Below are positions 1 to 64,000 of a stretch of DNA of 64,000 nt, piece after piece. The notes under the pieces are model-generated. The model was not told the DNA's origin and ran no database searches. It saw nothing but the letters and a program-made list of their open reading frames with translations. Numbering within the stretch: position 1 is the first letter of the stretch; every line of letters begins with the position of its first letter. Source of the DNA: Saccharopolyspora gloriosae (GTDB lineage Bacteria > Actinomycetota > Actinomycetes > Mycobacteriales > Pseudonocardiaceae). The position numbers were made by a program, and so were the translations under genes. The DNA lies in the NCBI RefSeq assembly GCF_022828475.1, contig NZ_CP059557.1, forward strand, positions 4,573,470-4,637,469, given 5' to 3'.

Positions 1-180
1 CCCCAGGAACGATTGCGGATACAGCCCGACCCCCAGCGTCGCACCGCTGTCCGGGGTGCGGATCAAAACACTCACCCTTCACTCGATCAGCCTAGCGCCC
101 GAACTGATCACCTTTCCCTTTTGCCAGCGGCGAAGCCGAACCCTTACGCCCGAATGCCGAGCCTTCCGACGACAACCAAG
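1..180. other. Non-coding leader of the window
   Basis: No convincing gene is visible. Short overlapping ORFs exist on both strands but they run into the repeat block that follows and have no recognisable domain. The stretch is best read as intergenic sequence leading into tandem repeats. Confidence 0.5.
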
Positions 181-262
181 CTTCGCGGCGAAGCCGTGCC
201 CTGCGGCAATAGCCGTGCCTTGCGGCGAAGCCGAACCCTGCGGCGAAGCCGTGCCTGTATGT
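181..262 (+). repeat. 18-nt tandem repeats, set A
   Basis: About four imperfect units of the form TGCGGCGAAGCCGTGCCT follow one another. Each unit can fold into a tiny hairpin (CGGC-GAA-GCCG). The same unit, with a few substitutions, recurs at 22711-22854 on the other strand. In both places it lies on the same side of a large hairpin element, so the tandem array and the hairpin appear to be parts of one composite repeat. Confidence 0.75.
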
Positions 263-306
263 GCGAAGCACATAGCCCACGTCCAAAAAACGACCACCGG
301 CGGGTT

Positions 307-391
307 CTCAGTGAGCCTCTCGCGAGGACAGCTTTTTCCCTCGTGGCGGAGCCACTAGGGAAAAAGATCCCGCAGCGAGAGGCTCACTGAG
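307..391 (+). repeat. Dispersed long-hairpin element, copy A
   Basis: A 17-bp perfect outer stem (307-323 with 375-391) encloses an 8x8 internal loop (GAGGACAG at 324-331, ATCCCGCA at 367-374). Then come a 10-bp inner stem (332-341 with 357-366) and an apical hairpin GTGGC-GGA-GCCAC. The stem is flanked by GGTTC on both sides and followed by CCGCTACCCGACCACC. Upstream, at about 259-277, is a small hairpin with arms TATGTGC/GCACATA. Copies B, C, D and E elsewhere share this design. The element overlaps the 3' end of the oxidase gene on the minus strand and supplies its stop codon. Function unknown: 3'-end processing or termination, a REP-like element, a MITE or a structured RNA are all possible. 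Confidence 0.85.
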
Positions 392-397
392 GTTCCG

Positions 398-3298
398 CTA
401 CCCGACCACCCAAGCCAGATCACCCCGAAGACCCCCAAGCGAAGCGTGGAGGAGCTCCAGTGGGTGGTGGGCTTCGCGGGGAGTGCCGTGGGCGATCTGC
501 TGGCGGCACGAGACGCCGGTGGCGGCGATGATCGAGGTGGCCGGTTCCGCCTTCACCGCGGGGAAAAGCCGGTCCGCGCCGACGGTCATCGACGTCTCGT
601 AGTGTTCGGCTTCGAAGCCGAACGAGCCGGCCATGCCGCAGCATCCGGCGTCGACCTCTTCGACCTCCGCGCCGGGGATGCGCCGCAGCAGGCCGACCGT
701 GGCGGCCGTTCCGGCCTCCGCTTTCTGGTGGCAGTGCCCGTGGAACAGCACGCGCCGCCGTGCGGGCCAGGTCTGCTCGGACAGTTCCAGGTCGCCCGCG
801 TCGATGGCCTCGGACAGCACCTCCTCGATCTGGCGCACCCTCCCTGCGACGTCGCGGGCCGCCTGGTCGTCCGGCAGCAGCGACAACGTCTCGTCGCGCA
901 AGGTGAGCACGCAGGACGGTTCGCAGCCGACGATCGGAGCGTCCGAACCGGCGAGCCGCGACACCAGGTCGCGCGCCTTGGCCTTCGCATCGTCGACGAG
1001 GCCCTTGGACAGGCTGGACCGCCCGCAGCAGCCCTCGTCGACCAGCCGCACCTCGTAACCCGCGCGTTCCAGCAGCTCCACCGCCGCCCGGCCGATCGCC
1101 GGTTCGGTGTAGGTGGTGAACGAGTCCGCGAGGAACAGGATCGGTCCCCGCGACGCCCGCTGCGGGACGCGGCGCTTGCGGAACCACGAGCCGAGGTGGC
1201 GCCGCTGGAAACGCGGCAGCGGACGATGCTCGGTGATGCCGAGCGCACGCCGCATCAGCTTGCGCAGCAACGGTATCCGGCCCGGCAGGTTCGATAGCGG
1301 AGCCGTGGCGGCGCCCAGCCGGTTCAGCGACCGGATGGACCCGAAGATCCGCGACCGCAGCGGCACCCCGTGCTCGTCGTGGTAGTGCGACAGGGTTTCG
1401 CTCTTGAGCTTCGCCATGTCCACGCCCAGCGGGCATTCGCTCTTGCACGCCTTGCACATCAGGCACAGGTCCAGCACTTCGTGCAGCCGCTCGTCGCCCA
1501 GCGCCCGCTTCGGGTCCGGTTCGGACAGTGCCTTCACCAGGGCGTTCGCCCGGCCGCGGGTGGCGTCCTGTTCCTTGGTCGTCGCCATGTAGGACGGGCA
1601 CATCACGCCGCTCTGGCTTTTGCGGCACAGCCCGATGTTCATGCACCGGTCCGCCGCGCCGCGCATGCCGCCGACCACCTCGAACGACAGCCGGGTGCGG
1701 AACGGTCCGGGCACCGGCTGCTCGGCGTCGCGCAGGTGATCGGTCATGGGGGGCGCTTCCACGATCTTTCCGGGGTTCAGGGTGTCCGCCGGGTCGAACA
1801 GCCGCTTCACCCGGCACATCGCCGCGTAGAGCTCCTCGCCGAACAGCTCCCGGTTGAACTCGCTGCGCGCCAGGCCGTCGCCGTGTTCGCTGGAGTTCAC
1901 CCCGCCGTACTCGCTGACCAGTGATTTCACTTCCTCGGCGACGGCCCGCATCTTCGCCACTTCGCTGGGCTGTGCCAGGTCCACGAACGGCCGGATGTGC
2001 AGGCAACCGACCGAGCAGTGGCCGTAGAAGCCGGCTTTCATGTCGTGGCGGTCGAGGATCTTCGCGAACTTCGCCGTGTACTCCGACAGGTGTTTGGGGT
2101 CGACGGCGGTGTCCTCCACGAACGCCAGCGGCCGGCGCGTTCCCTCACCCGCCGCCATCAGCAGGCCCAGGCTGGACTTGCGGACCTTCAGCAACGCCGA
2201 CTGCTGCTGCGGAGTCACCGCCTCCAGCGTGTGGTAGCCGTGCCCGTGCTTGCGCCACAGCGCGGTGAGCCGCCGCAGCCGCGCCACCAGTTCCGCCTCG
2301 TCGTCGCCGGTGAAGCTGACGAACAGCAGCGCGTCCGGATCGCCTTCCAGGATGGTGCCGAGCGAGGCGTACTCGATGCGTTCGCGCGACAGGTCGAGGA
2401 TGGTGCGGTCCATCAGCTCCACGCCGGACGGGTCGCAGGACAACGCGTCGTCGGTGGCGGCGATCGCGGCCTGCGTCGAGGTGAAGTGGCCGACGGCGAT
2501 GACCGTGGTGCGCGGCTTCGGCACCAGGTTCACCAGAGCTCCGGTGGCCACCACCAGGGTTCCTTCCGATCCCACGACGAACTCGGCGAGGTCGAACGGC
2601 GTCGGATCCGCCAGCCGGTCCAGGCGGTAGCCGCCCGCTCGGCGCCAGAATTCGGGAAAACCACGGGAGATCGCGTCCTGCTCGTCGGCGACGATGCGCG
2701 GAAGTTCCCGGTACAGCCGCGCTTCCAGGGTCGTGCCCGCTGCCCGCCGCCGCCGCTCATCGTCCTCGACGGGACCGAACCTGGCCGTCGAGGCGTCCGA
2801 GAGCACCACGTCGAGTTCTCGGACGTGATCGATCGTCATGCCGTGGCGGACCGAACCGCTGCCCGCCGAGTTGTTGCCGATCATGCCGCCGAGCGTGGCG
2901 CGGTTGCTGGTGGAGGTGTCCGGTCCGAACATCAGCCCGTGCGGGGCGGCGGCCCGGTTGAGCTGGTCCTGCACCACGCCCGGCTGCACCCGCGCGGTCC
3001 TGGACTCCGGGTCCAGTTCGACGATTCGATGCAGGTGGCGCGACATGTCGAGGACGATTCCGGGGCCGACGGTCTGGCCTGCCAGGCTCGTCCCGGCGCC
3101 GCGCGGCACCACCGGGACGCCGTGCTCGGCCGCGGCCGCCACCGTCGCCGCCACATCGTCGGCGTCGCGCGGGAACACCACGCCCAGCGGCGTGATCGCG
3201 TACATGCTGGCGTCGCGGGAGAACAGGTGCCGGGTGTAGTCGTCGAACTCGACCTCACCGGACAGGTCCGCTTTCAGCCGCCGTTCCAGGTCGCTCAT
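398..3298 (-). CDS. FAD-binding and (Fe-S)-binding oxidase, glycolate/D-lactate dehydrogenase type
   Basis: This 966-aa protein joins a GlcD-like flavoprotein to a GlcF-like iron-sulfur half, as in YdiJ-type D-2-hydroxyacid dehydrogenases. The N-terminal third holds the FAD_binding_4 fold (PRGAGTSLAGQ and GNNSAGSGSVRHG motifs), followed by the FAD-oxidase C-terminal domain. Two ferredoxin-like Cys clusters follow (CMNIGLC...CP and CLMCKACKSECP), then two CCG motifs (CCGRSS, CCGMAGS) typical of heterodisulfide-reductase-like domains. It probably oxidises a 2-hydroxy acid such as glycolate or D-lactate at the membrane. The ATG overlaps the stop of the upstream aminotransferase (TGATG), implying translational coupling. 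A longer frame extends upstream but is a shadow of the aminotransferase. The last six residues (LAWVVG) and the TAG stop are encoded by repeat copy A. Confidence 0.9.
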   Translation of the reverse strand: MSDLERRLKADLSGEVEFDDYTRHLFSRDASMYAITPLGVVFPRDADDVAATVAAAAEHGVPVVPRGAGTSLAGQTVGPGIVLDMSRHLHRIVELDPESRTARVQPGVVQDQLNRAAAPHGLMFGPDTSTSNRATLGGMIGNNSAGSGSVRHGMTIDHVRELDVVLSDASTARFGPVEDDERRRRAAGTTLEARLYRELPRIVADEQDAISRGFPEFWRRAGGYRLDRLADPTPFDLAEFVVGSEGTLVVATGALVNLVPKPRTTVIAVGHFTSTQAAIAATDDALSCDPSGVELMDRTILDLSRERIEYASLGTILEGDPDALLFVSFTGDDEAELVARLRRLTALWRKHGHGYHTLEAVTPQQQSALLKVRKSSLGLLMAAGEGTRRPLAFVEDTAVDPKHLSEYTAKFAKILDRHDMKAGFYGHCSVGCLHIRPFVDLAQPSEVAKMRAVAEEVKSLVSEYGGVNSSEHGDGLARSEFNRELFGEELYAAMCRVKRLFDPADTLNPGKIVEAPPMTDHLRDAEQPVPGPFRTRLSFEVVGGMRGAADRCMNIGLCRKSQSGVMCPSYMATTKEQDATRGRANALVKALSEPDPKRALGDERLHEVLDLCLMCKACKSECPLGVDMAKLKSETLSHYHDEHGVPLRSRIFGSIRSLNRLGAATAPLSNLPGRIPLLRKLMRRALGITEHRPLPRFQRRHLGSWFRKRRVPQRASRGPILFLADSFTTYTEPAIGRAAVELLERAGYEVRLVDEGCCGRSSLSKGLVDDAKAKARDLVSRLAGSDAPIVGCEPSCVLTLRDETLSLLPDDQAARDVAGRVRQIEEVLSEAIDAGDLELSEQTWPARRRVLFHGHCHQKAEAGTAATVGLLRRIPGAEVEEVDAGCCGMAGSFGFEAEHYETSMTVGADRLFPAVKAEPATSIIAATGVSCRQQIAHGTPREAHHPLELLHASLGGLRGDLAWVVG

Positions 3299-4464
3299 CA
3301 CGCCTCCTCCAGCACCCGCAGGGCCGCGGTGATGCCGCCCTGGTCGATCGGGACGCCCGCCAGTTCCAGGCCTATCTGCACTCCGGCGAGCGTCCCGGCC
3401 AGCGACACGTCGTTGAAGTGCCCGAGGTGGCCGATGCGGAACACGGTGCCCGCGACCTTCCCGAGCCCCGCGCCCAGCGACATGTTGAACCGCTCCAGCA
3501 CCAGGCGGCGGAACGCGTCGGCGTCGTGGCCTTCCGGCAGCAGCACCGCCGTCAGCGCCGGGGAGTGCTCGCGTTCGTCGAGGCACAACGTCTCCAGGCC
3601 CCATCCGCGCACCGCCGCGCGGGTCGCCTCGCTGTGGCGCCGGTGCCGCCGGAACACCTCCGGAAGGCCCTCCTCGTCGAGCATTCGCAGCGCTTCGAGC
3701 AGGCCGTAGAGCAGGTTCGTCGCCGGGGTGCTGTGGAAGAAGCCCCGTTCGTTCGCGGACAGGATCGGCCCCCAGTCCCAGTAGGACCGGGGCAACGTCG
3801 CGGATTCGCTTGCGCGCAGGGCCTTCTCGCTGATCGCGTTGAAGCCGAGGCCGGGCGGCAGCATCAGGCCCTTCTGGGAGCAGGAGATCGTCACGTCGAC
3901 GCCCCACTCGTCGTGGCGGAAGTCCACCGAACCCAGCGACGAGATCGTGTCGACCAGCAGCAACGCCGGATGCTGCGTCTCGTCGATCGCTCGGCGCACG
4001 TCGCTGATGCGACTGGTCACCGCCGTGGAAGTCTCGTTGTGCACGGCGCACACGGCCTTGATCTCGTGCTGCGAGTCGGCCGCCAGTCGCTCCCGCACCA
4101 CCTCCGGGTCGACGCCGTGGCGCCAGTCGCCCGGCACGAAGTCCACCCGCAGCCCCAGGCTCTCGGCCATCTCCTGCCACAGGGTCGCGAAGTGGCCGGT
4201 CTCGAAGGCGAGCACGCGGTCACCGGGGCTGAGCGTGTTCACCAGCGCCGCCTCCCACGCGCCGGTGCCGGAGGACGGGTAGATCAGCACCGGTCCGGTG
4301 GTGCCGAACACCGGCCGCACCGCGCTCAGCACCTCGCGGGCGAGGGCCGCGAATTCCGGTCCGCGGTGGTCGATGGTGGGCGCGGACATCGCGCGAAGAA
4401 TGCGATCCGGAACGTTCGTGGGGCCGGGAATTTGCAGGAAGTGCCGGCCGATCGGCTGCGCCAT
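3298..4464 (-). CDS. Serine-glyoxylate / alanine-glyoxylate aminotransferase, class V
   Basis: This 388-aa fold-type I PLP enzyme matches the serine-pyruvate/alanine-glyoxylate aminotransferase family in length. The N-terminus contains the family motif IPGPTNVPDRIL and HRGPEF. The probable PLP lysine is in SCSQKGLMLPPG. It would interconvert glyoxylate and glycine using serine or alanine as amino donor. It is cotranscribed with the hydroxyacid oxidase downstream, which could generate glyoxylate from glycolate, and is divergent from a MatC-like carrier. The set suggests glycolate/glyoxylate or 2-hydroxyacid metabolism; the substrates are inferred. Confidence 0.87.
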   Translation of the reverse strand: MAQPIGRHFLQIPGPTNVPDRILRAMSAPTIDHRGPEFAALAREVLSAVRPVFGTTGPVLIYPSSGTGAWEAALVNTLSPGDRVLAFETGHFATLWQEMAESLGLRVDFVPGDWRHGVDPEVVRERLAADSQHEIKAVCAVHNETSTAVTSRISDVRRAIDETQHPALLLVDTISSLGSVDFRHDEWGVDVTISCSQKGLMLPPGLGFNAISEKALRASESATLPRSYWDWGPILSANERGFFHSTPATNLLYGLLEALRMLDEEGLPEVFRRHRRHSEATRAAVRGWGLETLCLDEREHSPALTAVLLPEGHDADAFRRLVLERFNMSLGAGLGKVAGTVFRIGHLGHFNDVSLAGTLAGVQIGLELAGVPIDQGGITAALRVLEEA

Positions 4465-4611
4465 CGGAATCTCTCCTGGTCTATTCAGAACGCTTGACCT
4501 TCAATTGTGTCCGGGGTCATACTTCCCCGGCGACGAGATAGTGATCTCGCATCACGGAATTCGATTCCGCTCCCTCCCCGAGCCGACGACCGCCTCGAAT
4601 CGAGGAGTCAC

Positions 4612-5925
4612 ATGTCCGTACAGATCTGGTCCATCATCGGCCTCGTCCTCATATTCCTCATCGCCACGTTGCGCTCGGTGAACATGGGAGCCGTGGCATT
4701 TCTCGGAACATTCCTGGTAGGCACATTCCTGATACACGACAGCGCCGACGATCTGTTCGCCGGATTTCCCGGAGATCTCTTCGCGGTGCTCGTCGGCGTC
4801 ACTCTGCTGTTCGCGATCGCCAAGAGCAACGGCACCGTGGACTGGCTCATCCAAGCCGGAGTCCGCGCGGTGCGCGGGCGAATCGCACTCGTACCCTGGG
4901 TGATGTTCCTGGTCACAAGCTTGTTGACCATGGTCGGCGCGGTGGTGCCCGGCGCCGTGGCGATCATGGCTCCGATCGGGCTGAGCTTCGCCGCGCGCTA
5001 CCGGATCAACCCGATGCTGATGGGGCTGCTCATCATCAACGGCGCCACCGCGGGCGGTTTCTCGCCCATCAGCATTTTCGGCAGCATCACCAACGGCGTC
5101 GTCGAACGCAGCGGGCTTCCTGGAAATCCACTGCTCCTCTGGGGCAGCCAATTCGTGTTCAACCTGGCACTCAGCGTGGTCGTCTTCTTCCTCTTCGGCG
5201 GACGCGAACTGCTGCACCGAAAAGTCGAAACGGAATCCGATCCGAACGACCGAATCGAGGAAGTTCCGTCCGGCGGTTCCGGGACCACCACGATCACCGA
5301 TACCGCCACCATCACCGAAGTGACGACGCTCAACCCGCAACGCGCGCTGACGTTGACCGGATTGATCGTGCTCGCCATCGGCGCACTGGCGCTCGAATTC
5401 GACGTCGGCCTGCTCTCGCTGAGCATCGCCACGGTGCTGTGCGTGATCTTCCCGCGCTCCACCACGGCGTGCGTGGGTCAGGTGGCCTGGCCGACGGTGC
5501 TGTTGATCTGCGGCGTGGTGACGTACGTGAGCATGATGGAACGCGTCGGCACCATCGAGTTCCTCGGCGACGGGGTGGCGGGCATCGGAGCTCCGCTGCT
5601 GGCGGCGTTCGTGATCTGCCTGATCGGGGCCGCGGTGTCCGCGTTCGCCTCCACCACCGGCATCCTCGGCGCGCTCATCCCGCTCGCCGTTCCGTTCCTG
5701 CTCACCGGCCAGGTCGGTGTCATGGGCATGATCATCGCGTTGACCGTGGCCTCGTCGGTGGTGGACTCCTCGCCGTTCTCCACCAGCGGCGCGCTCGTCG
5801 TCGCCGGCTCCCCGCCGGAGTTGCGCGACGGCGTGTTCCGGAAGCTGATGATCTGGGGCATGAGCATGATCGCCATCGGCCCCGTCGTGGCCTGCTTGCT
5901 GTTCGTCCTGCCCGGCTGGCTGTGA
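4612..5925 (+). CDS. SLC13/MatC-like dicarboxylate transporter
   Basis: This 437-aa polytopic protein resembles MatC-type dicarboxylate carriers of the ion-transporter superfamily. It begins with a hydrophobic segment (IWSIIGLVLIFLIATL) and contains GDLFAVLVGVTLLFAIAKSNGTVDWL and PGAVAIMAPIGLSFA. The two halves are separated by a hydrophilic loop rich in Thr and Glu at about residues 210-250. The ATG at 4612 is chosen because GAGGAG lies at ideal distance; a longer frame upstream lacks such a site. The gene diverges from the aminotransferase, and the 147-bp gap should hold both promoters. A C4-dicarboxylate or hydroxyacid substrate is inferred from family and context. Confidence 0.8.
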   Translation: MSVQIWSIIGLVLIFLIATLRSVNMGAVAFLGTFLVGTFLIHDSADDLFAGFPGDLFAVLVGVTLLFAIAKSNGTVDWLIQAGVRAVRGRIALVPWVMFLVTSLLTMVGAVVPGAVAIMAPIGLSFAARYRINPMLMGLLIINGATAGGFSPISIFGSITNGVVERSGLPGNPLLLWGSQFVFNLALSVVVFFLFGGRELLHRKVETESDPNDRIEEVPSGGSGTTTITDTATITEVTTLNPQRALTLTGLIVLAIGALALEFDVGLLSLSIATVLCVIFPRSTTACVGQVAWPTVLLICGVVTYVSMMERVGTIEFLGDGVAGIGAPLLAAFVICLIGAAVSAFASTTGILGALIPLAVPFLLTGQVGVMGMIIALTVASSVVDSSPFSTSGALVVAGSPPELRDGVFRKLMIWGMSMIAIGPVVACLLFVLPGWL

Positions 5926-5931
5926 TCCGGT

Positions 5932-5959
5932 GGCCCGCCGAGCACCGGCTCGGCGGGCC
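5932..5959. terminator. Hairpin after the MatC-like gene
   Basis: Arms GGCCCGCCGAG and CTCGGCGGGCC (11 bp, perfect) enclose a 6-nt loop a few bases after the stop at 5925 and before the IclR start at 5980. No U-tract follows, as is common for actinomycete terminators. Confidence 0.6.
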
Positions 5960-5979
5960 GAACCGGATAAACTACGGAA

Positions 5980-6753
5980 ATGAGCGAAGGAATGCGCACC
6001 GTGCTCTCCGCTTTCCGGGTGCTCGAAGAGGTCGCGCACACCCAGCCGGCCGGAGTCGGCGAACTCGCCCGCAGGCTGCGGATGCCGAAGAGCACCGTGC
6101 AACGCGCCCTGCGGACACTGTGGACGGCAGGCTGGATCTGCCCCGACGGCGCGGATGTGACGCGCTGGGTGCTCACGACCCGCGCGTTCCAGGTGGGCCA
6201 GCACGCCGTCGCCGACATCGGCGTGCGGGACGCGGCCACCGCGGTCATGCACGAACTGCGCCGCGAGACCGGCGAGACCGCGCACTTGATGGTGCGCGAA
6301 GGCGATCACGCCGTGCTCATCGAACGCCTCGAGACCGAGCATCCGATCCGTGCCGTGCTGCCGCTGGGCACCACGGTGCCGCTGCACGGTTCGTCCAACG
6401 GCAAGGCGATGCTCGCCGGGATGCCGCGCGAGTCGGTGCGCCGCATCGTCGGCGAGGATCTGGCGCGCTACACCGACAACACCATCGTCGATTGGGCGGA
6501 GTTCTCCGCCGAACTGGACCGGGTGACCGAGCTCGGCTTCGCGGCGAACTTCGCGGAGTGGCGCGCGGACATCGCGGCGGTGGCGGCGGCGATCTTCGAC
6601 GACGGCGGCGAGCCGATCGCGGGCCTGTCCATCTCGGCCCCGGCGGACCGGATCACACCGGAACTGCGGGACCGCTACGGCGCACTGGTCGTCGAAGCCG
6701 CGGCGCGGGTCAGCGCGACGCTGGGGCACCGGCCCGCGGTGGATCCTCGTTGA
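5980..6753 (+). CDS. IclR-family transcriptional regulator
   Basis: The 257-aa protein has the IclR layout: an N-terminal winged HTH (residues about 1-65, with VGELARRLRMPKSTVQRALRTL) and a C-terminal effector-binding domain. The latter carries ETAHLMVREGDHAVLIERLE and PLHGSSNGKAMLAGM, close to the family motif for small-acid binding. It lies just after the transporter and ends 15 bp from the convergent enoyl-CoA hydratase. It probably controls the adjacent hydroxyacid/transport genes or the acyl-CoA genes; the target is inferred. Confidence 0.88.
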   Translation: MSEGMRTVLSAFRVLEEVAHTQPAGVGELARRLRMPKSTVQRALRTLWTAGWICPDGADVTRWVLTTRAFQVGQHAVADIGVRDAATAVMHELRRETGETAHLMVREGDHAVLIERLETEHPIRAVLPLGTTVPLHGSSNGKAMLAGMPRESVRRIVGEDLARYTDNTIVDWAEFSAELDRVTELGFAANFAEWRADIAAVAAAIFDDGGEPIAGLSISAPADRITPELRDRYGALVVEAAARVSATLGHRPAVDPR

Positions 6754-6768
6754 ACCACCCATCGCTCA

Positions 6769-7542
6769 TCACCGGCCACGCCACTGCGGGCGGCGCTTCT
6801 CGGTGAACGCGCGCACTCCTTCGCGGAAATCCTCGCTGCCGTAACAGGATTCGATGAGGTCGTCGCCCGGCGGCAGCGAGTGCTCCCGCAGTCTGCGGAT
6901 CGCCTCCTTGCTCGCCCGCATCGTCAACGGCGCCTGCTCGGCGAGCTGCGCGCAGAGCTCGGTCACCCGTCCGTCCAATTCGGACTTGGGCAGCACTTCC
7001 GAAGCCAGGCCCGCGCGTTCGGCCGGTTCCGCGCCGAGGAACCCGGCCGTGCAGATCAGGTGCATCGTGCGCCCTGCTCCGATCAGGCTCAGCAGACGGG
7101 CGTAGTTGCGCATCGACAGGCAGTTGCCGACTGTCCGGGCGATGGGCAGCCCGAACTTCGCGTCCTGCGAGCAAATCCGCAGATCGCAGGCGGCGGCGAT
7201 GGTGAGCCCGCCGCCGGTGGCGTAACCGTCGATCGCCGCGACCGTCGGCACCTGGATCCGCTCCACCTGATCCACCACCGCGTCGATGCGGCGCTCGTAC
7301 TCGTGCCCGTCGGCTGCGGTGGTGAAATCCCGGAACTGGGCGATGTCGGTGCCCGCGACGAAAGCCTTGCCGCCCGCCCCGCGCAACACCACGACCCGCA
7401 CCTGCGGATCGGCGGCGACGCGGTCGCAGAACTCCGCTAGCTGTTCGTACATCTGCCAGGTCATCGCGTTGCGCGCGGCGGGCCGGTCGAAGGTGGCGGT
7501 GGCGACGGTCCCGGCGAACTCGGTGCGCAGGTGTCCGGTCAT
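6769..7542 (-). CDS. Enoyl-CoA hydratase/isomerase family protein
   Basis: This 257-aa crotonase-fold protein has the family hallmarks: ARNAMTWQMYEQL, the oxyanion segment GAGGKAFVAGTDIAQF and AIDGYATGGGLTIAAACDLRI. The catalytic Glu positions of classic hydratases are not obvious, so another crotonase reaction is possible. The ATG overlaps the stop of the upstream CoA-transferase gene (ATGA), so the two form a coupled unit. Together they suggest activation and conversion of a carboxylic acid via its CoA ester. Confidence 0.85.
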   Translation of the reverse strand: MTGHLRTEFAGTVATATFDRPAARNAMTWQMYEQLAEFCDRVAADPQVRVVVLRGAGGKAFVAGTDIAQFRDFTTAADGHEYERRIDAVVDQVERIQVPTVAAIDGYATGGGLTIAAACDLRICSQDAKFGLPIARTVGNCLSMRNYARLLSLIGAGRTMHLICTAGFLGAEPAERAGLASEVLPKSELDGRVTELCAQLAEQAPLTMRASKEAIRRLREHSLPPGDDLIESCYGSEDFREGVRAFTEKRRPQWRGR

Positions 7543-8732
7543 TCGACGGCTCCTTCGGCTCGCAGCGCGCGAATCTCCTCGTCGGTGCGGCCGGCGGCGC
7601 GCAGCAGTTCGTCGGTGTGCTCCCCCAACCCCGGCGCGACCCGGCGGACATCCGCCGGGGTCCCGCTGAGCTTCACCGGGACCCCCAACGAGCGGACCGT
7701 GCCCTCGGTCGGGTGATCCAGTTCCAGGACCATCTCGCGTGCCAGGGTGTGCGGGTCGGCGCAGGACTGCGCGTAGTCGCGGATCGGCCCGACCGGGACG
7801 CCCGCCGCCAGCAGCAGCTCCGCCCACTCCTCGGTGTCCCGGGTGCGCAGCGTCCGAGCGAGTTCACCGGCGAGCTCGACGCGGTGGCGGACCCGGTCGG
7901 TGTTGGTGGTGAACCGCTCGTCGGCCGGGAGGTCGGGCCGCTCCAGCACGGTGCACAGCCGTTGCCACAGCCTTTCGTTGTTCGCGCCGATCGTGAGGTG
8001 ACCGTCGCGGGTGGGCAGTGCCTCGTACGGCGCGTTGACCCGGTGCGCCGAGCCCAGCCTTCCCGGCGCCCGGCCGGTCGCCCACAACTCGGAGGTCTCC
8101 CAGATCGACAGCGCCAGCGCGGCGTCGTAGAGCGACGTGTCCACGGCCTGGCCGAGCCCGGTGCTTTCGCGGGACAGGCAGGCGCTGAGGATGCCGACCG
8201 CGCAGAACAATCCGGCGGACAGATCCGCGACCGGCACGCCGGATTTGGTCGGCGGACCGTCGGCGTCCCCGGTCACGCTCATGATCCCCGACATCGCCTG
8301 GGCGATCAGGTCGTAGCCCGCACGCTGCGAGTACGGCCCGGTCTGGCCGAAACCGGAGATGGAGGCGTACACGATCCGCTCGTTGCGGTCGCGCAGCGTC
8401 GGGTAGTCCACTCCGAGCCGGGCCGCCACGCCCGGCCGGAAGCTCTCCACCACGACGTCGGCCTCGTCGGCCAGCCGGTAGAAGGCCTCTCGCCCGGCCT
8501 CGGTCTTGAGGTCCAGCGCGATGCCGCGCTTGTTCCGGTTCACCGCGAGGAAGGCCGCGCTCTCGCCGTTCGGCAATCGGTGCCCGGTCGCCTGACGGGT
8601 CGCGTCTCCCCGACCGACCGGTTCGACCTTGATCACGTCGGCGCCGAGGTCGCCGAGCAGTTGGCAGCAGTAGGGACCGGCCATGACCTGAGTCAGGTCG
8701 AGCACGGTCAGGTTCTCCAGCGCGAACGTCAT
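7539..8732 (-). CDS. CaiB/BaiF (family III) CoA-transferase
   Basis: This 397-aa protein shows the family III CoA-transferase signature: LTVLDLTQVMAGPYCCQLLGDLGADVIKVEP at the N-terminus with the expected catalytic Asp of the family in the FRPGVAARLGVDY to SGFGQTGPYS region. Internal PYEALPTRDGHLTIGANNERLWQ and the C-terminal PVGPIRDYAQSCADPH are also typical. Such enzymes move CoA between carboxylic acids. The ATG at 8732 begins directly with the conserved fold, so the 22-residue upstream extension of the frame was rejected. It is translationally coupled to the enoyl-CoA hydratase. Confidence 0.87.
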   Translation of the reverse strand: MTFALENLTVLDLTQVMAGPYCCQLLGDLGADVIKVEPVGRGDATRQATGHRLPNGESAAFLAVNRNKRGIALDLKTEAGREAFYRLADEADVVVESFRPGVAARLGVDYPTLRDRNERIVYASISGFGQTGPYSQRAGYDLIAQAMSGIMSVTGDADGPPTKSGVPVADLSAGLFCAVGILSACLSRESTGLGQAVDTSLYDAALALSIWETSELWATGRAPGRLGSAHRVNAPYEALPTRDGHLTIGANNERLWQRLCTVLERPDLPADERFTTNTDRVRHRVELAGELARTLRTRDTEEWAELLLAAGVPVGPIRDYAQSCADPHTLAREMVLELDHPTEGTVRSLGVPVKLSGTPADVRRVAPGLGEHTDELLRAAGRTDEEIRALRAEGAVE

Positions 8733-9024
8733 CGTTGCCCGCCGATCCGTGCCGCGAAACGGCACAGCTTGTTTGTGACGGCATAACCGTACGAGCACAT
8801 CAAAGGCGAGGTCAAGGAATCCGACCCCGCTCCGAGCGTGCGCGAAGCACCGTGACCCGACTCACACATCGACTTCCGGGGCGCTTGAAATACACAGGTC
8901 GAGCGCGACGATGCACCGGGCGGGAGATAGGTCGAGCAGTGGCAACGAGAGGCAGTTGGAGCCTTGATCAGCCTCACGACGTTTCCCGGACATTGATCAC
9001 GTCGCGTTGTCACAGGAGATCCGG
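8733..9024. other. Intergenic region between divergent genes
   Basis: Presumed promoter region for the CoA-transferase (leftward) and the 35-aa small protein (rightward). No coding potential or clear operator could be recognised. Confidence 0.4.
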
Positions 9025-9132
9025 ATGAACCACATCATCGTCGCGCTGTCGGTCGAAGCCATCGGGCTGTTCTCGATCGCGGGCGCCATCACGGCCTGGA
9101 CCCGCTCGGTCCTGCGCACGACCGCCCGCTGA
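9025..9132 (+). CDS. Small membrane-type protein, 35 aa
   Basis: A 36-codon frame is preceded by an excellent ribosome site (CAGGAGAT, six bases before ATG). It encodes a hydrophobic stretch (HIIVALSVEAIGLFSIAGAITAW) with basic residues after it (TRSVLRTTAR), so a single transmembrane helix with a basic cytoplasmic tail is likely. It is followed by two hairpins. No family is recognised. It could also be a leader peptide, but no regulated gene follows on the same strand. Confidence 0.55.
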   Translation: MNHIIVALSVEAIGLFSIAGAITAWTRSVLRTTAR

Positions 9133-9140
9133 ACCGAACC

Positions 9141-9164
9141 CGGGCGGGGCGAGCTCCCCGCCCG
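9141..9164. terminator. GC-rich hairpin after the small protein
   Basis: Arms CGGGCGGGG and CCCCGCCCG enclose a 6-nt loop just downstream of the small ORF stop at 9132. Confidence 0.5.
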
Positions 9165-9172
9165 CACAACGA

Positions 9173-9210
9173 CGAAACCCGCAGCCCTCTGGCGAGGACT
9201 GCGGGTTTCG
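9173..9210. terminator. Bidirectional terminator hairpin
   Basis: Arms CGAAACCCGCAG and CTGCGGGTTTCG (12 bp, perfect) with a 14-nt loop lie between the small ORF and the convergent MFS gene, so it can serve both strands. Confidence 0.75.
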
Positions 9211-9276
9211 CCTATTCCGAACTTGTCATCCGTGCCTCGCCGGCAGCGAAGCCGCTGCGCGAACCACGCGCGGAGG

Positions 9277-10710
9277 CTATTTCTTGGCGCCGGCCAGCTC
9301 CTTGGCCTCTTCGTGGTCCACTGCGGCCGGCGGTGAACCGGGGAGCCGCTTGCCCGCGGACTCCTTCATCGCGTACACGGAGATCGCGCCGATCACCCCG
9401 GCCGCCATCAGGTAGTAGGCGGGGATGTCGAGGTTGCCGGTCGCGGCGATCAAGCTGGCCACCACCGTCGCCGTCGTACCACCGAACAGCGACACCGCGA
9501 TGTTGAACGCGATCGACAACCCGCCGTAGCGGATGTCGGTCGGGAACAGCGCGGGCAGCACCGACGGGCACGTGGCGTTGAAGCACAACAGCATCAACCC
9601 CATCAGCAGCAGGCCGCCGAAGGTCGCCACCGTGCCGCCGATCTTCAGCAGCATGATCGCCGGAATGGACAGCACCACCAGCAGCGCGCAGCCCGTGTAC
9701 AAGATCGGCTTGCGGCCGATCTTGTCGCTGAGCCTGCCGACGAACGTGATCAGCACCATCGACACCAGCAGCACGACGATCTGCAGCACCTGGGAGACCA
9801 CGCTGTGGGTACCGGCGTGCCCGTGCTCCGGCAGCGTCTGGGTGAGGTACGTCGGCATGTAGCTGGTGAGCATGTAGTTCGTGACGTTGAACGCCAGCAC
9901 GACGCCGCCGCAGACCAGCATCGCGGGCCAGTGGCTGATGAAGATCTTGCGGAACTCGCCCAGCGTCTGGTTCCCCTCGCGGCCCTCGGACTCCGCGGCG
10001 ATCTTCGCGAACGCCGGCGTCTCCTCCAGCTTCATCCGCAGGTACAGCCCGACGCCGCCGATCGGTCCCGCGATCAGGAACGGGATGCGCCAGCCCCAGC
10101 TGAGCAGGTCCTGCTCCGAGAGCACGGCCTCCAGCAGCGTCGCGAACGTCGCACCGAGCGCGTAGCCGGTCAGCGTGCCGAACTCCAGGAAGCTGCACAG
10201 GAAGCCGCGCCTGCGGTCCGGGGCGTACTCGGCGATGAACGCCATCGCGCCGCCGTACTCACCACCGGTCGAGAAGCCCTGCAGCAGCCTGGCCAGCAAC
10301 AACAACATCGGCGCCGCGACGCCGATGGCGTGGTAATCGGGCAGGATGCCGATGATGAACGTGCTGATCGCCATCATGATCACGGTCAGCGACAGCACCT
10401 TCTGCCTGCCGATCCGGTCACCCAGCGGCCCGAAGAACATCCCGCCGAACGGACGCACCAGGAACGCCGCCGTGAAGGTCCCCAGTGTCGCGATCGTGCC
10501 CAGCGTCGGCGAGAGTCCCGTGAAGAACACGCTCTCGATCTTCACGGCCAGGTAGGAGTAGACGCCGAAGTCGAACCACTCCGTGACGTTGCCGATGGCG
10601 GCCGCACCGACCGCGCGTCGAATTACGTTCGGCTCGGTGACCGTCACGTCCTCAACCGGATATTCGTCCGCTTTCGCATCGGACGAGTCAGCCCCTGACA
10701 AGGAGAACAC
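9277..10710 (-). CDS. MFS transporter, metabolite:H+ symporter (MHS/ProP-like) family
   Basis: This 477-aa protein carries MHS-subfamily marks: GNVTEWFDFGVYSYLA in the first helix, FLVRPFGGMFFGPLGDRIGRQKVLSLTV after the second, and LLARLLQGFSTGGEYGGAMAFIAEYAP. Twelve membrane helices are expected. Substrates in this subfamily include proline, betaine, citrate, shikimate and other organic acids, so the substrate here is open. The frame starts with GTG at 10710, with AGG about eight bases upstream. A roughly 30-residue hydrophilic acidic N-terminus precedes the first helix. Expression is monocistronic and ends at the convergent hairpin. Confidence 0.85.
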   Translation of the reverse strand: MFSLSGADSSDAKADEYPVEDVTVTEPNVIRRAVGAAAIGNVTEWFDFGVYSYLAVKIESVFFTGLSPTLGTIATLGTFTAAFLVRPFGGMFFGPLGDRIGRQKVLSLTVIMMAISTFIIGILPDYHAIGVAAPMLLLLARLLQGFSTGGEYGGAMAFIAEYAPDRRRGFLCSFLEFGTLTGYALGATFATLLEAVLSEQDLLSWGWRIPFLIAGPIGGVGLYLRMKLEETPAFAKIAAESEGREGNQTLGEFRKIFISHWPAMLVCGGVVLAFNVTNYMLTSYMPTYLTQTLPEHGHAGTHSVVSQVLQIVVLLVSMVLITFVGRLSDKIGRKPILYTGCALLVVLSIPAIMLLKIGGTVATFGGLLLMGLMLLCFNATCPSVLPALFPTDIRYGGLSIAFNIAVSLFGGTTATVVASLIAATGNLDIPAYYLMAAGVIGAISVYAMKESAGKRLPGSPPAAVDHEEAKELAGAKK

Positions 10711-11178
10711 CCCTTTACCTGCTTAGTGCCGCCCACCCAGGACGGCCGAGCACTGCTCCGCTACTCGCTGTGAGATATCGACGAGCACCATAGTCCCCCC
10801 AACGGACCAATGGAAAACACCCTGCCCAGTTTTCCACGCACTTGCGCGAATGGTCCGATATTGGCTTTTCGCCACACCAAGACGCATATCGCGGACATTG
10901 ACCACAATATGGACATACCGCACTTACTTCGCGGTGATTCGCCTCTCCGGGATGCGGCGCGCTGAATCCCGTCGACCTGATCGCACAATTGTCTAAGATC
11001 AGAAAATTCTCCACGGCTCGCAGCTGATTGCAGCTCGTGCCACAAGAAGTGCAATGCACCGAGCACCTACTTTCGTCAACCACGTCAGGAGCATTGCCAG
11101 TTCACAAATTTCGGTGCTACAAAGGAAACCACTAATCGTCCTGGGGGACGACGATATCGCGCATATGGGGGCTTACAC
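10711..11178. other. Intergenic region, relatively AT-rich
   Basis: About 470 bp between divergent genes. Short ORFs on the minus strand have no recognisable domain and are judged spurious. The local A+T is higher than in the flanking genes, consistent with regulatory DNA for the SARP gene. No specific operator was identified. Confidence 0.45.
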
Positions 11179-11988
11179 GTGAACCAGTCGCTGTCGTTCA
11201 ACGTGCTAGGGCCGCTGTCGGTGGAGATCGACGCCCGGCCGCGAGACATCCCCGGTGCCCGGCAGCGCATTCTGCTCGCGGCACTGCTGGTCAGGTTCAA
11301 CCAGGTCGTGCCGGTGGACGAGCTCACCGACCGGATCTGGGGAACCACTCCTCCGCACCGGCCACGGCGTGCACTGCACACCTGCCTGACCAGACTGCGC
11401 CAGGCGATGGCGGAAACGGACGACCAGGACGACACCGCCCTGATCCGCACCACGCAAGGCGGCTACATGATCGAGGTGCGGCCGGAGAACCTGGACCTTG
11501 CCCGTTTCACCGAATTGGTCGACAGCGCGCACACCGCGCGGGGCCGCGGTGATCTCACCGGCGAATTCCGGATTCTGGAGCAGGCGCTGGCGCTGTGGCG
11601 CGGCCGGGCGTTGCCGGACGTGCAGTCGGATTCCCTGCACCGCGACGTCATTCCCCAGCTGCACGAACGATGGGTGTCGGTGCTCGAACGACACGGGGAA
11701 CTGGCGCTCAAGCTGCGACGGCACCACGAGATCGTCGGCGAGCTGCGCGCGCTGACCTTCGAGCACCCGTTCCACGAGCCGTTCTGGCAGCAGTTCATGC
11801 TCGCCCTGTACCGCTGCGGCAGGCGGATCGAAGCACTCATGGCGTACGCGGATCTGATGGTGCGCACTCGCGAGGAGTTCGGCGTGGAACCAGGACCGCG
11901 GCTCCGAGAATTGCACCTGGCGATCCTGCGCGACGACACCACCGGATTCGAAACACCAACGGACTCCGCCCCCAAAGCCGCCTCATAG
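11179..11988 (+). CDS. SARP-family pathway activator (CinR1-like)
   Basis: The 269-aa protein has the small-SARP layout: an N-terminal OmpR-type winged DNA-binding domain (residues about 5-95; FNVLGPLSVEID, RQRILLAALLVRFNQVVPVDELTDRIWG) followed by a bacterial transcriptional activation domain (about 100-255; RFTELVDSAHTARGRGD to YRCGRRIEALMAYADLMVRTREEFGVEPGP). The start is GTG with a G-rich site upstream. Cinnamycin clusters encode a SARP (CinR1) that activates the biosynthetic operon. Direct repeats spaced by 11 bp before the Cinorf7-like gene (15485-15513) fit a SARP operator. It is separated from the biosynthetic genes by the putative immunity pair and the two-component system. Confidence 0.87.
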   Translation: MNQSLSFNVLGPLSVEIDARPRDIPGARQRILLAALLVRFNQVVPVDELTDRIWGTTPPHRPRRALHTCLTRLRQAMAETDDQDDTALIRTTQGGYMIEVRPENLDLARFTELVDSAHTARGRGDLTGEFRILEQALALWRGRALPDVQSDSLHRDVIPQLHERWVSVLERHGELALKLRRHHEIVGELRALTFEHPFHEPFWQQFMLALYRCGRRIEALMAYADLMVRTREEFGVEPGPRLRELHLAILRDDTTGFETPTDSAPKAAS

Positions 11989-12075
11989 CAGTCCTCACCC
12001 GACATCATCTTCGTCTTGTCAGCGGCGGAGCCGCTGAGCAGTGACCAGCTAGAGCAGGCCGACCACCGGCGGGTT

Positions 12076-12159
12076 CTCAACGGCTTCCCCGCGAGGACAG
12101 CGATTTCGCTGTGCACGGCATACATGAGAAATCGATCCCGCAGCGAGGAAGCCGCTGAG
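12076..12159 (+). repeat. Dispersed long-hairpin element, copy C
   Basis: The outer stem 12076-12092 pairs with 12143-12159 (15 of 17 positions). The internal loop strands GAGGACAG (12093-12100) and ATCCCGCA (12135-12142) are identical to copy A. The inner stem CGATTTC/GAAATCG differs from copy A yet still pairs. GGTTC flanks both sides and CCGCTACCCG follows. A short hairpin (AGCGGC-GGA-GCCGCT) lies upstream at about 12021-12035. The element sits between the SARP gene and the convergent DedA gene. Confidence 0.82.
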
Positions 12160-12193
12160 GTTCCGCTACCCGGACACCCACGCAAGCCATTTC

Positions 12194-12835
12194 TTACGAA
12201 GGCAGTCGTGCGTTGGTGGTCTCTTCTTCTTGCGCCTCCGCCGTCCGACCGCGACGCCGCCACAGCACGATCCCCGCCAGCAACAGCAGGACCGCCAGGG
12301 CGGCCGGAATCACGCCGAACAACCCCGACAGCTCGGTGTAGGACGCACCGGCGAGGTAGCCGACTCCGCCTTCCCCGCACGCCCACACGACCCCGGCGAG
12401 CAGGCTGTAAGGCGCCATCCGCCGGTACGGCAAGCCGGACGCGCCCACCAGGTGCGGGGCCGCCGAGCGCACCAACGGCACGAAGCGGCACGGGATGAGC
12501 GCCGGACCACCGCGACGGCGGAACAGCTCGCTAGCCCGGTCCCACGCTCGCGGTGCGCGGCGGACGAATCGGGTGGTGCGCAGCCGGGGGCCGAGGCGCA
12601 GGCCGGTGTAGAAGCCGAGCGCGTCTCCGCACACCGCCCCGAACACGGCGAACACCACCACCAGCCACAGGTCGAGCGTCCCCGCGTAGGCCAGCGCACC
12701 CGCGACCAGCAACGGCCCCAGCGTGGGCACGAACGGGCTCACGACCAGGATTCCTTCGACGAAAACCAGCGCCGCCAGCAACGCGTATCCCGCGAGCGGA
12801 GGCAGCTGCGTCAGCCATTCACCGGGTGAAGGCAT
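12194..12835 (-). CDS. DedA-family membrane protein, possible immunity partner
   Basis: This 213-aa protein matches DedA/SNARE-associated proteins: FVEGILVVSPFVPTLGPLLVAGALAYAG, then FAVFGAVCGDALGFYTGLRLG, RRRGGPALIPCRFVPLVRSAAPHLVGASGLPYRRMAPYSLLAG and a C-terminal helix. The Arg-bearing RFVPLVR segment corresponds to the conserved DedA re-entrant region. Family members transport lipids; Bacillus PetA has been linked to transbilayer distribution of phosphatidylethanolamine. The ATG overlaps the stop of the phospholipid methyltransferase, so the two are translationally coupled. Because cinnamycin-type peptides bind phosphatidylethanolamine, a role in producer immunity is a plausible inference. 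Confidence 0.82.
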   Translation of the reverse strand: MPSPGEWLTQLPPLAGYALLAALVFVEGILVVSPFVPTLGPLLVAGALAYAGTLDLWLVVVFAVFGAVCGDALGFYTGLRLGPRLRTTRFVRRAPRAWDRASELFRRRGGPALIPCRFVPLVRSAAPHLVGASGLPYRRMAPYSLLAGVVWACGEGGVGYLAGASYTELSGLFGVIPAALAVLLLLAGIVLWRRRGRTAEAQEEETTNARLPS

Positions 12836-13512
12836 CAGCGATCCGCATCCGGAGCGCGCAGGTGCCAGACGTGCGCGGGCGGCAGGTTCAGCCAGACCGT
12901 GGCGCGGTCGCGGCCGTAGCGCTCCACGAACTCCCGCTCCACCGCCACCGCGGCGCGATGCCGTCGCGCCTCATCGCGCCGGCTGAGCAGCGAACGCGCT
13001 CCTTGGGTGCCCAGGTAGCCGAAGAACGTGAGGTCCCCGCCTGGCACCAGCAGGTCGACGTGCCGTTGCAACATGGCCCGCACCTGCCCTGGGTCGAAGT
13101 TCGTGAACGGCAGGCCCGATACGACCACGTCGTACTGGTGCTCCAGCGCCACGTCCAGGATCGACCGTTCGTGCAGGCGGATGCGGTCGGCGACCGCGGA
13201 GAGCGCGAACTCGTTGTGCAGCGCGGAATCGAGCGTCCGCACGAAGTGCGGGTTGACCTCGACCACGTCGAGCCGGTCGGACGGCCCGAGCCGGTCGGCC
13301 AGTTCACGGGTCACGACCCCGGTGCCCGCGCCGACTTCGAGTACCCGCACCGGATTGCGCCGCTCGGGACGCGACAGCGGCGCGGCCAGCTTGGCCGCGA
13401 GGTAGCGGCTGCTGGGCGCGAACGCGCCGGTGGTGCGGAAACTGCGGAAGGCTTCGCGGGAGAACTCGAACCTTCCGGGTGCCGTAGCGGCATTCGTCTG
13501 CGTCGGATCCAC
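12835..13512 (-). CDS. Phospholipid (PE) N-methyltransferase, likely lantibiotic immunity (Cinorf10-like)
   Basis: The 225-aa class I SAM methyltransferase contains motif I LEVGAGTGVVTREL, then LDVVEVNPHFVRTLD and YDVVVSGLPFTNFDP. The N-terminal FRTTGAFAPSSRYLAAKL resembles rhizobial PmtA-type phosphatidylethanolamine N-methyltransferases. In Streptomyces cinnamoneus, Cinorf10, a PE methyltransferase, gives self-immunity by modifying the target lipid, and its expression depends on CinK/CinR. Here the gene diverges from a CinK/CinR-like pair across a 127-bp gap, the arrangement expected for that role. Lipid specificity is inferred from family and context. Confidence 0.83.
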   Translation of the reverse strand: MDPTQTNAATAPGRFEFSREAFRSFRTTGAFAPSSRYLAAKLAAPLSRPERRNPVRVLEVGAGTGVVTRELADRLGPSDRLDVVEVNPHFVRTLDSALHNEFALSAVADRIRLHERSILDVALEHQYDVVVSGLPFTNFDPGQVRAMLQRHVDLLVPGGDLTFFGYLGTQGARSLLSRRDEARRHRAAVAVEREFVERYGRDRATVWLNLPPAHVWHLRAPDADR

Positions 13513-13639
13513 GTCAATGCACGCTACCGGCGGCTCTGGCGGGCACCATCGGCCTCATGGACACGGTGATCCGGTACGAAAGTCGGGGGTCGCCGGATTC
13601 CTATGCTCGGCATCCGCGACCACGAGGAGGAGTCCGGTG

Positions 13640-14758
13640 ATGAGCGGGACCGAGCGGACCCGGCCGTGGGCGGAGGCGCTGCTGCTGGTCGTGGTCGGCG
13701 GGCTGTCCGCGCAGGAGGCCTACGTCGGCGCGGGCGGGGCGGTGTTCAGCGCGCCGGTCGCCACGGCGGTGCTGGCGGCGGTGTCCCTGCACTGGCGGTT
13801 CCGGTTCCCCGCCGCACCCGCGGCGTTCGCCACCGCGGTCGCCGCCGTGCTGGGCACGGTGCTGCCGCTGGTCGTGATGCTGTACTCGTTCGCGAACCGC
13901 GGCAGGTTGTGGGCGGCCGTGGCCTGCGCGAGCGCGGCGATGGTCGGCAACCTGCTGCTGCAGCCGCAGCACACGTTGTGGGGCACCCGCGTCTACGGAC
14001 CGGTGCTGCTGCTGGTGGCGGTGCTGGCGTTGGGCATGTGGGCGGGCAGCCGCAGGCGACTGGTGGCGAGCCTGGCCGAGCAGGTGGCGCAGCTGCGGGT
14101 GGAGCGGGAGCTGCGGGCCGAGCAGGCACGGTTGACCGAACGGGGTCGCGTGGCGGCGGAGCTGCACGACGCGCTGGCGCACTCGCTGAGCGTCCTGGCG
14201 TTGCACACGGGGGCGTTGCAACGGCATTCGGCGACGTTGCCGCCCCAGGTCTCCGATCGCATCGACCTGCTGCGGGCGACGTCCACCGACGCCTTGCGCG
14301 ACCTGCGCGACGTGCTCGGCGGGTTGCGCGCGCCGGACACCGAGGGCGCTCCAGGGCCGCGGCAGCTGCGCGAGCTCCCGGTCCTGCTGGACGAGGCGCG
14401 CGCGGCCGGGCAGGTGATCGACTCGGAGATCGAGGGGGATCCGGCGGCGATTCCGTTCAGCCACCGGCTGGCGCTCTACCGGGTGGTGCAGGAGGCGTTG
14501 ACCAACGCGCGCAAGCACGCGCCGGGATCGACGGTGCGGGTCCGGGTCCGCCACGGTCCGCCCGAGTCCACCGCGGACGTGGAGAACACGCCGGGCGAAC
14601 CCGGCGAACGCGCGGAACCCGGCGGCTACGGTCTGGTGGGCCTGGCCGAGCGGATCGACGCGCTGCACGGGGAGCTGGAACACGGCCCGTCCGGCTCCGG
14701 CGGCTGGCGGCTGTCCGCGCGAATCCCGACCGGCGACCACTCCTGGGGGGCGGCATGA
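13640..14758 (+). CDS. Sensor histidine kinase (CinK-like)
   Basis: The 372-aa kinase has several N-terminal membrane helices (residues about 10-135), a short coiled linker, a HisKA_3 dimerisation domain with the phosphoacceptor His176 in RVAAELHDALAHSLSVLAL, and a HATPase_c domain (VVQEALTNARKHAPG; GGYGLVGLAERI). It has no large extracellular domain, so it may sense the membrane or lipid-bound peptide. The ATG at 13640 has GAGGAGG upstream. It overlaps the response regulator (ATGA). In the cinnamycin system the homologous pair triggers the immunity gene, which here lies divergently next door. Confidence 0.86.
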   Translation: MSGTERTRPWAEALLLVVVGGLSAQEAYVGAGGAVFSAPVATAVLAAVSLHWRFRFPAAPAAFATAVAAVLGTVLPLVVMLYSFANRGRLWAAVACASAAMVGNLLLQPQHTLWGTRVYGPVLLLVAVLALGMWAGSRRRLVASLAEQVAQLRVERELRAEQARLTERGRVAAELHDALAHSLSVLALHTGALQRHSATLPPQVSDRIDLLRATSTDALRDLRDVLGGLRAPDTEGAPGPRQLRELPVLLDEARAAGQVIDSEIEGDPAAIPFSHRLALYRVVQEALTNARKHAPGSTVRVRVRHGPPESTADVENTPGEPGERAEPGGYGLVGLAERIDALHGELEHGPSGSGGWRLSARIPTGDHSWGAA

Positions 14759-15408
14759 TCCGCACGCTGATCGTCGACGACGACACCTTGGTGCGGCTGG
14801 CGCTGGCCGACATCCTCGACGACGACGCCGAAGTCGAGGTCGTCGCCCAGGCCGCCGACGGGCTGGAAGCGCTGGAGACGGCCGCCGCGCACCAGGTCGA
14901 CGTCGTGCTGATGGACGTGCGGATGCCCCGCATGGACGGCATCCGGGCGACCGAGCGGCTGCGAGCCCTCCCCGACCCGCCGCAGGTGATCACGATGACG
15001 ACGTTCGACCTGGACGAGTACGTCTACGGGTCGCTGGCGGCGGGCGCGGCCGGATTCCTGCTCAAGGACAGCGAACCCGCTGAGATCGTGCGGGCCGTCC
15101 AGGTCGTCGCCGGTGGGCAGGCGATGCTGCATCCGGTGGCGGCGCGCAGGCTCGTCGACCACTACCACGAGCACAACCGCCCGCAGGCCGGCGAGGCCCG
15201 CGCCAAGCTGCGGCGGCTCACCCCGCGAGAGCGGGACGTGCTGGCACGGCTCGCCGACGGGGACGGCAATGCCGAGATCGCGACCGCGCTGGGCATGCGG
15301 GAGAGCACGGTGAAGGCGCACGTGAGCCGCATCCTCGCCGCGCTGGAAGTGACCAACAGGGTGCAGGCCGCGCTCTGCGCCTGGATCGCCGGGCGCTCTG
15401 GCGAATGA
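14755..15408 (+). CDS. LuxR/NarL-type response regulator (CinR-like)
   Basis: The 217-aa regulator has a receiver domain (IVDDDTLVRLALADIL, phosphoacceptor Asp54 in VVLMDVRMPRMDG, switch Thr in MTTFD, Lys in FLLKDSEP) and a C-terminal LuxR HTH (LTPRERDVLARLADGDGNAEIATALGMRESTVKAHVSRIL). It is coupled to the histidine kinase by a 4-bp overlap. The likely target, by analogy with CinK/CinR, is the divergent methyltransferase-DedA operon and perhaps the biosynthetic operon. Confidence 0.88.
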   Translation: MIRTLIVDDDTLVRLALADILDDDAEVEVVAQAADGLEALETAAAHQVDVVLMDVRMPRMDGIRATERLRALPDPPQVITMTTFDLDEYVYGSLAAGAAGFLLKDSEPAEIVRAVQVVAGGQAMLHPVAARRLVDHYHEHNRPQAGEARAKLRRLTPRERDVLARLADGDGNAEIATALGMRESTVKAHVSRILAALEVTNRVQAALCAWIAGRSGE

Positions 15409-15484
15409 GTCCCGGGCCGCCGCCGGAGGGCCGCCGCACGACTCATCCGGAAATCGCAGCCGAAGCACGATGATTCGCCAAGGC

Positions 15485-15513
15485 GCCGAAACAGGATTGA
15501 AGACGCACTGAAA
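15485..15513 (+). promoter_or_regulatory. Predicted SARP operator and -10 region
   Basis: Three related heptamers (GCCGAAA at 15485, ATTGAAG at 15496, ACTGAAA at 15507) are spaced exactly 11 bp apart. A -10-like GATAAC begins at 15523. SARP activators bind direct heptamer repeats with about 11-bp spacing close to the -10, so this fits the promoter of the lantibiotic operon starting at 15566. The repeats were found by eye and the match is partial. Confidence 0.5.
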
Positions 15514-15565
15514 CCGGCCCCCGATAACGTTTGTTCCACGGGAACCGACAGGATGGGGACGGCTG

Positions 15566-15937
15566 ATGAAACACGCCGAAGAGCCGACCATTTACCTGGA
15601 CGTCGATGCGATCCGGCGGATTCAGGAACTCATGGTTTTCTGTTCGCTGCTGCCGCCGGACGGAAAGCTGCGCGAAGTGCTGGAGCTCGCGCTGGCTTCG
15701 CACGAGGAGCCGACGTTGTCCCGGCTCAACCCGGTCACCGACTTGCATCCGCACGCGACGAAGGCCTGGCTGGAGTCGCTGTGGATGCGCGACGGCCTGT
15801 CCCCGGAGGAAAAGGAGATGGTCGCCTGGCAGAACAACACCGACAACATGGGTCCGGCGCTCGTGGAATTGAAGAACGCCGAGCGGCAACTGGGCATCGA
15901 ACTGGTAGCCCGGTTGCGGACCGAATCATCGGAATGA
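15566..15937 (+). CDS. Lysinoalanine synthase (Cinorf7/DurN-like)
   Basis: This 123-aa protein is the first gene of the lantibiotic operon. Its size and its place directly before the precursor match Cinorf7/DurN, the small enzyme that joins Lys19 to dehydroalanine 6 in cinnamycin and duramycin. The sequence is soluble, helical and acidic, with no membrane segment. Recognition rests on position, length and the fully cinnamycin-like precursor that follows (Ser6 and Lys19 kept), not on a motif that I can name. It has a GGATGGGGA-type ribosome site 41 bp before the precursor leader region. Confidence 0.75.
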   Translation: MKHAEEPTIYLDVDAIRRIQELMVFCSLLPPDGKLREVLELALASHEEPTLSRLNPVTDLHPHATKAWLESLWMRDGLSPEEKEMVAWQNNTDNMGPALVELKNAERQLGIELVARLRTESSE

Positions 15938-15978
15938 TCCCCGTTTCCGAACCGCACACACGATTCAGGAGGAACATC

Positions 15979-16215
15979 ATGTCCGAAACCGTTCTGCGGA
16001 ACGCCGTCATCGACGCCGACTTCCGCGCCGCTCTCATCAAGAACCCCGCCGCCTTCGGCGTCACGGCAGGCGACCTGCCGGACGCGGTCGAGCACATCGA
16101 CCAGGAGTCCTTGGACTTCTGGACCGAGGGCGTCGCCGCGGCCGAGATCTACGCCTGCGTGCAGAGCTGCAGCTGGGGACCGGTCACCGCGGTGTGCGAC
16201 GGCAACACCAAGTGA
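15979..16215 (+). CDS. Cinnamycin/duramycin-type lanthipeptide precursor
   Basis: The 78-aa precursor has a 59-residue leader and a 19-residue core, the same lengths as CinA. The core is CVQSCSWGPVTAVCDGNTK, residues 60-78. Compared with cinnamycin (CRQSCSFGPFTFVCDGNTK) all cross-link residues are kept: Cys1-Thr18, Ser4-Cys14, Cys5-Thr11, Ser6-Lys19, plus Asp15 for hydroxylation. Changes are Arg2Val, Phe7Trp, Phe10Val and Phe12Ala. The leader ends AEIYA, consistent with removal by general signal peptidase, as proposed for cinnamycin. The ribosome site AGGAGGAA is strong. No dedicated leader protease gene is present nearby. Confidence 0.95.
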   Translation: MSETVLRNAVIDADFRAALIKNPAAFGVTAGDLPDAVEHIDQESLDFWTEGVAAAEIYACVQSCSWGPVTAVCDGNTK

Positions 16216-16281
16216 TCAACGACGCGGTGAGCCTTCCGGGCTCGCCGCGTTCCCCCGCTTTCGACCAGGGACAGGAGTTCG

Positions 16282-19200
16282 ATGCAGACCGCCCGCGCAC
16301 TGGACCTGGGAGCCCGCGCAGCCACGCTGTCCGAGCGGCTGCGCGTGGTGACCGCGCTGCGTGACCACGGCTCGCCACCGCAGCAATCCGAACTCGATCC
16401 GGTCCATGCCTGGCGGCTGAACCGGCTGGCCGAGCGGCTGGCCGACAAGTACCAGCAGGAATCCCGGCACCGGTCCGCGCCCGCCCGCCATGAGCGCGCG
16501 GAGCTCGCCGAGGCGCTGACGGCGTATCACCGCTTCGAGCGCGACCTCGACACCGCCGAACCGCAGGTGCTGGCGCTGCTGGAGGAGCTGCACCAGGAGT
16601 GGCTGCCGACCTACCGCGCCGCGTTGGACGGCTGGTCCGCCGCCGGTTCGGACGCGCGGGCGACCTGGCGGGCGGTCGACGTGTACTACGGCAGGCTGGC
16701 CAAGGCGTGCGAACCGTTCCTGCTGGAGTTGGGGCGGCGGCTGGAGGCGGACCGCGCGCAGCTGCCGGACGCGATCGGCGCCGAGTTGGTCGACGACTTG
16801 CAACGCCACTTGCACGACCGGTTCGCGTTGGCCCTGGCCTGGGCGGTGGAGGCCGCGGCGAACGTGCACCGAGCTCAGCACGGGCTGGACCGGGAGCAGC
16901 CCGGTGAGGCCGGCTACCTCGCCTACCTGGACGCGACCTTCGGCGATGCCGAGTCCTACCACGAGTTCTTCCGCGCGTTCCCGGTGCTGGGCCGCTGGCT
17001 CGCCCACGTCACCGGGTTGCTGGCGGACTACGGCGGCGAGCTGTTCCGGCACTTGGCCGCCGACGCCGAGCAACTCGGCGCGGAGTTCTTCGGCAAGCCC
17101 ATCACCGAGTTCCGGTCGGTGCGGCTGGGTACCTCCGATTACCACGCGGGCGGACGCAGCGTGGCGCTGCTGACCGTGGTGCTGGCCGACGGCGACACCG
17201 GCACTTGCTACTACAAGCCGCGCTGCCTGCGTTCCGAGGCGGGCATCCAGACGGTGCTCGGGCGGCTGCGGGAACGCGACGTCGTGGCGTTCGCGCAGCG
17301 TCCGGTACTGGTGCGCGACGGGTACGGCTACGAGGCGACGATCCCGGCGGGCCGCAACGAGGCGGGCGGTGCTGCGGCCGCCGCACAGGTGTACCGCGAG
17401 CTCGGCGGGTACCTCGCGCTGTTCTACGTGCTCGGCGGCGGTGATCTGCACTTCGAGAACATCATCGTGTGCGATGGGCACGCGTTCGTCTGCGACGGCG
17501 AGACGGTGTTCGGGGTGTGCCCGCAAGGTCGTGGACGCACCGACGGGACGATGCTGGACTCGGTCTTCAAGACCGGGCTGCTGGAGTGGCCGCGTGCCGA
17601 AACCGCCGACGGCGAAGCGCAGATGCGGGTCAGCGGCTACGCGGGCGGTGAGAGCTACGAGATGCCGGTTCCGGTGCCCAAGCTCAACGACCGCAGGCTG
17701 AGCTTCGCCGCCACCGTGGAGCACCGCTCCGGGATCCAGGTGGAACCGAGCGCCGCGAACCGGGTGTTCCTGCACGGTGAGCTGGTTCGCCCGCAGGACC
17801 ACGTCGAGTCCATCATGGACGGTTTCGACCGAGTGCACGAGTGGTTCGAGCGGAACCCGGACGAGGCGATCGCGCTGCTGTCCGAGTCGTTCGCGGGAGC
17901 GCAGGCGCGGTTCATCAACTGGGGCACCCAGATCTATTCGCAACTGCTGCTGTCCGCACAGCACCCGAAGAGCCTCGCCGAGCCGCTCGAAGTGGACCTG
18001 CTGGCGAACACGGTGCGCACCTTCCCGCGCACCTGGGACCACGAGTCGGTGCTGGCCGAGCGGGAGACGGCGTCGATGTGGCGGCTCGACGTGCCGATCT
18101 TCACCGCCGACGTGCACGGCAAGCACCTCGTGCACGACCACGCCGAGATCCTTCCGTCCACATTGGACGTGTCACCGCTGGATCACGCGGCGGAACGGAT
18201 CCGTCGACTCAGCGCGGAGAATCGGGAACAGCAGGGCCGCTACATCGCCGCGAGCCTGTCGGTGCGCGAGATCAGCAATGCGGCGTTCGTGTCGACGTCG
18301 CTGGATTACGCCGCGCGCATCGGCGAACGACTCTGCGGGATGCTGCGGGACCTCTCGGCGCCTGCGCCGTGGACGTCGTTCCGGCTGCTCGGCTCGACGC
18401 TGGAGGAAGCCGACATCGAGGGCGACCTCTACCAGGGTTCCGCGGGAGTGGCGTTCTTCCTCGCCTACCTCGACGAGCTGATGCCGCGTCCCGAGTTCCG
18501 CGAAGCCGCGCGCCGTGCCGCCGAGCACGCGCTGGCCGAGCAGGCACCGGAGCGCATCGGGGCGTTCGCCGGGATCGGGGGGCAGCTCTACCTGCTCACC
18601 CACCTGCACCGGCTGTGGGGCGAGCAGGAGCTCGCCGACCGGGCCGTGCGGTTGTGCGACGACCTGCCGCGCCGCATCGACGCCGACACGCACTTCGACG
18701 TGCTGCACGGGGTGGCCGGGCTGATCCCGGTGCTGCTGGAGCTGCGGCCGATCCTCGGCGAGCAGGCCGACGACCTCGCGCACCGCTGCGCCGCGCACCT
18801 GCTGCGGCACGCCCGCGAACGCGGTGACGGGCTCAGCTGGGCCTCGTTCACGCCGGACGACGTGGTCGCGGACCTGACCGGTTTCTCGCACGGTGCGGGC
18901 GGAATCGGCTGGGCGCTGATCCTGCTCGGCACCCGAACCGGCCGCGCGGACTACATCGCCGCGGGCAGGCGCGCGTTCGCCTACGAGGCGCAGCACTTCG
19001 ACCCGAACGAGCAGGACTGGTACGACCTGCGCAAGAGCACCGGTCACATCGCGAAGAACGGCCACCACTTCGCGAACGCCTGGTGCAACGGCGCCGCGGG
19101 CATCGGCCTGAGCCGCATCGCGTCCTGGGCGCTGCTGGGCGCGGACGACGAGGGACTGCTGCGGGAAGCGCACCAGGCGCTGTCGGCGACGATGCGCAAC

Positions 19201-19497
19201 TTCCCCCGGCTCAAGAACCACACCCTGTGCCACGGCACCGCGGGCAACTCGGAGCTGCTCGTGCGGTTCGCGTTGCTGCGCGATGAACCCGCGTTCCAGC
19301 TGGAAGCGAACGTGCAGGTCCGCGAGCTGTGGCGGTCGCTGGACGACGCCGAACACGGCATCACCGAACACAGCGCCGACTTCTTCCCCGGCCTGATGCT
19401 GGGCATCTCCGGTTTCGGCCTGCACTTCCTGCGCATCGCCCACCCGGAACGGGTGCCGTCGGTGCTGCTGCTCGACCCACCGCCGTCCCGGCCCTGA
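16282..19497 (+). CDS. Class II lanthionine synthetase LanM (CinM-like)
   Basis: The 1071-aa bifunctional enzyme has an N-terminal kinase-like dehydratase domain, including YYKPR (Lys312) and GGGDLHFENII (His390), and a C-terminal LanC-like cyclase. The zinc ligands of the cyclase are visible: Cys935 in WCNGAAGIG and Cys983-His984 in LCHGTAGN. It would dehydrate Ser4, Ser6, Thr11 and Thr18 of the core and form one lanthionine and two methyllanthionines. Start ATG at 16282 has AGGAG upstream. It is 66 bp after the precursor and in the same operon. Confidence 0.95.
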   Translation: MQTARALDLGARAATLSERLRVVTALRDHGSPPQQSELDPVHAWRLNRLAERLADKYQQESRHRSAPARHERAELAEALTAYHRFERDLDTAEPQVLALLEELHQEWLPTYRAALDGWSAAGSDARATWRAVDVYYGRLAKACEPFLLELGRRLEADRAQLPDAIGAELVDDLQRHLHDRFALALAWAVEAAANVHRAQHGLDREQPGEAGYLAYLDATFGDAESYHEFFRAFPVLGRWLAHVTGLLADYGGELFRHLAADAEQLGAEFFGKPITEFRSVRLGTSDYHAGGRSVALLTVVLADGDTGTCYYKPRCLRSEAGIQTVLGRLRERDVVAFAQRPVLVRDGYGYEATIPAGRNEAGGAAAAAQVYRELGGYLALFYVLGGGDLHFENIIVCDGHAFVCDGETVFGVCPQGRGRTDGTMLDSVFKTGLLEWPRAETADGEAQMRVSGYAGGESYEMPVPVPKLNDRRLSFAATVEHRSGIQVEPSAANRVFLHGELVRPQDHVESIMDGFDRVHEWFERNPDEAIALLSESFAGAQARFINWGTQIYSQLLLSAQHPKSLAEPLEVDLLANTVRTFPRTWDHESVLAERETASMWRLDVPIFTADVHGKHLVHDHAEILPSTLDVSPLDHAAERIRRLSAENREQQGRYIAASLSVREISNAAFVSTSLDYAARIGERLCGMLRDLSAPAPWTSFRLLGSTLEEADIEGDLYQGSAGVAFFLAYLDELMPRPEFREAARRAAEHALAEQAPERIGAFAGIGGQLYLLTHLHRLWGEQELADRAVRLCDDLPRRIDADTHFDVLHGVAGLIPVLLELRPILGEQADDLAHRCAAHLLRHARERGDGLSWASFTPDDVVADLTGFSHGAGGIGWALILLGTRTGRADYIAAGRRAFAYEAQHFDPNEQDWYDLRKSTGHIAKNGHHFANAWCNGAAGIGLSRIASWALLGADDEGLLREAHQALSATMRNFPRLKNHTLCHGTAGNSELLVRFALLRDEPAFQLEANVQVRELWRSLDDAEHGITEHSADFFPGLMLGISGFGLHFLRIAHPERVPSVLLLDPPPSRP

Positions 19498-19540
19498 CCG
19501 CGCCCGTCCCGCCACCACCTCAGGCACGAAGGAGCAGATC

Positions 19541-20440
19541 ATGTCCGTCGAATCCTGCAAGAAGTTCCTCCAGGCGACCCAGGACCGCCCGGAGCTCGCC
19601 CAGCAGCTCAAGGCCGCCACCGGGATGGGCGAGATCGTCGCGCTCGGCGGCAGGCACGGTTTCGAGTTCACCGCCCGCGACCTCATCGAGGGCTCCACCA
19701 CGTTCGCGGGCGGCCCCGCGCGGCGGCAACGGCAGGAGCAGGCGCCGCCGCGATCGGGCACCGCGTTCTACCACCACGAGTACGAGCTGGCCGACGTGCC
19801 CGCGCTGGCACCGCTGATCGACGAACTTCCCCGGCTGGAGCTGCAACCGACCACTGTGGACATGGCCGCGTTCCGCGCGGAATTCCGCGAAGACGACCTT
19901 CGATCCACTTCGGACTCACCGGCCGATCCGGAGTTCCAGGCGTGGCATCAGCGCATGGCCGCGGCGCAGTGGCGCGACGGCGCCGACTCGCCACGACGGG
20001 ACTTCCACCTGGTGAACCTGGACGAGCACGTCGACCACCCCGGCTACGCCGACTACTTCGACGCGAAGACGCGCGTGATCGACCTGCTGGAGGGCGTGTT
20101 CGGCGACGACGTCCGGTTCTCCGGCTCGCTGTGGTACCCGCCGTCCAGCTACCGGCTCTGGCACACCAACGAGAACCAGCCGGGCTGGCGGATGTACGTG
20201 GTCGACCTCGACGACGACTTCGCCGACGGCGCGGAGACCTCGTTCTTCCGCTACCAGAACCCGGAGACCGGGGAGATCGTGACGCTGCCGGAACGGCGCA
20301 GGATCGTGCGGTTCTTCAAGACCGAGCAGGACCCGGAGAAGTTGTTCTGGCACTGCATCGTCAACCCGACCATCCGGCACCGCTGGAGCTTCGGCTTCGC
20401 AGTTCCGGAGGACTGGCAAGCACGGCTCGAAAACGCCTGA
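19541..20440 (+). CDS. Fe(II)/2-oxoglutarate-dependent Asp beta-hydroxylase (CinX-like) with Nif11-like N-terminus
   Basis: The 299-aa protein occupies the position of CinX, which hydroxylates Asp15 of cinnamycin. The oxygenase part runs from about residue 100: SGSLWYPPSSYRLWHTNENQPGWRMYVVDLDDDF and, near the C-terminus, LFWHCIVNPTIRHRWSFGFAVP carry candidate iron and 2-oxoglutarate ligands. Residues 1-60 (SVESCKKFLQATQDRPELAQQLK... FEFTARDLIEG) look like a Nif11 leader-type domain fused to the enzyme. Such a domain could help bind the precursor leader; this is inference. AAGGAG lies upstream of ATG 19541. Confidence 0.87.
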   Translation: MSVESCKKFLQATQDRPELAQQLKAATGMGEIVALGGRHGFEFTARDLIEGSTTFAGGPARRQRQEQAPPRSGTAFYHHEYELADVPALAPLIDELPRLELQPTTVDMAAFRAEFREDDLRSTSDSPADPEFQAWHQRMAAAQWRDGADSPRRDFHLVNLDEHVDHPGYADYFDAKTRVIDLLEGVFGDDVRFSGSLWYPPSSYRLWHTNENQPGWRMYVVDLDDDFADGAETSFFRYQNPETGEIVTLPERRRIVRFFKTEQDPEKLFWHCIVNPTIRHRWSFGFAVPEDWQARLENA

Positions 20441-20455
20441 AAGCCGAACGGTCCA

Positions 20456-20536
20456 CGGAATCCTCACGAGGACAGCGGTTTCGCCGCGTAGCAGGGCTAC
20501 CTGAGAAATCGAGCCCGCAGCGAGGAAACCGCTGAG
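20456..20536 (+). repeat. Dispersed long-hairpin element, copy D (within the lantibiotic operon)
   Basis: The outer stem 20456-20467 pairs partly with 20520-20531. The loop strands are GAGGACAG (20468-20475) and AGCCCGCA (20512-20519), and the inner stem CGGTTTC/GAAATCG pairs through one G-T wobble. The 5' CTCAG part of the outer stem is missing, while CTGAG is present at the 3' side. It fills most of the 131-bp gap between the hydroxylase and the ABC ATPase, ending 35 bp before the ATPase ATG, so it could influence expression of the exporter relative to the upstream genes. Confidence 0.7.
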
Positions 20537-20571
20537 CGACCCACTACGCAGCCCATTACGCAAGGAGCCCT

Positions 20572-21573
20572 ATGGAGCATCTCGTGCGACGACTCTGGCG
20601 CGGTGACAGCCGGACCGAGCAGATCTCGCCCGACACGCCTGCGATCCTGGCGCGCGGCGTGCACAAGTCCTACGGGGGCGTGCACGCCGTGCGCGGTGTT
20701 GATCTCACGGTGCGGCAAGGCGAAACGTTCGGCTTCCTCGGCCCCAACGGAGCGGGCAAGTCCACCATGATCGCGATGCTGTGCACCCTGGCCCGGCCGG
20801 ATTCGGGGCGCGTCGAGATCTCCGGGCACGACACGCTGCACGAGCCGCACGAGGTCCGCCGCAGGCTCGGGCTGGTCTTCCAGGAGAGCACGCTGGACAC
20901 CGAACTGACCGCCGCCGAGAACCTGCGCTTCCACGCCGACCTGTACGCGATGCCGCGGACGATCGTCGGCCAGCGCGTCACGACGATGCTGGAACTGGTG
21001 GGGCTCGGCGCGCGGCGCGACGACCTCGTCTCGACCTTCTCCGGTGGCATGCGGCGCCGGCTGGAGATCGCACGCGGCCTGCTGCACCGGCCACGGGTGC
21101 TGTTCCTGGACGAGCCGACCGTGGGCCTGGATCCGCAAACTCGCGCCGAGATGTGGCAATACCTGAGCGAGATCGGGCACCGGGAATCCACCACGGTCTT
21201 CCTCACCACCCACTACCTCGAAGAAGCCGAGCAGTGCGACCGCATCGCGATCATCGACGAAGGCAGGCTCATCGCCGAAGGCACCCCGGCGGAGCTGAAG
21301 TCGGTCGTCGGGGCCGATCGGATCACGCTGCGCACCGGCGACGACGCCACGGCGGTGCGGGTGCTGCGCGAGCGATTCGACCTGGTGGCCACCGCCCAAG
21401 ACGACGCCGTGCAAGTGCGGGTGGCCGACGGAGCGCGGTTCGTGCCGGTGCTGTGCTCCGGCTTGGACGTGCCCATCTACGAAGTGGGCGTCACCCGGCC
21501 CAGCTTGGACGAGGTCTTCCTGCACTACACCGGACGCGCCATCCGCGACGCCCCCGGCGTCCCCGCCTCGTGA
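20572..21573 (+). CDS. ABC transporter ATP-binding protein (CinT/DrrA-like)
   Basis: This 333-aa ATPase has Walker A (FLGPNGAGKST), Q-loop (VFQEST), signature (FSGGMRR), Walker B (RVLFLDEPTVGLDP) and H-loop (TTHYLEEAE). The C-terminal ~90 residues form the DrrA-type regulatory extension. It pairs with the permease 9 bp downstream to export the lantibiotic or provide resistance, as CinT/CinH are thought to do. AAGGAG precedes ATG 20572. Confidence 0.9.
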   Translation: MEHLVRRLWRGDSRTEQISPDTPAILARGVHKSYGGVHAVRGVDLTVRQGETFGFLGPNGAGKSTMIAMLCTLARPDSGRVEISGHDTLHEPHEVRRRLGLVFQESTLDTELTAAENLRFHADLYAMPRTIVGQRVTTMLELVGLGARRDDLVSTFSGGMRRRLEIARGLLHRPRVLFLDEPTVGLDPQTRAEMWQYLSEIGHRESTTVFLTTHYLEEAEQCDRIAIIDEGRLIAEGTPAELKSVVGADRITLRTGDDATAVRVLRERFDLVATAQDDAVQVRVADGARFVPVLCSGLDVPIYEVGVTRPSLDEVFLHYTGRAIRDAPGVPAS

Positions 21574-21582
21574 GGAGCTCCC

Positions 21583-22464
21583 GTGACCCGCACCGCCCCG
21601 GAACTCGTCCGCCCACCCGCACCGGACTCGGACCTGCGCTCGCGCGCGGCGGGTGAATGGCGCGCGGGAAGCATGGTGTGGCGCCGGGAGGTGCTCCACT
21701 TCCTGCGGGACCGGACGCGGATCACCGTGTCACTGCTGCAACCGCTGCTGTTCCTCTACGTGCTGGGAATCGGGCTGTCCCGACTGGTCGCCGGGGCCGG
21801 TGGCGGTGAACAAGCCGCCGGTGAGTACATGCTGTTCCTGTTCCCCGGAGTGCTCGTGATGGCCGCGCAGGCGCCGGCGATCTCGGTGGGCGCGTCGATC
21901 GTGTGGGATCGCCACAGCGGGTTCCTGCGGGAGATGCTGGCGGCTCCCGTGTTCCGCAGCACCCTGCTGCTCGGCAAGTGCCTCGGCGGCGCCTCCGTGG
22001 CCACCGCACAGGGCACCGTGGTGCTGCTCAGCGCGGGCCTGGTCGGAGTTCCGTACCACCCGGGGCTGTTCGCGATCCTGCTCGCCGAACTCGCGCTGGC
22101 CGCGCTCGCGATGACGGTGCTGGCCGCAGTGGTGGCGGTGACGATCAAACGGATGCAGACGTTCAACACGGTGCTCACCGTGCTGATCACGCCCCTGATG
22201 TTCCTGTCCGGACTGATGTTCCCGATCAGCGCGATGCCCGCCTGGATGGCTTCGCTGACCCTGGTGAACCCGCTGACCTACATCGTCGACGCGATGCGCC
22301 ACACCATCCTCGATCGGCTCGGCGAGGCACCGTCCTCGGTGATCTTCGCTCCGGTCCATTGGGGACAGTGGGAGGTGCCGCCGGCCGTGGAACTCGGGTT
22401 GGTGCTGGGGTTCGCGGTGGTAGCACTAACCATCGCAGCTCAGCGCTTTGCTCGTCGGGGTTGA
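21583..22464 (+). CDS. ABC-2 type permease (CinH/DrrB-like)
   Basis: The 293-aa membrane protein has six predicted helices and the ABC-2 pattern of daunorubicin-type exporters: REVLHFLRDRTRITVSLLQPLLFLYVLGIGL, FPGVLVMAAQAPAISVGASIVWDR, FLREMLAAPVFRSTLLLGK and PLMFLSGLMFPI. It follows the ATPase closely and is the last gene of the lantibiotic operon. Hairpin copy B begins about 45 bp after its stop, in a position where it could act at the transcript's 3' end. Confidence 0.9.
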   Translation: MTRTAPELVRPPAPDSDLRSRAAGEWRAGSMVWRREVLHFLRDRTRITVSLLQPLLFLYVLGIGLSRLVAGAGGGEQAAGEYMLFLFPGVLVMAAQAPAISVGASIVWDRHSGFLREMLAAPVFRSTLLLGKCLGGASVATAQGTVVLLSAGLVGVPYHPGLFAILLAELALAALAMTVLAAVVAVTIKRMQTFNTVLTVLITPLMFLSGLMFPISAMPAWMASLTLVNPLTYIVDAMRHTILDRLGEAPSSVIFAPVHWGQWEVPPAVELGLVLGFAVVALTIAAQRFARRG

Positions 22465-22508
22465 GCTACTCCACGGCTCGTTCTGGCTTGGTGGTCGGGT
22501 AGCGGAAC

Positions 22509-22593
22509 CTCAGTTGGTCTCTCGCTGCGGGATCTTTTTCCCAAGTGGCTCCGCCACGAGGGAAAAAGCTGTCCTCGCGAGAGACCAACTGAG
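22509..22593 (-). repeat. Dispersed long-hairpin element, copy B
   Basis: Read on the minus strand it matches copy A nearly throughout, but the outer-stem bases differ on both arms in a compensatory way: CTCAGTTGGTCTCTCGC pairs perfectly with GCGAGAGACCAACTGAG. The loop strands GAGGACAG and ATCCCGCA and the apical GTGGC-GGA-GCCAC hairpin are unchanged. The flanking CCGCTACCCGACCACCAAGCCAG is also shared with copy A. It lies about 45 bp beyond the CinH-like stop. Confidence 0.87.
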
Positions 22594-22710
22594 AACCCGC
22601 CGGTGGTCGTTTTTTGGACGTGGGCTATGTGCTTCGCACATACAGGCACGGCCTTCGGCCGCAAGGCAGGCGGGGCTTCGCCCGCCCTTCGCGGACTTCG
22701 CCGCCAACGG

Positions 22711-22854
22711 CACGGCTGCGCCGCAAGACACGGCTGCGCCGCAAGACACGGCTGCGCCGCAAGACACGGCTGCGCCGCAAGACACGGCTGCGCCGCAAGA
22801 CACGGCTGCGCCGCAAGACACGGCTGCGCCGCAAGACACGGCTGCGCCGTGAGG
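22711..22854 (-). repeat. 18-nt tandem repeats, set B
   Basis: Seven identical consecutive 18-bp units (CACGGCTGCGCCGCAAGA on the plus strand) start at 22711, followed by one or two degenerate units. On the minus strand the unit is TGCGGCGCAGCCGTGTCT, the same family as set A at 181-262. Unit length is a multiple of three, so open frames run through it, but they encode only CGAAVS repeats and have no independent support as genes. There are no spacers, so it is not CRISPR. Confidence 0.85.
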
Positions 22855-22954
22855 CACGGCTGTCGGCGGGGAAAACGGCCTGTGGGCTCAGTGGGTGGGT
22901 TTGGTGCTGGTGGAAGTGCGGCACGGGCTCTCGGAATCCGGGTGGCGAGCGGTG

Positions 22955-23728
22955 TTATGGGGATTCGCTCGGTCCTTCCAGGCCGACGAACATGGCCTCG
23001 TGCAGGGCCGTTACGTGGCGGTGGGCCACGTCGGCGGCTGTGGCGGGGTCGCGGGCGCGGAGCGCGGCTACGAGCTCGTGGTGTTCGTGGTTGGAGCCGC
23101 GCAGGTAGTCCACCGGGTAGGGCAGGTAGTAGCGGTAGAGGTCGCGCAGCACCAGGTCGTAATCGGCGGTGTCGAGTCCGGTCGCGGCGGCGACGGCGCG
23201 GTGGAAGGTCTCGTCGAGCCGGTGGAATTCCGCCCAATCCGCGGCCTCGTCCATCCGCTCGGCCAGCCCGTCCAGTTCCGCGAGCCGCGACGCGTCGGCC
23301 TCGCGGGAGGCCAGGTGCGCGATGCCGCATTCCAGGACCAGGCGCCGATCGATGAGCCGGTGCACTTCTCCCGCCGCCGCGCGGTAAGCGGCGGTTTCCC
23401 GGACGGCGCTGCGCGCGGGTTCGGCCACCACCCGGGTGCCGCCGCCCCGACCCCGGCGGCGTTCCAGCACACCGTCCCCGCACAGCGCGACCAGCGCTCG
23501 CCGCACGGTGATCTCCGAGACGTCCAGCGCGGCGGCGATCGACGCGTTGCCCGGCAGCCACTCCCCCGGCCCGAGCAGGCCGAGGTCCACCGCGAGGGAG
23601 ATGCGGGCGCGCACCGTATCGACCGCGGACAGCCGCCGGATGCCGGCGAGCGCCGCGGCTGACAGCGCGCTGCCGGTGGGCTCGCCGGAGCGTGAACCGG
23701 CGGGATCGCTGGACATGGAAACCACCAT
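22955..23728 (-). CDS. GntR-family (FadR subfamily) regulator with FCD domain
   Basis: The 257-aa protein has a GntR winged HTH (GNASIAAALDVSEITVRRALVALCGDGVLERRRGRGGGTRV) and an all-helical FCD effector domain (YRAAAGEVHRLIDRRLVLECGIAHLA; FHRLDETFHRAVAAATG; HHELVAALRARDPATAADVAHRHV), which usually binds a metal and a small carboxylate. Start is either ATG 23728 or ATG 23716. It diverges from the nitrilase-transporter operon and probably regulates it; the gap contains the 10-bp palindrome TGAGCGCTCA near 23774. Confidence 0.88.
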   Translation of the reverse strand: MVVSMSSDPAGSRSGEPTGSALSAAALAGIRRLSAVDTVRARISLAVDLGLLGPGEWLPGNASIAAALDVSEITVRRALVALCGDGVLERRRGRGGGTRVVAEPARSAVRETAAYRAAAGEVHRLIDRRLVLECGIAHLASREADASRLAELDGLAERMDEAADWAEFHRLDETFHRAVAAATGLDTADYDLVLRDLYRYYLPYPVDYLRGSNHEHHELVAALRARDPATAADVAHRHVTALHEAMFVGLEGPSESP

Positions 23729-23854
23729 AACCGCACGTCAGGACAAACTGGTCAAAATGAGCACTCTTGTTTGAGCGCTCACTCTGCCCTATTTTCTTCG
23801 CAGCGCAGTCGGCGCCCGCACCCGGCGCCTGCCACCACCAGGAAGCGAGAACCG

Positions 23855-24766
23855 ATGTCCCGACCGCTGCCGCTCGCGCTGGCGCAGGAATCACCGCTGG
23901 CCGCGACCGCGCCGCCGGACGAGTTCGCCGCCCAGGTGCAGGCCCTGCTGGCCGCGCACCCCGAAACGCGACTGGTGCTGTACCCGGAACTGCACCTGTG
24001 CGGAGTCACCGGACCGGACCGCGACGCCGAGCTCGAAGCGGCCGCCGAACCGCTGCACGGCGCCCGCACCCGTCGGCTCGCCGAACTCGCCGGTGACCTG
24101 GGAATCTGGCTGGTTCCAGGCAGCGTCTGCGAACGCGGTGAGCAGGGCGAACTGTTCAACACGGCGCTGGCGTTCTCGCCGCACGGCGAGCTGATCTCCT
24201 GGTACCGCAAGGTCTTCCCGTGGCGGCCCTACGAGCCCTACGACCCCGGTGACCGCTTCGTCGTGTTCGACGCGCCCGGCATCGGGCGGCTCGGGTTCAG
24301 CATCTGCTACGACTCCTGGTTCCCCGAAGTGACGCGGCACCTGGCGTGGCTGGGCGCCGAACTCGTCCTCAACCCGGTGCAGACCACCACGCCCGACCGG
24401 GAGCAGGAACTCGTGCTGGCCCGCGCGCACGCCATCACCAACCAGATCTTCGTGGCCGGCTTGAACGCCGCCGCACCGGTCGGCACCGGCGACAGCCTGC
24501 TCGTCGGCCCCGAAGGTCACGTGCTCGCGCGAACCGAAGGCGCGGCCGCCACGACGCTCACCGCCACCGTCGACCTCGACGAGGTCCGGCGCGTGCGCAC
24601 CGAAGGCACCGCCGGGCTCAACCGCATGTGGGACCAGTTCACCGAATCCGACGCGCCGATCGCGCTACCGCTCTACGACGGCCACCTCGACCCGCGCCGC
24701 TGGCGCCCCGCCGACCCCGGAGCCCCGAGGCCCGCCACCCGCACTTCGCTCCGAGAGGACTCCTGA
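23855..24766 (+). CDS. Carbon-nitrogen hydrolase (nitrilase superfamily)
   Basis: The 303-aa enzyme shows the nitrilase-superfamily catalytic triad by motif: Glu45 (LYPELHL), Lys119 (WYRKVFPW) and Cys151 (FSICYDSWFPE). Members hydrolyse nitriles, linear amides or N-carbamoyl compounds; the exact substrate cannot be read from sequence. The ATG at 23855 is chosen over upstream starts because it begins the conserved fold and has GGAAGCGAGA before it. Its stop overlaps the start of the APC transporter (TGATG), so uptake and hydrolysis of a common amide-type substrate are likely linked. Confidence 0.86.
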   Translation: MSRPLPLALAQESPLAATAPPDEFAAQVQALLAAHPETRLVLYPELHLCGVTGPDRDAELEAAAEPLHGARTRRLAELAGDLGIWLVPGSVCERGEQGELFNTALAFSPHGELISWYRKVFPWRPYEPYDPGDRFVVFDAPGIGRLGFSICYDSWFPEVTRHLAWLGAELVLNPVQTTTPDREQELVLARAHAITNQIFVAGLNAAAPVGTGDSLLVGPEGHVLARTEGAAATTLTATVDLDEVRRVRTEGTAGLNRMWDQFTESDAPIALPLYDGHLDPRRWRPADPGAPRPATRTSLREDS

Positions 24767-26133
24767 TGTCCGAAACACCCGCGCTGCACCGGTCGTTGCG
24801 GCTGAGGTCGGTGGTGCTGTTCGGCGTGGCCTACATGGCGCCGATGATCGTGCTCGGCACCTTCGGCGTCGTCGCGGCGGAGACCAGCGGCTCGGTGCCG
24901 ACGGCCTACCTGCTGGCGATGGTGGCGATGCTGTTCACCGCGCACAGCTACGGGAAGATGGCCGCCGCGCATCCCGTCGCGGGCTCCGCCTACACCTACA
25001 CGCGGCGGACCCTCGACTCCCGCGCCGGGTTCCTCGTCGGCTGGGCGGTGCTGCTGGACTACTTCTTCCTGCCGATGGTGATCTGGCTGCTCGGCGGCAC
25101 CTACCTGCAGGCCCAGTTCCCCGCGGTGCCGTTCTGGTTGTGGATCGTGGCGTTCATCGCCGCCACCACCTGCCTGAACGTGCTGGGGATCAAGGTCGCG
25201 GACAAGGCGAACTACCTGCTGATGGCGTTCCAGGTGCTCGTCATCGTGATCTTCGTGCTGCTCTCGCTGCGGCACGTGTTCCACACTTCGGGCGCGGGGG
25301 CGTTGCTGAGCGCCGAACCGTTCCTGAACCCGGCCACCACCGCCGCCGGGGTCTCGGCAGGCGCCGCGCTGGCCGCGTACTCGTTCCTCGGGTTCGACGC
25401 GGTCACCACGCTCACCGAAGAGACGGTGGATCCGCGCCGCACGATGCCGCGGGCCATCCTGCTCATCACGCTCATCGGCGGCGGCATCTTCGTGGTGGTC
25501 GCCTACGCGACGCAGCTGGCGCACCCCGGGTCCGCCTTCGCCGACGCGGATTCGGCGGTGTTCGAGATCGCCCGCACCATCGCCGGGGACGCGGTCGCCG
25601 CGCTGCTGCTGGCGGGGCTCGTCGTCGCGCAGTTCTCCTCCGGCCTGGCCGCGCAGGCCGGGGCGGCGCGGCTGCTGTTCGCGATGGGCCGGGACGACGT
25701 GCTGCCGCGCCGGTTGTTCGGCCGGGTGCACCCGAGGTTCCGCACTCCGGCGGTGAACATCGCGCTCACCGGGGCGGTCGGGCTCGTCGCGATGTTCCTC
25801 GACGTGTCCACGTCCACGTCGTTCATCAACTTCGGCGCGTTCGTGGCGTTCACCGCGGTGAACCTGAGCGTGATCGGGCTGTTCCTGCGCCGGCGCAAGG
25901 AAGGCGAGGCGCTGCCGTGGTGGTCGCACGTGCTGCTGCCGGGCATCGGGGCGCTGATCGACCTGTGGCTGCTGGTGAACCTGGATCCGGCGGCGTTGAC
26001 GCTCGGCATCGGCTGGCTGGTGCTCGGCACCGCCTACCTCGCGTACCGCACGAGCCTGTTCCGCCTGCCACCACCGGAAACCCAGGACACCCCCGACCCG
26101 CACCCCGCCGCCGAACCGCACCCCACGAGGTGA
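24766..26133 (+). CDS. APC-family amino acid/amine permease
   Basis: This 455-aa transporter has about twelve helices and APC-superfamily features: LRSVVLFGVAYMAPMIVLGTFGVVA in helix 1, HPVAGSAYTYTRRTLDSRAGFLVGW, and AYSFLGFDAVTTLTEETVDPRRTMPRAI. The C-terminus is a Pro-rich hydrophilic tail. It is translationally coupled to the nitrilase, suggesting import of the nitrilase substrate or a related amine or amino acid. Confidence 0.86.
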   Translation: MSETPALHRSLRLRSVVLFGVAYMAPMIVLGTFGVVAAETSGSVPTAYLLAMVAMLFTAHSYGKMAAAHPVAGSAYTYTRRTLDSRAGFLVGWAVLLDYFFLPMVIWLLGGTYLQAQFPAVPFWLWIVAFIAATTCLNVLGIKVADKANYLLMAFQVLVIVIFVLLSLRHVFHTSGAGALLSAEPFLNPATTAAGVSAGAALAAYSFLGFDAVTTLTEETVDPRRTMPRAILLITLIGGGIFVVVAYATQLAHPGSAFADADSAVFEIARTIAGDAVAALLLAGLVVAQFSSGLAAQAGAARLLFAMGRDDVLPRRLFGRVHPRFRTPAVNIALTGAVGLVAMFLDVSTSTSFINFGAFVAFTAVNLSVIGLFLRRRKEGEALPWWSHVLLPGIGALIDLWLLVNLDPAALTLGIGWLVLGTAYLAYRTSLFRLPPPETQDTPDPHPAAEPHPTR

Positions 26134-26260
26134 ACGCCCCTCCGCCCAGCACCGGTCGAACATGCCGTTCACCCACCGGCGCCATCAGGTGAGCGCCTCC
26201 GTCGCCCGGTCCTACCGGACGAACGGGCCGTTCACTCCAGCGGCGTGGTCAGGTGCATGT
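26129..26260. repeat. Second dispersed repeat family, copy 1
   Basis: Between the convergent APC and PPOX genes lie two consecutive degenerate units sharing the pattern GGTGAACGCC ... GCCGTTCACYCCASCGGC ... TCAGGTG. The same pattern recurs at 43524-43632, also between convergent genes. GTGAACG/CGTTCAC pairs allow hairpins, so a bidirectional 3'-end role is possible. Confidence 0.6.
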
Positions 26261-26300
26261 CCCATTGGTGGAGGAGGCATTGACCTCAGGGGCTCGTGGG

Positions 26301-26696
26301 TCAGCCGACGTAGTTGAGCTTCTTGATGCTGATTCGGGCGAGGAGGCGGTCTTCTTCTTGTTCGCCGCCGAACCACGGGTACGGCATGCCCAGGTAGCGG
26401 TGCGAGAGCTCGTGGATGTGCTCCACGGCGCCGTCGTGGCGGATGTCCACGACTCGGCCGCGCAGCGCGTAGTAGCGGGCGGAGTGCTCCGGATCGGTGA
26501 CGTTCACCGCCACCCGCGGATCGCGGCGCAGGTTGCGCACCTTCTGCGAACCTTCGACCATGTTGATCAGCACGTGTTCGCCGTCGGTGTCGCACCAGGT
26601 CTGGGTCAGCTGCGGAGCACCGTCCGGCATCGCCGTGGCCACGAAGCACGGACTCGGCTTGCGGAGCAGGTCCAGCAGGTCCTCGGGCAGTTCCAT
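26301..26696 (-). CDS. PPOX-class pyridoxamine 5'-phosphate oxidase-like protein
   Basis: The 131-aa split-beta-barrel protein fits small PPOX-class F420/FMN-dependent enzymes: FVATAMPDGAPQLTQTWCDTDGEHVLINMVEGSQKVRNLRRDPRVAVNVTDPE, then YYALRGRVVDIRH and the C-terminal RISIKKLNYVG. The actinomycete subgroup often uses F420, but the cofactor here is inferred. ATG 26696 is preceded by GAGGAGG. Its upstream region carries three short direct repeats. Confidence 0.83.
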   Translation of the reverse strand: MELPEDLLDLLRKPSPCFVATAMPDGAPQLTQTWCDTDGEHVLINMVEGSQKVRNLRRDPRVAVNVTDPEHSARYYALRGRVVDIRHDGAVEHIHELSHRYLGMPYPWFGGEQEEDRLLARISIKKLNYVG

Positions 26697-26760
26697 GACG
26701 GCGCCTCCTCGCTGGTGGGTTCGAGTCAGCGGCGATGGTCGCACGCGCGGCGCCCCGGTG

Positions 26761-26838
26761 CGCGATCATGCGAGGACGAACGGCGCGGACTCGTCCGGCA
26801 CGCGACCATGCGCGGAATCGTCGGCGCGCGATCATGCC
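26761..26838. repeat. Direct repeats upstream of the PPOX gene
   Basis: The motif CGCGAYCATGC occurs three times, starting at 26761, 26801 and 26827. The last two lie in roughly 26-bp imperfect tandem units (CGCGGAATCG-type flank). They lie about 65-140 bp upstream of the PPOX start. They may be a repeated operator or simple local duplication. Confidence 0.45.
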
Positions 26839-26889
26839 ATCGGGCTGGTCCGGTACGCGAGCAGCGGGGTGAACGTGCGCCCGGACGGG

Positions 26890-27732
26890 TCAAGCGTTGC
26901 CGAGGGCTCCGTCGATCTCCGCGCCGGTGAGGACTCCGGTCGAGTCGGGAAAGGTGCCGAAGTCGACGATCTGCCGAGCCGCGTGCACCACCGCGCTCAA
27001 CGCGGCGCGGGACAGGGTGGAGCCGAGGCTCACCCGGCGCACGCCCAGCTCGGCGAGCCCGGCCACCGACAGCTCGCGGGCGGCGCCGACCGCGAGCACG
27101 TTCACGGGCTTGGTCACCGCCGCGCACACCGCGCGGATCGACTCGGCGTCCGGCAACGCCGGAGCGTAGAGCACGTCGGCACCGGCCTGCTCGAACGCGC
27201 GCAACCGGCGGATGGTGTCGTCCAGATCCGGGCGGCCGTGCAGGAAGTTCTCGGCTCGCGCGGTGAGGGTGAACGGAACCGGCAGTTCCCGCGCCGCCTC
27301 GGCCGCCGCCGCGATCCGCTCCACCGCGTGGTCGAAGCCGTAGATCGGGTCACCGTCACGGCCGGTGGCGTCCTCGATGGAGCCGCCCGCCGCACCGGCC
27401 TGCGCGGCGGCGCGCACCGTGTGGACGACGTCCTCCGGGGCATCGCCGAAACCGTTCTCCAGATCGGCCGACACGGGCAGGCCGGTCGCCTCGGCGACCT
27501 CGCGCACGTTGTGCAAGGTGTCGTCCCGGCCGACCCGGCGGGCACCGTCGCGGCGGCCCATGCGGTGCGCGAGGCCGCCGCTGGTGGTGGCCAGCGCGGC
27601 GAACCCCAGTCCCGCGAGCAGCCGCGCGGTGCCCGCGTCCCACGGGTTCGGGATCACGAACGCCCCCGGCCCGCGGTGCAGGTCGGCGAACGCGACGGCG
27701 CGTTGATGCCGGTCGGCTGCGGTGAGTTCCAT
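26890..27732 (-). CDS. Isocitrate lyase / PEP mutase family protein
   Basis: The 280-aa TIM-barrel protein contains NPWDAGTARLLAGLGFAALATTSGG, VSADLENGFGD, GGSIEDATG, FTLTARAENFLHG and VNVLAVG, the marks of the PEP mutase/isocitrate lyase superfamily with its Mg-binding Asp/Glu residues. The canonical lyase Cys loop is not seen (ENGFGD region differs), so it may be an oxaloacetate-decarboxylase-like or other C-C/C-P bond enzyme. ATG 27732 with GAGAGGA upstream is used; the longer frame is not conserved. It sits just downstream of the NRPS operon on the same strand. Confidence 0.83.
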   Translation of the reverse strand: MELTAADRHQRAVAFADLHRGPGAFVIPNPWDAGTARLLAGLGFAALATTSGGLAHRMGRRDGARRVGRDDTLHNVREVAEATGLPVSADLENGFGDAPEDVVHTVRAAAQAGAAGGSIEDATGRDGDPIYGFDHAVERIAAAAEAARELPVPFTLTARAENFLHGRPDLDDTIRRLRAFEQAGADVLYAPALPDAESIRAVCAAVTKPVNVLAVGAARELSVAGLAELGVRRVSLGSTLSRAALSAVVHAARQIVDFGTFPDSTGVLTGAEIDGALGNA

Positions 27733-27814
27733 GAACGTCCTCTCCATTCCGGGAAACGGGCTCTCGGCGCCATTGTTTCCCGAAACGGCCGCGGCGCGGG
27801 CAGCCGCGCCGCAC

Positions 27815-28369
27815 TCAGTCCGGCACGCCGGCGCACTCCCGACACGGGCAGTGCGGACAGTCCAGCGAGTGCAGGTAGCGCGGAGCGCCTGCGGTCCTGT
27901 CGCACAGCAGGCAGGTGAGGTCACCGTCGTCCGCGATGATCTCCTCGTAGGGCACGGGCGTCATCCGGTCGCTGGAGTCGATGCGCTTGTGCGGGGCGCC
28001 GACCGCGACGATCAGGTGATCGGTGATCGCGCCCACCGCGTGCGGCACGGAGCCTTCGACGAGGAACGTCTGCCCGGCCTGGGTCTCGTGGATCCGCCCG
28101 CCGTAGGTGATGGTGCCGACCCCGGCGACCACCGTCAGCACGTGGTGGCCGGGATGGGTGTGCGGCACGAATCCCTGGCCCGCGGGAAGCCGGATGAGGT
28201 CGGCGCCGATCTCACCGTTGGTGGCGAGCTCCCGGCCGCTGGCCGACGCGGTGCCGTGCAGCTGAACCTCGAGCCCGGAGTGGTCCACGCGCAGTTCGGT
28301 GTGGTCGGAGTTGAGGGAGTTCTTCGCCCAGGTGGCGATCTCCAGGGGATGGTCGTCGCGCCGTGTCAT
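27815..28369 (-). CDS. Cupin protein with Cys-rich C-terminus
   Basis: This 184-aa protein has a single cupin barrel (GQGFVPHTHPGHHVLTVVAGVGTITYGG; TFLVEGSVPHAVGAITDHLIVAVG) with three His residues fit for metal binding. The last ~40 residues carry CLLC and CPHCPCREC, a likely zinc or Fe-S site. The combination is unusual. It starts 2 bp after the stop of the AMP-ligase and so belongs to the NRPS operon. It could modify or sense the product; no function is assigned. Confidence 0.7.
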   Translation of the reverse strand: MTRRDDHPLEIATWAKNSLNSDHTELRVDHSGLEVQLHGTASASGRELATNGEIGADLIRLPAGQGFVPHTHPGHHVLTVVAGVGTITYGGRIHETQAGQTFLVEGSVPHAVGAITDHLIVAVGAPHKRIDSSDRMTPVPYEEIIADDGDLTCLLCDRTAGAPRYLHSLDCPHCPCRECAGVPD

Positions 28370-28371
28370 GC

Positions 28372-30210
28372 TCACTCCTCGTCCGTCGGGCGGGCCGTCC
28401 AGATGACGCCGCCGAGATCGTGCCTTCCGGCACGCAGCACGGAGCAGCCGACGATGGCGTGTCCGTCGTGCCGGAGCCGGCGCAGCCTGCTCCACCGGTT
28501 TACGCGGTGACCGGTCCCGCCGTCGTTGAGGAACGTCCACACTGGACCGAGCGCCCAGGGCCCTTCTCCGGTGGTGGTTCCCGTCGCGTGCGGCAGCAAC
28601 AGCAGCCGCCCGTCTTCGATCGTCGTCTCCTGGCCGAACGGGACCGCCACGGCAGGGGCGCCTTCGGCGGCCGCCACCTCCGCGGCGAGTTCGACGTGGG
28701 CCGACAGCGGCCAGGCCGCGGCGAGCTTCGAGCGCCACACGGATTTCGCGGCCGCCAGTTCCGCGCTGTCCGGGCTCGTCCAGTGCTCGCGGAGGAAGTC
28801 CAGCGCTCCGAACGCCACGTCGTCCTCGGCCGTCGCGGTGCGCGGGGCGTGCGCGGCGAGTGCCTGGATCTCCCCGGAATCCGGTGCGTGCTCCAGCATC
28901 CGACGGGCCGTCACCGCCGCGTACGCCAGCAGCCGTTCGTACCGTCCGGGAGCCTGCCGTCGCGCGGCCAGCGACGCGCCCATCTTCGATCGCTGCGGCT
29001 TTCCGGTCGCGGTGGCGCGGAATCCGCCGAAGCGCAGCACCGCCGGGCGCAGCGCGGTGTGCTCGCACAGGTGCTGGAGCGCGTCCACCTCCGCGTCGGC
29101 GGTGACCAGGCCGATCTCCTGTCCCAGCGCGGGTTCCGCGACGCCGACGGCGGCGAATCGGCCGGTGAGGCCGTCGGTGCGCCAGCCGCGTTCGACCTCC
29201 AGCGGGTAGTGCTTCTCGCCGCCCCGGTTGATCCGCTCCTTGGTGCGCCCGTGCAGTACGAGCAGTCCGTCGCGCAGTTCGCCCAGGTCACCGGTGCGCA
29301 GCCAGCCGTCGAAGGTGACCGCCTCCGCGGTGGCGGCCGGGTCCTCCCAGTAGCCGTCCATCAGGTCGGGCGTGCGGATCTGCACTTCGCCGGAGTCCAG
29401 CCGCAGTTCCGTCTCCGGCAGGGCTTCACCGACCGGCGGGAACCGATCCAGGTACTGCTCGGCGAACCCCGCTCCGTCCAGGCAGGGCATGGTGAAGCTG
29501 AAGTTGACGGCCTCGGTGAGCCCGTAGCCTTGCCGCAGCCGGGGACCGTAGGTCCGGTGGAACCGGCGGACCAGGTCTCCGGTCAGCGGTGCGGCGGCGG
29601 TGATCAGGTAGTCGAGTTCCGGTGGCCACTCGGGAGCGGCGTCGAGCAGGTCCGCCAGCAGCGCCGGGACGATCGACGCGGTGCGCGCTCCCCCGGCGGC
29701 GAGCTCGGCGAAGTACCCGGCCGGGTCGAACCGGGAGTGCAGCACCAGCCGCGCCCCGGTGAGGTGCGTGCCGAGCAGCGACATCACCAGCGCGTTGCAG
29801 TGGTACAGCGGCAGACACGTCCCATGTGGACGGTCTGGTGAGATTCCGTGCAGCGCAGCGGTTTTCGCGGCGTTGCCGAGCACGGCGCGACGGCTGAGCC
29901 GGACGCCCTTCTGCCTGCCGGTGGAGCCGGAGGTGAACATGATGAACGCGAGTCCCGCCGCGTCCGGGTGCTCCGGCGAGTGCCCTGTGGCGCGCACCTC
30001 GACGGTACCGGCGACGGTCTCCACCACGGCGCTCGCCCGGACTCGACGCACGATCTCGGCCGGGTCGGTCCCGCGCGGCGCCAGCGGGACCGCGACGAGT
30101 TCGTGGTCGAAGCAGGTGAGCAGCACCGACGCCAGATCGGGACCGTTGGGCAGCCGGATGACGACCCGAGCTCCGGCGGGCAGCGCGGCCAGTTCGGACC
30201 GGTACGACAT
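28372..30210 (-). CDS. AMP-binding adenylate-forming enzyme with C-terminal extension
   Basis: The 612-aa protein has the ANL adenylation core: [18 protein letters not shown] (A3), YGLTEAVNF (A5), GWLRTGDLGEL (A7), and RTKERINRGGEKHYPLEVE (A8), with the lysine near SKMG in a GKPQRSKMG segment. It starts about 50 residues later than usual ligases, so the N-terminal part is short. About 190 residues with no recognised domain follow residue 420. It lies in the NRPS operon after MbtH. It could activate a starter acid for the first C domain, but no free carrier protein is visible. Start is ATG 30210 or GTG 30213. Confidence 0.77.
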   Translation of the reverse strand: MSYRSELAALPAGARVVIRLPNGPDLASVLLTCFDHELVAVPLAPRGTDPAEIVRRVRASAVVETVAGTVEVRATGHSPEHPDAAGLAFIMFTSGSTGRQKGVRLSRRAVLGNAAKTAALHGISPDRPHGTCLPLYHCNALVMSLLGTHLTGARLVLHSRFDPAGYFAELAAGGARTASIVPALLADLLDAAPEWPPELDYLITAAAPLTGDLVRRFHRTYGPRLRQGYGLTEAVNFSFTMPCLDGAGFAEQYLDRFPPVGEALPETELRLDSGEVQIRTPDLMDGYWEDPAATAEAVTFDGWLRTGDLGELRDGLLVLHGRTKERINRGGEKHYPLEVERGWRTDGLTGRFAAVGVAEPALGQEIGLVTADAEVDALQHLCEHTALRPAVLRFGGFRATATGKPQRSKMGASLAARRQAPGRYERLLAYAAVTARRMLEHAPDSGEIQALAAHAPRTATAEDDVAFGALDFLREHWTSPDSAELAAAKSVWRSKLAAAWPLSAHVELAAEVAAAEGAPAVAVPFGQETTIEDGRLLLLPHATGTTTGEGPWALGPVWTFLNDGGTGHRVNRWSRLRRLRHDGHAIVGCSVLRAGRHDLGGVIWTARPTDEE

Positions 30211-30270
30211 CACGGGACACCTCGTTTCAGAGTTCCGAATTTCCCAGGGCGACGCGAGTTTCCGACCGCG

Positions 30271-30477
30271 TCACGACGCGCCGTCGCGCAAGGTGGCCGG
30301 GCGGAGGTCGGTCCAATGCTCTTCGACGTAGGCCAAGGCCTCTTCCCGCGTCGCTCCGTCGAGCACCACGTCCCAGCCCGCGGGGACCTCGGCGAACCCG
30401 GGCCACAGGGAGTGCTGGAGTTCGGTGTTGCGCAGCACCAGGAAAGCGCCGTCCTCGTCGTCGAACGGGTTGGTCAT
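30271..30477 (-). CDS. MbtH-family NRPS accessory protein
   Basis: The 68-aa protein matches MbtH in length and motif: [35 protein letters not shown] and [15 protein letters not shown]. These proteins bind and activate NRPS adenylation domains. It overlaps the NRPS stop by 4 bp (ATGA), as expected for a coupled partner. Confidence 0.95.
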
Positions 30478-33400
30478 CGGTCCTCCTCGTGTTCGGTGTG
30501 GTCACGCAGGTGCCCGCGCAGGATCGTGCCGAGCTCGCCGACGTGCTTCGGCTGCATGAGCCGGTGGTGCGGGCGGTCGATCCGGTAGGTGGTGAACGGC
30601 CCGTTGAGATGAGCGCGCCATCGTTGCGGATCCGCACCCTCCTGGGTTCCGATGTGGACGGTGTCACCGCCGTGGACTCCCGGCCGATGCCCCGGCATCA
30701 GGTTCGCGTTGTGCCGGGACGTTTCGACGAGATCGGCGATGTCCTGCTCGGTGAGTTCGGCGAGCGCACTGCCCTCTTGCCGCAACGCGGCCGACACCTC
30801 GGCGAACCCGCCCTCCACGCCGTGGTCCCGGCCGATGGACGTGAGCAGCACGCGGTGAATCCGCTCCGGGTCGATCACGTCGTCGCCGGCGGGTTCACCG
30901 CCGAGCGGCGGGTCGATGAGGCACAGCAACCCGGCTTCGGCACCGAGCCGCACGGCCATCGCGTGCGCCACCAGACCACCGAACGACCAGCCCACCAGGT
31001 GATACGGCCCCGTCGGGCGCACTGAGCGGAGTTCGGCGAGGTAGCGCTCGGCCATCGCGTCGATGTCGCGCGGCAGGTCCGCCACTCCGCCCGCGCCGAG
31101 CCCTTGCAGGCCGTACACCGGGTGCGCCGGGTCGAGGTGCGCCAGCAACCCGGAGTACAACCAGGCCAGCCCGCTCAGCGGGTGCACGCAGACGACCGGC
31201 GCGGCGTCGCCGCCGGTGCGGAACGGCACCAGATGCCCGGCGGGCGCCTCGGCGGCACCGAGCACCCGTTCCAGCCCGGCGGGCGTTCCCGCGGCGAACA
31301 CGTCCCGGATGTGCGGCCGGATGCCGAACGCCGCCTCGACGCGATCCACCAGGCGCACCGCCAGCAGCGAATGTCCGCCGAGTTCGAAGAAGTTCTCCGC
31401 CCGGCCGACCCGTTCCACGCCGAGCACCTCGGCGAACACCGCGCACATCGCCTGCTCCGACGCGGTGCCCGCCGTGTCGGGCTCGGCGTCCGCCCGGCCC
31501 GGGTCGGGCAGCCGGTCGCGGAGCAGTTTCCCGTTGCGCGACAACGGAAGCTCATCGGTGGTCAACAACCGCGACGGGATCATGTGGGCGGGCAGCCGCT
31601 CCGCCAGGTGCGCGCGCACGGACGTCAGGTCCACCTCGCGCGGCACCAGGTGGCCGCTGAGCCTGCGGTCCTGGTCGTCGTGGTCGTGCACCGCGACGCC
31701 CGCCGCCCGCACCTGCGGATGTTCGGTGAGCACCGCTTCGATCTCCCCGAGTTCCACGCGGTGTCCGCGGATCTTGATCTGGTCGTCGTCGCGGCCGTGG
31801 AAGCGCAGCACGCCGTCCACGTCGCGCGAGGCGAGGTCACCGGTGCGGTACATGCGGGTTCCGGGCGGACCGAACGGGTCGGCGACGAACCGTTGCGCGG
31901 TGAGCGCGGTGCGGTGCAGGTAGCCGGTCGCCACGCCGCGCCCGGCCAGGTAGAGCTCACCCACCACACCAGGCGGAACGGGGTTGAGCCACCGGTCGAG
32001 GACGCGGCAACTCGTGTTCCACAGTGGACTTCCGAGCGGCACCGCCGCCGGTTGCGCTCCCGCCACCGGATGCGCGGCCGACCAGACCGTGGTCTCGGTG
32101 GGTCCGTAGCAGGCGAGGACCTCGCAGCCGAGTTCACCGAGCCGCTCGGCCAGTGGTCCGGGCACGAACTCGCCCCCGATCACGGCCCGCACGCCGTGCA
32201 GGTGCCGCGGCCGTTCCGCGAGCAGCGTGTGCCACAGCGACGGCGTGGCCTGCATGGCTCGCACCCGGTGCCGATCGATGAGGTCGAGCAGCAGCGCCGG
32301 GTCGCGGGTGGCGTCCCGGTCGGCGAGCACAACGGCCGCGCCGGTGACGGCGCCCAGGTACAGCTCCGGCACCGACATGTCGAATCCGGCGGGTGCGGTC
32401 GCCAGCACCCGGTCCCCCGGCCCGAGCCGCAACCGCTCGCCCAGTGCGCACAGCAGGTTCAGCACGGAGTCGTGCGGGACCACCACCCCCTTCGGCCTCC
32501 CCGTCGAGCCGGACGTGTAGATCACGTACGCGGTCCCGGCCGGGATCGATGCGGGCTCACCGGGGCCGTTCGCGCAGGTGAGCGACCCGGCCTCGTCGTG
32601 GGTGACGATCAACGCGGGGCGGGCGTCGTCGAGCAGGTCGGTGGCGCGGCGCGCCGGGAGATCCGGTTCGAACGGGAGGTAGGCGGCGCCGGTGGCGGTC
32701 ACCGCGAGCATGGCGGCGAGCAGGTCGGGGCCACGGCGCAGGCCGAGCGCGACGAGCCGGCCAGGCCCAGCGCCGCGCGCGGTGAGTTCGGCGGCGATCC
32801 GGCCCACCCGCTCGGCGAGCTCCCGGTAGGTCAGCTCCCGATCGTCGTGGATCAGCGCCGTCGCCTCCGGGGCGCGTTCGACCTGGGCCGTGAACAGCCG
32901 GTGCACCGTTCCGGTCGGCACCTCCCGCGCGGTGCCCTCGCCCAGCAGCCGGGTCCGCTCGGTCTCGGTGAGCACCGGCAGCTCGCCGATGCCCCGATCC
33001 GGTTCGGCGACGGCGGCCCGCAGCAACCGTTCGAGGCGGCCGATGAGCGCCCGTGCGGTGGCCGGGGTGAACAGTTCCGCGTCGTACTCCAGCACACCGC
33101 CGATCCCGGCGAGCGCACCGCGTTCGTCGTACCCGGGTCGCAGGCTCCACAGCAGGTCCATCCGCGAGGAGGAACCGTGCAGGTCCAGGGGTTCGACGGT
33201 CGTGCCGGGCAGGTCGAACTCGGTGGGCGGGGTGTCCTGGAAGGCGAGCATCACCTGGAACAGCGGGTGGTGCGCGAGTGAGCGCGGCGGCCGCAGCACT
33301 TCGACGAGCCGCTCGAACGGCAGCTCCTGGTGGTCGAACGCGTCCAGGTCCACCGAGCGGATGCGCCGCAGCAGCTCGGCGAACGTGGGTTGCCCGGACA

Positions 33401-36400
33401 GGTCCGCGCGCAGCACCACGGTGTTCACGAAGCAGCCGATCGCGTCGTGCAGCGCGGCGTCGCCCCGGCCCGCGACGGGCGTGCCGATGGGGAGGTCCTC
33501 GCCCGCGCCGTGCCGGTGCAGCAACACCGCGAGTGCGGTGTGCAGGACCATGAAGAGGCTGACGTCGTGGTCGTGGGCCAGCCGGGCCGCCGCCGCGTGC
33601 AGGTCGGCGCCGAACTCGATCTCGACGGTCTCCCCGACGTGCGCGGAGGCGACCGGACGCGGGTGGTCGGTCGGCAGCGCCAGGAGCTCCGGTGCTCCCT
33701 TCAACGTCCGCGTCCAGTGCTCGACCTCGTGATCGGTACCGATTTCCCGTTGCCACAGCGCGAAATCGGCGTACTGCACGGCATCAGTGGTCCACTGTGG
33801 AATTCCGCCGCCGGTTCGTGCGCGGTAGGCGAACGACAGGTCGCGTGTCAGCGGCGCGAACGACCAGCCGTCGGCCGCGATGTGGTGCAGCAGGATCAAC
33901 AGCACGTGCCTGCCGGGCGCCGTGGTGTAGAGGGTGACGCGCAGCGGCGGCTCGGACGCCAGGTCGAAGCGGCGCGCGGAGTCGGCGGCCAGCCGCTGCG
34001 CCAGTTCCGCATCGGGCACCGGGACGTGCTCGAACGACAACGTGTCCGAGTCGAGAACTCGTTGCCATGGCCGGTCTTCCGCTACCGCCACCACGGTGCG
34101 CAGGATCTCGTGCCGGTCCACCACGTCCTGCCACGCCGCCCGCAGCGCGTCCGGGTCCAGCGGACCGCTCAGCCGATGCGCGAACCGCAGGTTGTAGGTG
34201 GCGCCGAACTCGTCGAACCCGCTGATGAACCACAACCGCCGCTGCGCGGGCGACAGCGGAACGCGCTCGGGGCGCCGGCCCGCGCGCAGCACCGGACGGG
34301 ACGCCGAGTCCTGCTCGACGATGCGGCCAGCGAGCGCCGCCACGGTCGGCGCGTCGAACAGCGTGCGGATGTCGAGTTCAACGCCCAGGCCGGAGCGGAT
34401 CCGGTTGATGAGCCGAGTCGCCAGCAGCGAATGCCCGCCACAGTCGAAGAAGCCCTCGTCCACGCCGATGCCCGGCAGGCCCAGCGTCGCGGCGAACGCC
34501 TCGCACAGAAAGCGCTCCGCCGGAGTGCGCGGCGGCCGTCCCGGCGCCCGTCCCGACACCGGGCTCGGCAGCGCCCGCCGGTCCAGTTTCCCGTTGGGGG
34601 TCAACGGGATCTCCTCGATCGCCGACACGAACGACGGCACCATGTGCCGGGGCAGCACGGCCGCCGCGTGGCCGAGCAGCACCTGCGGGTCGACCTCCGC
34701 CGCGAGCACCACGTAGGCCACCAGGCGCGGGCCACCGGCGTCCTCGCGGGCGAGCACCACGGCTCGGGTGACCGAATCGTGCCGCTCCAGCACGTGCTCG
34801 ACCTCGGACGGCTCGATCCGGAATCCGCGCACCTGCACCTGCTGGTCGATGCGCCCCAAGTACTCCAGCGACCCGTCGGGCAGGTATCGGGCCAGGTCGC
34901 CGGAGCGGTACATCCGGGTGCCGGGCGGCCCGAACGGGTCGGCGACGAACCGGCCCGCGGTGAGCCCCGGCCTGCCGAGGTAGCCGTCCGCCACGCCACG
35001 GCCCGCGACGTAGAGCTCACCGGGACAGCCCGGCGGCACCGGGCGCAGCGCGCCGTCGAGCAGGTACAGCCGCAGATCGTCCAGTCCGGAACCGACGACG
35101 CTGCGCGTCTCCGCCGGATCGCGCAGTTCCAGGTAGGTGCTGTGCACGGTCGTCTCGGTGATCCCGTACATGTTGATCACGCGGGGGCCGTGTTCGATTC
35201 GGTCCCGGATGCGCGCCGGGTCCAGCGCCTCGCCCCCCAGCACGACGACGCGCACCGAGTCCGGCTCGGCTCCGGCCTCGACGAGCTGGTAGTACGCCGA
35301 CGGGGTCTGCGCCAGCGCGGTGACCTGTTCGCGGGCCAGCAGTTCCCGGAACTCGCCGGGCGCCCGGCTCACCTCGAACGGCACCACGACCAGCCGCCCG
35401 CCTCGCCCGAGTGCGCCCCACAGCTCCCACACCGACATGTCGAACGCGTAGGAGTGGAACAAGGTGTGCACGTCGGCCGGACCGAACCCGAAGTGCCGGT
35501 CGGTGATCTCCAGCAGCCGGTGCACGTTGTCGTGCGAGACGACCACGCCCTTCGGTGTGCCGGTCGAACCGGAGGTGTAGATGACGTAGGCGGTGTCGCC
35601 CGGCGTGATCGGCACCCCGAGGTCGCCGTCGGCCATCCCGGCCGCGGCCGCCTCGACCGCGTCGTCGTCCAGCACCAGCACGGATACCTCGGCGGGCAGA
35701 GATCCGGCCGAACATCGCAGCGACACCACGAGTTCCGGGGCCGCGTCGGCCAGCGTGGCGCGCAGCCGCTCCGCCGGGTGCTCCGGGTCCAGCGGCAGGT
35801 AGCCGGCGCCGGACTTCAGCACCGCCAGCAGCGCCACCACGAGTTCCGGGCCGCGCGGCAACGCCAGCGCCACCAGCCGCCCCGGCCCCGCTCCCCGTGA
35901 CACCAGCAGCCGCGCCAGCCGGTTCGCCCGCGCGTTGAGCTCGCCGTAGGTCAGCCGCCGCGCCCCGAAGGACACCGCGGGCGCGTCCGGCCGGTCCGCC
36001 GCGTGCCGTTCGAACAGCTCCGGCAGCACTCCGGACCGGTGCTCCGGCGGCGGCGCGGGCGCGCGGTATTCGCCGGGCAGCAGCAGGTCGATCTCGCCCA
36101 GCCGCGCCGCCGGTGCCGCGCTGAGCCGTTCCAGCAGTGCGCCGAGCCGTTCCAGCAGCAGCCGCGCCGCCTGCTCGTCGGCGACGTCCTCGCGGTGGTC
36201 GAGGCGAAAGCCGAGCCGGTCGCCGGGCAGCACGATCAGCGACAGCGGGTAGTGCGTGCCGTCGGACACCCGCAGGTCGGTGATTCGCGGTTCCGGCAGG
36301 TGGCGCTGCGCGTCCTGCCGGTCCGGCGGGTAGTTCTCGAAGACGAGGACGGTGTCGAACAGTTCGCCGTGCCCGGCGATGGCCTGCAGCCGGGTCAGGT

Positions 36401-39188
36401 CGACGTGCTGCTGCTCCAGCACCATGAGCTGCTGTTCACGCAGCGCCGCCAACGCTTCGGCCGCGGTGCGGTTCGGATCGAGGCGCACCCGGACCGGCAC
36501 CGTGTTGATGAGCAGCCCGACGATGTCCTCCACTCCGGGCAGCTCGGCGGGACGTCCGGAGACGGTGGCGCCGAACACCACGTCGTCGCGCCCGGTCATC
36601 GCCCCCAGCAACACGCCCCAGGCCAGTTGCACGAGGGTGTTGAACGTGAGCCCGTGGTTTCGCGCGGCGCGCCGGATCCGTTCGGTCGCGGCGGCGTCGA
36701 GCTCGTGGTGCACCCGCCCGTGCCGCGCGGCCCCGCCGCCGGGCGCGGCCACCAGCGTCGGTTCGTCCACATCGGACAACAACTTGCGCCATGCGGAGTC
36801 GCGCGCGGTCGAGTCCTGTTCGGACATCCATTCCAGGAAAGCCCGGTACGGCACCGGATCCGGCAACGGCTCGGCCGCGTACAGCGCGAACAGATCTCGG
36901 ATCAGGATGGGCATCGACCAGCCGTCGATGAGGATGTGGTGCGTGGTCAGCACGAACACGTGCCGCTCCGGCCCGGTGCGCAGCAGCGCCGCGCGCAGCA
37001 CCGGCGGATCGCCGAGGTCGAATCGGCGGGCGCGGTCGGCGTCGAGGTAGCGGGTCACGTCGGCCTCGGTGGGCGCGTCGACCTCGGTCCAGTCGACGAC
37101 GAACCGGGACGGCCACAATTGCACCGGAGCGCCATCGGTTCCGTGCCGGAATCCGGCGGTGAGCTGCGGATGCCTGCGCAACAACGCGTGCACCGCGCCC
37201 CGCAGCGACGCGGCGTCGAGCGCGCCCGTGAGCTCGAATCCGAACTGCACCAGATACGGATCGGTGCCGTGCCGGTCGAACAGGGAGTGGAACAGCAGCC
37301 CCTGCGCCAGCGGCGGCAGCGGCAGCACCTCGCCGCCGTCGCGTTCGGTGCGATGCCGCGCCTCGGCGGCCAGCTCCGCGAGCACCTCGAACCAGCGCCG
37401 GGCGAGCTCGTCGACCTCGTGTTCCGGCACGAGCTCGCCCGCCCAGGACCAGTTCGCGGTCAGACACGGGCCGTCGGCACCGTCGGTGATCAACGAGTCG
37501 AGTTCGATCGGATGGGCCATCGGCAGGTCGGCGGGCATCGCCGACCCGAGCACCCCCGACCACGGCTGCGGACCCCAATCCTGCTCACCCGGGGCGTCGA
37601 ACCGCCCGAGGTAGTTGAACCCGAGCTGCGGGCGGCTACCGGTGGCCAGGCCCGGCGCGCTCTGCGGGTTCAGGTGGCGCAGCAGTCCGTGGCCGATCCC
37701 GTTGCGCGGCACCGAATCCAACGCGGCGCGGACCCGGTCGATCGGCTCGTCCCACCCGAAGTTCTCGGGGCGCGCACCTCGGAGGTCGAACCGCACGGGG
37801 AACCGGGTGGTGAACCAGCCGACGGTGCGCGACAGGTCGAGTTCCTCGGTGAATTCCTCCCGCCCGTGCCGCTCCACGTCGAGCAGCACCGCGTCGTCCG
37901 CGCCCGGTCGGTCGCTCACCGCCAGCGCGAACGCCGCGAGCAGCAGGGTGTCGACCGGGCAGCCGAACACGGCGGCGGCGTGGTGCACCAGTTCGCCGGT
38001 GACCTCGCCGGACAGCGTCAGCGAGCGGTGCGCGCGGGTGGCCTCCAGGTCGGTCCACGGCGACAGCGGCCGCGAGGTCAGCCGCGAATCGGAGGCCTCG
38101 GCCAATTCCTTCCACAGTGGATACTCGGCCTGCACTTCGGGCTGTTGCGCCCGGTCTCCCAAAGCACGCGCCCATTCTGCGAAGGAGGTGCCGATCGGGT
38201 GCGGTCGAGGTTCACACCCCTCGGCGACGGCACGTCCGGCCTCGCGCAGGTCGTCGAGCAGGATCCGCCAGGACACGCCGTCCACCGCGAGGTGGTGCAC
38301 GGCGAACACCAGCGTTCCCGGCTCCGCACCGGCGTCGAGCCACACCGCCCGCACCACCCGGCCCGCCGCCGGATCCAGGCTTGCCTGCGCCGATCGCACG
38401 TGCTCGGCGGTGAGCTCCCGCAGTTCGACCTCGGTCCGGCCTCGGACGTCCTCGCGGACCAGCTCGCACCCGGCGTCCTCGGCGACCGACAGCGACCACA
38501 ATCCGTCCGTTGTGGATAGTCGTAAGCGCAGCATGTCGTGCTGTGCCACCACGGCGTGCAGCACGCTTCGCACGCGGTCCTCGTCGAACCCGGCAGGCGT
38601 CCGCACCACCGCGCACTGCGCGAAGCCCGCCACCGAGCCGCCCAGCTCCCGGAACCAGTGCATGATCGGCGTCAACGGCAGAAGCCCGCGGTCCGCGGTC
38701 CGTTCGCGGCGGACCGGCGCGGCGGGAGCTCCGGCGTGCTCGGCGAGCTCGGCGACGGTGGGATGCCGGAACACGTCGGCGGTCCCGATCCCGAACCCCG
38801 CCCGTCGTGCCCGGCTGGCGAACTGGATCGCGGTGATGCTGTCGCCGCCGAGCTCGAAGAAGTCCGCGCCCGGCGACACGTCCGCGAGCCCGAGCACCTC
38901 CCCCACCAGCGTCCGCAGCACCTGCTCGGCGTCCGTCGCGGACTCCGGGAGCACCGCTCGGGCAGTCGCTCCCGCGGGCGCGGGCAACGCGGACCGGTCG
39001 AGTTTTCCGTTGCGGGTCAACGGGAACTCGTCCACGAACACGATCTCCGACGGCACCATGAACGCGGGCAGCGCCGCGTCGGCCCGCGCCGCGACCGCGT
39101 CCGCGTCGGGCTCGTCGGCCACCACGTAGCTCACGATGCGCCGCCTGCCGGGACGATCCTCGCGCAGCATCGTCGCGACCTGCCGCAC
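30474..39188 (-). CDS. Non-ribosomal peptide synthetase, C-terminal segment (end of A1, T1-E, C2-A2-T2, C3-A3-T3-TE)
   Basis: This 2904-aa frame begins inside the first adenylation domain and continues, roughly, as: A1 tail (1-65), T1 ([11 protein letters not shown]), epimerase (to ~600; [16 protein letters not shown]), C2 (HHILIDG), A2 (~1075-1560), T2 (FFDCGGHSL), C3 (HHIAADG), A3 (~2110-2560), T3 ([10 protein letters not shown]) and thioesterase (GWSFGG). By-eye specificity codes are DMWAVGMVHK for A2, close to Thr codes, and DMPQVGCVWK for A3, resembling Gly codes (Gln278, Trp331). The GTG at 39188 has no convincing ribosome site. With the preceding frame it would make one protein of about 3,785 residues over 30474-41830. 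It overlaps MbtH. Confidence 0.9.
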
Positions 39189-41830
39189 CCCGGGGCGCCG
39201 TGCAGCGCGGCATCGATCTCACCGAGCTCGATGCGGTAGCCGCGCAGCTTCACCTGGCCGTCCGCGCGCCCGGCGAACTCCAGCAGCCCCTCCGCGTTCC
39301 ACCTGGCCAGATCGCCGGTGCGGTACATCCGCTCGCCCGGCGGGCCGGACGGGCAGGCCACGAACCGGTGCGCCGTCGCTCCCGGCGCACCGAAGTACCC
39401 ACGAGCCATCCCCGCGCCCGCCAGGTACACCTCGCCGACGACTCCGGGCGGCACCGGCCGCAGCGCGTCGTCGAGCAGGTGGATCCGCTTGCCGTCGATC
39501 GGCGCCCCGATCGGCACCGTCGCGGATTCCCGTGCCGTCATGGCCGGAACCGGCAGCCGGGTCGCGAACACCGTCGTCTCCGTCGGCCCGTAACCGTTGA
39601 TCACCGTCAGTCCCGGCACCGCGTCCTGCACGCGACGCACGGCGGCGGGCGACACCACGTCGCCGCCGGTCCACACCTGGCGAACTCCGGTCAGGCAAGC
39701 CGGATTCTCCTCGCTGAGCGCGTCGAACAGGCCCGCCGTCAGCCAGAGCCCGGTGACACGGTGCGCGGCGATGGTCTCGGCGAGCACGCCCAGGTCGGCG
39801 GAGTCCGGCGGAGCCAGCACCACCTCACCGCCGGTGAGCAGCGGCACCCACAGCTCCAAGGTCAACGCGTCGAAGGCGTGCGGCGAGTGCAGCAGCACCC
39901 GCCGCGCGCCGCCCTCCGCCCACCACCGGTCGGCGGCCAGCCGCACCAGGTTGTCGTGGGTGATCGCGACGCCTTTCGGGACGCCGGTGGAACCGGACGT
40001 GAACATCACGCAGGCGAGCCGATCCGGCGCCGGTTCCACGGCCGGTGCGGCGGGTGCCGCTCGTCGCGGGTCGGCGAGGTCGAGCACCGGGCCTCGATCC
40101 CGGAACCACGTGGCGAACTCGTCGGTCGCCACATTGGTGACCAGCAGCTCGATCCCTGCGGTGACCGCGATGGTGCGCAGGCGGTCCGCCGCGTCACCCC
40201 GGTGCAGCGGCACGTAGGCCGCGCCCGCCCGGACCACGGCCAGCACCGCCACCACCAGGTCCACGGACCGTTCCACCAGCAGTCCGACCGGTGATTCCAC
40301 GCCCACTCCGGCCGCGACCAGCCGGTCGGCGAGCGCGGCGGAGCGGGCGTCCAGCTCGCGGTAGGTCAGGCGCTGCCCCGTCGCCGCCGAGGACACCGCG
40401 ACCGCCTCGGGCTCGCGACCGACCCGCTGGGCGAACAGCGCGACCGCGTTGTCCGCTCCCGTGGTCGACGGTGCCCCGGAACCCGCCGCGAGCACCTCGG
40501 CCCGCTGCTCGGGCGACACCGTCTCCAGCTGTCCCAACGGGGTGTCCGCCGGTAACTCCGCCAGCTGGCTCAACAACCGCAGGAACCGGTCCCGAGCCGC
40601 CGCGAGCAGGTCCTCGTCGTGGTTGGCGGGGTTCGCGTCGAAGTCGAACCGGAGCTCCCCGTCACCCCGGTCGTAGGCGACCACGGAAAAGTCCTCCGAC
40701 GGCGGGGCCTGCACGTTGTGCACGCTCGCCGAGCAGTCGCCGAATCGCAGGCCGTAGGCGAACTTCTGGATGTTCACCACCGGACCGAACAACACCCGGC
40801 CGTCCTCGGGATAGCCGAGTTCGCGGCGCAACCGCTCGCCCCGGTACCGCTGACGGCGCTGCACCTCGGCGACCTCGGCGGCGACCTGCGCGGTGAACTC
40901 GCCGAGGGTCGCGGCCGGATCTACGCGCAGCCGCAACGGCAGCACGTTCGCCGACATCGACGGCACGGTGCGGCTGAGCTCCGTGGCCCGCCCCGGAACC
41001 GGCAGGCTCAGCACCACGTCGCGGCTGCCCGTCACCGCGTGGGTGTGCAGCGCGGTGGCCGCCACGATCAACCGCGACCAGCGCTGCCCGAGCCGCTGCG
41101 CGGCGGCGCGCAACTCGGCGAACCCGGTCTCGTCCAGGCCGTCGCTCAGACGCAGCGACCGCGCCGAGGCCGCCGCCGGACGCGCCGCCATGCTCAGGAA
41201 TCCGGGACCGTCCGCGAGCCGGTCCAGCCACCACCGCCGGTCCGCGTCGAACTCGGCGGAGCGCCGGTATTCGTTCTCTTCGGACAGCAGCGCGGCCGAC
41301 GCGGACCAGCCGCCGGCGGGCACCGGCTCACCGGAGGCATGGTGCCCGTAAATCTCCGACACGCGCTGGGAGAACAGCGTCATGCCGACACCGTCGAGCG
41401 CGATGTGGTGCACCCACTGGAACAGCAGGTGGCGGTCGTCGGCGATCCGCAGCACCGAGGCGCCGAACAGCGGGCCGGTCGCCAGGTCCACCGGCCGGTC
41501 CAGTTCCGCGCGCATCAGGGCCAGCGCCGCGGCGTGCGGTTCAGGCTCGGCGCGGAGGTCCCGCACGGCGATGTCCGGCTCACCGGTGCGGGGGCGGCGA
41601 CGCGGACGGCCGTCGGCGCCTTCGGCGAACGTCACGTTGATCGCCTCGGCGTCGCGCGCGGCGAGGCGGACGGCCGTCACCAGCGAGTCGACGTTCAGCG
41701 GCCCGGTGATGTCGACGTACTCGCCCCACAAGTACTGCGAGCGCGCTTCGGAGCGGGCCTGCTCGGCGATCCAGATGCCGAGTTCGGCTTCGGACACGGG
41801 CGATTCGACGGAGTTTCCGCCCAGGTTCAT
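39131..41830 (-). CDS. Non-ribosomal peptide synthetase, N-terminal segment (C1 and most of A1)
   Basis: This 899-aa frame starts at ATG 41830 and holds an EntF-like N-terminal condensation domain ([17 protein letters not shown] at 141-147). It then holds adenylation domain A1 up to motif A8 ([27 protein letters not shown]), where it runs off frame and ends without the A10 lysine motif, carrier or epimerase. The missing parts follow at once in the next frame, so the gene appears split by a one-base loss at about 39188-39191. The A1 code reads DALWWGGVF(K), similar to Val codes such as DAFWIGGTFK. A leading C domain suggests an acylated or preloaded first residue. Confidence 0.88.
39188..39195. 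other. Apparent frameshift in the NRPS gene
   Basis: The plus strand reads CCCCGGGG here. One extra C would restore a continuous frame through the A8-A10 region (…HGAPG then [11 protein letters not shown]…). A homopolymer run makes either a sequencing error or a real phase-variable or inactivating deletion possible. Confidence 0.8.
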
Positions 41831-42452
41831 CGGTCATCCTCACCGGCAGTGGTCTGCGCTGTGTCGGCCTCGGATGGCCGCGCCGGTACCGGGGCGGCCC
41901 ACGAGACATCGGCCCCGGACAGCACGGGGCACGATGGCGTTATCGGTGGTTCGGATTCGTTCGATCTCGTCCGGTCAGCGGCGAAGGCGCTGAACCGTGA
42001 CCGCCTGGAAGGCCTTGCGAGCTCTCTTTCCGGGATACCTGAAGAGTTGATCCCGCAGCGACGAAGTCGCTCAGCCGCGACCCGCGAGCACTCGCGGAAT
42101 GTCAGGGCGACGTTCGCCGTATCTCGTCCGGCTGCAGCTCCCGCTCGGTGGGCGGCGATCTTCCTCGCTCACGTGCCGACCCTTGCACGCGCGAAGCGAT
42201 CAGTCGACACAAAGCACCTATTCAGAGCAATTCGGACATCTCACTCAATGCCGGTGCTTACATTCGGGTTGCGCTCCCGCGACACGGACGAGCATTCGAG
42301 GAGCACCGCGCACCGGGCGTGTCGGCGCCCGGGAACCACTGCTCACGGCGCCGCCGACGGCGTGGAACCGAGATCGGCGGCCGGCCTGATGACTTCAGTG
42401 GAGTCGTGCTTCCGGACGCGGCGCGGGCCGCCCGGACCCGCGCCGCCGTCGC
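41831..42452. other. Intergenic region upstream of the NRPS gene
   Basis: It holds the NRPS promoter side (41831-41960), repeat copy E (41971-42077), and about 370 bp with small overlapping ORFs on both strands that show no domain. Nothing else was recognised. Confidence 0.5.
41971..42077 (+). repeat. Dispersed long-hairpin element, copy E (degenerate)
   Basis: It starts with a TCAGCGGC-type hairpin as in copy C and keeps ATCCCGCA at 42050-42057 followed by GCGACGAAGTCGCTCAG, but the GAGGACAG strand and the inner stem are eroded. It is taken as a decayed member. Confidence 0.55.
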
Positions 42453-42725
42453 TCAGTCTCGCTGACGACTCTTCCGTCCGGTGACCGCGTTGTAGATGAC
42501 CAGCACGACGATCGCGCCGATGATCGAACCGATCCAGCCGGTCGGCTGGAAACCCCGGATCCCCACGGTGAGCAGGCCGAAGATCAGCCCGCCGACGACC
42601 GAACCGACGACGCCCAGCACGATCGTCATCAGCAGTCCGATGTCGTCCTTGCCCGGAACGACCGCCCGCGCGATGAACCCCGCGATCAGGCCGAAGACGA
42701 TCCAGCCGAGGATGGTCCACACCAT
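42453..42725 (-). CDS. GlsB/YeaQ/YmgE family stress membrane protein
   Basis: The 90-aa protein has three hydrophobic helices and the family pattern WTILGWIVFGLIAGFIARAVVPG, VLGVVGSVVGGLIFGLL and IGSIIGAIVVLVIYNAV, ending in a basic tail. These 'transglycosylase-associated' proteins are small inner-membrane stress proteins of unknown mechanism. GAAGGAGG lies before ATG 42725. Confidence 0.88.
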   Translation of the reverse strand: MVWTILGWIVFGLIAGFIARAVVPGKDDIGLLMTIVLGVVGSVVGGLIFGLLTVGIRGFQPTGWIGSIIGAIVVLVIYNAVTGRKSRQRD

Positions 42726-42915
42726 CGCTTCCTCCTTCTCTCGGTGCCCCTCCCGATCCAGGACCCTACTGGCCGTAAAGCACATGGCCGAACCGGAATG
42801 CTGCCGCGCCGGGTGAATCCGGCCCCGATCGGAGGTATCCCGCCTCCCTCGCCTGCGCACGCGAACAGGCCTGCGGACCGTTGACAAATTCCGTTGCCGA
42901 TCCTGCAATGGCGGC

Positions 42916-43506
42916 ATGAGCGAACCCTCGTCGCCCGAGCTGGACGCGACGCTGGCGGAGGTGGGGCCGCGGTTGCGCGCGCTGCGCAAGCGCGGCCGCC
43001 TGACCTTGGCCGCGCTGTCGGCGGCGACCGGCATTTCGGTGAGCACGTTGTCGCGCCTCGAATCCGGCAGCCGCCGCCCCAGCCTGGAGCTGCTGCTGCC
43101 ACTGGCCAGGGCGCACCAGGTCCAGCTGGACGAACTGGTCGGCGCCCCCGCGACCGGGGATCCGCGGATCCACCCGAAGCCGGTCGTGCGACACGGCATG
43201 ACCCACATTCCGCTGACCAGGCGCCCCGGCGGCGTGCAGGCGTTCAAGATGATCATCCCCGCCGGGCGCGGCGAACCGGATCCGCAGACGCACGAGGGCT
43301 ACGAGTGGCTGTACGTCCTCAATGGACGGTTGCGCCTGGTGCTCGGCGAACGGGACATGACCTTGCAGGCGGGTGAGGCAGCGGAGTTCGACACCCGCCT
43401 CCCCCACTGGTTCGGCCCCGCCGAGGACCAGGGAACGGTCGAGCTGCCGGTCCTGTTCGGCCCCCAAGGCGAACGAATCCACACCCGAGCGAAACCCCCG
43501 CGATAA
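42916..43506 (+). CDS. XRE-family regulator with C-terminal cupin
   Basis: The 196-aa protein pairs an HTH_3 domain (residues about 17-75; LRALRKRGRLTLAALSAATGISVSTLSRLESGSRRPSLELLLPLARA) with a cupin (GYEWLYVLNGRLRLVLGERDMTLQAGEAAEFDTRLPHWFG). This two-domain family often regulates detoxification or catabolic genes in response to a small ligand. The gene is monocistronic and converges on the AhpD-like gene. Confidence 0.88.
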   Translation: MSEPSSPELDATLAEVGPRLRALRKRGRLTLAALSAATGISVSTLSRLESGSRRPSLELLLPLARAHQVQLDELVGAPATGDPRIHPKPVVRHGMTHIPLTRRPGGVQAFKMIIPAGRGEPDPQTHEGYEWLYVLNGRLRLVLGERDMTLQAGEAAEFDTRLPHWFGPAEDQGTVELPVLFGPQGERIHTRAKPPR

Positions 43507-43523
43507 CCGCGCCGACCACCCCG

Positions 43524-43632
43524 GGTGAATGCCTCCTTTGACCGACCCACCGGTTGAAGGGGCGCCATTCACTCCACCGGCATCATCAGGTGAACGTCCC
43601 CGTTGACCAGGAGCCACGGGGACGTTCACCTG
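43524..43632. repeat. Second dispersed repeat family, copy 2
   Basis: GGTGAATGCC, CCGGTTGAA, GCCATTCACTCCACCGGC and ATCAGGTGAACG follow in the same order as in copy 1 at 26129-26260. Both copies lie between the 3' ends of convergent genes. Confidence 0.6.
43588..43631. terminator. Bidirectional terminator-like hairpin
   Basis: Arms AGGTGAACGTCCCCGT and ACGGGGACGTTCACCT (16 bp, perfect) enclose a 12-nt loop between the XRE and AhpD-like genes. Confidence 0.75.
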
Positions 43633-43647
43633 CCGCGACAAAGAGGC

Positions 43648-44136
43648 TCAATGGGAGCCCGGGGTGTAGTGGCCGGGGACGTTGCGGCTGGTCACCGCGA
43701 AGCGGTTCCAGGCGTTGATCACCGTGATGGCCGCGATGAGATGTGCCAGTTCGGTCTCGTCGAACTGCGCGGCCGCCCGCTCGTACACGTCGTCGGGCAC
43801 GAAGCCGTCGGTGAGCACGGTGACCGCCTCGGTGAGCTCGATCGCCGCGATCTCCTTCGCGGTGTAGAAGTGCCGCGATTCCTCCCACGCCGAGAGCTGC
43901 ACGATGCGCTGCACCGACTCACCGGCGGCCAGCGCGTCCTTGCTGTGCATGTCCAGGCAGAACGCGCAGTGGTTGAGCTGCGAGGCGCGGATCTTCACCA
44001 GCTCCAGCAGGGCCGGGTCGAGGCCCTTTCGCGCCGCCGTGTCCAGCCGGACCATGCTCTTGTACACGTCCGGCGCGAGTTCGAGCAGGTTCAGCCGAGG
44101 GGTGTGTTCGGGTTCGTAGGCGGATTCGTTCGTCAT
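43648..44136 (-). CDS. Carboxymuconolactone decarboxylase family protein (AhpD-like)
   Basis: The 162-aa helical protein has the AhpD/CMD redox motif in KIRASQLNHCAFCLDMHSKDAL (CxxC plus nearby His). Such proteins act as alkylhydroperoxidases or reductants. The C-terminus WNRFAVTSR is typical. It is preceded by an ordinary ATG and lies alone between convergent and divergent neighbours. Confidence 0.88.
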   Translation of the reverse strand: MTNESAYEPEHTPRLNLLELAPDVYKSMVRLDTAARKGLDPALLELVKIRASQLNHCAFCLDMHSKDALAAGESVQRIVQLSAWEESRHFYTAKEIAAIELTEAVTVLTDGFVPDDVYERAAAQFDETELAHLIAAITVINAWNRFAVTSRNVPGHYTPGSH

Positions 44137-44226
44137 GCCCGCAACGCTAGTTCCGCGCTGGACCGCCCACCTGGTCCACTTCCCATCCGATCAGCTGGTC
44201 CAGTCGCCGGTGCGCCGCCCGCGGCT

Positions 44227-45108
44227 TCACTCCTCGATGCTGAACGGGGTGCCGTAGACCGCCCAGTGCAGCGGCGGGCGCAGAGCGAGGTTGCCTTCGT
44301 CGAGGAATCGGCGCTGGGCGGTGTCGACTCGGCTGGTGTCGCTGTGCGCCTCTTCCTCGCGCATCGCCTCGACGCGGGCGTCCAGGAACGCGCTCAGGTA
44401 GGCCGTTTCGTCGCCGCCCTCCGACGGCGGGGCGGCGCGGTCCAGCGCGGCTCGGCGGATGCCGCCGAAGCTCGGCCAGTCCTGCCCGGGGCCGTGCATC
44501 ACGATCGCGTCGTAGTAGACGAACTGGCCCAGTGCACCGAGGCCGTCGGCCTTGGCCTGGTCCACCGCGGGGTTGAAGTACACCCGGTCCCGTTCGGACT
44601 CCTGCGCCTGCTGGAAATCCGGGTCCTCGGCCGCTCGCGCCCAGGCGTCGGTGAATCCGGGATCGAGGCCCTCGTGCGAGTCGGTGCCGTTGACCTCGCG
44701 CAACGCGGGCAGATATCCGGCGAGCGGGTTGTCCGGCTTGCTCTGCGTGTAGGCCTCGACGAGTTCCAGCATGTCCCCGGTGCCGGAGCAGAAGCCGATG
44801 ATGCCCGCCGTGTAGCCGCGCCCGTCACCGATGTCCTCGATGTAGCCGAACTGCGCGCGCCAGTCCAGCGAGGAGTTCTCCGCGCTGGAGACGAGTTGCA
44901 TCGCGATGTCCTTGGTGTGCGGATCGGCGAGGTCCCCTTCGGCGGCGAACGGCGCGGCGATCGGCAGACCGGCCTGCGCGGCGGGCGGCGGAACCGGGGC
45001 GGCCGAGAGCGCCGGCAGTGCGGTGGTGCCGAGGGCACTCGCGGCGACACCGGTGACGAGCAGCAGCCGGAGAGCCCGGCGGGACGGCTGGTGCGACGAG
45101 GTGGACAT
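44227..45108 (-). CDS. Secreted chitosanase, GH46 family
   Basis: The 293-aa enzyme starts with a twin-arginine-like signal (PSRRALRLLLVTGVAASALG, cleaved near ALSAAP), so export by Tat is possible. The mature part matches Streptomyces N174-type chitosanase: VSSAENSSLDW carries the acid Glu77 and GDGRGYTAGIIGF the base Asp95. It would hydrolyse beta-1,4 links of chitosan outside the cell. It is monocistronic with a 544-bp upstream gap. Confidence 0.93.
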   Translation of the reverse strand: MSTSSHQPSRRALRLLLVTGVAASALGTTALPALSAAPVPPPAAQAGLPIAAPFAAEGDLADPHTKDIAMQLVSSAENSSLDWRAQFGYIEDIGDGRGYTAGIIGFCSGTGDMLELVEAYTQSKPDNPLAGYLPALREVNGTDSHEGLDPGFTDAWARAAEDPDFQQAQESERDRVYFNPAVDQAKADGLGALGQFVYYDAIVMHGPGQDWPSFGGIRRAALDRAAPPSEGGDETAYLSAFLDARVEAMREEEAHSDTSRVDTAQRRFLDEGNLALRPPLHWAVYGTPFSIEE

Positions 45109-45652
45109 GGCGCTGACTCCTCTAGCGACCCGGAACCGATCTCAGTGCGGCAACGGCGAGCAGCCAACCGCGCGGCACCGAGGACGTCAAGATCACCTGA
45201 CGCGAACCGGCCCGCAACCGCCGGTAAAGCCACCGCCCGATCCCGGCGAGGCATTTGGAGCAAGCGTTCCGCCCCGCACCAGCTCAGCGGTACGCGGAAC
45301 ACGGAACTCCGACTCCCCCAGCACTCCCGATCGACCTCGTTTCCACGGCACAACTGGGAATTTTCCGCTGTTCCCACCGAAAGCCGTGCCGAACGACATC
45401 CACCGATTCGAAACCGATCACCCCGTTGCACGCCGCGTGCAAGGGCCTGCGCCAGGTCCCGAGGTGCCCGCCCGCAGTTGTTCGCCGAAATCTGGACGCC
45501 CGGAGCGCCTTCCCCTGCTCGCCATGCGCAAGCTCTCAGGCCGCCCCTGACGGCCGTCTTCCGAGGCGATCGCCACTTTTCGTCGTCCTTCCTGGTCACC
45601 GCTCCGTTGTTCGTGCAAAGATCCGCGTCGGTCTTTTGCAAGGAGCTGGCGA
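45109..45652. other. Intergenic region between divergent genes
   Basis: No gene is supported. It contains the palindrome TTGCACG-CCG-CGTGCAA (45426-45442), a possible operator, and presumably the promoters of the chitosanase and of the ABC importer operon. Confidence 0.45.
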
Positions 45653-47161
45653 TTGCGACGTGGTTGTAGATCCCTGGTGTTCGGGCTCGTGCTGGCGCTC
45701 GCGGGGTGCGGCTTCACCGGGGGCGGCGAGGACGCGGACACCTTGCGGGTGGCGGTGACGATCCCGCCGCGCGCGAACTGGTCCCCCGCCTCCGACGACG
45801 CGCTGCTGATGCAGCGGCTCGGCGTCACCGAGACGCTGGTCGACGGCGCCATGGACGGCACCGCCCAGCCCGGTCTCGCCGAGTCGTGGCAGCGGGTCAC
45901 GCCGACCGAATGGCGGTTCACCCTCGCCGAAGGCGTGCGCTTCCAATCCGGTGAGCCGGTGACCGCGCAGGCCGCCGCCGAGTCCATCAACCGGGTCGTG
46001 CACGATCCCGCTCCGCCGCGCGCGTTGCGGGACACCATCAAGCAGGCCGACGCGCTGGACGACCGCACGCTCGCGGTACGCACCGCCGCCCCGGACGCGA
46101 TCCTGCCGCAGCGGCTCAGCGCCGCGAACACGGCCGTGCTCGCGCCCGCCGCGATCCGCCCGGACGGGTCGGTCGACCCGGCGAGAGGTGCCGGCACCGG
46201 GCCGTTCCAGGTGACCGGAGCCGAGAGCGACCAGCGGGTGACGCTGCAACGGTTCGACGGCTACCGCGACGGCCCGGCGAAGGTGGCGCGGGCCGAGGTG
46301 CGGTTCGTGGAGGACGCGTCGGCGCGGGTGAACGGCCTGCGCAGCGGCGAGTTCGACCTGATCGACAAGGTCCCGGTGTCCCAGCTCGCCGAGGTGCGCG
46401 GGGATTCCGAGCTGCGCGTGGACGCGGTGAACCTGCCGCGCACGACGGCGCTGCACCTCAACACGGCAGGCGGCCCGTTCGCCGATCCGCGGCTGCGGTC
46501 GGCCGCGCGGGCGGCCATCGACCGCGCCGGCCTGGTCAGCGGTGTGCTGCAAGGCGAGGGGGTGGCCGCGAGCCGCTACTTCGGTCCCGCCGTGCCGTGG
46601 AGCGAACAGCATCCGCCGACCGCGCCCGATCCGGTGGCGGCGCACCGGGAGGTCGCCGAGATCACCGGCGGGAAACCCGTTCCGATCACCATCGGCACCT
46701 ACCCGGACCGTCCGGAGCTGCCCGCGCTGACCACCGTCGTCGCCGACGAACTCGGGCGGGCCGGTTTCACCGTCCGCATCGTGCAGGAACCGGCGGGCAG
46801 CATCGAGCCGCGCATCCTGTCCGGTGAGCTCGACGCCGCCGTGTACTCGCGCAACCAGCTCGTTGACGTCCCGGACGCGGCCGCACACCTGACCAGCGAC
46901 TTCAGCTGCCGGGGCGGGTTCAACCTGGACCACTTCTGCGCGCCCGAACTGGACTCGCTGCTCGCGCAGCTGCCCGAGATCAGTGACCCCGCCCGGCGCA
47001 CGGCGGTGTTCCGCCGCGCCGACGACCTGCTCGCCGAGCGGATCGCGGGCATTCCGCTGGTGCACGAGCAGCAGCGCTTCGCCTACCGGGAGGCGGTGAG
47101 CGGGGTGCCCGCGGACCCGCTGGAACGGGATTTCCTCACCAAGGAGGTCGCGCCGCGATGA
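45653..47161 (+). CDS. Peptide/nickel-type ABC transporter substrate-binding lipoprotein
   Basis: The 502-aa protein begins at TTG 45653 with AAGGAG upstream. A lipoprotein signal (VFGLVLALAGC, Cys19) is followed by an SBP_bac_5 fold: LAESWQRVTPTEWRFTLAEGVRFQSGEPVTA, GTGPFQV, LHLNTAGGPFADPRLRSAARAAIDR and a C-terminal RFAYREAVSG region. It would capture an oligopeptide, metallophore or similar ligand. It is the first gene of an operon with a methyltransferase and two permeases. Confidence 0.87.
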   Translation: MRRGCRSLVFGLVLALAGCGFTGGGEDADTLRVAVTIPPRANWSPASDDALLMQRLGVTETLVDGAMDGTAQPGLAESWQRVTPTEWRFTLAEGVRFQSGEPVTAQAAAESINRVVHDPAPPRALRDTIKQADALDDRTLAVRTAAPDAILPQRLSAANTAVLAPAAIRPDGSVDPARGAGTGPFQVTGAESDQRVTLQRFDGYRDGPAKVARAEVRFVEDASARVNGLRSGEFDLIDKVPVSQLAEVRGDSELRVDAVNLPRTTALHLNTAGGPFADPRLRSAARAAIDRAGLVSGVLQGEGVAASRYFGPAVPWSEQHPPTAPDPVAAHREVAEITGGKPVPITIGTYPDRPELPALTTVVADELGRAGFTVRIVQEPAGSIEPRILSGELDAAVYSRNQLVDVPDAAAHLTSDFSCRGGFNLDHFCAPELDSLLAQLPEISDPARRTAVFRRADDLLAERIAGIPLVHEQQRFAYREAVSGVPADPLERDFLTKEVAPR

Positions 47162-47820
47162 GCACGATCATCGACTACTGGAACGATCGCGCCCGCCGCG
47201 GCTACGACCAGCAGCCCGGTCAGGACCCGGCGCGGGACCTGTGGGCCAAGCGCATCGGCCCGCTCGTGGCGGACGCGGTCGGCCCGGGAGCTCGGGTGCT
47301 GGATTCGGGCTGTGGCACGGGATTCCTCGCCCGCATCCTCGCCGCGGAGGGACACCTCGTCACCGGGCAGGACGCCTCGCCGGGAATGCTGGCGGTCGCG
47401 GCGGAACGCGGCAGCGCCGAAGGCCTCGACGTCCGGTGGCTGACCGGGGTGGCCGACGAGCCGCCCGCCGGCCCGTTCGACGTGGTGGTGACGCGCAACG
47501 TGCTGTGGACGCTGCCCGACGCGCAGCGCGCGGTGGACTCGTGGGCGGAAGTCCTGCGGCCGGGCGGGCTGCTGGTGGTCAGCGACGGCAGGTGGAACGC
47601 GGCCGACGTCGGGGACAGCGCGACCGAACAGCGGTTCGGAGCGTCCTATTCGGACGCCGCGCCGACCCTGCCGATGGGTTTCGACTTCGCGGGCTGCGCC
47701 GCGCTCGTCGGCCGGGCCGGGTTCGTCGACCGCACCGATCGCACGGCGTTGTTCGACACCGCGCCTTACCCGAGCGCGCCCGGCTTCTTCCTGCTGTCCG
47801 CGCGCTCCCCCTGGCGGTGA
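47158..47820 (+). CDS. Class I SAM-dependent methyltransferase
   Basis: The 220-aa protein has YWNDRARRGYDQ, motif I VLDSGCGTGFLARILAAEG, GQDASPGMLAVA and VVTRNVLWTLPD with LRPGGLLVVSDG. It overlaps both the substrate-binding gene and the next permease by 4 bp, so it is a true member of the transport operon. A methyltransferase in a peptide-type importer operon suggests processing of the imported compound or of a metallophore; this is inference. Confidence 0.85.
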   Translation: MSTIIDYWNDRARRGYDQQPGQDPARDLWAKRIGPLVADAVGPGARVLDSGCGTGFLARILAAEGHLVTGQDASPGMLAVAAERGSAEGLDVRWLTGVADEPPAGPFDVVVTRNVLWTLPDAQRAVDSWAEVLRPGGLLVVSDGRWNAADVGDSATEQRFGASYSDAAPTLPMGFDFAGCAALVGRAGFVDRTDRTALFDTAPYPSAPGFFLLSARSPWR

Positions 47821-48767
47821 CGGGCGGGCGCGGCCTGCTCCTGCGGCTGGGCGTGGCGCCGGTGGTGGCCGCGCTGATCGTGCTGATCGCGGTGTTGCTG
47901 CCGGAGCTGACCGGCGTGGACGCGGCCCGCACCGTGCTCGCCACCCGCTACGCGGAGGCCGACCCGGATCCGGCGCTGCTGGCTGGGATTCGCGCCGACC
48001 TCGGCCTGGATCTGCCGCTGCCGCAACGGGTTCTGCAACGGCTCGGTTCGATGCTCAGCGGCGACCTCGGGTCGTCCTGGGTGTCCGGGGCGCCGGTGGC
48101 GGCGGTCATCGGTCCCGCCGTGCAGGTGTCACTGGGCATCATGCTCGGCGCGGCGGTGCTGTCGTTCCTCGTCGGTTACCTCGCGGGCCTGCTCGCGGCA
48201 CGGCGTCCCGGTTCGGTCACCGATCGGGCGCTGACCGGACTGGTGCGGGTGTTCTCGGCGCTCCCGGAGTTCGCGCTGGCCCCGATCCTGGTGCTGGTGT
48301 TCGCGGTCGGGCTGCAAGCACTGCCGAGTTCGGGTTGGCGCGGCCCGGAGTACTCGGTGCTGCCGCTGCTGTCGCTGGTGCCGTCGCTGGCGGTGCCGAT
48401 CGCGGCGGTGACCCGCGAACAGGTGGTGGCGTTGCGGCGGGAGAACTTCGTGCTGGCGGCGCACGCTCGGGGACTGGGCGCGCTGCGGATCTGGGGCGTG
48501 CACCTGTCGCGGCCCGCGCTGCCTGCCGCGCTGTCGCTGGTGACCTACAACGCGGCCGGTGCCGTCTCGGGCACCACCGCGATCGAGGTGGTCTTCGACA
48601 TTCCGGGCTTGGGCAGCACCGTCGTGGAGGCGGTGCGCGCGCAGGACGTGCCGGTCGTGCAGGCCGGTCTGGTGGTGGCCGCGCTCGCGGCGTTGTGCGT
48701 GGGCGCGGTGGGCGATCTGCTCGGGCTCGCCGCCGAGCCCCGCACCCGGCGGGAGGTGCCCCGATGA
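47817..48767 (+). CDS. ABC transporter permease (DppB-like)
   Basis: The 316-aa membrane protein carries DppB/OppB-type features: DLGLDLPLPQRVLQRLGSMLSGDLGSSW and the binding-protein-dependent loop ENFVLAAHARGLGALRIWGVHLSRPALP. About six helices are expected. It starts at GTG 47817 overlapping the methyltransferase stop; a longer frame upstream is a shadow. Confidence 0.86.
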   Translation: MTGGRGLLLRLGVAPVVAALIVLIAVLLPELTGVDAARTVLATRYAEADPDPALLAGIRADLGLDLPLPQRVLQRLGSMLSGDLGSSWVSGAPVAAVIGPAVQVSLGIMLGAAVLSFLVGYLAGLLAARRPGSVTDRALTGLVRVFSALPEFALAPILVLVFAVGLQALPSSGWRGPEYSVLPLLSLVPSLAVPIAAVTREQVVALRRENFVLAAHARGLGALRIWGVHLSRPALPAALSLVTYNAAGAVSGTTAIEVVFDIPGLGSTVVEAVRAQDVPVVQAGLVVAALAALCVGAVGDLLGLAAEPRTRREVPR

Positions 48768-49534
48768 GGCCGCACCGCATCGGGGCGCTGGTCGCGGCGG
48801 GACTGTTCCTGCTGGTGCTCGTCATCGGCGCGACCGGGGATCCGCTGGCCACGAACATGGGCGCCGTGCTGCGGGCACCGTCGGCGGCGCATCCGCTGGG
48901 GACCGACGAGCTGGGCCGGGACGTGCTGGCGCGGCTGGCGCACGGCGCGGTGGTCACGCTCGGCACCGCGGGCACCGCGCTCGCCGCCGCCGTGCTGCTG
49001 GGGTTGCTCGCGGGGTGCGCGACGGGCTGGAGCTCCTCGCCGGTGGCGGCGCTGGTGCGGGCCGGGGTGGACGTGGCCACGGCGCTGCCGCCGCTGATCG
49101 TGGCCCTGGTGACGGCGCTGATCGCGGGACCGAGCACCACGGCGCTGCTGCTGGCGCTGGCCGGAGTGGGCTGGCTGCCGTTCGCCCGGCAGGCCGACGC
49201 GATGACCGCGCAGCTGCGGACCCGGAACTGGGTGCTCGCACACCGGGCGCTCGGTGCGAGCCTGCCGCGGATCTGGCGCGACTCGCTGCTGCCGTTCCTG
49301 GCGCCCGCGACCGGTGCGCTCGCCACCGTCCGGTTGCCCGCCTTGGTGAACACGGTGGCGGCACTGGGCTTTCTGGGCCTGGGACCGCCACCGCCGCAGC
49401 CGGAGTGGGGCGCGATGATCGCGGAGTCGGTGGATCACCTCGGCACCGCGCCATGGCTGCTGGCGGCTCCGGTGCTGGCGCTGGTGGCGGTGCAGACGAT
49501 CGTCAGCGCGTGCTTCGACCGCACCCGGGAGTGA
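48764..49534 (+). CDS. ABC transporter permease (DppC-like)
   Basis: The 256-aa protein has the DppC-type segment HPLGTDELGRDVLARLAHGAVVTL and the cytoplasmic loop RTRNWVLAHRALGASLPRIWRDSLLP, ending GLGPPPPQPEWGAMIAESVD. It is shorter than typical DppC. ATG 48764 overlaps the stop of the first permease. No ATPase gene follows; the next gene is convergent. Confidence 0.85.
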   Translation: MRPHRIGALVAAGLFLLVLVIGATGDPLATNMGAVLRAPSAAHPLGTDELGRDVLARLAHGAVVTLGTAGTALAAAVLLGLLAGCATGWSSSPVAALVRAGVDVATALPPLIVALVTALIAGPSTTALLLALAGVGWLPFARQADAMTAQLRTRNWVLAHRALGASLPRIWRDSLLPFLAPATGALATVRLPALVNTVAALGFLGLGPPPPQPEWGAMIAESVDHLGTAPWLLAAPVLALVAVQTIVSACFDRTRE

Positions 49535-50263
49535 TCATTTGCCCTGGAACCGGGGTGTGCGCTGCTCCACCCGAGCCTTGCTCGCCTCGGCGGCGTCCTC
49601 GCTGGACCAGCAGGCCGCGTAAGCCGATTCGATCTCGTCGCCCCGCTCGTCGTCGGAGTCGATGGAGTTCAACGCCAGCTTCGAGTAGCGCAGCGACAGC
49701 GGTGCGAGTTCGCCGATCTCCCGCGCCCACGCCACGGCCGCTTCGTGGTCGCCGAGCCGGTCCACCATCCCGCGCCGGTGCGCCACCTCGGCCGCCAGCC
49801 GGTCTCCGGCGAGCAGCAGGGAGCGGGCCGCACCGCCACCGGCCAGCAGCGACAGGCGCCGCACCGTCCACGGGTCGACGGCCAGCCCGTTGCGGGCCGT
49901 GGGCACCGCGAAGTACGCCTCCGGCGCCGCGATCCGCAGGTCGGCGGCCAGCGCGAGTTGTGCGCCCGCCCCGACCGCGGGTCCGTTGACCGCGGCGAGC
50001 ACCGGCACCGGGACGGTGAGCACGGTCTGCAGCGCGTCGTAGAGCCCGTCCCGGAATTCGTCGCCGTACACACCGTCCAGGTCCGCGCCCGCGCAGAACG
50101 TGCTGCCCGCGCCGGTGATCACCAGCGCTCGCGCGCCCTGCTCCACCAGCGCGAGCACGGCGTCGCGCAGCCCGTCGCAGTGCTCCAGGTCGAGGGCGTT
50201 GCGCCGCTCGTGCCGGTCGAGCGTGATCAGTCCGATCGGCCCGTCCCACCCGGTGGTGATCAT
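49535..50263 (-). CDS. Enoyl-CoA hydratase/isomerase family protein
   Basis: This 242-aa crotonase-fold protein shows RRNALDLEHCDGL, GAGSTFCAGADLDGVYGDEF and AVNGPAVGAGAQLALAADLRIA. The C-terminal half is typical of the family (RRGMVDRLG). It ends directly next to the permease gene on the other strand. Its start is ATG 50263; an upstream extension in the same frame lacks conservation. Reaction unknown. Confidence 0.86.
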   Translation of the reverse strand: MITTGWDGPIGLITLDRHERRNALDLEHCDGLRDAVLALVEQGARALVITGAGSTFCAGADLDGVYGDEFRDGLYDALQTVLTVPVPVLAAVNGPAVGAGAQLALAADLRIAAPEAYFAVPTARNGLAVDPWTVRRLSLLAGGGAARSLLLAGDRLAAEVAHRRGMVDRLGDHEAAVAWAREIGELAPLSLRYSKLALNSIDSDDERGDEIESAYAACWSSEDAAEASKARVEQRTPRFQGK

Positions 50264-50718
50264 CGCTGCGCCTCCAGTGCCGCACCGGCCGGGCCGGTGA
50301 TCTCGTCGCTTCGCCACCGCCGCCGGTGGCATCGGCCAGTGCACCATCGTCCGAGTGCGCGCGGGAGCCCACCCGCCACAGATCACATGCCCGAACTCGC
50401 TCGGCCGAATCGGTGATAGCCGGTTGAGCCGAACGTGCAAACGGGAACCGCTCGATCATGTTCGACTCCTTTCCGTTCGACCGCAATCGACTCGAAACGA
50501 TCCGATAACCCGCGTCGAGAAACCCGTTATGGGCATGAGCAGTTCATGGAGAATCACCGTCCACATCGAACTCGGTCCACTATGAACACATTTTTCGATT
50601 CGTTATCGAAATCGATCCGATCGACGATTCTAGAACCGGATACCCGAATGGAGTCGGCCGCGCGGGAAATATCCGATTTCACTGACTTCGGTGTCGCGGG
50701 CTGCTCATACTTCTCGCC
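50264..50718. other. Intergenic region between divergent genes
   Basis: About 455 bp with locally higher A+T (50550-50660). Small ORFs are present but have no support. It presumably carries promoters; no clear operator was found. Confidence 0.4.
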
Positions 50719-51492
50719 GTGACGACACTTTCACCGGAGCAGATCGCACAGCACGCCTACGACGCAGGCTTCCGCGGCGAAGACCTGTCCACCGCGGTGG
50801 CGGTGGCGGTGGCCGAGTCCAGCGGGAACACGGAAGCGCACAACGGTGCGGGGCTGGACGACTCGTACGGCCTCTGGCAGATCAACATGCTCGGCGACAT
50901 GGGACCCGCCCGCCGCGAGGAATACGGCATCGATTCCAACGAGGAACTGCTCGACCCGGCGACGAACGCCGAAGCGGCGTACAAGATCCACCAAGGTCGC
51001 GGCGATTTCAGCGACTGGTCGACCTACAACGACGACAGCTACAAGAAGCACCTCGACGAAGCCCGAAAAGCCGCCGCCCAGGTCGAGGGCGGCGGGGACC
51101 CGGGCACCGAACAACCCTCCGGCCCACCGGGAGGAACCAACGAGCAGCCGCCCGGGAACGACAACGGCTCGGAGAACGGCTTCACCGTGGAAACCGATCT
51201 CCTCACCGACTACGCCGAAGCGGTGGAGGGGATCGCCGAAGAGCTGGGGAACATCGGCAAGCGAGCGCTCGACTCGATCACCGGACTCACGCCGAACAGC
51301 TTCGGCGAGGTCGGCGCGGAGACCGGCTTCGCCGCCGCGCTGGCCGATCTCGGCAAGAGCCTCGACAAGCAGGTCGCCGCGGTCGGCGAGAGCGCCCGCT
51401 CGCTCGGTGCGGCCGCGGCGGAGACCGCCAAGACGTACCTCCAGGCGGACGACGACTCGATCAAGGCACTCGAACAGGTCCTGAAGAGCTGA
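50719..51492 (+). CDS. Lysozyme-like/transglycosylase protein with C-terminal WXG/EspC-like helical region
   Basis: The 257-aa protein starts at GTG with no clear ribosome site. Residues 1-110 form a lysozyme-like domain (AVAVAVAESSGNTEAHNGAG, possible catalytic Glu33; SYGLWQINM; NAEAAYKIHQGRGDFSDWSTY). A Pro/Gly linker follows, then a ~100-residue helical region (DLLTDYAEAVEGIAEELGNIGKRALDSITG ... KTYLQADDDSIKAL) like EspC-type T7SS targets. No signal peptide is seen, so a type VII-like or other route is likely. It heads the WXG/CHAP island. Confidence 0.78.
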   Translation: MTTLSPEQIAQHAYDAGFRGEDLSTAVAVAVAESSGNTEAHNGAGLDDSYGLWQINMLGDMGPARREEYGIDSNEELLDPATNAEAAYKIHQGRGDFSDWSTYNDDSYKKHLDEARKAAAQVEGGGDPGTEQPSGPPGGTNEQPPGNDNGSENGFTVETDLLTDYAEAVEGIAEELGNIGKRALDSITGLTPNSFGEVGAETGFAAALADLGKSLDKQVAAVGESARSLGAAAAETAKTYLQADDDSIKALEQVLKS

Positions 51493-51508
51493 CACTGGGG
51501 AGGAACAG

Positions 51509-52578
51509 GTGGATGTGGCAGCGATCGCCACGAAGTTCGTCGGCGAGCTCACCGCGCACCAAGGCAAGTTGGAAGGCGACGCCGGCGGCGTGCAGGACGC
51601 GCAAGGCGCGTTGGAGCGGGCCGCCGAGGGGGTCCGGTAGCAGAGCGACGCCCAGCGCGAAGCGGCCGAGACACTGCTGAGCGGCTGGCAGAGCAAGGCC
51701 AACGACGGGTTCAAGCAGCTGGTGGAGAAGCTCACCGCCGACCTCGCGACCACCGCCGAGGCGAGCACGGAGGCCGCGAAGATCGCCGGCGAGGTGTCCA
51801 AGGCGCTCGGCGGCAGGCACGACGCCGTCGGCGGTCTCATCGGCGACTTCATCGAGAAGTCCACGCAGTTGCTGGGCGCCGGGCTCGCCGCGGCGGGCCT
51901 CAACGCGCCCGGTGGCCTGATGCAGGCCGCCGCGCAGCTCAGCGACCTGGCGGGCGGTTTCATCAAGGATTCCGGCGGCGAGCTCAAGGAAGCCCGAACC
52001 GAGATGGAGCAGGCCGCGCAGAAGCTGCGCGAGTTGCAGCAGAAGCTCGACGGCGACGGCATCGCCGATCCGGAGAAGGGCGAGGAAGCCGGCCCGCCCG
52101 CCGAAGACCAGGGCGACGGCGCGAAGGACGAGCCGGAGGACGGCAAACCGGGTTCCAAGGTCGAGGACATCTCGCCAAGGCCCGCGAGAACCTGGGGTTC
52201 GTGGAAGGCCCGAACGACGCGAACGAGTGGGGGCCGGTCGGCCGGCCGTGGTGCTCCTACTTCGCCACCGCCATGTGGCAAGACGCCGGAGTGGACATCG
52301 GGAAGCTCGGATACAGCGGCGACGTCTACAAATGGGGCCAGGAACGCGGCACCGCCTACGACCAGGGCGCCATTGCCGAGAGCGCGAAACCGGGCGACGC
52401 GCTGCTGTTCGGCACCGGTCCGGATGGGATGCAGAGCACCCACATCGGAATCATCGAAAAGGTCGAGGACAACAAGATCACGACCATCGAAGGAAATTCC
52501 AGCGACAAGGTGCAGCGGGTGACCTACACGCTGCCCGATGACCTGGGCCGGTTCTACGGAGGGGTGCATCCGCACTGA
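51509..52578 (+). pseudogene. WXG-like / CHAP-domain protein, disrupted
   Basis: A WXG100-like helical region starts at GTG 51509 (GGGGAGG upstream) but meets TAG at 51638-51640 (CGG-TAG-CAG; CAG would continue it), then runs on in frame with LLSGWQSKANDGF, a WXG-type turn. At about 52168-52174 one base appears missing (GACATC|TCGCC; one more C restores the frame), after which a CHAP-type domain follows in another frame (NEWGPVGRPWCSYFATAMW, THIGIIEKVEDNKITTIEGNSSDKVQRV). The intact protein would be about 356 aa, a secreted amidase/peptidase linked to WXG export. Two independent lesions suggest a decayed gene, unless they are sequence errors. Confidence 0.75.
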
Positions 52579-52607
52579 CCACCACCGGACGTGCGGAACG
52601 GGACGGC

Positions 52608-52859
52608 GTGCTCGTGGAAGTCGCTCCCGGCGGAGCGTTGCGCTCCCTGGTGCTGGAGCCGGGCGCGTTGCGCGGCGGCGGCGCCCGGTTGGCGAGCACG
52701 ATCACGGCCCTGGTGCGGGCGGCGAACGTCGAAGCCACCCGCGCGGCAGCCCGCGACCCCCGGCTCGCCGGGCTGAGCGCGGCGGATCGGGCGGCGCTGG
52801 GCCTGGAACCGGGTGAGGCGGCGCAGGCCGCTCGCGGCGACGAGGACCGGAGGCGGTGA
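52608..52859 (+). CDS. YbaB/EbfC-like protein, copy 1
   Basis: A short protein (83 aa from GTG 52608; a longer start just after the CHAP stop cannot be excluded) has the YbaB-like pattern VLVEVAPGGALRSLVLEPGALRGGGARLASTITALVRAANVEAT. Such proteins accompany WXG100 genes in actinomycetes and form small DNA-binding dimers. It overlaps the next gene. Confidence 0.7.
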   Translation: MLVEVAPGGALRSLVLEPGALRGGGARLASTITALVRAANVEATRAAARDPRLAGLSAADRAALGLEPGEAAQAARGDEDRRR

Positions 52860-53290
52860 TGGGCGACGGACGCAGCGTCAAGACTCTGATCGCCATCGCC
52901 GAGAGCCTGCCCACGAACCGGGGACTCGCCGCGGGCATGGCCGAGATCCGCGGCAGCGCGAGCGGCGAGGGCATCTCGTTGTCGGTGGATCTCAACGGCC
53001 TGCTCACCGAGCTCACCGTGTCGGAGCAGGCGATCGCGCTGGGACCGCAGCGACTGGCGGCCGAGATCACGCGGCTGAGCTCCGAGGCCTGCGCCGCGTC
53101 GACGCGACGCGGCCTGGTCGCACTGGAATGGGGCTGCGGCCCCGACGTGGCGGCGGCGATCGACGAGCGCATCGCACCGGCCGAGGACGCGAGCACTCGG
53201 GTGCGCGCCCGAGCTTCGGACGAGGAGGACTTCGCCGAGGACGAACCGCTGGAGTCCTGGACGTCCCGTCGCCCGTCGTGGGGGCGGTGA
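52859..53290 (+). CDS. YbaB/EbfC-like protein, copy 2
   Basis: The 143-aa protein (ATG 52859; GTG 52856 also possible) has a YbaB-like middle (ISLSVDLNGLLTELTVSEQAIALGPQRLAAEITRLSSEACAAST) and an acidic disordered C-terminus (DEEDFAEDEPLESW). It looks like a diverged tandem duplicate of the preceding gene's fold. The stop of that gene overlaps its start. Confidence 0.68.
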   Translation: MGDGRSVKTLIAIAESLPTNRGLAAGMAEIRGSASGEGISLSVDLNGLLTELTVSEQAIALGPQRLAAEITRLSSEACAASTRRGLVALEWGCGPDVAAAIDERIAPAEDASTRVRARASDEEDFAEDEPLESWTSRRPSWGR

Positions 53291-53318
53291 GCACAACCGC
53301 ACCCGGTACGGTTCGGGA

Positions 53319-54101
53319 GTGCGAGTTGAGGTGCTCTCCGATCATCCGCGGTCCGCCGCCCGCCGTACCGAGCAGGCCGCCGAGCAGCGGCGCAGCCAGT
53401 ACGAGCAGGCGGTGGCGCAGGTGCGGGCGCGCAACGCCGCGCGGCGCTGGTGGGAGTTCTGGAAGCTACTCCCGCAATGGCTGGAGACGCGGAGGCTGCG
53501 GGAGCAGCGCCCGGTCGACCAGGACCAGGTGCGGCACCGGTTGGCCCAGCAAGAAGCCGGTATCGAGGCCGAGGACGCGATGGCCTCGGCGCTCGACCGG
53601 CTCTCCGACGACTGGACGCTGTTCCGCGGCTACCGCAACGGGCGCGGCGAGGTCGATCACCTGGTGGTCGGCCCCGGCGGCGTCTGGGCGATCGAGGTGA
53701 AGAACCATCCGGGCCGGGTGCACGTGGACGGGGACTCCTGGCGTTCCGAGGTGTTCGACCGCTACGGCAACCGCGTCGAGAAGCGCACTCTCACCGACCG
53801 CAGCGGACGCAGCTGGGGCCGCCAGGTCACCGACGTGTCCAAAGCCCTCGCCGACTTCCTGCAGAAGCGCGGCCGCCAAGCGCTGGTGCGGTCGGTGGTC
53901 GTCATCGTCAATCCCAAGGCCCAGCTCGGCACCGTGCGCCGCCCCGGCCTGGCGCTGGTCAGCGTCAGCCCCGACGAGGTGGTGCGCACCCTGCGCCAAG
54001 CCCCGCCGACGCTGGGTCCCGCCAGCGCCGACGAGGTCGCACGGCTGGTGCGCCGCGATCACGCCTTCCACGAAAAGCGACGCGCCCAGCGCAACAACTG
54101 A
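53319..54101 (+). CDS. NERD domain-containing protein
   Basis: The 260-aa protein has an N-terminal coiled region with aromatic WWEFWKLLPQWLETRR, then a NERD domain (IEAEDAMASALDRLSDDWTLFRGYRNGRGEVDHLVVGPGGVWAIEVKNHPGRVHVDG), a nuclease-related fold with possible catalytic E...D...EVK residues. Function is unknown. It starts at GTG 53319 just after the YbaB-like genes. Confidence 0.83.
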   Translation: MRVEVLSDHPRSAARRTEQAAEQRRSQYEQAVAQVRARNAARRWWEFWKLLPQWLETRRLREQRPVDQDQVRHRLAQQEAGIEAEDAMASALDRLSDDWTLFRGYRNGRGEVDHLVVGPGGVWAIEVKNHPGRVHVDGDSWRSEVFDRYGNRVEKRTLTDRSGRSWGRQVTDVSKALADFLQKRGRQALVRSVVVIVNPKAQLGTVRRPGLALVSVSPDEVVRTLRQAPPTLGPASADEVARLVRRDHAFHEKRRAQRNN

Positions 54102-54108
54102 CGCGGGC

Positions 54109-55287
54109 TCAGCCGCGTCGCGGTGCGGGTAGCGATGAGACCCGGTGCAGCGCCCACTCCAGCGGGCCGCGTCCGAGCAGCGCGCGCCACAGGGTGGCGA
54201 ACACCAGCGTGCCGAGGGCCAACACCAGGAACGACACGTACGAGTTCGGCGGCTTCACCGCGGCCAGCACCAGGATGTGCCCCGCGTACGAGGTGAGCGC
54301 GAGCGCCCCGACCGAAGCGATCGGCAGCAACAGCGCGCCGAAGCGTTCGGCGAGCAGGCACAGTCCGATCACCAGCATGGCCGCACCGGTCGCTCCGAAG
54401 ATCTCGAACGGGGTGCCGCTGTGCGCCCCCGCCGACAGCAACATCACCGGGTCGCTCGTGGGCACCGTGCCGAAGCCGTTGCTCAGCAGCGCGTCCACCA
54501 GTTCCGGCGGAACCGCGTCACCGAACAGGCTCAGCACGCGGTCCCGGCCGCCGAACACGTTCATCGCCAGCCACGAGATGCCGTAGCCGGCCAGTGCGAG
54601 CCCGGCCCCGATCAGCACGAGCCTGCCGCGCACCGCTCGCAGGTCGAGCCTGCCCAGCGCCATTCCCACCAGCATGAACGGCATCCAGGTCAGCACCGGA
54701 TAGGCGCCGGTGAGCAGGATGTGCTGGAACGCGGTGCCGACTCCTTCCAGCGACGTGAACATCTCGAAGCGCGCCACGGCGCCGATCTCGGACGGCGCTT
54801 CCATGTTCGACCGGAGGAAGAACGACACCAGCGGAGCGACGACGGCGAGCACCGCGGCCGACACCGCGAGCGCCGTGGAGCGCAACCGCAGCAGCGGGAT
54901 CGACAGCAGGAACAGCACGCCGTAGGAAGTCAGGATCACCATGACCGGTGCCCCCACCGCGGTCAGCGCGAGCCCGAGCACGAACACCACCACCGCCCGC
55001 ACCGCGATCCGCAGCGCCGCCGCTCGCCGCCTGCGCCCGATCACCGGCGTGGCGCCACCGCTGAGCAGCGCGAGGGACAGGCCCGCCAGCACCGCGAACA
55101 GTGCGGCCGAGCGCCCTCCGGTGAGCGTGGCGAGCCAGCCTTGGGGCGGGCCGATGTGCGAGGCGAACATGCCGAGCACTGCCAGCCCGCGCGCCACGTC
55201 CACGCCGATCAGCCGCGCGGTCGTCGCGGGGATTCTTTCCGTTGTGTCGTCCGATGAAATCGGGGGCGTAGTCGTATTCGTAGTCAC
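54109..55287 (-). CDS. DUF418/HGSNAT-like membrane protein
   Basis: The 392-aa protein has about ten helices and the pattern GVDVARGLAVLGMFASHIGP, SRAALFAVLAGLSLALLSGG-like segment, and PFMLVGMALGRLDLRAVRGR. It belongs with acyltransferase-3/heparan-glucosaminide acetyltransferase-like families of unknown substrate. The C-terminus (YVSFLVLALGTLVFATLWRALLGRGPLEWALH) matches DUF418. The gene is monocistronic. Confidence 0.82.
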   Translation of the reverse strand: MTTNTTTPPISSDDTTERIPATTARLIGVDVARGLAVLGMFASHIGPPQGWLATLTGGRSAALFAVLAGLSLALLSGGATPVIGRRRRAAALRIAVRAVVVFVLGLALTAVGAPVMVILTSYGVLFLLSIPLLRLRSTALAVSAAVLAVVAPLVSFFLRSNMEAPSEIGAVARFEMFTSLEGVGTAFQHILLTGAYPVLTWMPFMLVGMALGRLDLRAVRGRLVLIGAGLALAGYGISWLAMNVFGGRDRVLSLFGDAVPPELVDALLSNGFGTVPTSDPVMLLSAGAHSGTPFEIFGATGAAMLVIGLCLLAERFGALLLPIASVGALALTSYAGHILVLAAVKPPNSYVSFLVLALGTLVFATLWRALLGRGPLEWALHRVSSLPAPRRG

Positions 55288-55466
55288 CCGGCCATCCTCG
55301 CGGGACGATCTTGCTAGGAGATCCGTCTTCGAGGTCCGCGCGTCTACGACTTTCGGACACGTTGCCCGCCTGCCACTAACCTGATCAGCTTATCGACGGG
55401 CTTCGCCGGACCGGCTCAGGTCGCTGTTCTCTTCGCCCGGTCCGGCTGGTCCGCGAAGCGACCACC

Positions 55467-56276
55467 TCAGCGGATGATCCTGCCGACCGCCGCTCGGTAG
55501 GCGATCCGATCCGGGGGCAGATCCGGGGGCGCGTCCGGACGCCATTCCGACGCCGTCACCAGGCCGGGCGGAACGAGTTCCAGTCCGTCCAGCAACGCCT
55601 CGATCTGCTTCGGCGAGCGCCAGCGGCTGGGCGGATTCACGTTCGCGTACACCTCGTCGATGCGGTCGGAGGTCTCCTGCGGCAAACCCGCGGCCGTCGC
55701 GTGCGAGAGGGCCACGTAGCTGCCGGGGGCGAGGGCCGCGCGATACCGGTCCATGATCGCGACCGCTTCCTCGTCGTCCTGGACGAAGTTCAGCACCGAC
55801 ACCATCAGCAGCCCGGTCGACCGAGCGATGTCCAGCAGCCCGGTCGTCTCCGCGCCCTCGATCACGGACCGCACGTCCCGGAAGTCGGCTCCGATGATGT
55901 CGGCCTGCTTGACATCGCCGAGCAGCTGCTTGCCGTGCGCGACCGACACGGGGTCGGTATCGACGTAGACCACCCGGACCTCCGAGGCGAGCGTGTCCGC
56001 GATCTCGTGCACGCTACCGACGATGGGCACCCTCGAACCGAGGTCGAGGAACTGTTCGATGCCCTGCTCGACCAGATACCGCACGGCCCTGCCGAGGAAA
56101 CCCCGGCTCGCCCGGATCGAGTACTCCACGTCGGGCATCGCCTCGACGATCTTCTGGACGGCTTCCCGATCGATCTCGAAGTTCGCCGACCCGCCCAGGA
56201 AGTAGTCGTACATGCGGGCCGAGTTGGCGCGCCGCACGTCGATGTCCTCGGGTCGCTCGCCATGCGGCCGCGTCAT
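55467..56276 (-). CDS. DUF574 family SAM-dependent methyltransferase
   Basis: The 269-aa protein matches the actinomycete S-adenosyl methyltransferase family (Methyltransf_19): RPEDIDVRRANSARMYDYFLGGSANFEIDREA, QFLDLGSRVPIVGSVHEIA, VVYVDTDPVSVAHGKQLL and SVLNFVQDDEEA. ATG 56276 is used because GGAGGTG lies five bases upstream; GTG 56294 lacks one. Substrates of this abundant family are unknown. Confidence 0.88.
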   Translation of the reverse strand: MTRPHGERPEDIDVRRANSARMYDYFLGGSANFEIDREAVQKIVEAMPDVEYSIRASRGFLGRAVRYLVEQGIEQFLDLGSRVPIVGSVHEIADTLASEVRVVYVDTDPVSVAHGKQLLGDVKQADIIGADFRDVRSVIEGAETTGLLDIARSTGLLMVSVLNFVQDDEEAVAIMDRYRAALAPGSYVALSHATAAGLPQETSDRIDEVYANVNPPSRWRSPKQIEALLDGLELVPPGLVTASEWRPDAPPDLPPDRIAYRAAVGRIIR

Positions 56277-56356
56277 GGCCCACCTCCGACTCACCGGTGC
56301 ATCACTTCAAGCTACTGCACCGGCACCGTCCGTGACGGTCGGCCATTTCCCGCAGG

Positions 56357-56806
56357 TCAGCCGCCGAACACCGGCAGGTCGGCGAGCACCGTCCTGATCC
56401 GCTCGGGCACGCGCGCCGGACGCCGCGTCTCCCGGTCGACGTACACGTGCACGAACCGGCCCAGGGAGGCCGGTTCGGCGGCACCGTTGCCGAACACGGC
56501 GAGCCGGTACACCACACTGGAATTGCCCACCCGCTCCAAGCCCACACCCACTTCGACGTCATCCGGAAAACCGAGTTCGGCGAGGTACCGGCAGTTCGTC
56601 TCCACGACCAGCCCGATCTCGGGCATTTCCCGGATGTCGGCGCCGGTGGCGCGCATCAGCCAGCCGTTGACGGCCGTGTCGAACCAGGAGTAGTGCACGA
56701 CGTTGTTGATGTGCCCGTAGACGTCGTTGTCCGCCCAGCGCGTGGTGATCGGCCAGAGCACGGTGAAATCCTCGCGGGCGGGCAGGCTTTCGGCAGGTTC
56801 GACCAT
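56357..56806 (-). CDS. Acyl-CoA thioesterase (4HBT/hotdog fold)
   Basis: The 149-aa protein contains TTRWADNDVYGHINNVVHYSWFDTAVNGWL, the hotdog thioesterase motif with its Asp/Asn, and LVVETNCRYLAELGFPDDVEVGVGLERVGNSSVVYRLAVF. It would hydrolyse an acyl-CoA. It is 10 bp downstream of the Clp-N protein gene on the same strand. Confidence 0.88.
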   Translation of the reverse strand: MVEPAESLPAREDFTVLWPITTRWADNDVYGHINNVVHYSWFDTAVNGWLMRATGADIREMPEIGLVVETNCRYLAELGFPDDVEVGVGLERVGNSSVVYRLAVFGNGAAEPASLGRFVHVYVDRETRRPARVPERIRTVLADLPVFGG

Positions 56807-56816
56807 GTCGCCGACC

Positions 56817-57569
56817 CTAGTTGTCCGTCGCCCCCGCCTCCGCGTCGAGATCCTCGGCGATGGCGGCGAGGGACGCGAGGATGTGCTCCTCGACGGCGGG
56901 TTTGCGCAGGCCGAGCCCGGCGAGCACGCCACCGCCGTTCTCCTGTTCCAGCAGCGCCAGCAGGATGTGCTCGGTGCCGACGTAGTTGTGCTCCAGACGC
57001 AGCGCCTCGCGGAAGGTCAGTTCCAGCGCCTTCTTCGCGTCCCCGTCGAACGGGATCAGGTCGGGCACCTCGTCTGCGCCGGCGGGCAGCGGCGCGGTGG
57101 CCGCTCGCCGCACGGCCTCCGGCGTGATGCCGAGCGCGGTGATCGCCTGCATGGCCGGACCTCCCGGCGCGACGAGCAGCCCGAGCAGCAGGTGCTCCGG
57201 CCGGATCTCGGTGTTGCCCGCCGCGCGGGCCTCGTTCTGCGCGGACAGCACGACGTTGCGGGCACGGGGCGTGAACCGGCTGAATCCCTGCTCGGGGTCG
57301 AGGTCCGGCGATCCGCCCTTCGGCAGGAACCGCTTCTGCGCCGCCTGTTTCGTGACGCCCATGCCGGCGCCGATCTCCTTCCACGACGCTCCGGAGCGGC
57401 GGGCCTGGTCGACGAAGTGGCCGATGAGGTGGTCGGAGACTTCGCCGAGGTGGTCGGCCGCGATGACGGCGGCGGAGAGCCGGTCGAGCGCGCCGGAATG
57501 CACGTTCGTGATGGCTTCGATGAGGTCGTCGAGCCGGACGGGGTTCGCTAGCTGCAATGGCTCGTTCAT
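56817..57569 (-). CDS. HTH protein with ClpA/C-type N-terminal repeats
   Basis: The 250-aa protein joins an N-terminal helical/HTH part (ASWKEIGAGMGVTKQAAQKRF) to two Clp-N-type repeats (FTPRARNVVLSAQNEARAAGNTEIRPEHLLLGLL; AKKALELTFREALRLEHNYVGTEHILLALLEQE). It lacks the AAA+ modules of Clp ATPases, so it may be a regulator or adaptor that binds clients. Two inverted repeats GTCAAC-N5-GTTGAC lie just before its start, suggesting autoregulation. Confidence 0.82.
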   Translation of the reverse strand: MNEPLQLANPVRLDDLIEAITNVHSGALDRLSAAVIAADHLGEVSDHLIGHFVDQARRSGASWKEIGAGMGVTKQAAQKRFLPKGGSPDLDPEQGFSRFTPRARNVVLSAQNEARAAGNTEIRPEHLLLGLLVAPGGPAMQAITALGITPEAVRRAATAPLPAGADEVPDLIPFDGDAKKALELTFREALRLEHNYVGTEHILLALLEQENGGGVLAGLGLRKPAVEEHILASLAAIAEDLDAEAGATDN

Positions 57570-57591
57570 GCGTCAACCATAGGTTGACGCA
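57569..57591. promoter_or_regulatory. Operator-like palindrome 1 of the Clp-N regulator
   Basis: TGCGTCAACC-ATA-GGTTGACGCA, a perfect 10-bp inverted repeat, overlaps the start codon region of the gene. Confidence 0.7.
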
Positions 57592-57600
57592 TTTCCAATC

Positions 57601-57617
57601 GTCAACCCTGAGTTGAC
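57601..57617. promoter_or_regulatory. Operator-like palindrome 2 of the Clp-N regulator
   Basis: GTCAAC-CCTGA-GTTGAC shares arms and 5-bp spacing with the first palindrome; their centres are 29 bp apart. It overlaps the end of the TetR gene. Confidence 0.65.
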
Positions 57618-58195
57618 CCCGGTGGTTCGGTCACCCGCTGGGCCGCGAGGACCGCGGCCCGCCGAATCCCCGCGGCGTCGCGCCCGCGAGCCCCGCCGTC
57701 GATCTTGCCTACGGCCAGCGCCGACAACGCCATCGACCGCGCGATGCCGAGCAGCACGATGAGCAGATCCGCCGGATGCCAGGACGGGTCGACATGACCA
57801 TCGGCCTGCCCCTGCCGGATCGCGTCGATCTTCGGGCGCAGCGCGGTGAGCCGCAGGTCGTCCGAGGCGAGCCGATCGGGTTCGGCCAGATCGATCCACG
57901 CCTGCAGCCGGGCGGTCTGCGGGTTGCCCAGGTAGTCGTCGAACAACCTGCCCACGTAGCCGGGCAGGTCGTCGCCGCGCACCGCGGTCCGCTCACCGAC
58001 GTCGACGGCCCATTGCCGCACGACCTCCTCGAACAAGGCCTGCTTGCTGGGGAAATAGGCGTAGAGCCGGTCCTTGCTGGCACGCGCCTCGGCCGCGATC
58101 CGGTTGATCCGGGCACCGGCGACCCCGTGCTCGGCGAACTCGGCGGTGGCGGCGGCGAGGATCCGCTCCTTCGTCGCGTGTCCGGCTGCGCGCAT
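57602..58195 (-). CDS. TetR-family transcriptional regulator
   Basis: The 197-aa protein has an N-terminal TetR HTH (ATKERILAAATAEFAEHGVAGARINRIAAEARASKDRLYAYFPSKQALFEEVV) and a variable helical ligand-binding domain. It diverges from the DUF4334/GXWXG gene; two matching palindromes in between (58213-58264) are likely its operators. Confidence 0.9.
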   Translation of the reverse strand: MRAAGHATKERILAAATAEFAEHGVAGARINRIAAEARASKDRLYAYFPSKQALFEEVVRQWAVDVGERTAVRGDDLPGYVGRLFDDYLGNPQTARLQAWIDLAEPDRLASDDLRLTALRPKIDAIRQGQADGHVDPSWHPADLLIVLLGIARSMALSALAVGKIDGGARGRDAAGIRRAAVLAAQRVTEPPGSTQG

Positions 58196-58212
58196 CGGGC
58201 GAGAGTACCTTG

Positions 58213-58230
58213 CCGAACCATTCGGTTCGG
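58213..58230. promoter_or_regulatory. Putative TetR operator 1
   Basis: CCGAACC-ATTC-GGTTCGG, a perfect 7-bp inverted repeat in the divergent gap. Confidence 0.75.
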
Positions 58231-58244
58231 GAGTACGGTCGGCC

Positions 58245-58264
58245 GCCGAACCGGCTGGTTCGGC
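58245..58264. promoter_or_regulatory. Putative TetR operator 2
   Basis: GCCGAACC-GGCT-GGTTCGGC, same core arms and spacing as operator 1, with centres 33 bp (about three helical turns) apart. Confidence 0.78.
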
Positions 58265-58316
58265 AACGTTGCCCGCCCGGCGAGCTTCCGCCGGACGGCG
58301 AGGATCAGGAGTTGAC

Positions 58317-58793
58317 GTGGATCTCGATCAAGCCCGCGCCCGGTTCGCCGCACTGCGCGATCAGGACGGCGGCGTCTCCCCCGACGAACTCGACGAGATC
58401 TGGGCCGCGCTGCCCGCCGTGGCCGCCGCCGACGTCCTCGGCGCCTGGCGGGGCGCCGACTTCGCCACCGGACACCGCCTCGGCGAGCAGCTCATCGCCG
58501 CCCGCTGGCACGGCAAGACCTTCCACTCGGTGCTCGACGCGAAACCGCTGATCTGCCGGGACTCCGCAGGCGAACTGTTCTCCAACGTCGAGCTCGGCGG
58601 GGGCGGCGAGGCGACGCTGTGGAACGTCGAGTTCCGCGGCGAGGTGACCGCGACGATGGTCTACGACAGCCGTCCCGTGTTCGACCACTTCAAGCAGGTC
58701 GGCCCGAACACCCTGGTGGGGATCATGAACGGCCGCCCCGAACAGGTCCTCGACAACGGCCGCTTCTACTACTTCCTGCTCGAACGCGACTGA
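58317..58793 (+). CDS. GXWXG/DUF4334 domain protein
   Basis: The 158-aa protein has GAWRGADFATGHRLGEQL (GXWXG motif), WHGKTFHSVLDAKPLICRD, and the DUF4334 part MVYDSRPVFDHFKQVGPNTLVGIMNGRP...FYYFLLERD. Function is unknown. The GTG at 58317 with CAGGAG upstream is used. It is likely regulated by the divergent TetR protein and followed by an alcohol dehydrogenase in the same direction. Confidence 0.85.
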   Translation: MDLDQARARFAALRDQDGGVSPDELDEIWAALPAVAAADVLGAWRGADFATGHRLGEQLIAARWHGKTFHSVLDAKPLICRDSAGELFSNVELGGGGEATLWNVEFRGEVTATMVYDSRPVFDHFKQVGPNTLVGIMNGRPEQVLDNGRFYYFLLERD

Positions 58794-58857
58794 CGCCGGA
58801 ACCCGGAAACCGGGTCACCGCAGGAGATTCCGGTTCGTCCAGTAGATCGAGGGGTTC

Positions 58858-59946
58858 ATGGAGATCACCGCGGCCGTCGCGCCGGAACCGGGTGGCGGGT
58901 TCGTCCTGGAGACCGTCGAACTCGACGAACCGCGCGCGGACGAGATCCTGGTGCGCGTCACCGCCGCCGGGCTGTGCCACACCGACCTGGTCGCGAAGGA
59001 CGACCCGCGCAGGCGGGAACCGATCGTGCTGGGCCACGAGGGCACCGGCGTGGTCGAACGAGCCGGTGCCGCGGTGACCGGGATCGAGCCGGGCGACCGG
59101 GTGGCGCTGAGCTACCGCAGCTGCGGGCGATGCCTGCCGTGCCTGGCGGGCGACCGGGCGTACTGCGAGCGGGCGCGGCGGCTCAACGGCGCGGGCAGGC
59201 GCCCCGACGGTTCGCCGACGCTGACGTGGCGGGGTGCGCCCCTGGCGGGCTCGTTCTTCGGCCAGTCCTGCTTCGCCACGCATGCGCTGGCCACCGCCGA
59301 CAACGCGGTGGTGATCGGCGAGCACGTGGACCCGCTCATCGCCGCACCGCTGGGCTGCGGATTCCAGACCGGGGCCGGCGCGGTGCTCAACGTGCTGCGA
59401 CCGGGGGCCGAATCGAGACTGGCGATCTTCGGCGCGGGCGGTGTCGGGCTGGCGGCGCTGCTGGCGGCCAAGTCGGCGGGAGTGCGCACGTTGATCGCCG
59501 TCGACGTGCAGCCACGACGGCGAGAACTCGCGCTGCGGCTGGGCGCGACCGACGCGCTGGATCCGGCGGCGGGCGATGTCGTCGCGGCGATCGCCGAGCG
59601 CACCGGTGGCGGCGCGACGCACGCGCTGGAGGCGACCGGCCACGCCACCGTGCTGGCTCAAGCCGTGGCCGCGCTGGGCGCCACCGGCGTGGTCGCCGTG
59701 GTCGGGCTCGGCGCGGCGGAGGCTCCGCTGAACCTGCGGGATCTGCTGTACCGCGGGAAAACGATCCGAGGCTGCATCGAGGGCGACGCGGTACCGCAAC
59801 GCTTCATCCCGGAACTCCTCGAACTGCACGCCGCCGGCCGATTCCCCGCGCGGGAACTCGTCACGCGGTACCGCTTCGCCGACATCAACGCGGCCGTCAC
59901 CGACCAGCTCAACGGCGACACCCTCAAACCGGTCCTCACCTGGTAG
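58858..59946 (+). CDS. Zinc-dependent alcohol dehydrogenase, NAD(P)-dependent
   Basis: The 362-aa MDR enzyme has catalytic-zinc residues (LCHTD and GHEGTG), the structural zinc Cys set (SCGRCLPCLAGDRAYC), and a Rossmann site (IFGAGGVGLAALLAAKSAG followed by VDVQPRR; Asp suggests NAD). It resembles aryl/allyl alcohol dehydrogenases. It lies 64 bp after the GXWXG protein gene and may be co-controlled by the TetR regulator. Confidence 0.88.
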   Translation: MEITAAVAPEPGGGFVLETVELDEPRADEILVRVTAAGLCHTDLVAKDDPRRREPIVLGHEGTGVVERAGAAVTGIEPGDRVALSYRSCGRCLPCLAGDRAYCERARRLNGAGRRPDGSPTLTWRGAPLAGSFFGQSCFATHALATADNAVVIGEHVDPLIAAPLGCGFQTGAGAVLNVLRPGAESRLAIFGAGGVGLAALLAAKSAGVRTLIAVDVQPRRRELALRLGATDALDPAAGDVVAAIAERTGGGATHALEATGHATVLAQAVAALGATGVVAVVGLGAAEAPLNLRDLLYRGKTIRGCIEGDAVPQRFIPELLELHAAGRFPARELVTRYRFADINAAVTDQLNGDTLKPVLTW

Positions 59947-60097
59947 CGGTTCACCGCGGAACCCGCGCGGAATGATTTCCACCGCACCTCAACGGAATTC
60001 ATCCCGTCCGCATCGGAACTTCCGGCCACCGGGCCTTGATCGGGACCAGCGCCGCTGGTTTTCTTGGTCGCGTCCCCGAACGCCGACAGGAGGCCCC

Positions 60098-60718
60098 GTG
60101 CGCCTTTACGCGCAGACACCGGCGCGGGCCGGTGCTCAAGTGCTGCACGACCTCATCGCGCTCGGCTGGTGTGCGCTGTGGGCGTGGCTGGCTCGCCGGG
60201 CGTATCTCGCCTTGCTCGAATGGCGGGCTCCGGGACTGCGGATGATCGACGCCGGGCGGGATCTCGACCGCACTTTGGGCGACGCCGCGCACACCGCGAG
60301 CCGGGTTCCGCTGGTCGGCGAGGACCTCGCCGGAGCCCTCGACCGGGGAACCGCAGCCGGCGGCATGCTCACTGAAGCCGGACGCACCCAGGTCGACGCC
60401 GTGAGCTCGGGGGCGCTCGCGGCCGCCGCGCTGGTGGCCCTGCTCGCGCTGATCCCGCTGGTGCTGTGCTGGCTGCTGCCCCGGATCAGGTACGCCCGCG
60501 CCGCCTCGACCGCGCTGGACCTGCGCGCCACCGCACCGGATCTCCTCGCGCTGCGCGCACTGTCCACTGTGCCCTATCGGGAACTCCGCGCGGTGCACGA
60601 GAATCCGGCCGCCGCCTGGCGGCTGGGGTCCGATGAGGTCATCAACGACTTGGCCGGACTGCACCTCGCCCGTCTAGGACTCCGCCCGGCCGAACGGACC
60701 GGCCGCCGTGTCCGCTAG
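60098..60718 (+). CDS. Two-helix membrane protein of unknown function
   Basis: The 206-aa protein starts at GTG 60098 after a strong AGGAGG. It has a first hydrophobic region (LIALGWCALWAWLARRAYLALL), a middle helical region (DLDRTLGDAAHTASRVPLVGEDLAGALDRG), a second membrane helix (LAAAALVALLALIPLVLCWLLPRI) and a C-terminal cytoplasmic part (ALDLRATAPDLLALRALSTVPYRELRAV). No family assigned. Confidence 0.72.
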   Translation: MRLYAQTPARAGAQVLHDLIALGWCALWAWLARRAYLALLEWRAPGLRMIDAGRDLDRTLGDAAHTASRVPLVGEDLAGALDRGTAAGGMLTEAGRTQVDAVSSGALAAAALVALLALIPLVLCWLLPRIRYARAASTALDLRATAPDLLALRALSTVPYRELRAVHENPAAAWRLGSDEVINDLAGLHLARLGLRPAERTGRRVR

Positions 60719-60965
60719 CGACGCGGTTCCGACCGCAGGACAACGGGAATCTTGCACCGCGAGTCCTGTCCCTCCCCCGTCGAGCCCAAGCCGCACCCCC
60801 ACTCGGCGGCCCCGGTGGCCGGTTGCATCGGGCTGTAGTGTGGAAAGCGGTTGAGCCCACAGCCGCGAACAGACTTTCCGTGCCGAGGGTGTGCGCTCGC
60901 CGTGACGTCGTTGTGCTTCTCGCCGCCGTCCGGAGCCCGCCCTCGGCGACCACGAGGAGACGGCC

Positions 60966-61442
60966 ATGACTGCGACTCCCGCTTGGACGACCAACGGAAC
61001 ACCGGTCCAGGACGTCCCCGGGGACGTCCGCCCGCTGCTCGACATTCCGGCACCCGCACGGGGAAATCGGCCGCCGCACCGGACGACCGGCCACGGCGGA
61101 ACGCTCGACCTCCGCCTCGACCGCCCCACTTCGGACACGACCGTCCTGGCGGTGCGCGGCGACGTGGACACCAGCACCGTGCGGCGGCTGCGCGAGTTGC
61201 TGTGGCACCGGCTAGCGTCGTGCACCGGCACCGTCGTGCTCGATCTCTCGGCGATGACCTTCGTCAACACCAGCGGCCTGCACCTGCTGGAGCAGTGCCA
61301 GCGGCGAGCCGAGGAGCACGACATCTCGTTCCGCGTGGTCCGCGACGACCGCGGCCTGCTCGCACGACTGCTCGATCTGGCCGACGCGCACGTGCGGTTC
61401 CTGGTGCACCCCGACCTGAACGACGCGCTCGCCCCCCGCTGA
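60966..61442 (+). CDS. STAS-domain anti-sigma factor antagonist
   Basis: The 158-aa protein has a ~45-residue hydrophilic N-terminus and a SpoIIAA/RsbV-like STAS domain (TVLAVRGDVDTSTVRRLRELLW; VVLDLSAMTFVNTSGLHLLEQC with the phosphorylatable Ser in NTSGL). It would act in a partner-switching cascade controlling an alternative sigma factor. No kinase gene is adjacent. ATG 60966 follows a GAGGAGACGG ribosome site. Confidence 0.87.
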   Translation: MTATPAWTTNGTPVQDVPGDVRPLLDIPAPARGNRPPHRTTGHGGTLDLRLDRPTSDTTVLAVRGDVDTSTVRRLRELLWHRLASCTGTVVLDLSAMTFVNTSGLHLLEQCQRRAEEHDISFRVVRDDRGLLARLLDLADAHVRFLVHPDLNDALAPR

Positions 61443-61459
61443 CGAGCGGCCGCGGCGGA

Positions 61460-61834
61460 TCAGTTGTGTTCGTCCCAGTCGATGCCGATGGGGCCGTCGG
61501 ACACGAGCAGGAACTCGCAGCCGTGCACGGGATCCGCCTCTTCCGGGCCGTAGACGTGTCCCGCCTGCACGGCGCGGACCGAGTTCGCGTTGACCCAGCC
61601 CTCATCGCCGAAGCGCAGCGCGCCCTTGACCATGTGGTACGTGGTGTTGAACGGGTGGCTGTGGGCGGGAGCCGAGTAGCCCGGCGGGAACCAGGCGTAG
61701 AAAACGTTCGGCGCGAGGATCTTCACTTGCGCTGCGTGCTCACCACCGGGCAGGTGCGGATCTTCGAACGGAACCCACGGTTCCTCGTCGAGGACTTTCG
61801 CCCATACGGCAGGAGCGGCGTTGTCGATGCTCAT
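61460..61834 (-). CDS. Cupin-domain protein
   Basis: The 124-aa single cupin has FPPGYSAPAHSHPFNTTYHMVKGALRFGDEG and VYGPEEADPVHGCEFLLVSDGP, with His residues for a metal. It resembles ChrR-type/small cupins of unknown role. ATG 61834 is chosen over upstream starts because it begins the conserved region. Confidence 0.8.
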   Translation of the reverse strand: MSIDNAAPAVWAKVLDEEPWVPFEDPHLPGGEHAAQVKILAPNVFYAWFPPGYSAPAHSHPFNTTYHMVKGALRFGDEGWVNANSVRAVQAGHVYGPEEADPVHGCEFLLVSDGPIGIDWDEHN

Positions 61835-62108
61835 CGGTGGTAGATCTCCAGTCCGGGATGCCACAACGGCACGTGCTGTGCCGGACAGTGTGCCCCTAAT
61901 GGGAAGTGGAGATCCATCGACCCCTGGCAACTTTTCCGGAATATACCGCGGGTTTTATGCCTTCGCGGATACGCGCCGGTAACCCATCGCAAGGCCGCGC
62001 AAGAAGAGCACCCTCGAACGAGTGACGACCGCCGGAACCGGGTTTGCTGACAGTATCCGCCGCGCCGGTTCACCGGTGGCCGCCGGGAACGACGGCCACC
62101 GGTGCGGA

Positions 62109-63107
62109 TCAGCGGCTGAGGCTGCCGCGCAGGTTCGCGGTGTAGCGCTCCCCCGCCGTCGAACCGGGCGGGAACATCTCGGACAGCTCGGCGACCAGCT
62201 CCGCGGGCAGCTCCAGCCGCGTCGCTTCCAGGTTCGCGTCCAGGTTGGCCGCCCGCCGAGTGCCGGGGATCGGCACGATGTCCTCGCCCTGAGCCAGCAA
62301 CCAGCCCAACGCGAGCGCGGCGGGTGTGGTCCCCAGCTGCTCGGCCCGTTCCCGCAGCCGATCGACGCGGGTCAGGTTCCGCCGCAACGCGTCCTCGGAA
62401 AACCGCGGATACCGCGCCTGCCTGCCCTCCAGGTTCTCCACGTCCGAGGCGCTGCGGATCGACCCGCCGAGCACGCCGCGCCCCAGCGGCGAGTACGCCA
62501 CCACGCCGACGCCGAGTTCCCTGGCGGCGGGCAGCAGTTCCGCCTCCAGGTCGCGGGTGAACAGCGAGTACTCCTCCTGCGTCACCGCGATCGGATGCAC
62601 CGCGTGCGCGCGCCGCAGCGTCTCGGCCGACACCTCGGACAACCCGATGTGCCGCGCCTTGCCCTGCTCCACGATCTCCGCGAGCGCGCCCACGCTGTCC
62701 TCGATCGGCGTCGACGGATCCACCCGGTGCAAGTAGTACACGTCGACGTGATCGGTCTTGAGCCGCTTCAAGCTGGAGTTGATCGCCTCGCGAATCCGCT
62801 CCGGATGCCCCAGTCCTTCGCCGCCGCCCGCACCGGTCTTGGTGGCCAGCACGACCCGCTCCCGCAGCCCACCGGCGAGCGCCTCGCCGAGCAACGTCTC
62901 GTTGTGCCCGTTGCCGTACACGTCGGCGGTGTCGATGAGCTCGACGCCCGCGTCGACGAGGTGCCTGATCAGCTGCCGCGACTCGCCGTCATCGGCCGCG
63001 CCGTACACCCCGGACAGCCCCATCGCGCCGTAACCGAGCGCGCTCACCGCGGGACCATCGGCACCGAGCCGGTGCCGCGGGATGTCGTCTCGCCGAGTCA
63101 AAGCCAT
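62109..63107 (-). CDS. Aldo/keto reductase
   Basis: The 332-aa TIM-barrel oxidoreductase has LGYGAMGLSGVYG, the catalytic Asp/Tyr in IDTADVYGNGHNE, Lys in VVLATKTG, and His in VYYLHRVDP. The C-terminal PIPGTRRAANLDANLEA binds NADPH. It belongs to the AKR11/YajO-like group. Substrate unknown. Confidence 0.9.
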   Translation of the reverse strand: MALTRRDDIPRHRLGADGPAVSALGYGAMGLSGVYGAADDGESRQLIRHLVDAGVELIDTADVYGNGHNETLLGEALAGGLRERVVLATKTGAGGGEGLGHPERIREAINSSLKRLKTDHVDVYYLHRVDPSTPIEDSVGALAEIVEQGKARHIGLSEVSAETLRRAHAVHPIAVTQEEYSLFTRDLEAELLPAARELGVGVVAYSPLGRGVLGGSIRSASDVENLEGRQARYPRFSEDALRRNLTRVDRLRERAEQLGTTPAALALGWLLAQGEDIVPIPGTRRAANLDANLEATRLELPAELVAELSEMFPPGSTAGERYTANLRGSLSR

Positions 63108-63249
63108 CAGCTCGTGACCTTCCTTGTCGCTGTTCCCGCACGCGTCACGCGCGGACCCTCACCGGCAACAACGACCGACCGTCCACCGCGCTTCCCGCTC
63201 GCCGGAAGTTCGCGGACTCCGGACGGGCGCGGCACGGGGCGCCGGACGG

Positions 63250-64000
63250 TCAGCTGTGCCAGTTGCGGTAGAGGCGGACGGCGTTGCGCAGGGCCATCGT
63301 CACGGTCATCGGGCCGATGCGCGGCACGAACACCCCGGCGGCGTCCACGATGTCGTCGTCGTAGTTCTTCAGCGTGGAGAAATTGATGCAGGTCGCGCCC
63401 GGCTTGATCTCGGCGGCGCGCACCAGCGGGAACTCCCGCGACGGCACGCCGGTGACGACCACGTCGGCCTCGGCCAGCGCCGTGGCGCGGTCGAGGGACG
63501 TGGGGCGCACCTCGTAGGAACCCTTGCCCTGCGAGGGCACGTAGGCGAGCGGGCCGTCGACGTCGAAGGAGGTGACCTCGGCGCCGTCGTTGGCCATCAT
63601 CGCCGCCAGCGGCTGACCGACGATCTCGCTGCGGTTGAACACGCACGCCTTCAACCCGGCCAGCGGTTCCGCCGCACCGATCTCGCTGACCCCGGCCTGC
63701 TCGATGAGCTTGAGCACCGCCAGCGGCGTGCACGGCAGCACGGCGCGCTTGGTGTGCTCGGTGTCGATGTAGCGGCGGTTCTCGTAGAGGCAGCGGCTCC
63801 AGAACGAGTGCAGGCCCTCGACGTCCTTGCGCGGGTCGACGAGTTCCCGCAGCCAGCGGTCCTGCGCGAGGCCCATGATCGGGTAGTACAGGAAGATCCC
63901 GTGCACGCTCGGGTCGCTGCCCGCTTCGTGCACCGCGCGTTCGACCTCGCCGGCGGGCAGCACTCGCTGGTCGAAGCGGATCCCGACCTTCTCGCACCCG
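63250..64000 (-). CDS. Methylene-tetrahydrofolate dehydrogenase, Mtd1/FolD-like (5' end outside window)
   Basis: The visible ~249 residues lack the N-terminus. The segments DPSVHGIFLYYPIMGLAQD, DPRKDVEGLHSFW, AVLPCTPLAVLKLIEQAGV, FNRSEIVGQPLAAMMANDGAEVTSFDVDG, VVTGVP and CINFSTLKNYDDDI match the THF_DHG_CYH family. They look closer to the eukaryotic NAD-dependent Mtd1 branch than to bacterial FolD. It would oxidise 5,10-methylene-THF in one-carbon metabolism. The gene ends at TGA 63250. Confidence 0.85.
   Translation of the reverse strand, partial: GCEKVGIRFDQRVLPAGEVERAVHEAGSDPSVHGIFLYYPIMGLAQDRWLRELVDPRKDVEGLHSFWSRCLYENRRYIDTEHTKRAVLPCTPLAVLKLIEQAGVSEIGAAEPLAGLKACVFNRSEIVGQPLAAMMANDGAEVTSFDVDGPLAYVPSQGKGSYEVRPTSLDRATALAEADVVVTGVPSREFPLVRAAEIKPGATCINFSTLKNYDDDIVDAAGVFVPRIGPMTVTMALRNAVRLYRNWHS

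Follow-up and report, generated by a model that had tools for sequence, protein, structure and literature searches.

A dispersed hairpin in the genome of Saccharopolyspora gloriosae belongs to a large repeat family, which probably consists of non-autonomous mobile elements of non-coding DNA, similar in kind to REP and ERIC sequences, with stems that are reassorted between copies. An initial annotation of the window (the whole stretch of 64,000 nt analyzed here) had described five copies of this hairpin. We observed that the exact pattern GAGGACAG-N20-50-ATCCCGCAGCGAG has 145 matches in the genome, compared to 0 for a control with the reversed pattern, and that a covariance model gives at least 150 matches, as many as there were candidates scored, so that five is far too low as a family size. 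The model was built on 35 non-redundant copies; 4 rows of 39 non-redundant copies were left out of its alignment and six loci had been skipped before. With many foldable intergenic copies, the family is of the broad kind of the REP/ERIC-like dispersed palindromic repeats.

Anatomy and distribution of the repeat unit

In the orientation of the initial annotation the unit is composed of a left module with a small hairpin, a spacer and an imperfect palindrome of ~100 nt, which together span roughly 190 bp or more. The small hairpin is GTGCGAAGCAC-like or GTCAGCGGCGAAGCCGCTGA-like and is often preceded by arrays of mini-hairpins of ~18 nt. The palindrome has a foot (GCGGGTTCTCA / TGAGGTTCCGC) in which GTT faces GTT; above it, 17 pairs were counted in the outer stem, and an internal loop (GAGGACAG / ATCCCGCA) separates this from the inner stem, which carries the apex. 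It comes after the left module in 93 of 93 places with the TATGTGCGAAGCACATA type of module and in 33 of 36 places with the GTCAGCGGCG...GCCGCTGA type. GNA is a triloop motif of stable DNA mini-hairpins, and it was found in 283 of 406 triloops of the small hairpins versus 10 of 167 elsewhere in the window. As a sign of selection for stable mini-hairpins this difference is weakened, as 254 of the 283 GNA loops are the single sequence GAA.

The least variable parts of the unit are the foot and the loops. We collected 20 copies from G367, another genome of the genus, by BLAST and without requiring the loop pattern, and found variation of 0.5% in the foot, 1.9% in loop one and 10% in loop two, where by eye it is mostly confined to one or two sites. 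Higher values were observed for the stems (~20%), the left module (21%) and the tail and spacer (22–28%). The contrast between a fixed loop and a variable stem that had been noticed in the window is therefore found even in copies that were chosen without regard to the loops. The outer stem is well paired in these copies, with 24 mismatches in 323 pairs of 19 copies (L291 yielded no pair count).

Within the window we distinguished three states of the element (Table 1). Full hairpins are present at 307, 12076 and 22509, the last on the minus strand, and these three carry the fixed loop strands that had been ascribed to all five copies. The copy at 20456 (copy C) is decayed: its fold is matched by 6 of 200 shuffles, its right loop reads AGCCCGCA and the GGTTC flanks, described before as common to the five copies, are missing. 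The copy at 41971 (copy E) is a remnant without GAGGACAG, for which 109 of 200 shuffles fold equally well (z = 0.23) and which is absent from the 11 covariance-model matches at E-values up to 1. The sequence shared by copies A and D lies in inverted orientation, and their outer stems differ on both arms. Around copy D, the region 22470–22861 aligns to many other copies of the same genome over 250–390 bp. The full copies lie close to the ends of frames: a long minus-strand frame with its start at 4180 stops at 398, within the foot region of copy A, a called minus-strand gene (12194–12781) terminates just past the palindrome of copy B, and a called plus-strand gene (21673–22464) stops just ahead of that of copy D.

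Table 1. Parts of the five copies in the 64,000-nt window; copies A and B are themselves part of the covariance-model alignment, which bears on their E-values
Feature	Position	Strand	Evidence
Copy A, left module with TATGTGCGAAGCACATA small hairpin, and spacer	248..299	+	163 nt at 96% in common with copy D
Copy A, imperfect palindrome: foot, outer stem, fixed internal loops, inner stem, apex	300..398	+	inverted repeat; fold z -8.9; model E 3.6e-29
Copy B, left module of the GTCAGCGGCG...GCCGCTGA type	12016..12046	+	motif at 12018
Copy B, palindrome	12070..12169	+	model E 2.8e-23; fold z -3.6
Copy C, decayed palindrome between two plus-strand genes	20445..20547	+	model E 1.5e-11; fold z -2.2
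Copy D, palindrome	22499..22599	-	model E 1e-28; inverted repeat; fold z -8.3
Copy D, spacer with T6 tract (plus strand) and small hairpin of the left module	22600..22652	-	repeat comparison, sequence
Array of 18-nt mini-hairpin repeats, part of the copy D unit	22675..22862	-	repeat family, spacing 18
Copy E, remnant: left module and right half of the palindrome	41972..42074	+	right half 42036-42074 at 79%

A covariance model and a search of the genome and its relatives had been proposed as a check on the family, and they revealed many more copies: the exact loop pattern is present in 23 of 390 genomes of the family, belonging to 7 of 46 genera. All six genomes of the window's genus are positive, with 12, 13, 62, 88, 145 and 208 exact-pattern copies. 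The named loci with the pattern come from Saccharopolyspora, Actinopolyspora and Halopolyspora, and stretches of G367 have identical counterparts among the loci of Saccharopolyspora sp. HNM0986. Searches of phages, plasmids and viral contigs (the latter with the exact pattern) gave no match.

Site turnover and position relative to genes

Presence of the element varies between closely related genomes. We examined 13 sites in G367 and G368, namely 10 of the 12 copies with the pattern in G367 plus 3 more from G368; 9 of them are shared, 3 differ and 1 lies at a contig end. Thus, 3 of the 12 informative sites differ in presence where the two genomes are 98–100% identical. At L232 a sequence of 199 bp in G367 corresponds to 21 bp in G368, and by eye a frame ends at a TAG at the junction. 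At L247 a terminator-like hairpin is separated from the stop codon by ~190 bp in G368 versus ~7 bp in G367, and the terminator-like hairpin itself differs in a few bases between the two. At L237 the element is missing in G368 and further differences occur close by. No clear target duplication, as a classical MITE of a DDE transposase would have along with terminal inverted repeats of the whole unit, was seen at these three sites, the ends of the unit being known inexactly, so that the empty sites may also have arisen by deletion; to that extent these sites speak against mobile DNA. With regard to the window, the element at the site of copy B is missing in the relatives G369 and G371 and that at the site of copy C in G369, G370 and G371, in empty sites of ~80% identity that are too diverged for exact ends. 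At the site of copy D three relatives have other sequence.

Other sites are retained between species. We found 16 copies at the same site as a copy in Saccharopolyspora sp. NFXS83, in a hand-picked set with long coding matches and a copy at the predicted place, from which L189/L046, L118/L113, L198/L048, L185/L071, L207/L055 and L157/L097 were excluded. Eight copies (L008, L018, L020, L140, L142, L181 and two in L188) are without a counterpart in the matching NFXS83 stretch.

For the position relative to genes we used a set of 162 copies. Matches entered it if they lay more than 60 nt from a locus end, had 10 or more of the 17 outer pairs and showed at most 2 mismatches each in the left loop and the 13-nt right block; pairing and loop figures of this set lean high because of these filters and because the loci were fetched by pattern or model. 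Genes were called by a script of ours that is based on codon usage, with three long frames as training set and independent of annotation. In copy orientation the right-hand gene is on the opposite strand in 127 of the 162 copies, and the hairpin lies at most 60 nt past the stop codon of this gene in 111 (109 within 45 nt), including two in which the called frame ends inside the element. Only 1 copy is called inside a gene. Gap classes could be assigned to 158 copies (4 had no called neighbour or lay within a called gene), of which 72 are in convergent, 79 in co-directional and 7 in divergent gaps, compared to 16.8, 89.8 and 51.5 expected from the count of element-free gaps at the same loci and to 9.9, 82.4 and 65.8 expected from the length of these gaps. 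Hence convergent gaps are enriched and divergent gaps depleted. Orientation is biased within the co-directional gaps, with 53 copies one way and 26 the other (p = 0.003).

Terminator-like hairpins lie next to part of the copies. By eye, such a hairpin precedes L001, L002, L003, L013, L159, L161 and L201 among the 51 copies outside the group of 111, some of which sit upstream of gene starts. A scan for hairpins of at least 9 bp gave 6 of 121 copies with one between the stop codon and the element, and 14 of 95 with one past the stop codon of the gene on the left, so that by this measure a minority of the copies lies close to a terminator. The constant trait of placement is the gene end. On the gene-sense strand, 69 of the 162 copies have a TTTT tract within ~30 nt past the foot and 93 do not, and a consensus scan found none at the outer foot of copies A or D.

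The strongest rival to mobile DNA is a 3' end device used by the host, such as a bidirectional terminator, a transcription insulator or a stabilizer of mRNA 3' ends, that has spread by duplication. The closeness to stop codons, the strong enrichment in convergent gaps and the orientation bias in co-directional gaps all argue for it, as do the copies with a gene-sense T-tract past the palindrome and the copy L189 that comes after the RNase P RNA gene. The 16 sites retained across species likewise speak for host use, and to that extent against mobile DNA. We nevertheless consider such a device unlikely. More than half of the copies have no T-tract, some lie upstream of gene starts and several, by eye, lie beyond a terminator-like hairpin that already exists, although the scan gave only the 6 cases mentioned. 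Moreover, the sites turn over between near-identical genomes, and the placement at gene ends is also expected from selection against insertions into promoters.

Covariation and proposed exchange of stems

The observation in the window that stem bases change on both arms together was borne out in the larger set. In the 35 aligned copies 91.5% of the cells are paired versus 76.6% after shuffling, and 20 of 35 pairs changed on both sides versus 15.7. Cells with a both-sided change number 180 against a shuffled mean of 55.6, in a control that leaves the relatedness among copies in place, and this signal is lost when the partners are slid. However, copying or conversion between copies can match the arms without stepwise compensation, so that the pairing reflects constraint or correction, at either the DNA or the RNA level.

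Several observations would fit such exchange. A few outer-stem alleles recur in this genome, the commonest in 41 of the 162 copies, and they are joined to different apex bases, flanks and left modules in combinations that are not random, as mosaic markers. At the 16 sites shared with NFXS83, 56 positions of the outer stem differ on both arms and 8 on one; 4 of these 8 fall in one pair, and one pair is without a both-arm change. The core (loops and inner stem) is 94–100% identical at 11 of the 16 sites and 67–80% at the other 5, and the identity outside the hairpin ranges from 45 to 86%. Of 10 shared copies compared between G367 and G368, the paired part is unchanged in 4. Changes cluster on both sides of the apical or inner stem in 3, and 4 differ on one side only of the stem or foot, with one copy showing both kinds. 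Multi-base matched changes at such low divergence would favour conversion or template switching over stepwise compensation.

Template switching, a published mechanism (PMC8794818), would perfect the arms of the palindrome. Mutational upkeep of this kind at replication could on its own produce covariation without any structural constraint, and the clustered both-sided changes in 3 of the 10 shared copies as well as a perfected or inverted foot in L033, L046, L054 and L069 are consistent with it. As the sole explanation it is very unlikely: the 8-nt internal loops and the mismatch of the foot should be perfected as well, yet they are the least variable parts, and the stem differences at shared sites mostly span several bases and match alleles found elsewhere.

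The initial annotation had read the covariation as the mark of selection on structure; selection on an RNA is not supported by it, in view of the mosaic alleles, the whole-stem swaps at shared sites and the mismatch spectrum. When mismatches in this genome and its relatives are counted once per sequence context, there are 57 G-T to 51 A-C, composed of 38 to 28 in the outer and 19 to 23 in the inner stem. In raw counts the ratio of G-T to A-C in this genome is 25:18 for the outer and 13:23 for the inner stem; the relatives have 47:24 and 14:18, respectively. The 20 G367 copies give 17:2 for the outer stem, where one shared position accounts by eye for most of the cases. Some raw counts thus lean to RNA-type pairing, but taken together they do not show a consistent G-U bias. 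The outer-stem excess in the relatives and in G367 would suit a structured RNA, small or regulatory, with many gene copies, as would the paired stems with their fixed loops, and to this extent it speaks against mobile DNA. Still, a structured RNA is highly improbable, as the inner stem leans the opposite way, the sites are dispersed and lineage-specific, and Rfam gives no match: no family was found in the window at curated score, and for three loci at a loose threshold the best hit (19.5 bits, cut-off 50) is located away from the element. The sole strong Rfam match is the RNase P RNA adjoining L189.

Proposed mobility of the element and possible meaning

Our genome searches found no mobilizer, which counts against the reading as mobile DNA. 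No match to Y1 transposases (PF01797) was found in G000, G369, G370 and G371, matches occurring only in G367 and G368, and no match to reverse transcriptases (PF00078) in G000 and G367–G370, one occurring in G371. The two genomes of the genus richest in copies are without a match of either kind. Genes between closely spaced copies are by eye ordinary (PurK, GroEL and others).

We compared the element to known systems. REP/BIME sequences and REPINs are mobilized by RAYT Y1 transposases. The element resembles them in its high-copy intergenic palindromes and lineage-specific sites, often after gene ends (PMC3733652, PMC12306157). It differs from them in its fixed internal loops and in its palindrome of ~100 nt, which is part of a longer unit where a second, small hairpin is present. 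That RAYT or IS200/IS605 Y1 transposases move it as a REP-type family, as the intergenic palindromes, a gene-sense foot with GTAG in 64 of 162 copies and the Y1 matches in G367 and G368 might suggest, is the least probable of the explanations considered, as the GTAG tag is not constant (GTGG in 86 of 162) and the four genomes without a Y1 match have more copies than G367 and G368.

ERIC sequences are likewise long imperfect intergenic palindromes of similar size with paired changes; they occur in different bacteria and are not known to have fixed internal loops of this kind. Group IIC introns insert just beyond transcription terminators, and in this the element resembles them; however, five of the six genomes of the genus have no reverse transcriptase match and the element is far shorter than an intron ribozyme. 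Integron attC sites are recognized by structure as a folded single strand, with variable stems and fixed unpaired bases, a combination which the element has as well. Its foot, GGTTCTCA/TGAGGTTCC across the 35 aligned copies, reads GTTCTCA / GTTCCGC and, compared by eye with the consensus, does not correspond to the attC R boxes GTTRRRY/RYYYAAC. Intergenic palindromic repeats are a well-known kind of sequence, and three papers describing them do not mention Saccharopolyspora (PMC3733652, PMC12306157, PMC2267715). In the literature searched, mostly freely accessible papers and among them a study on small RNAs of S. erythraea (PMC3827479), we found no description of the element family.

We propose that something acting in trans would read the folded strand via the fixed foot and loops and would place copies near transcript ends, while copies landing in promoter regions would be lost. 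Copies would exchange sequence by conversion, possibly helped by template switching, such that a stem would be replaced as a matched pair, and copies losing the loops or the pairing would drop out. A more specific version is tentative: the element may have a split design, in which the invariant foot and loops are read on folded single-stranded DNA by a putative recombinase or transposase that is not a Y1 enzyme or a reverse transcriptase, and the outer stem is swapped as a matched pair, with the site keeping its element. If the element is mobile DNA, the covariation is real, yet largely a product of copying under the element's own structural requirement. In this family stem covariation, often taken as proof of a functional RNA, can be traced in nature at shared sites and between near-identical genomes, where it takes the form of matched changes of several bases, and the family offers covariation searches a test bed for telling selection apart from conversion or template switching. 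If the element is indeed mobile, it points to a putative mobilizer of long palindromes in these actinobacteria.

Element copies and neighbouring reading frames

The copy A element of the window contains the end of a long minus-strand frame (see table), and because this frame terminates inside the element, copy A may supply its stop codon. A case resembling copy A, with a frame ending in the element, was also observed at L132, one of the loci carrying the element. At two further loci, L025 (1500-2923) and L098 (1944-3372), an inward-facing pair of copies flanks the same gene, judged by eye to be PurK, in both species. Elsewhere in the window lie two very long frames with internal repeats; judged by their size, they perhaps encode a modular synthetase.

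Features of the window (window positions)
Feature	Position	Strand	Remark
Copy A region	300-420	+	contains frame end at 398
Long frame	4180-398	minus	starts at 4180
Mini-hairpin array	22675-22862		18-nt repeats, head-to-tail, beyond copy D
Two very long frames	30474-41830	minus	2887 and 900 codons, internal repeats

Flanks, arrays and genomic distribution

In four copies (L124, L184, L185 and L186) a common stretch of ~100 nt directly adjoins the foot, and it looks as if one and the same insertion had entered the element in every case. The coding-like end beside the element in L138 differs from this stretch. Another repeated flank, GGCTTGGTGTGTGGTTGG-like, was found on the gene side of five copies (L011, L014, L015, L128 and L209). 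Arrays resembling the one beyond copy D also precede many other copies. Among the 150 covariance model matches listed for the genome containing the window, a capped list that gives a lower bound, only 6 fall within a 1.24 Mb section of its contig (G000:C1:2430000-3670000).

Copies with an inverted palindrome or a perfected foot

In L054, L069, L033 and L046 the palindrome is inverted relative to its own foot, or the foot is perfected. Such forms are what one would expect if the two arms had recombined or if template switching had occurred between them.
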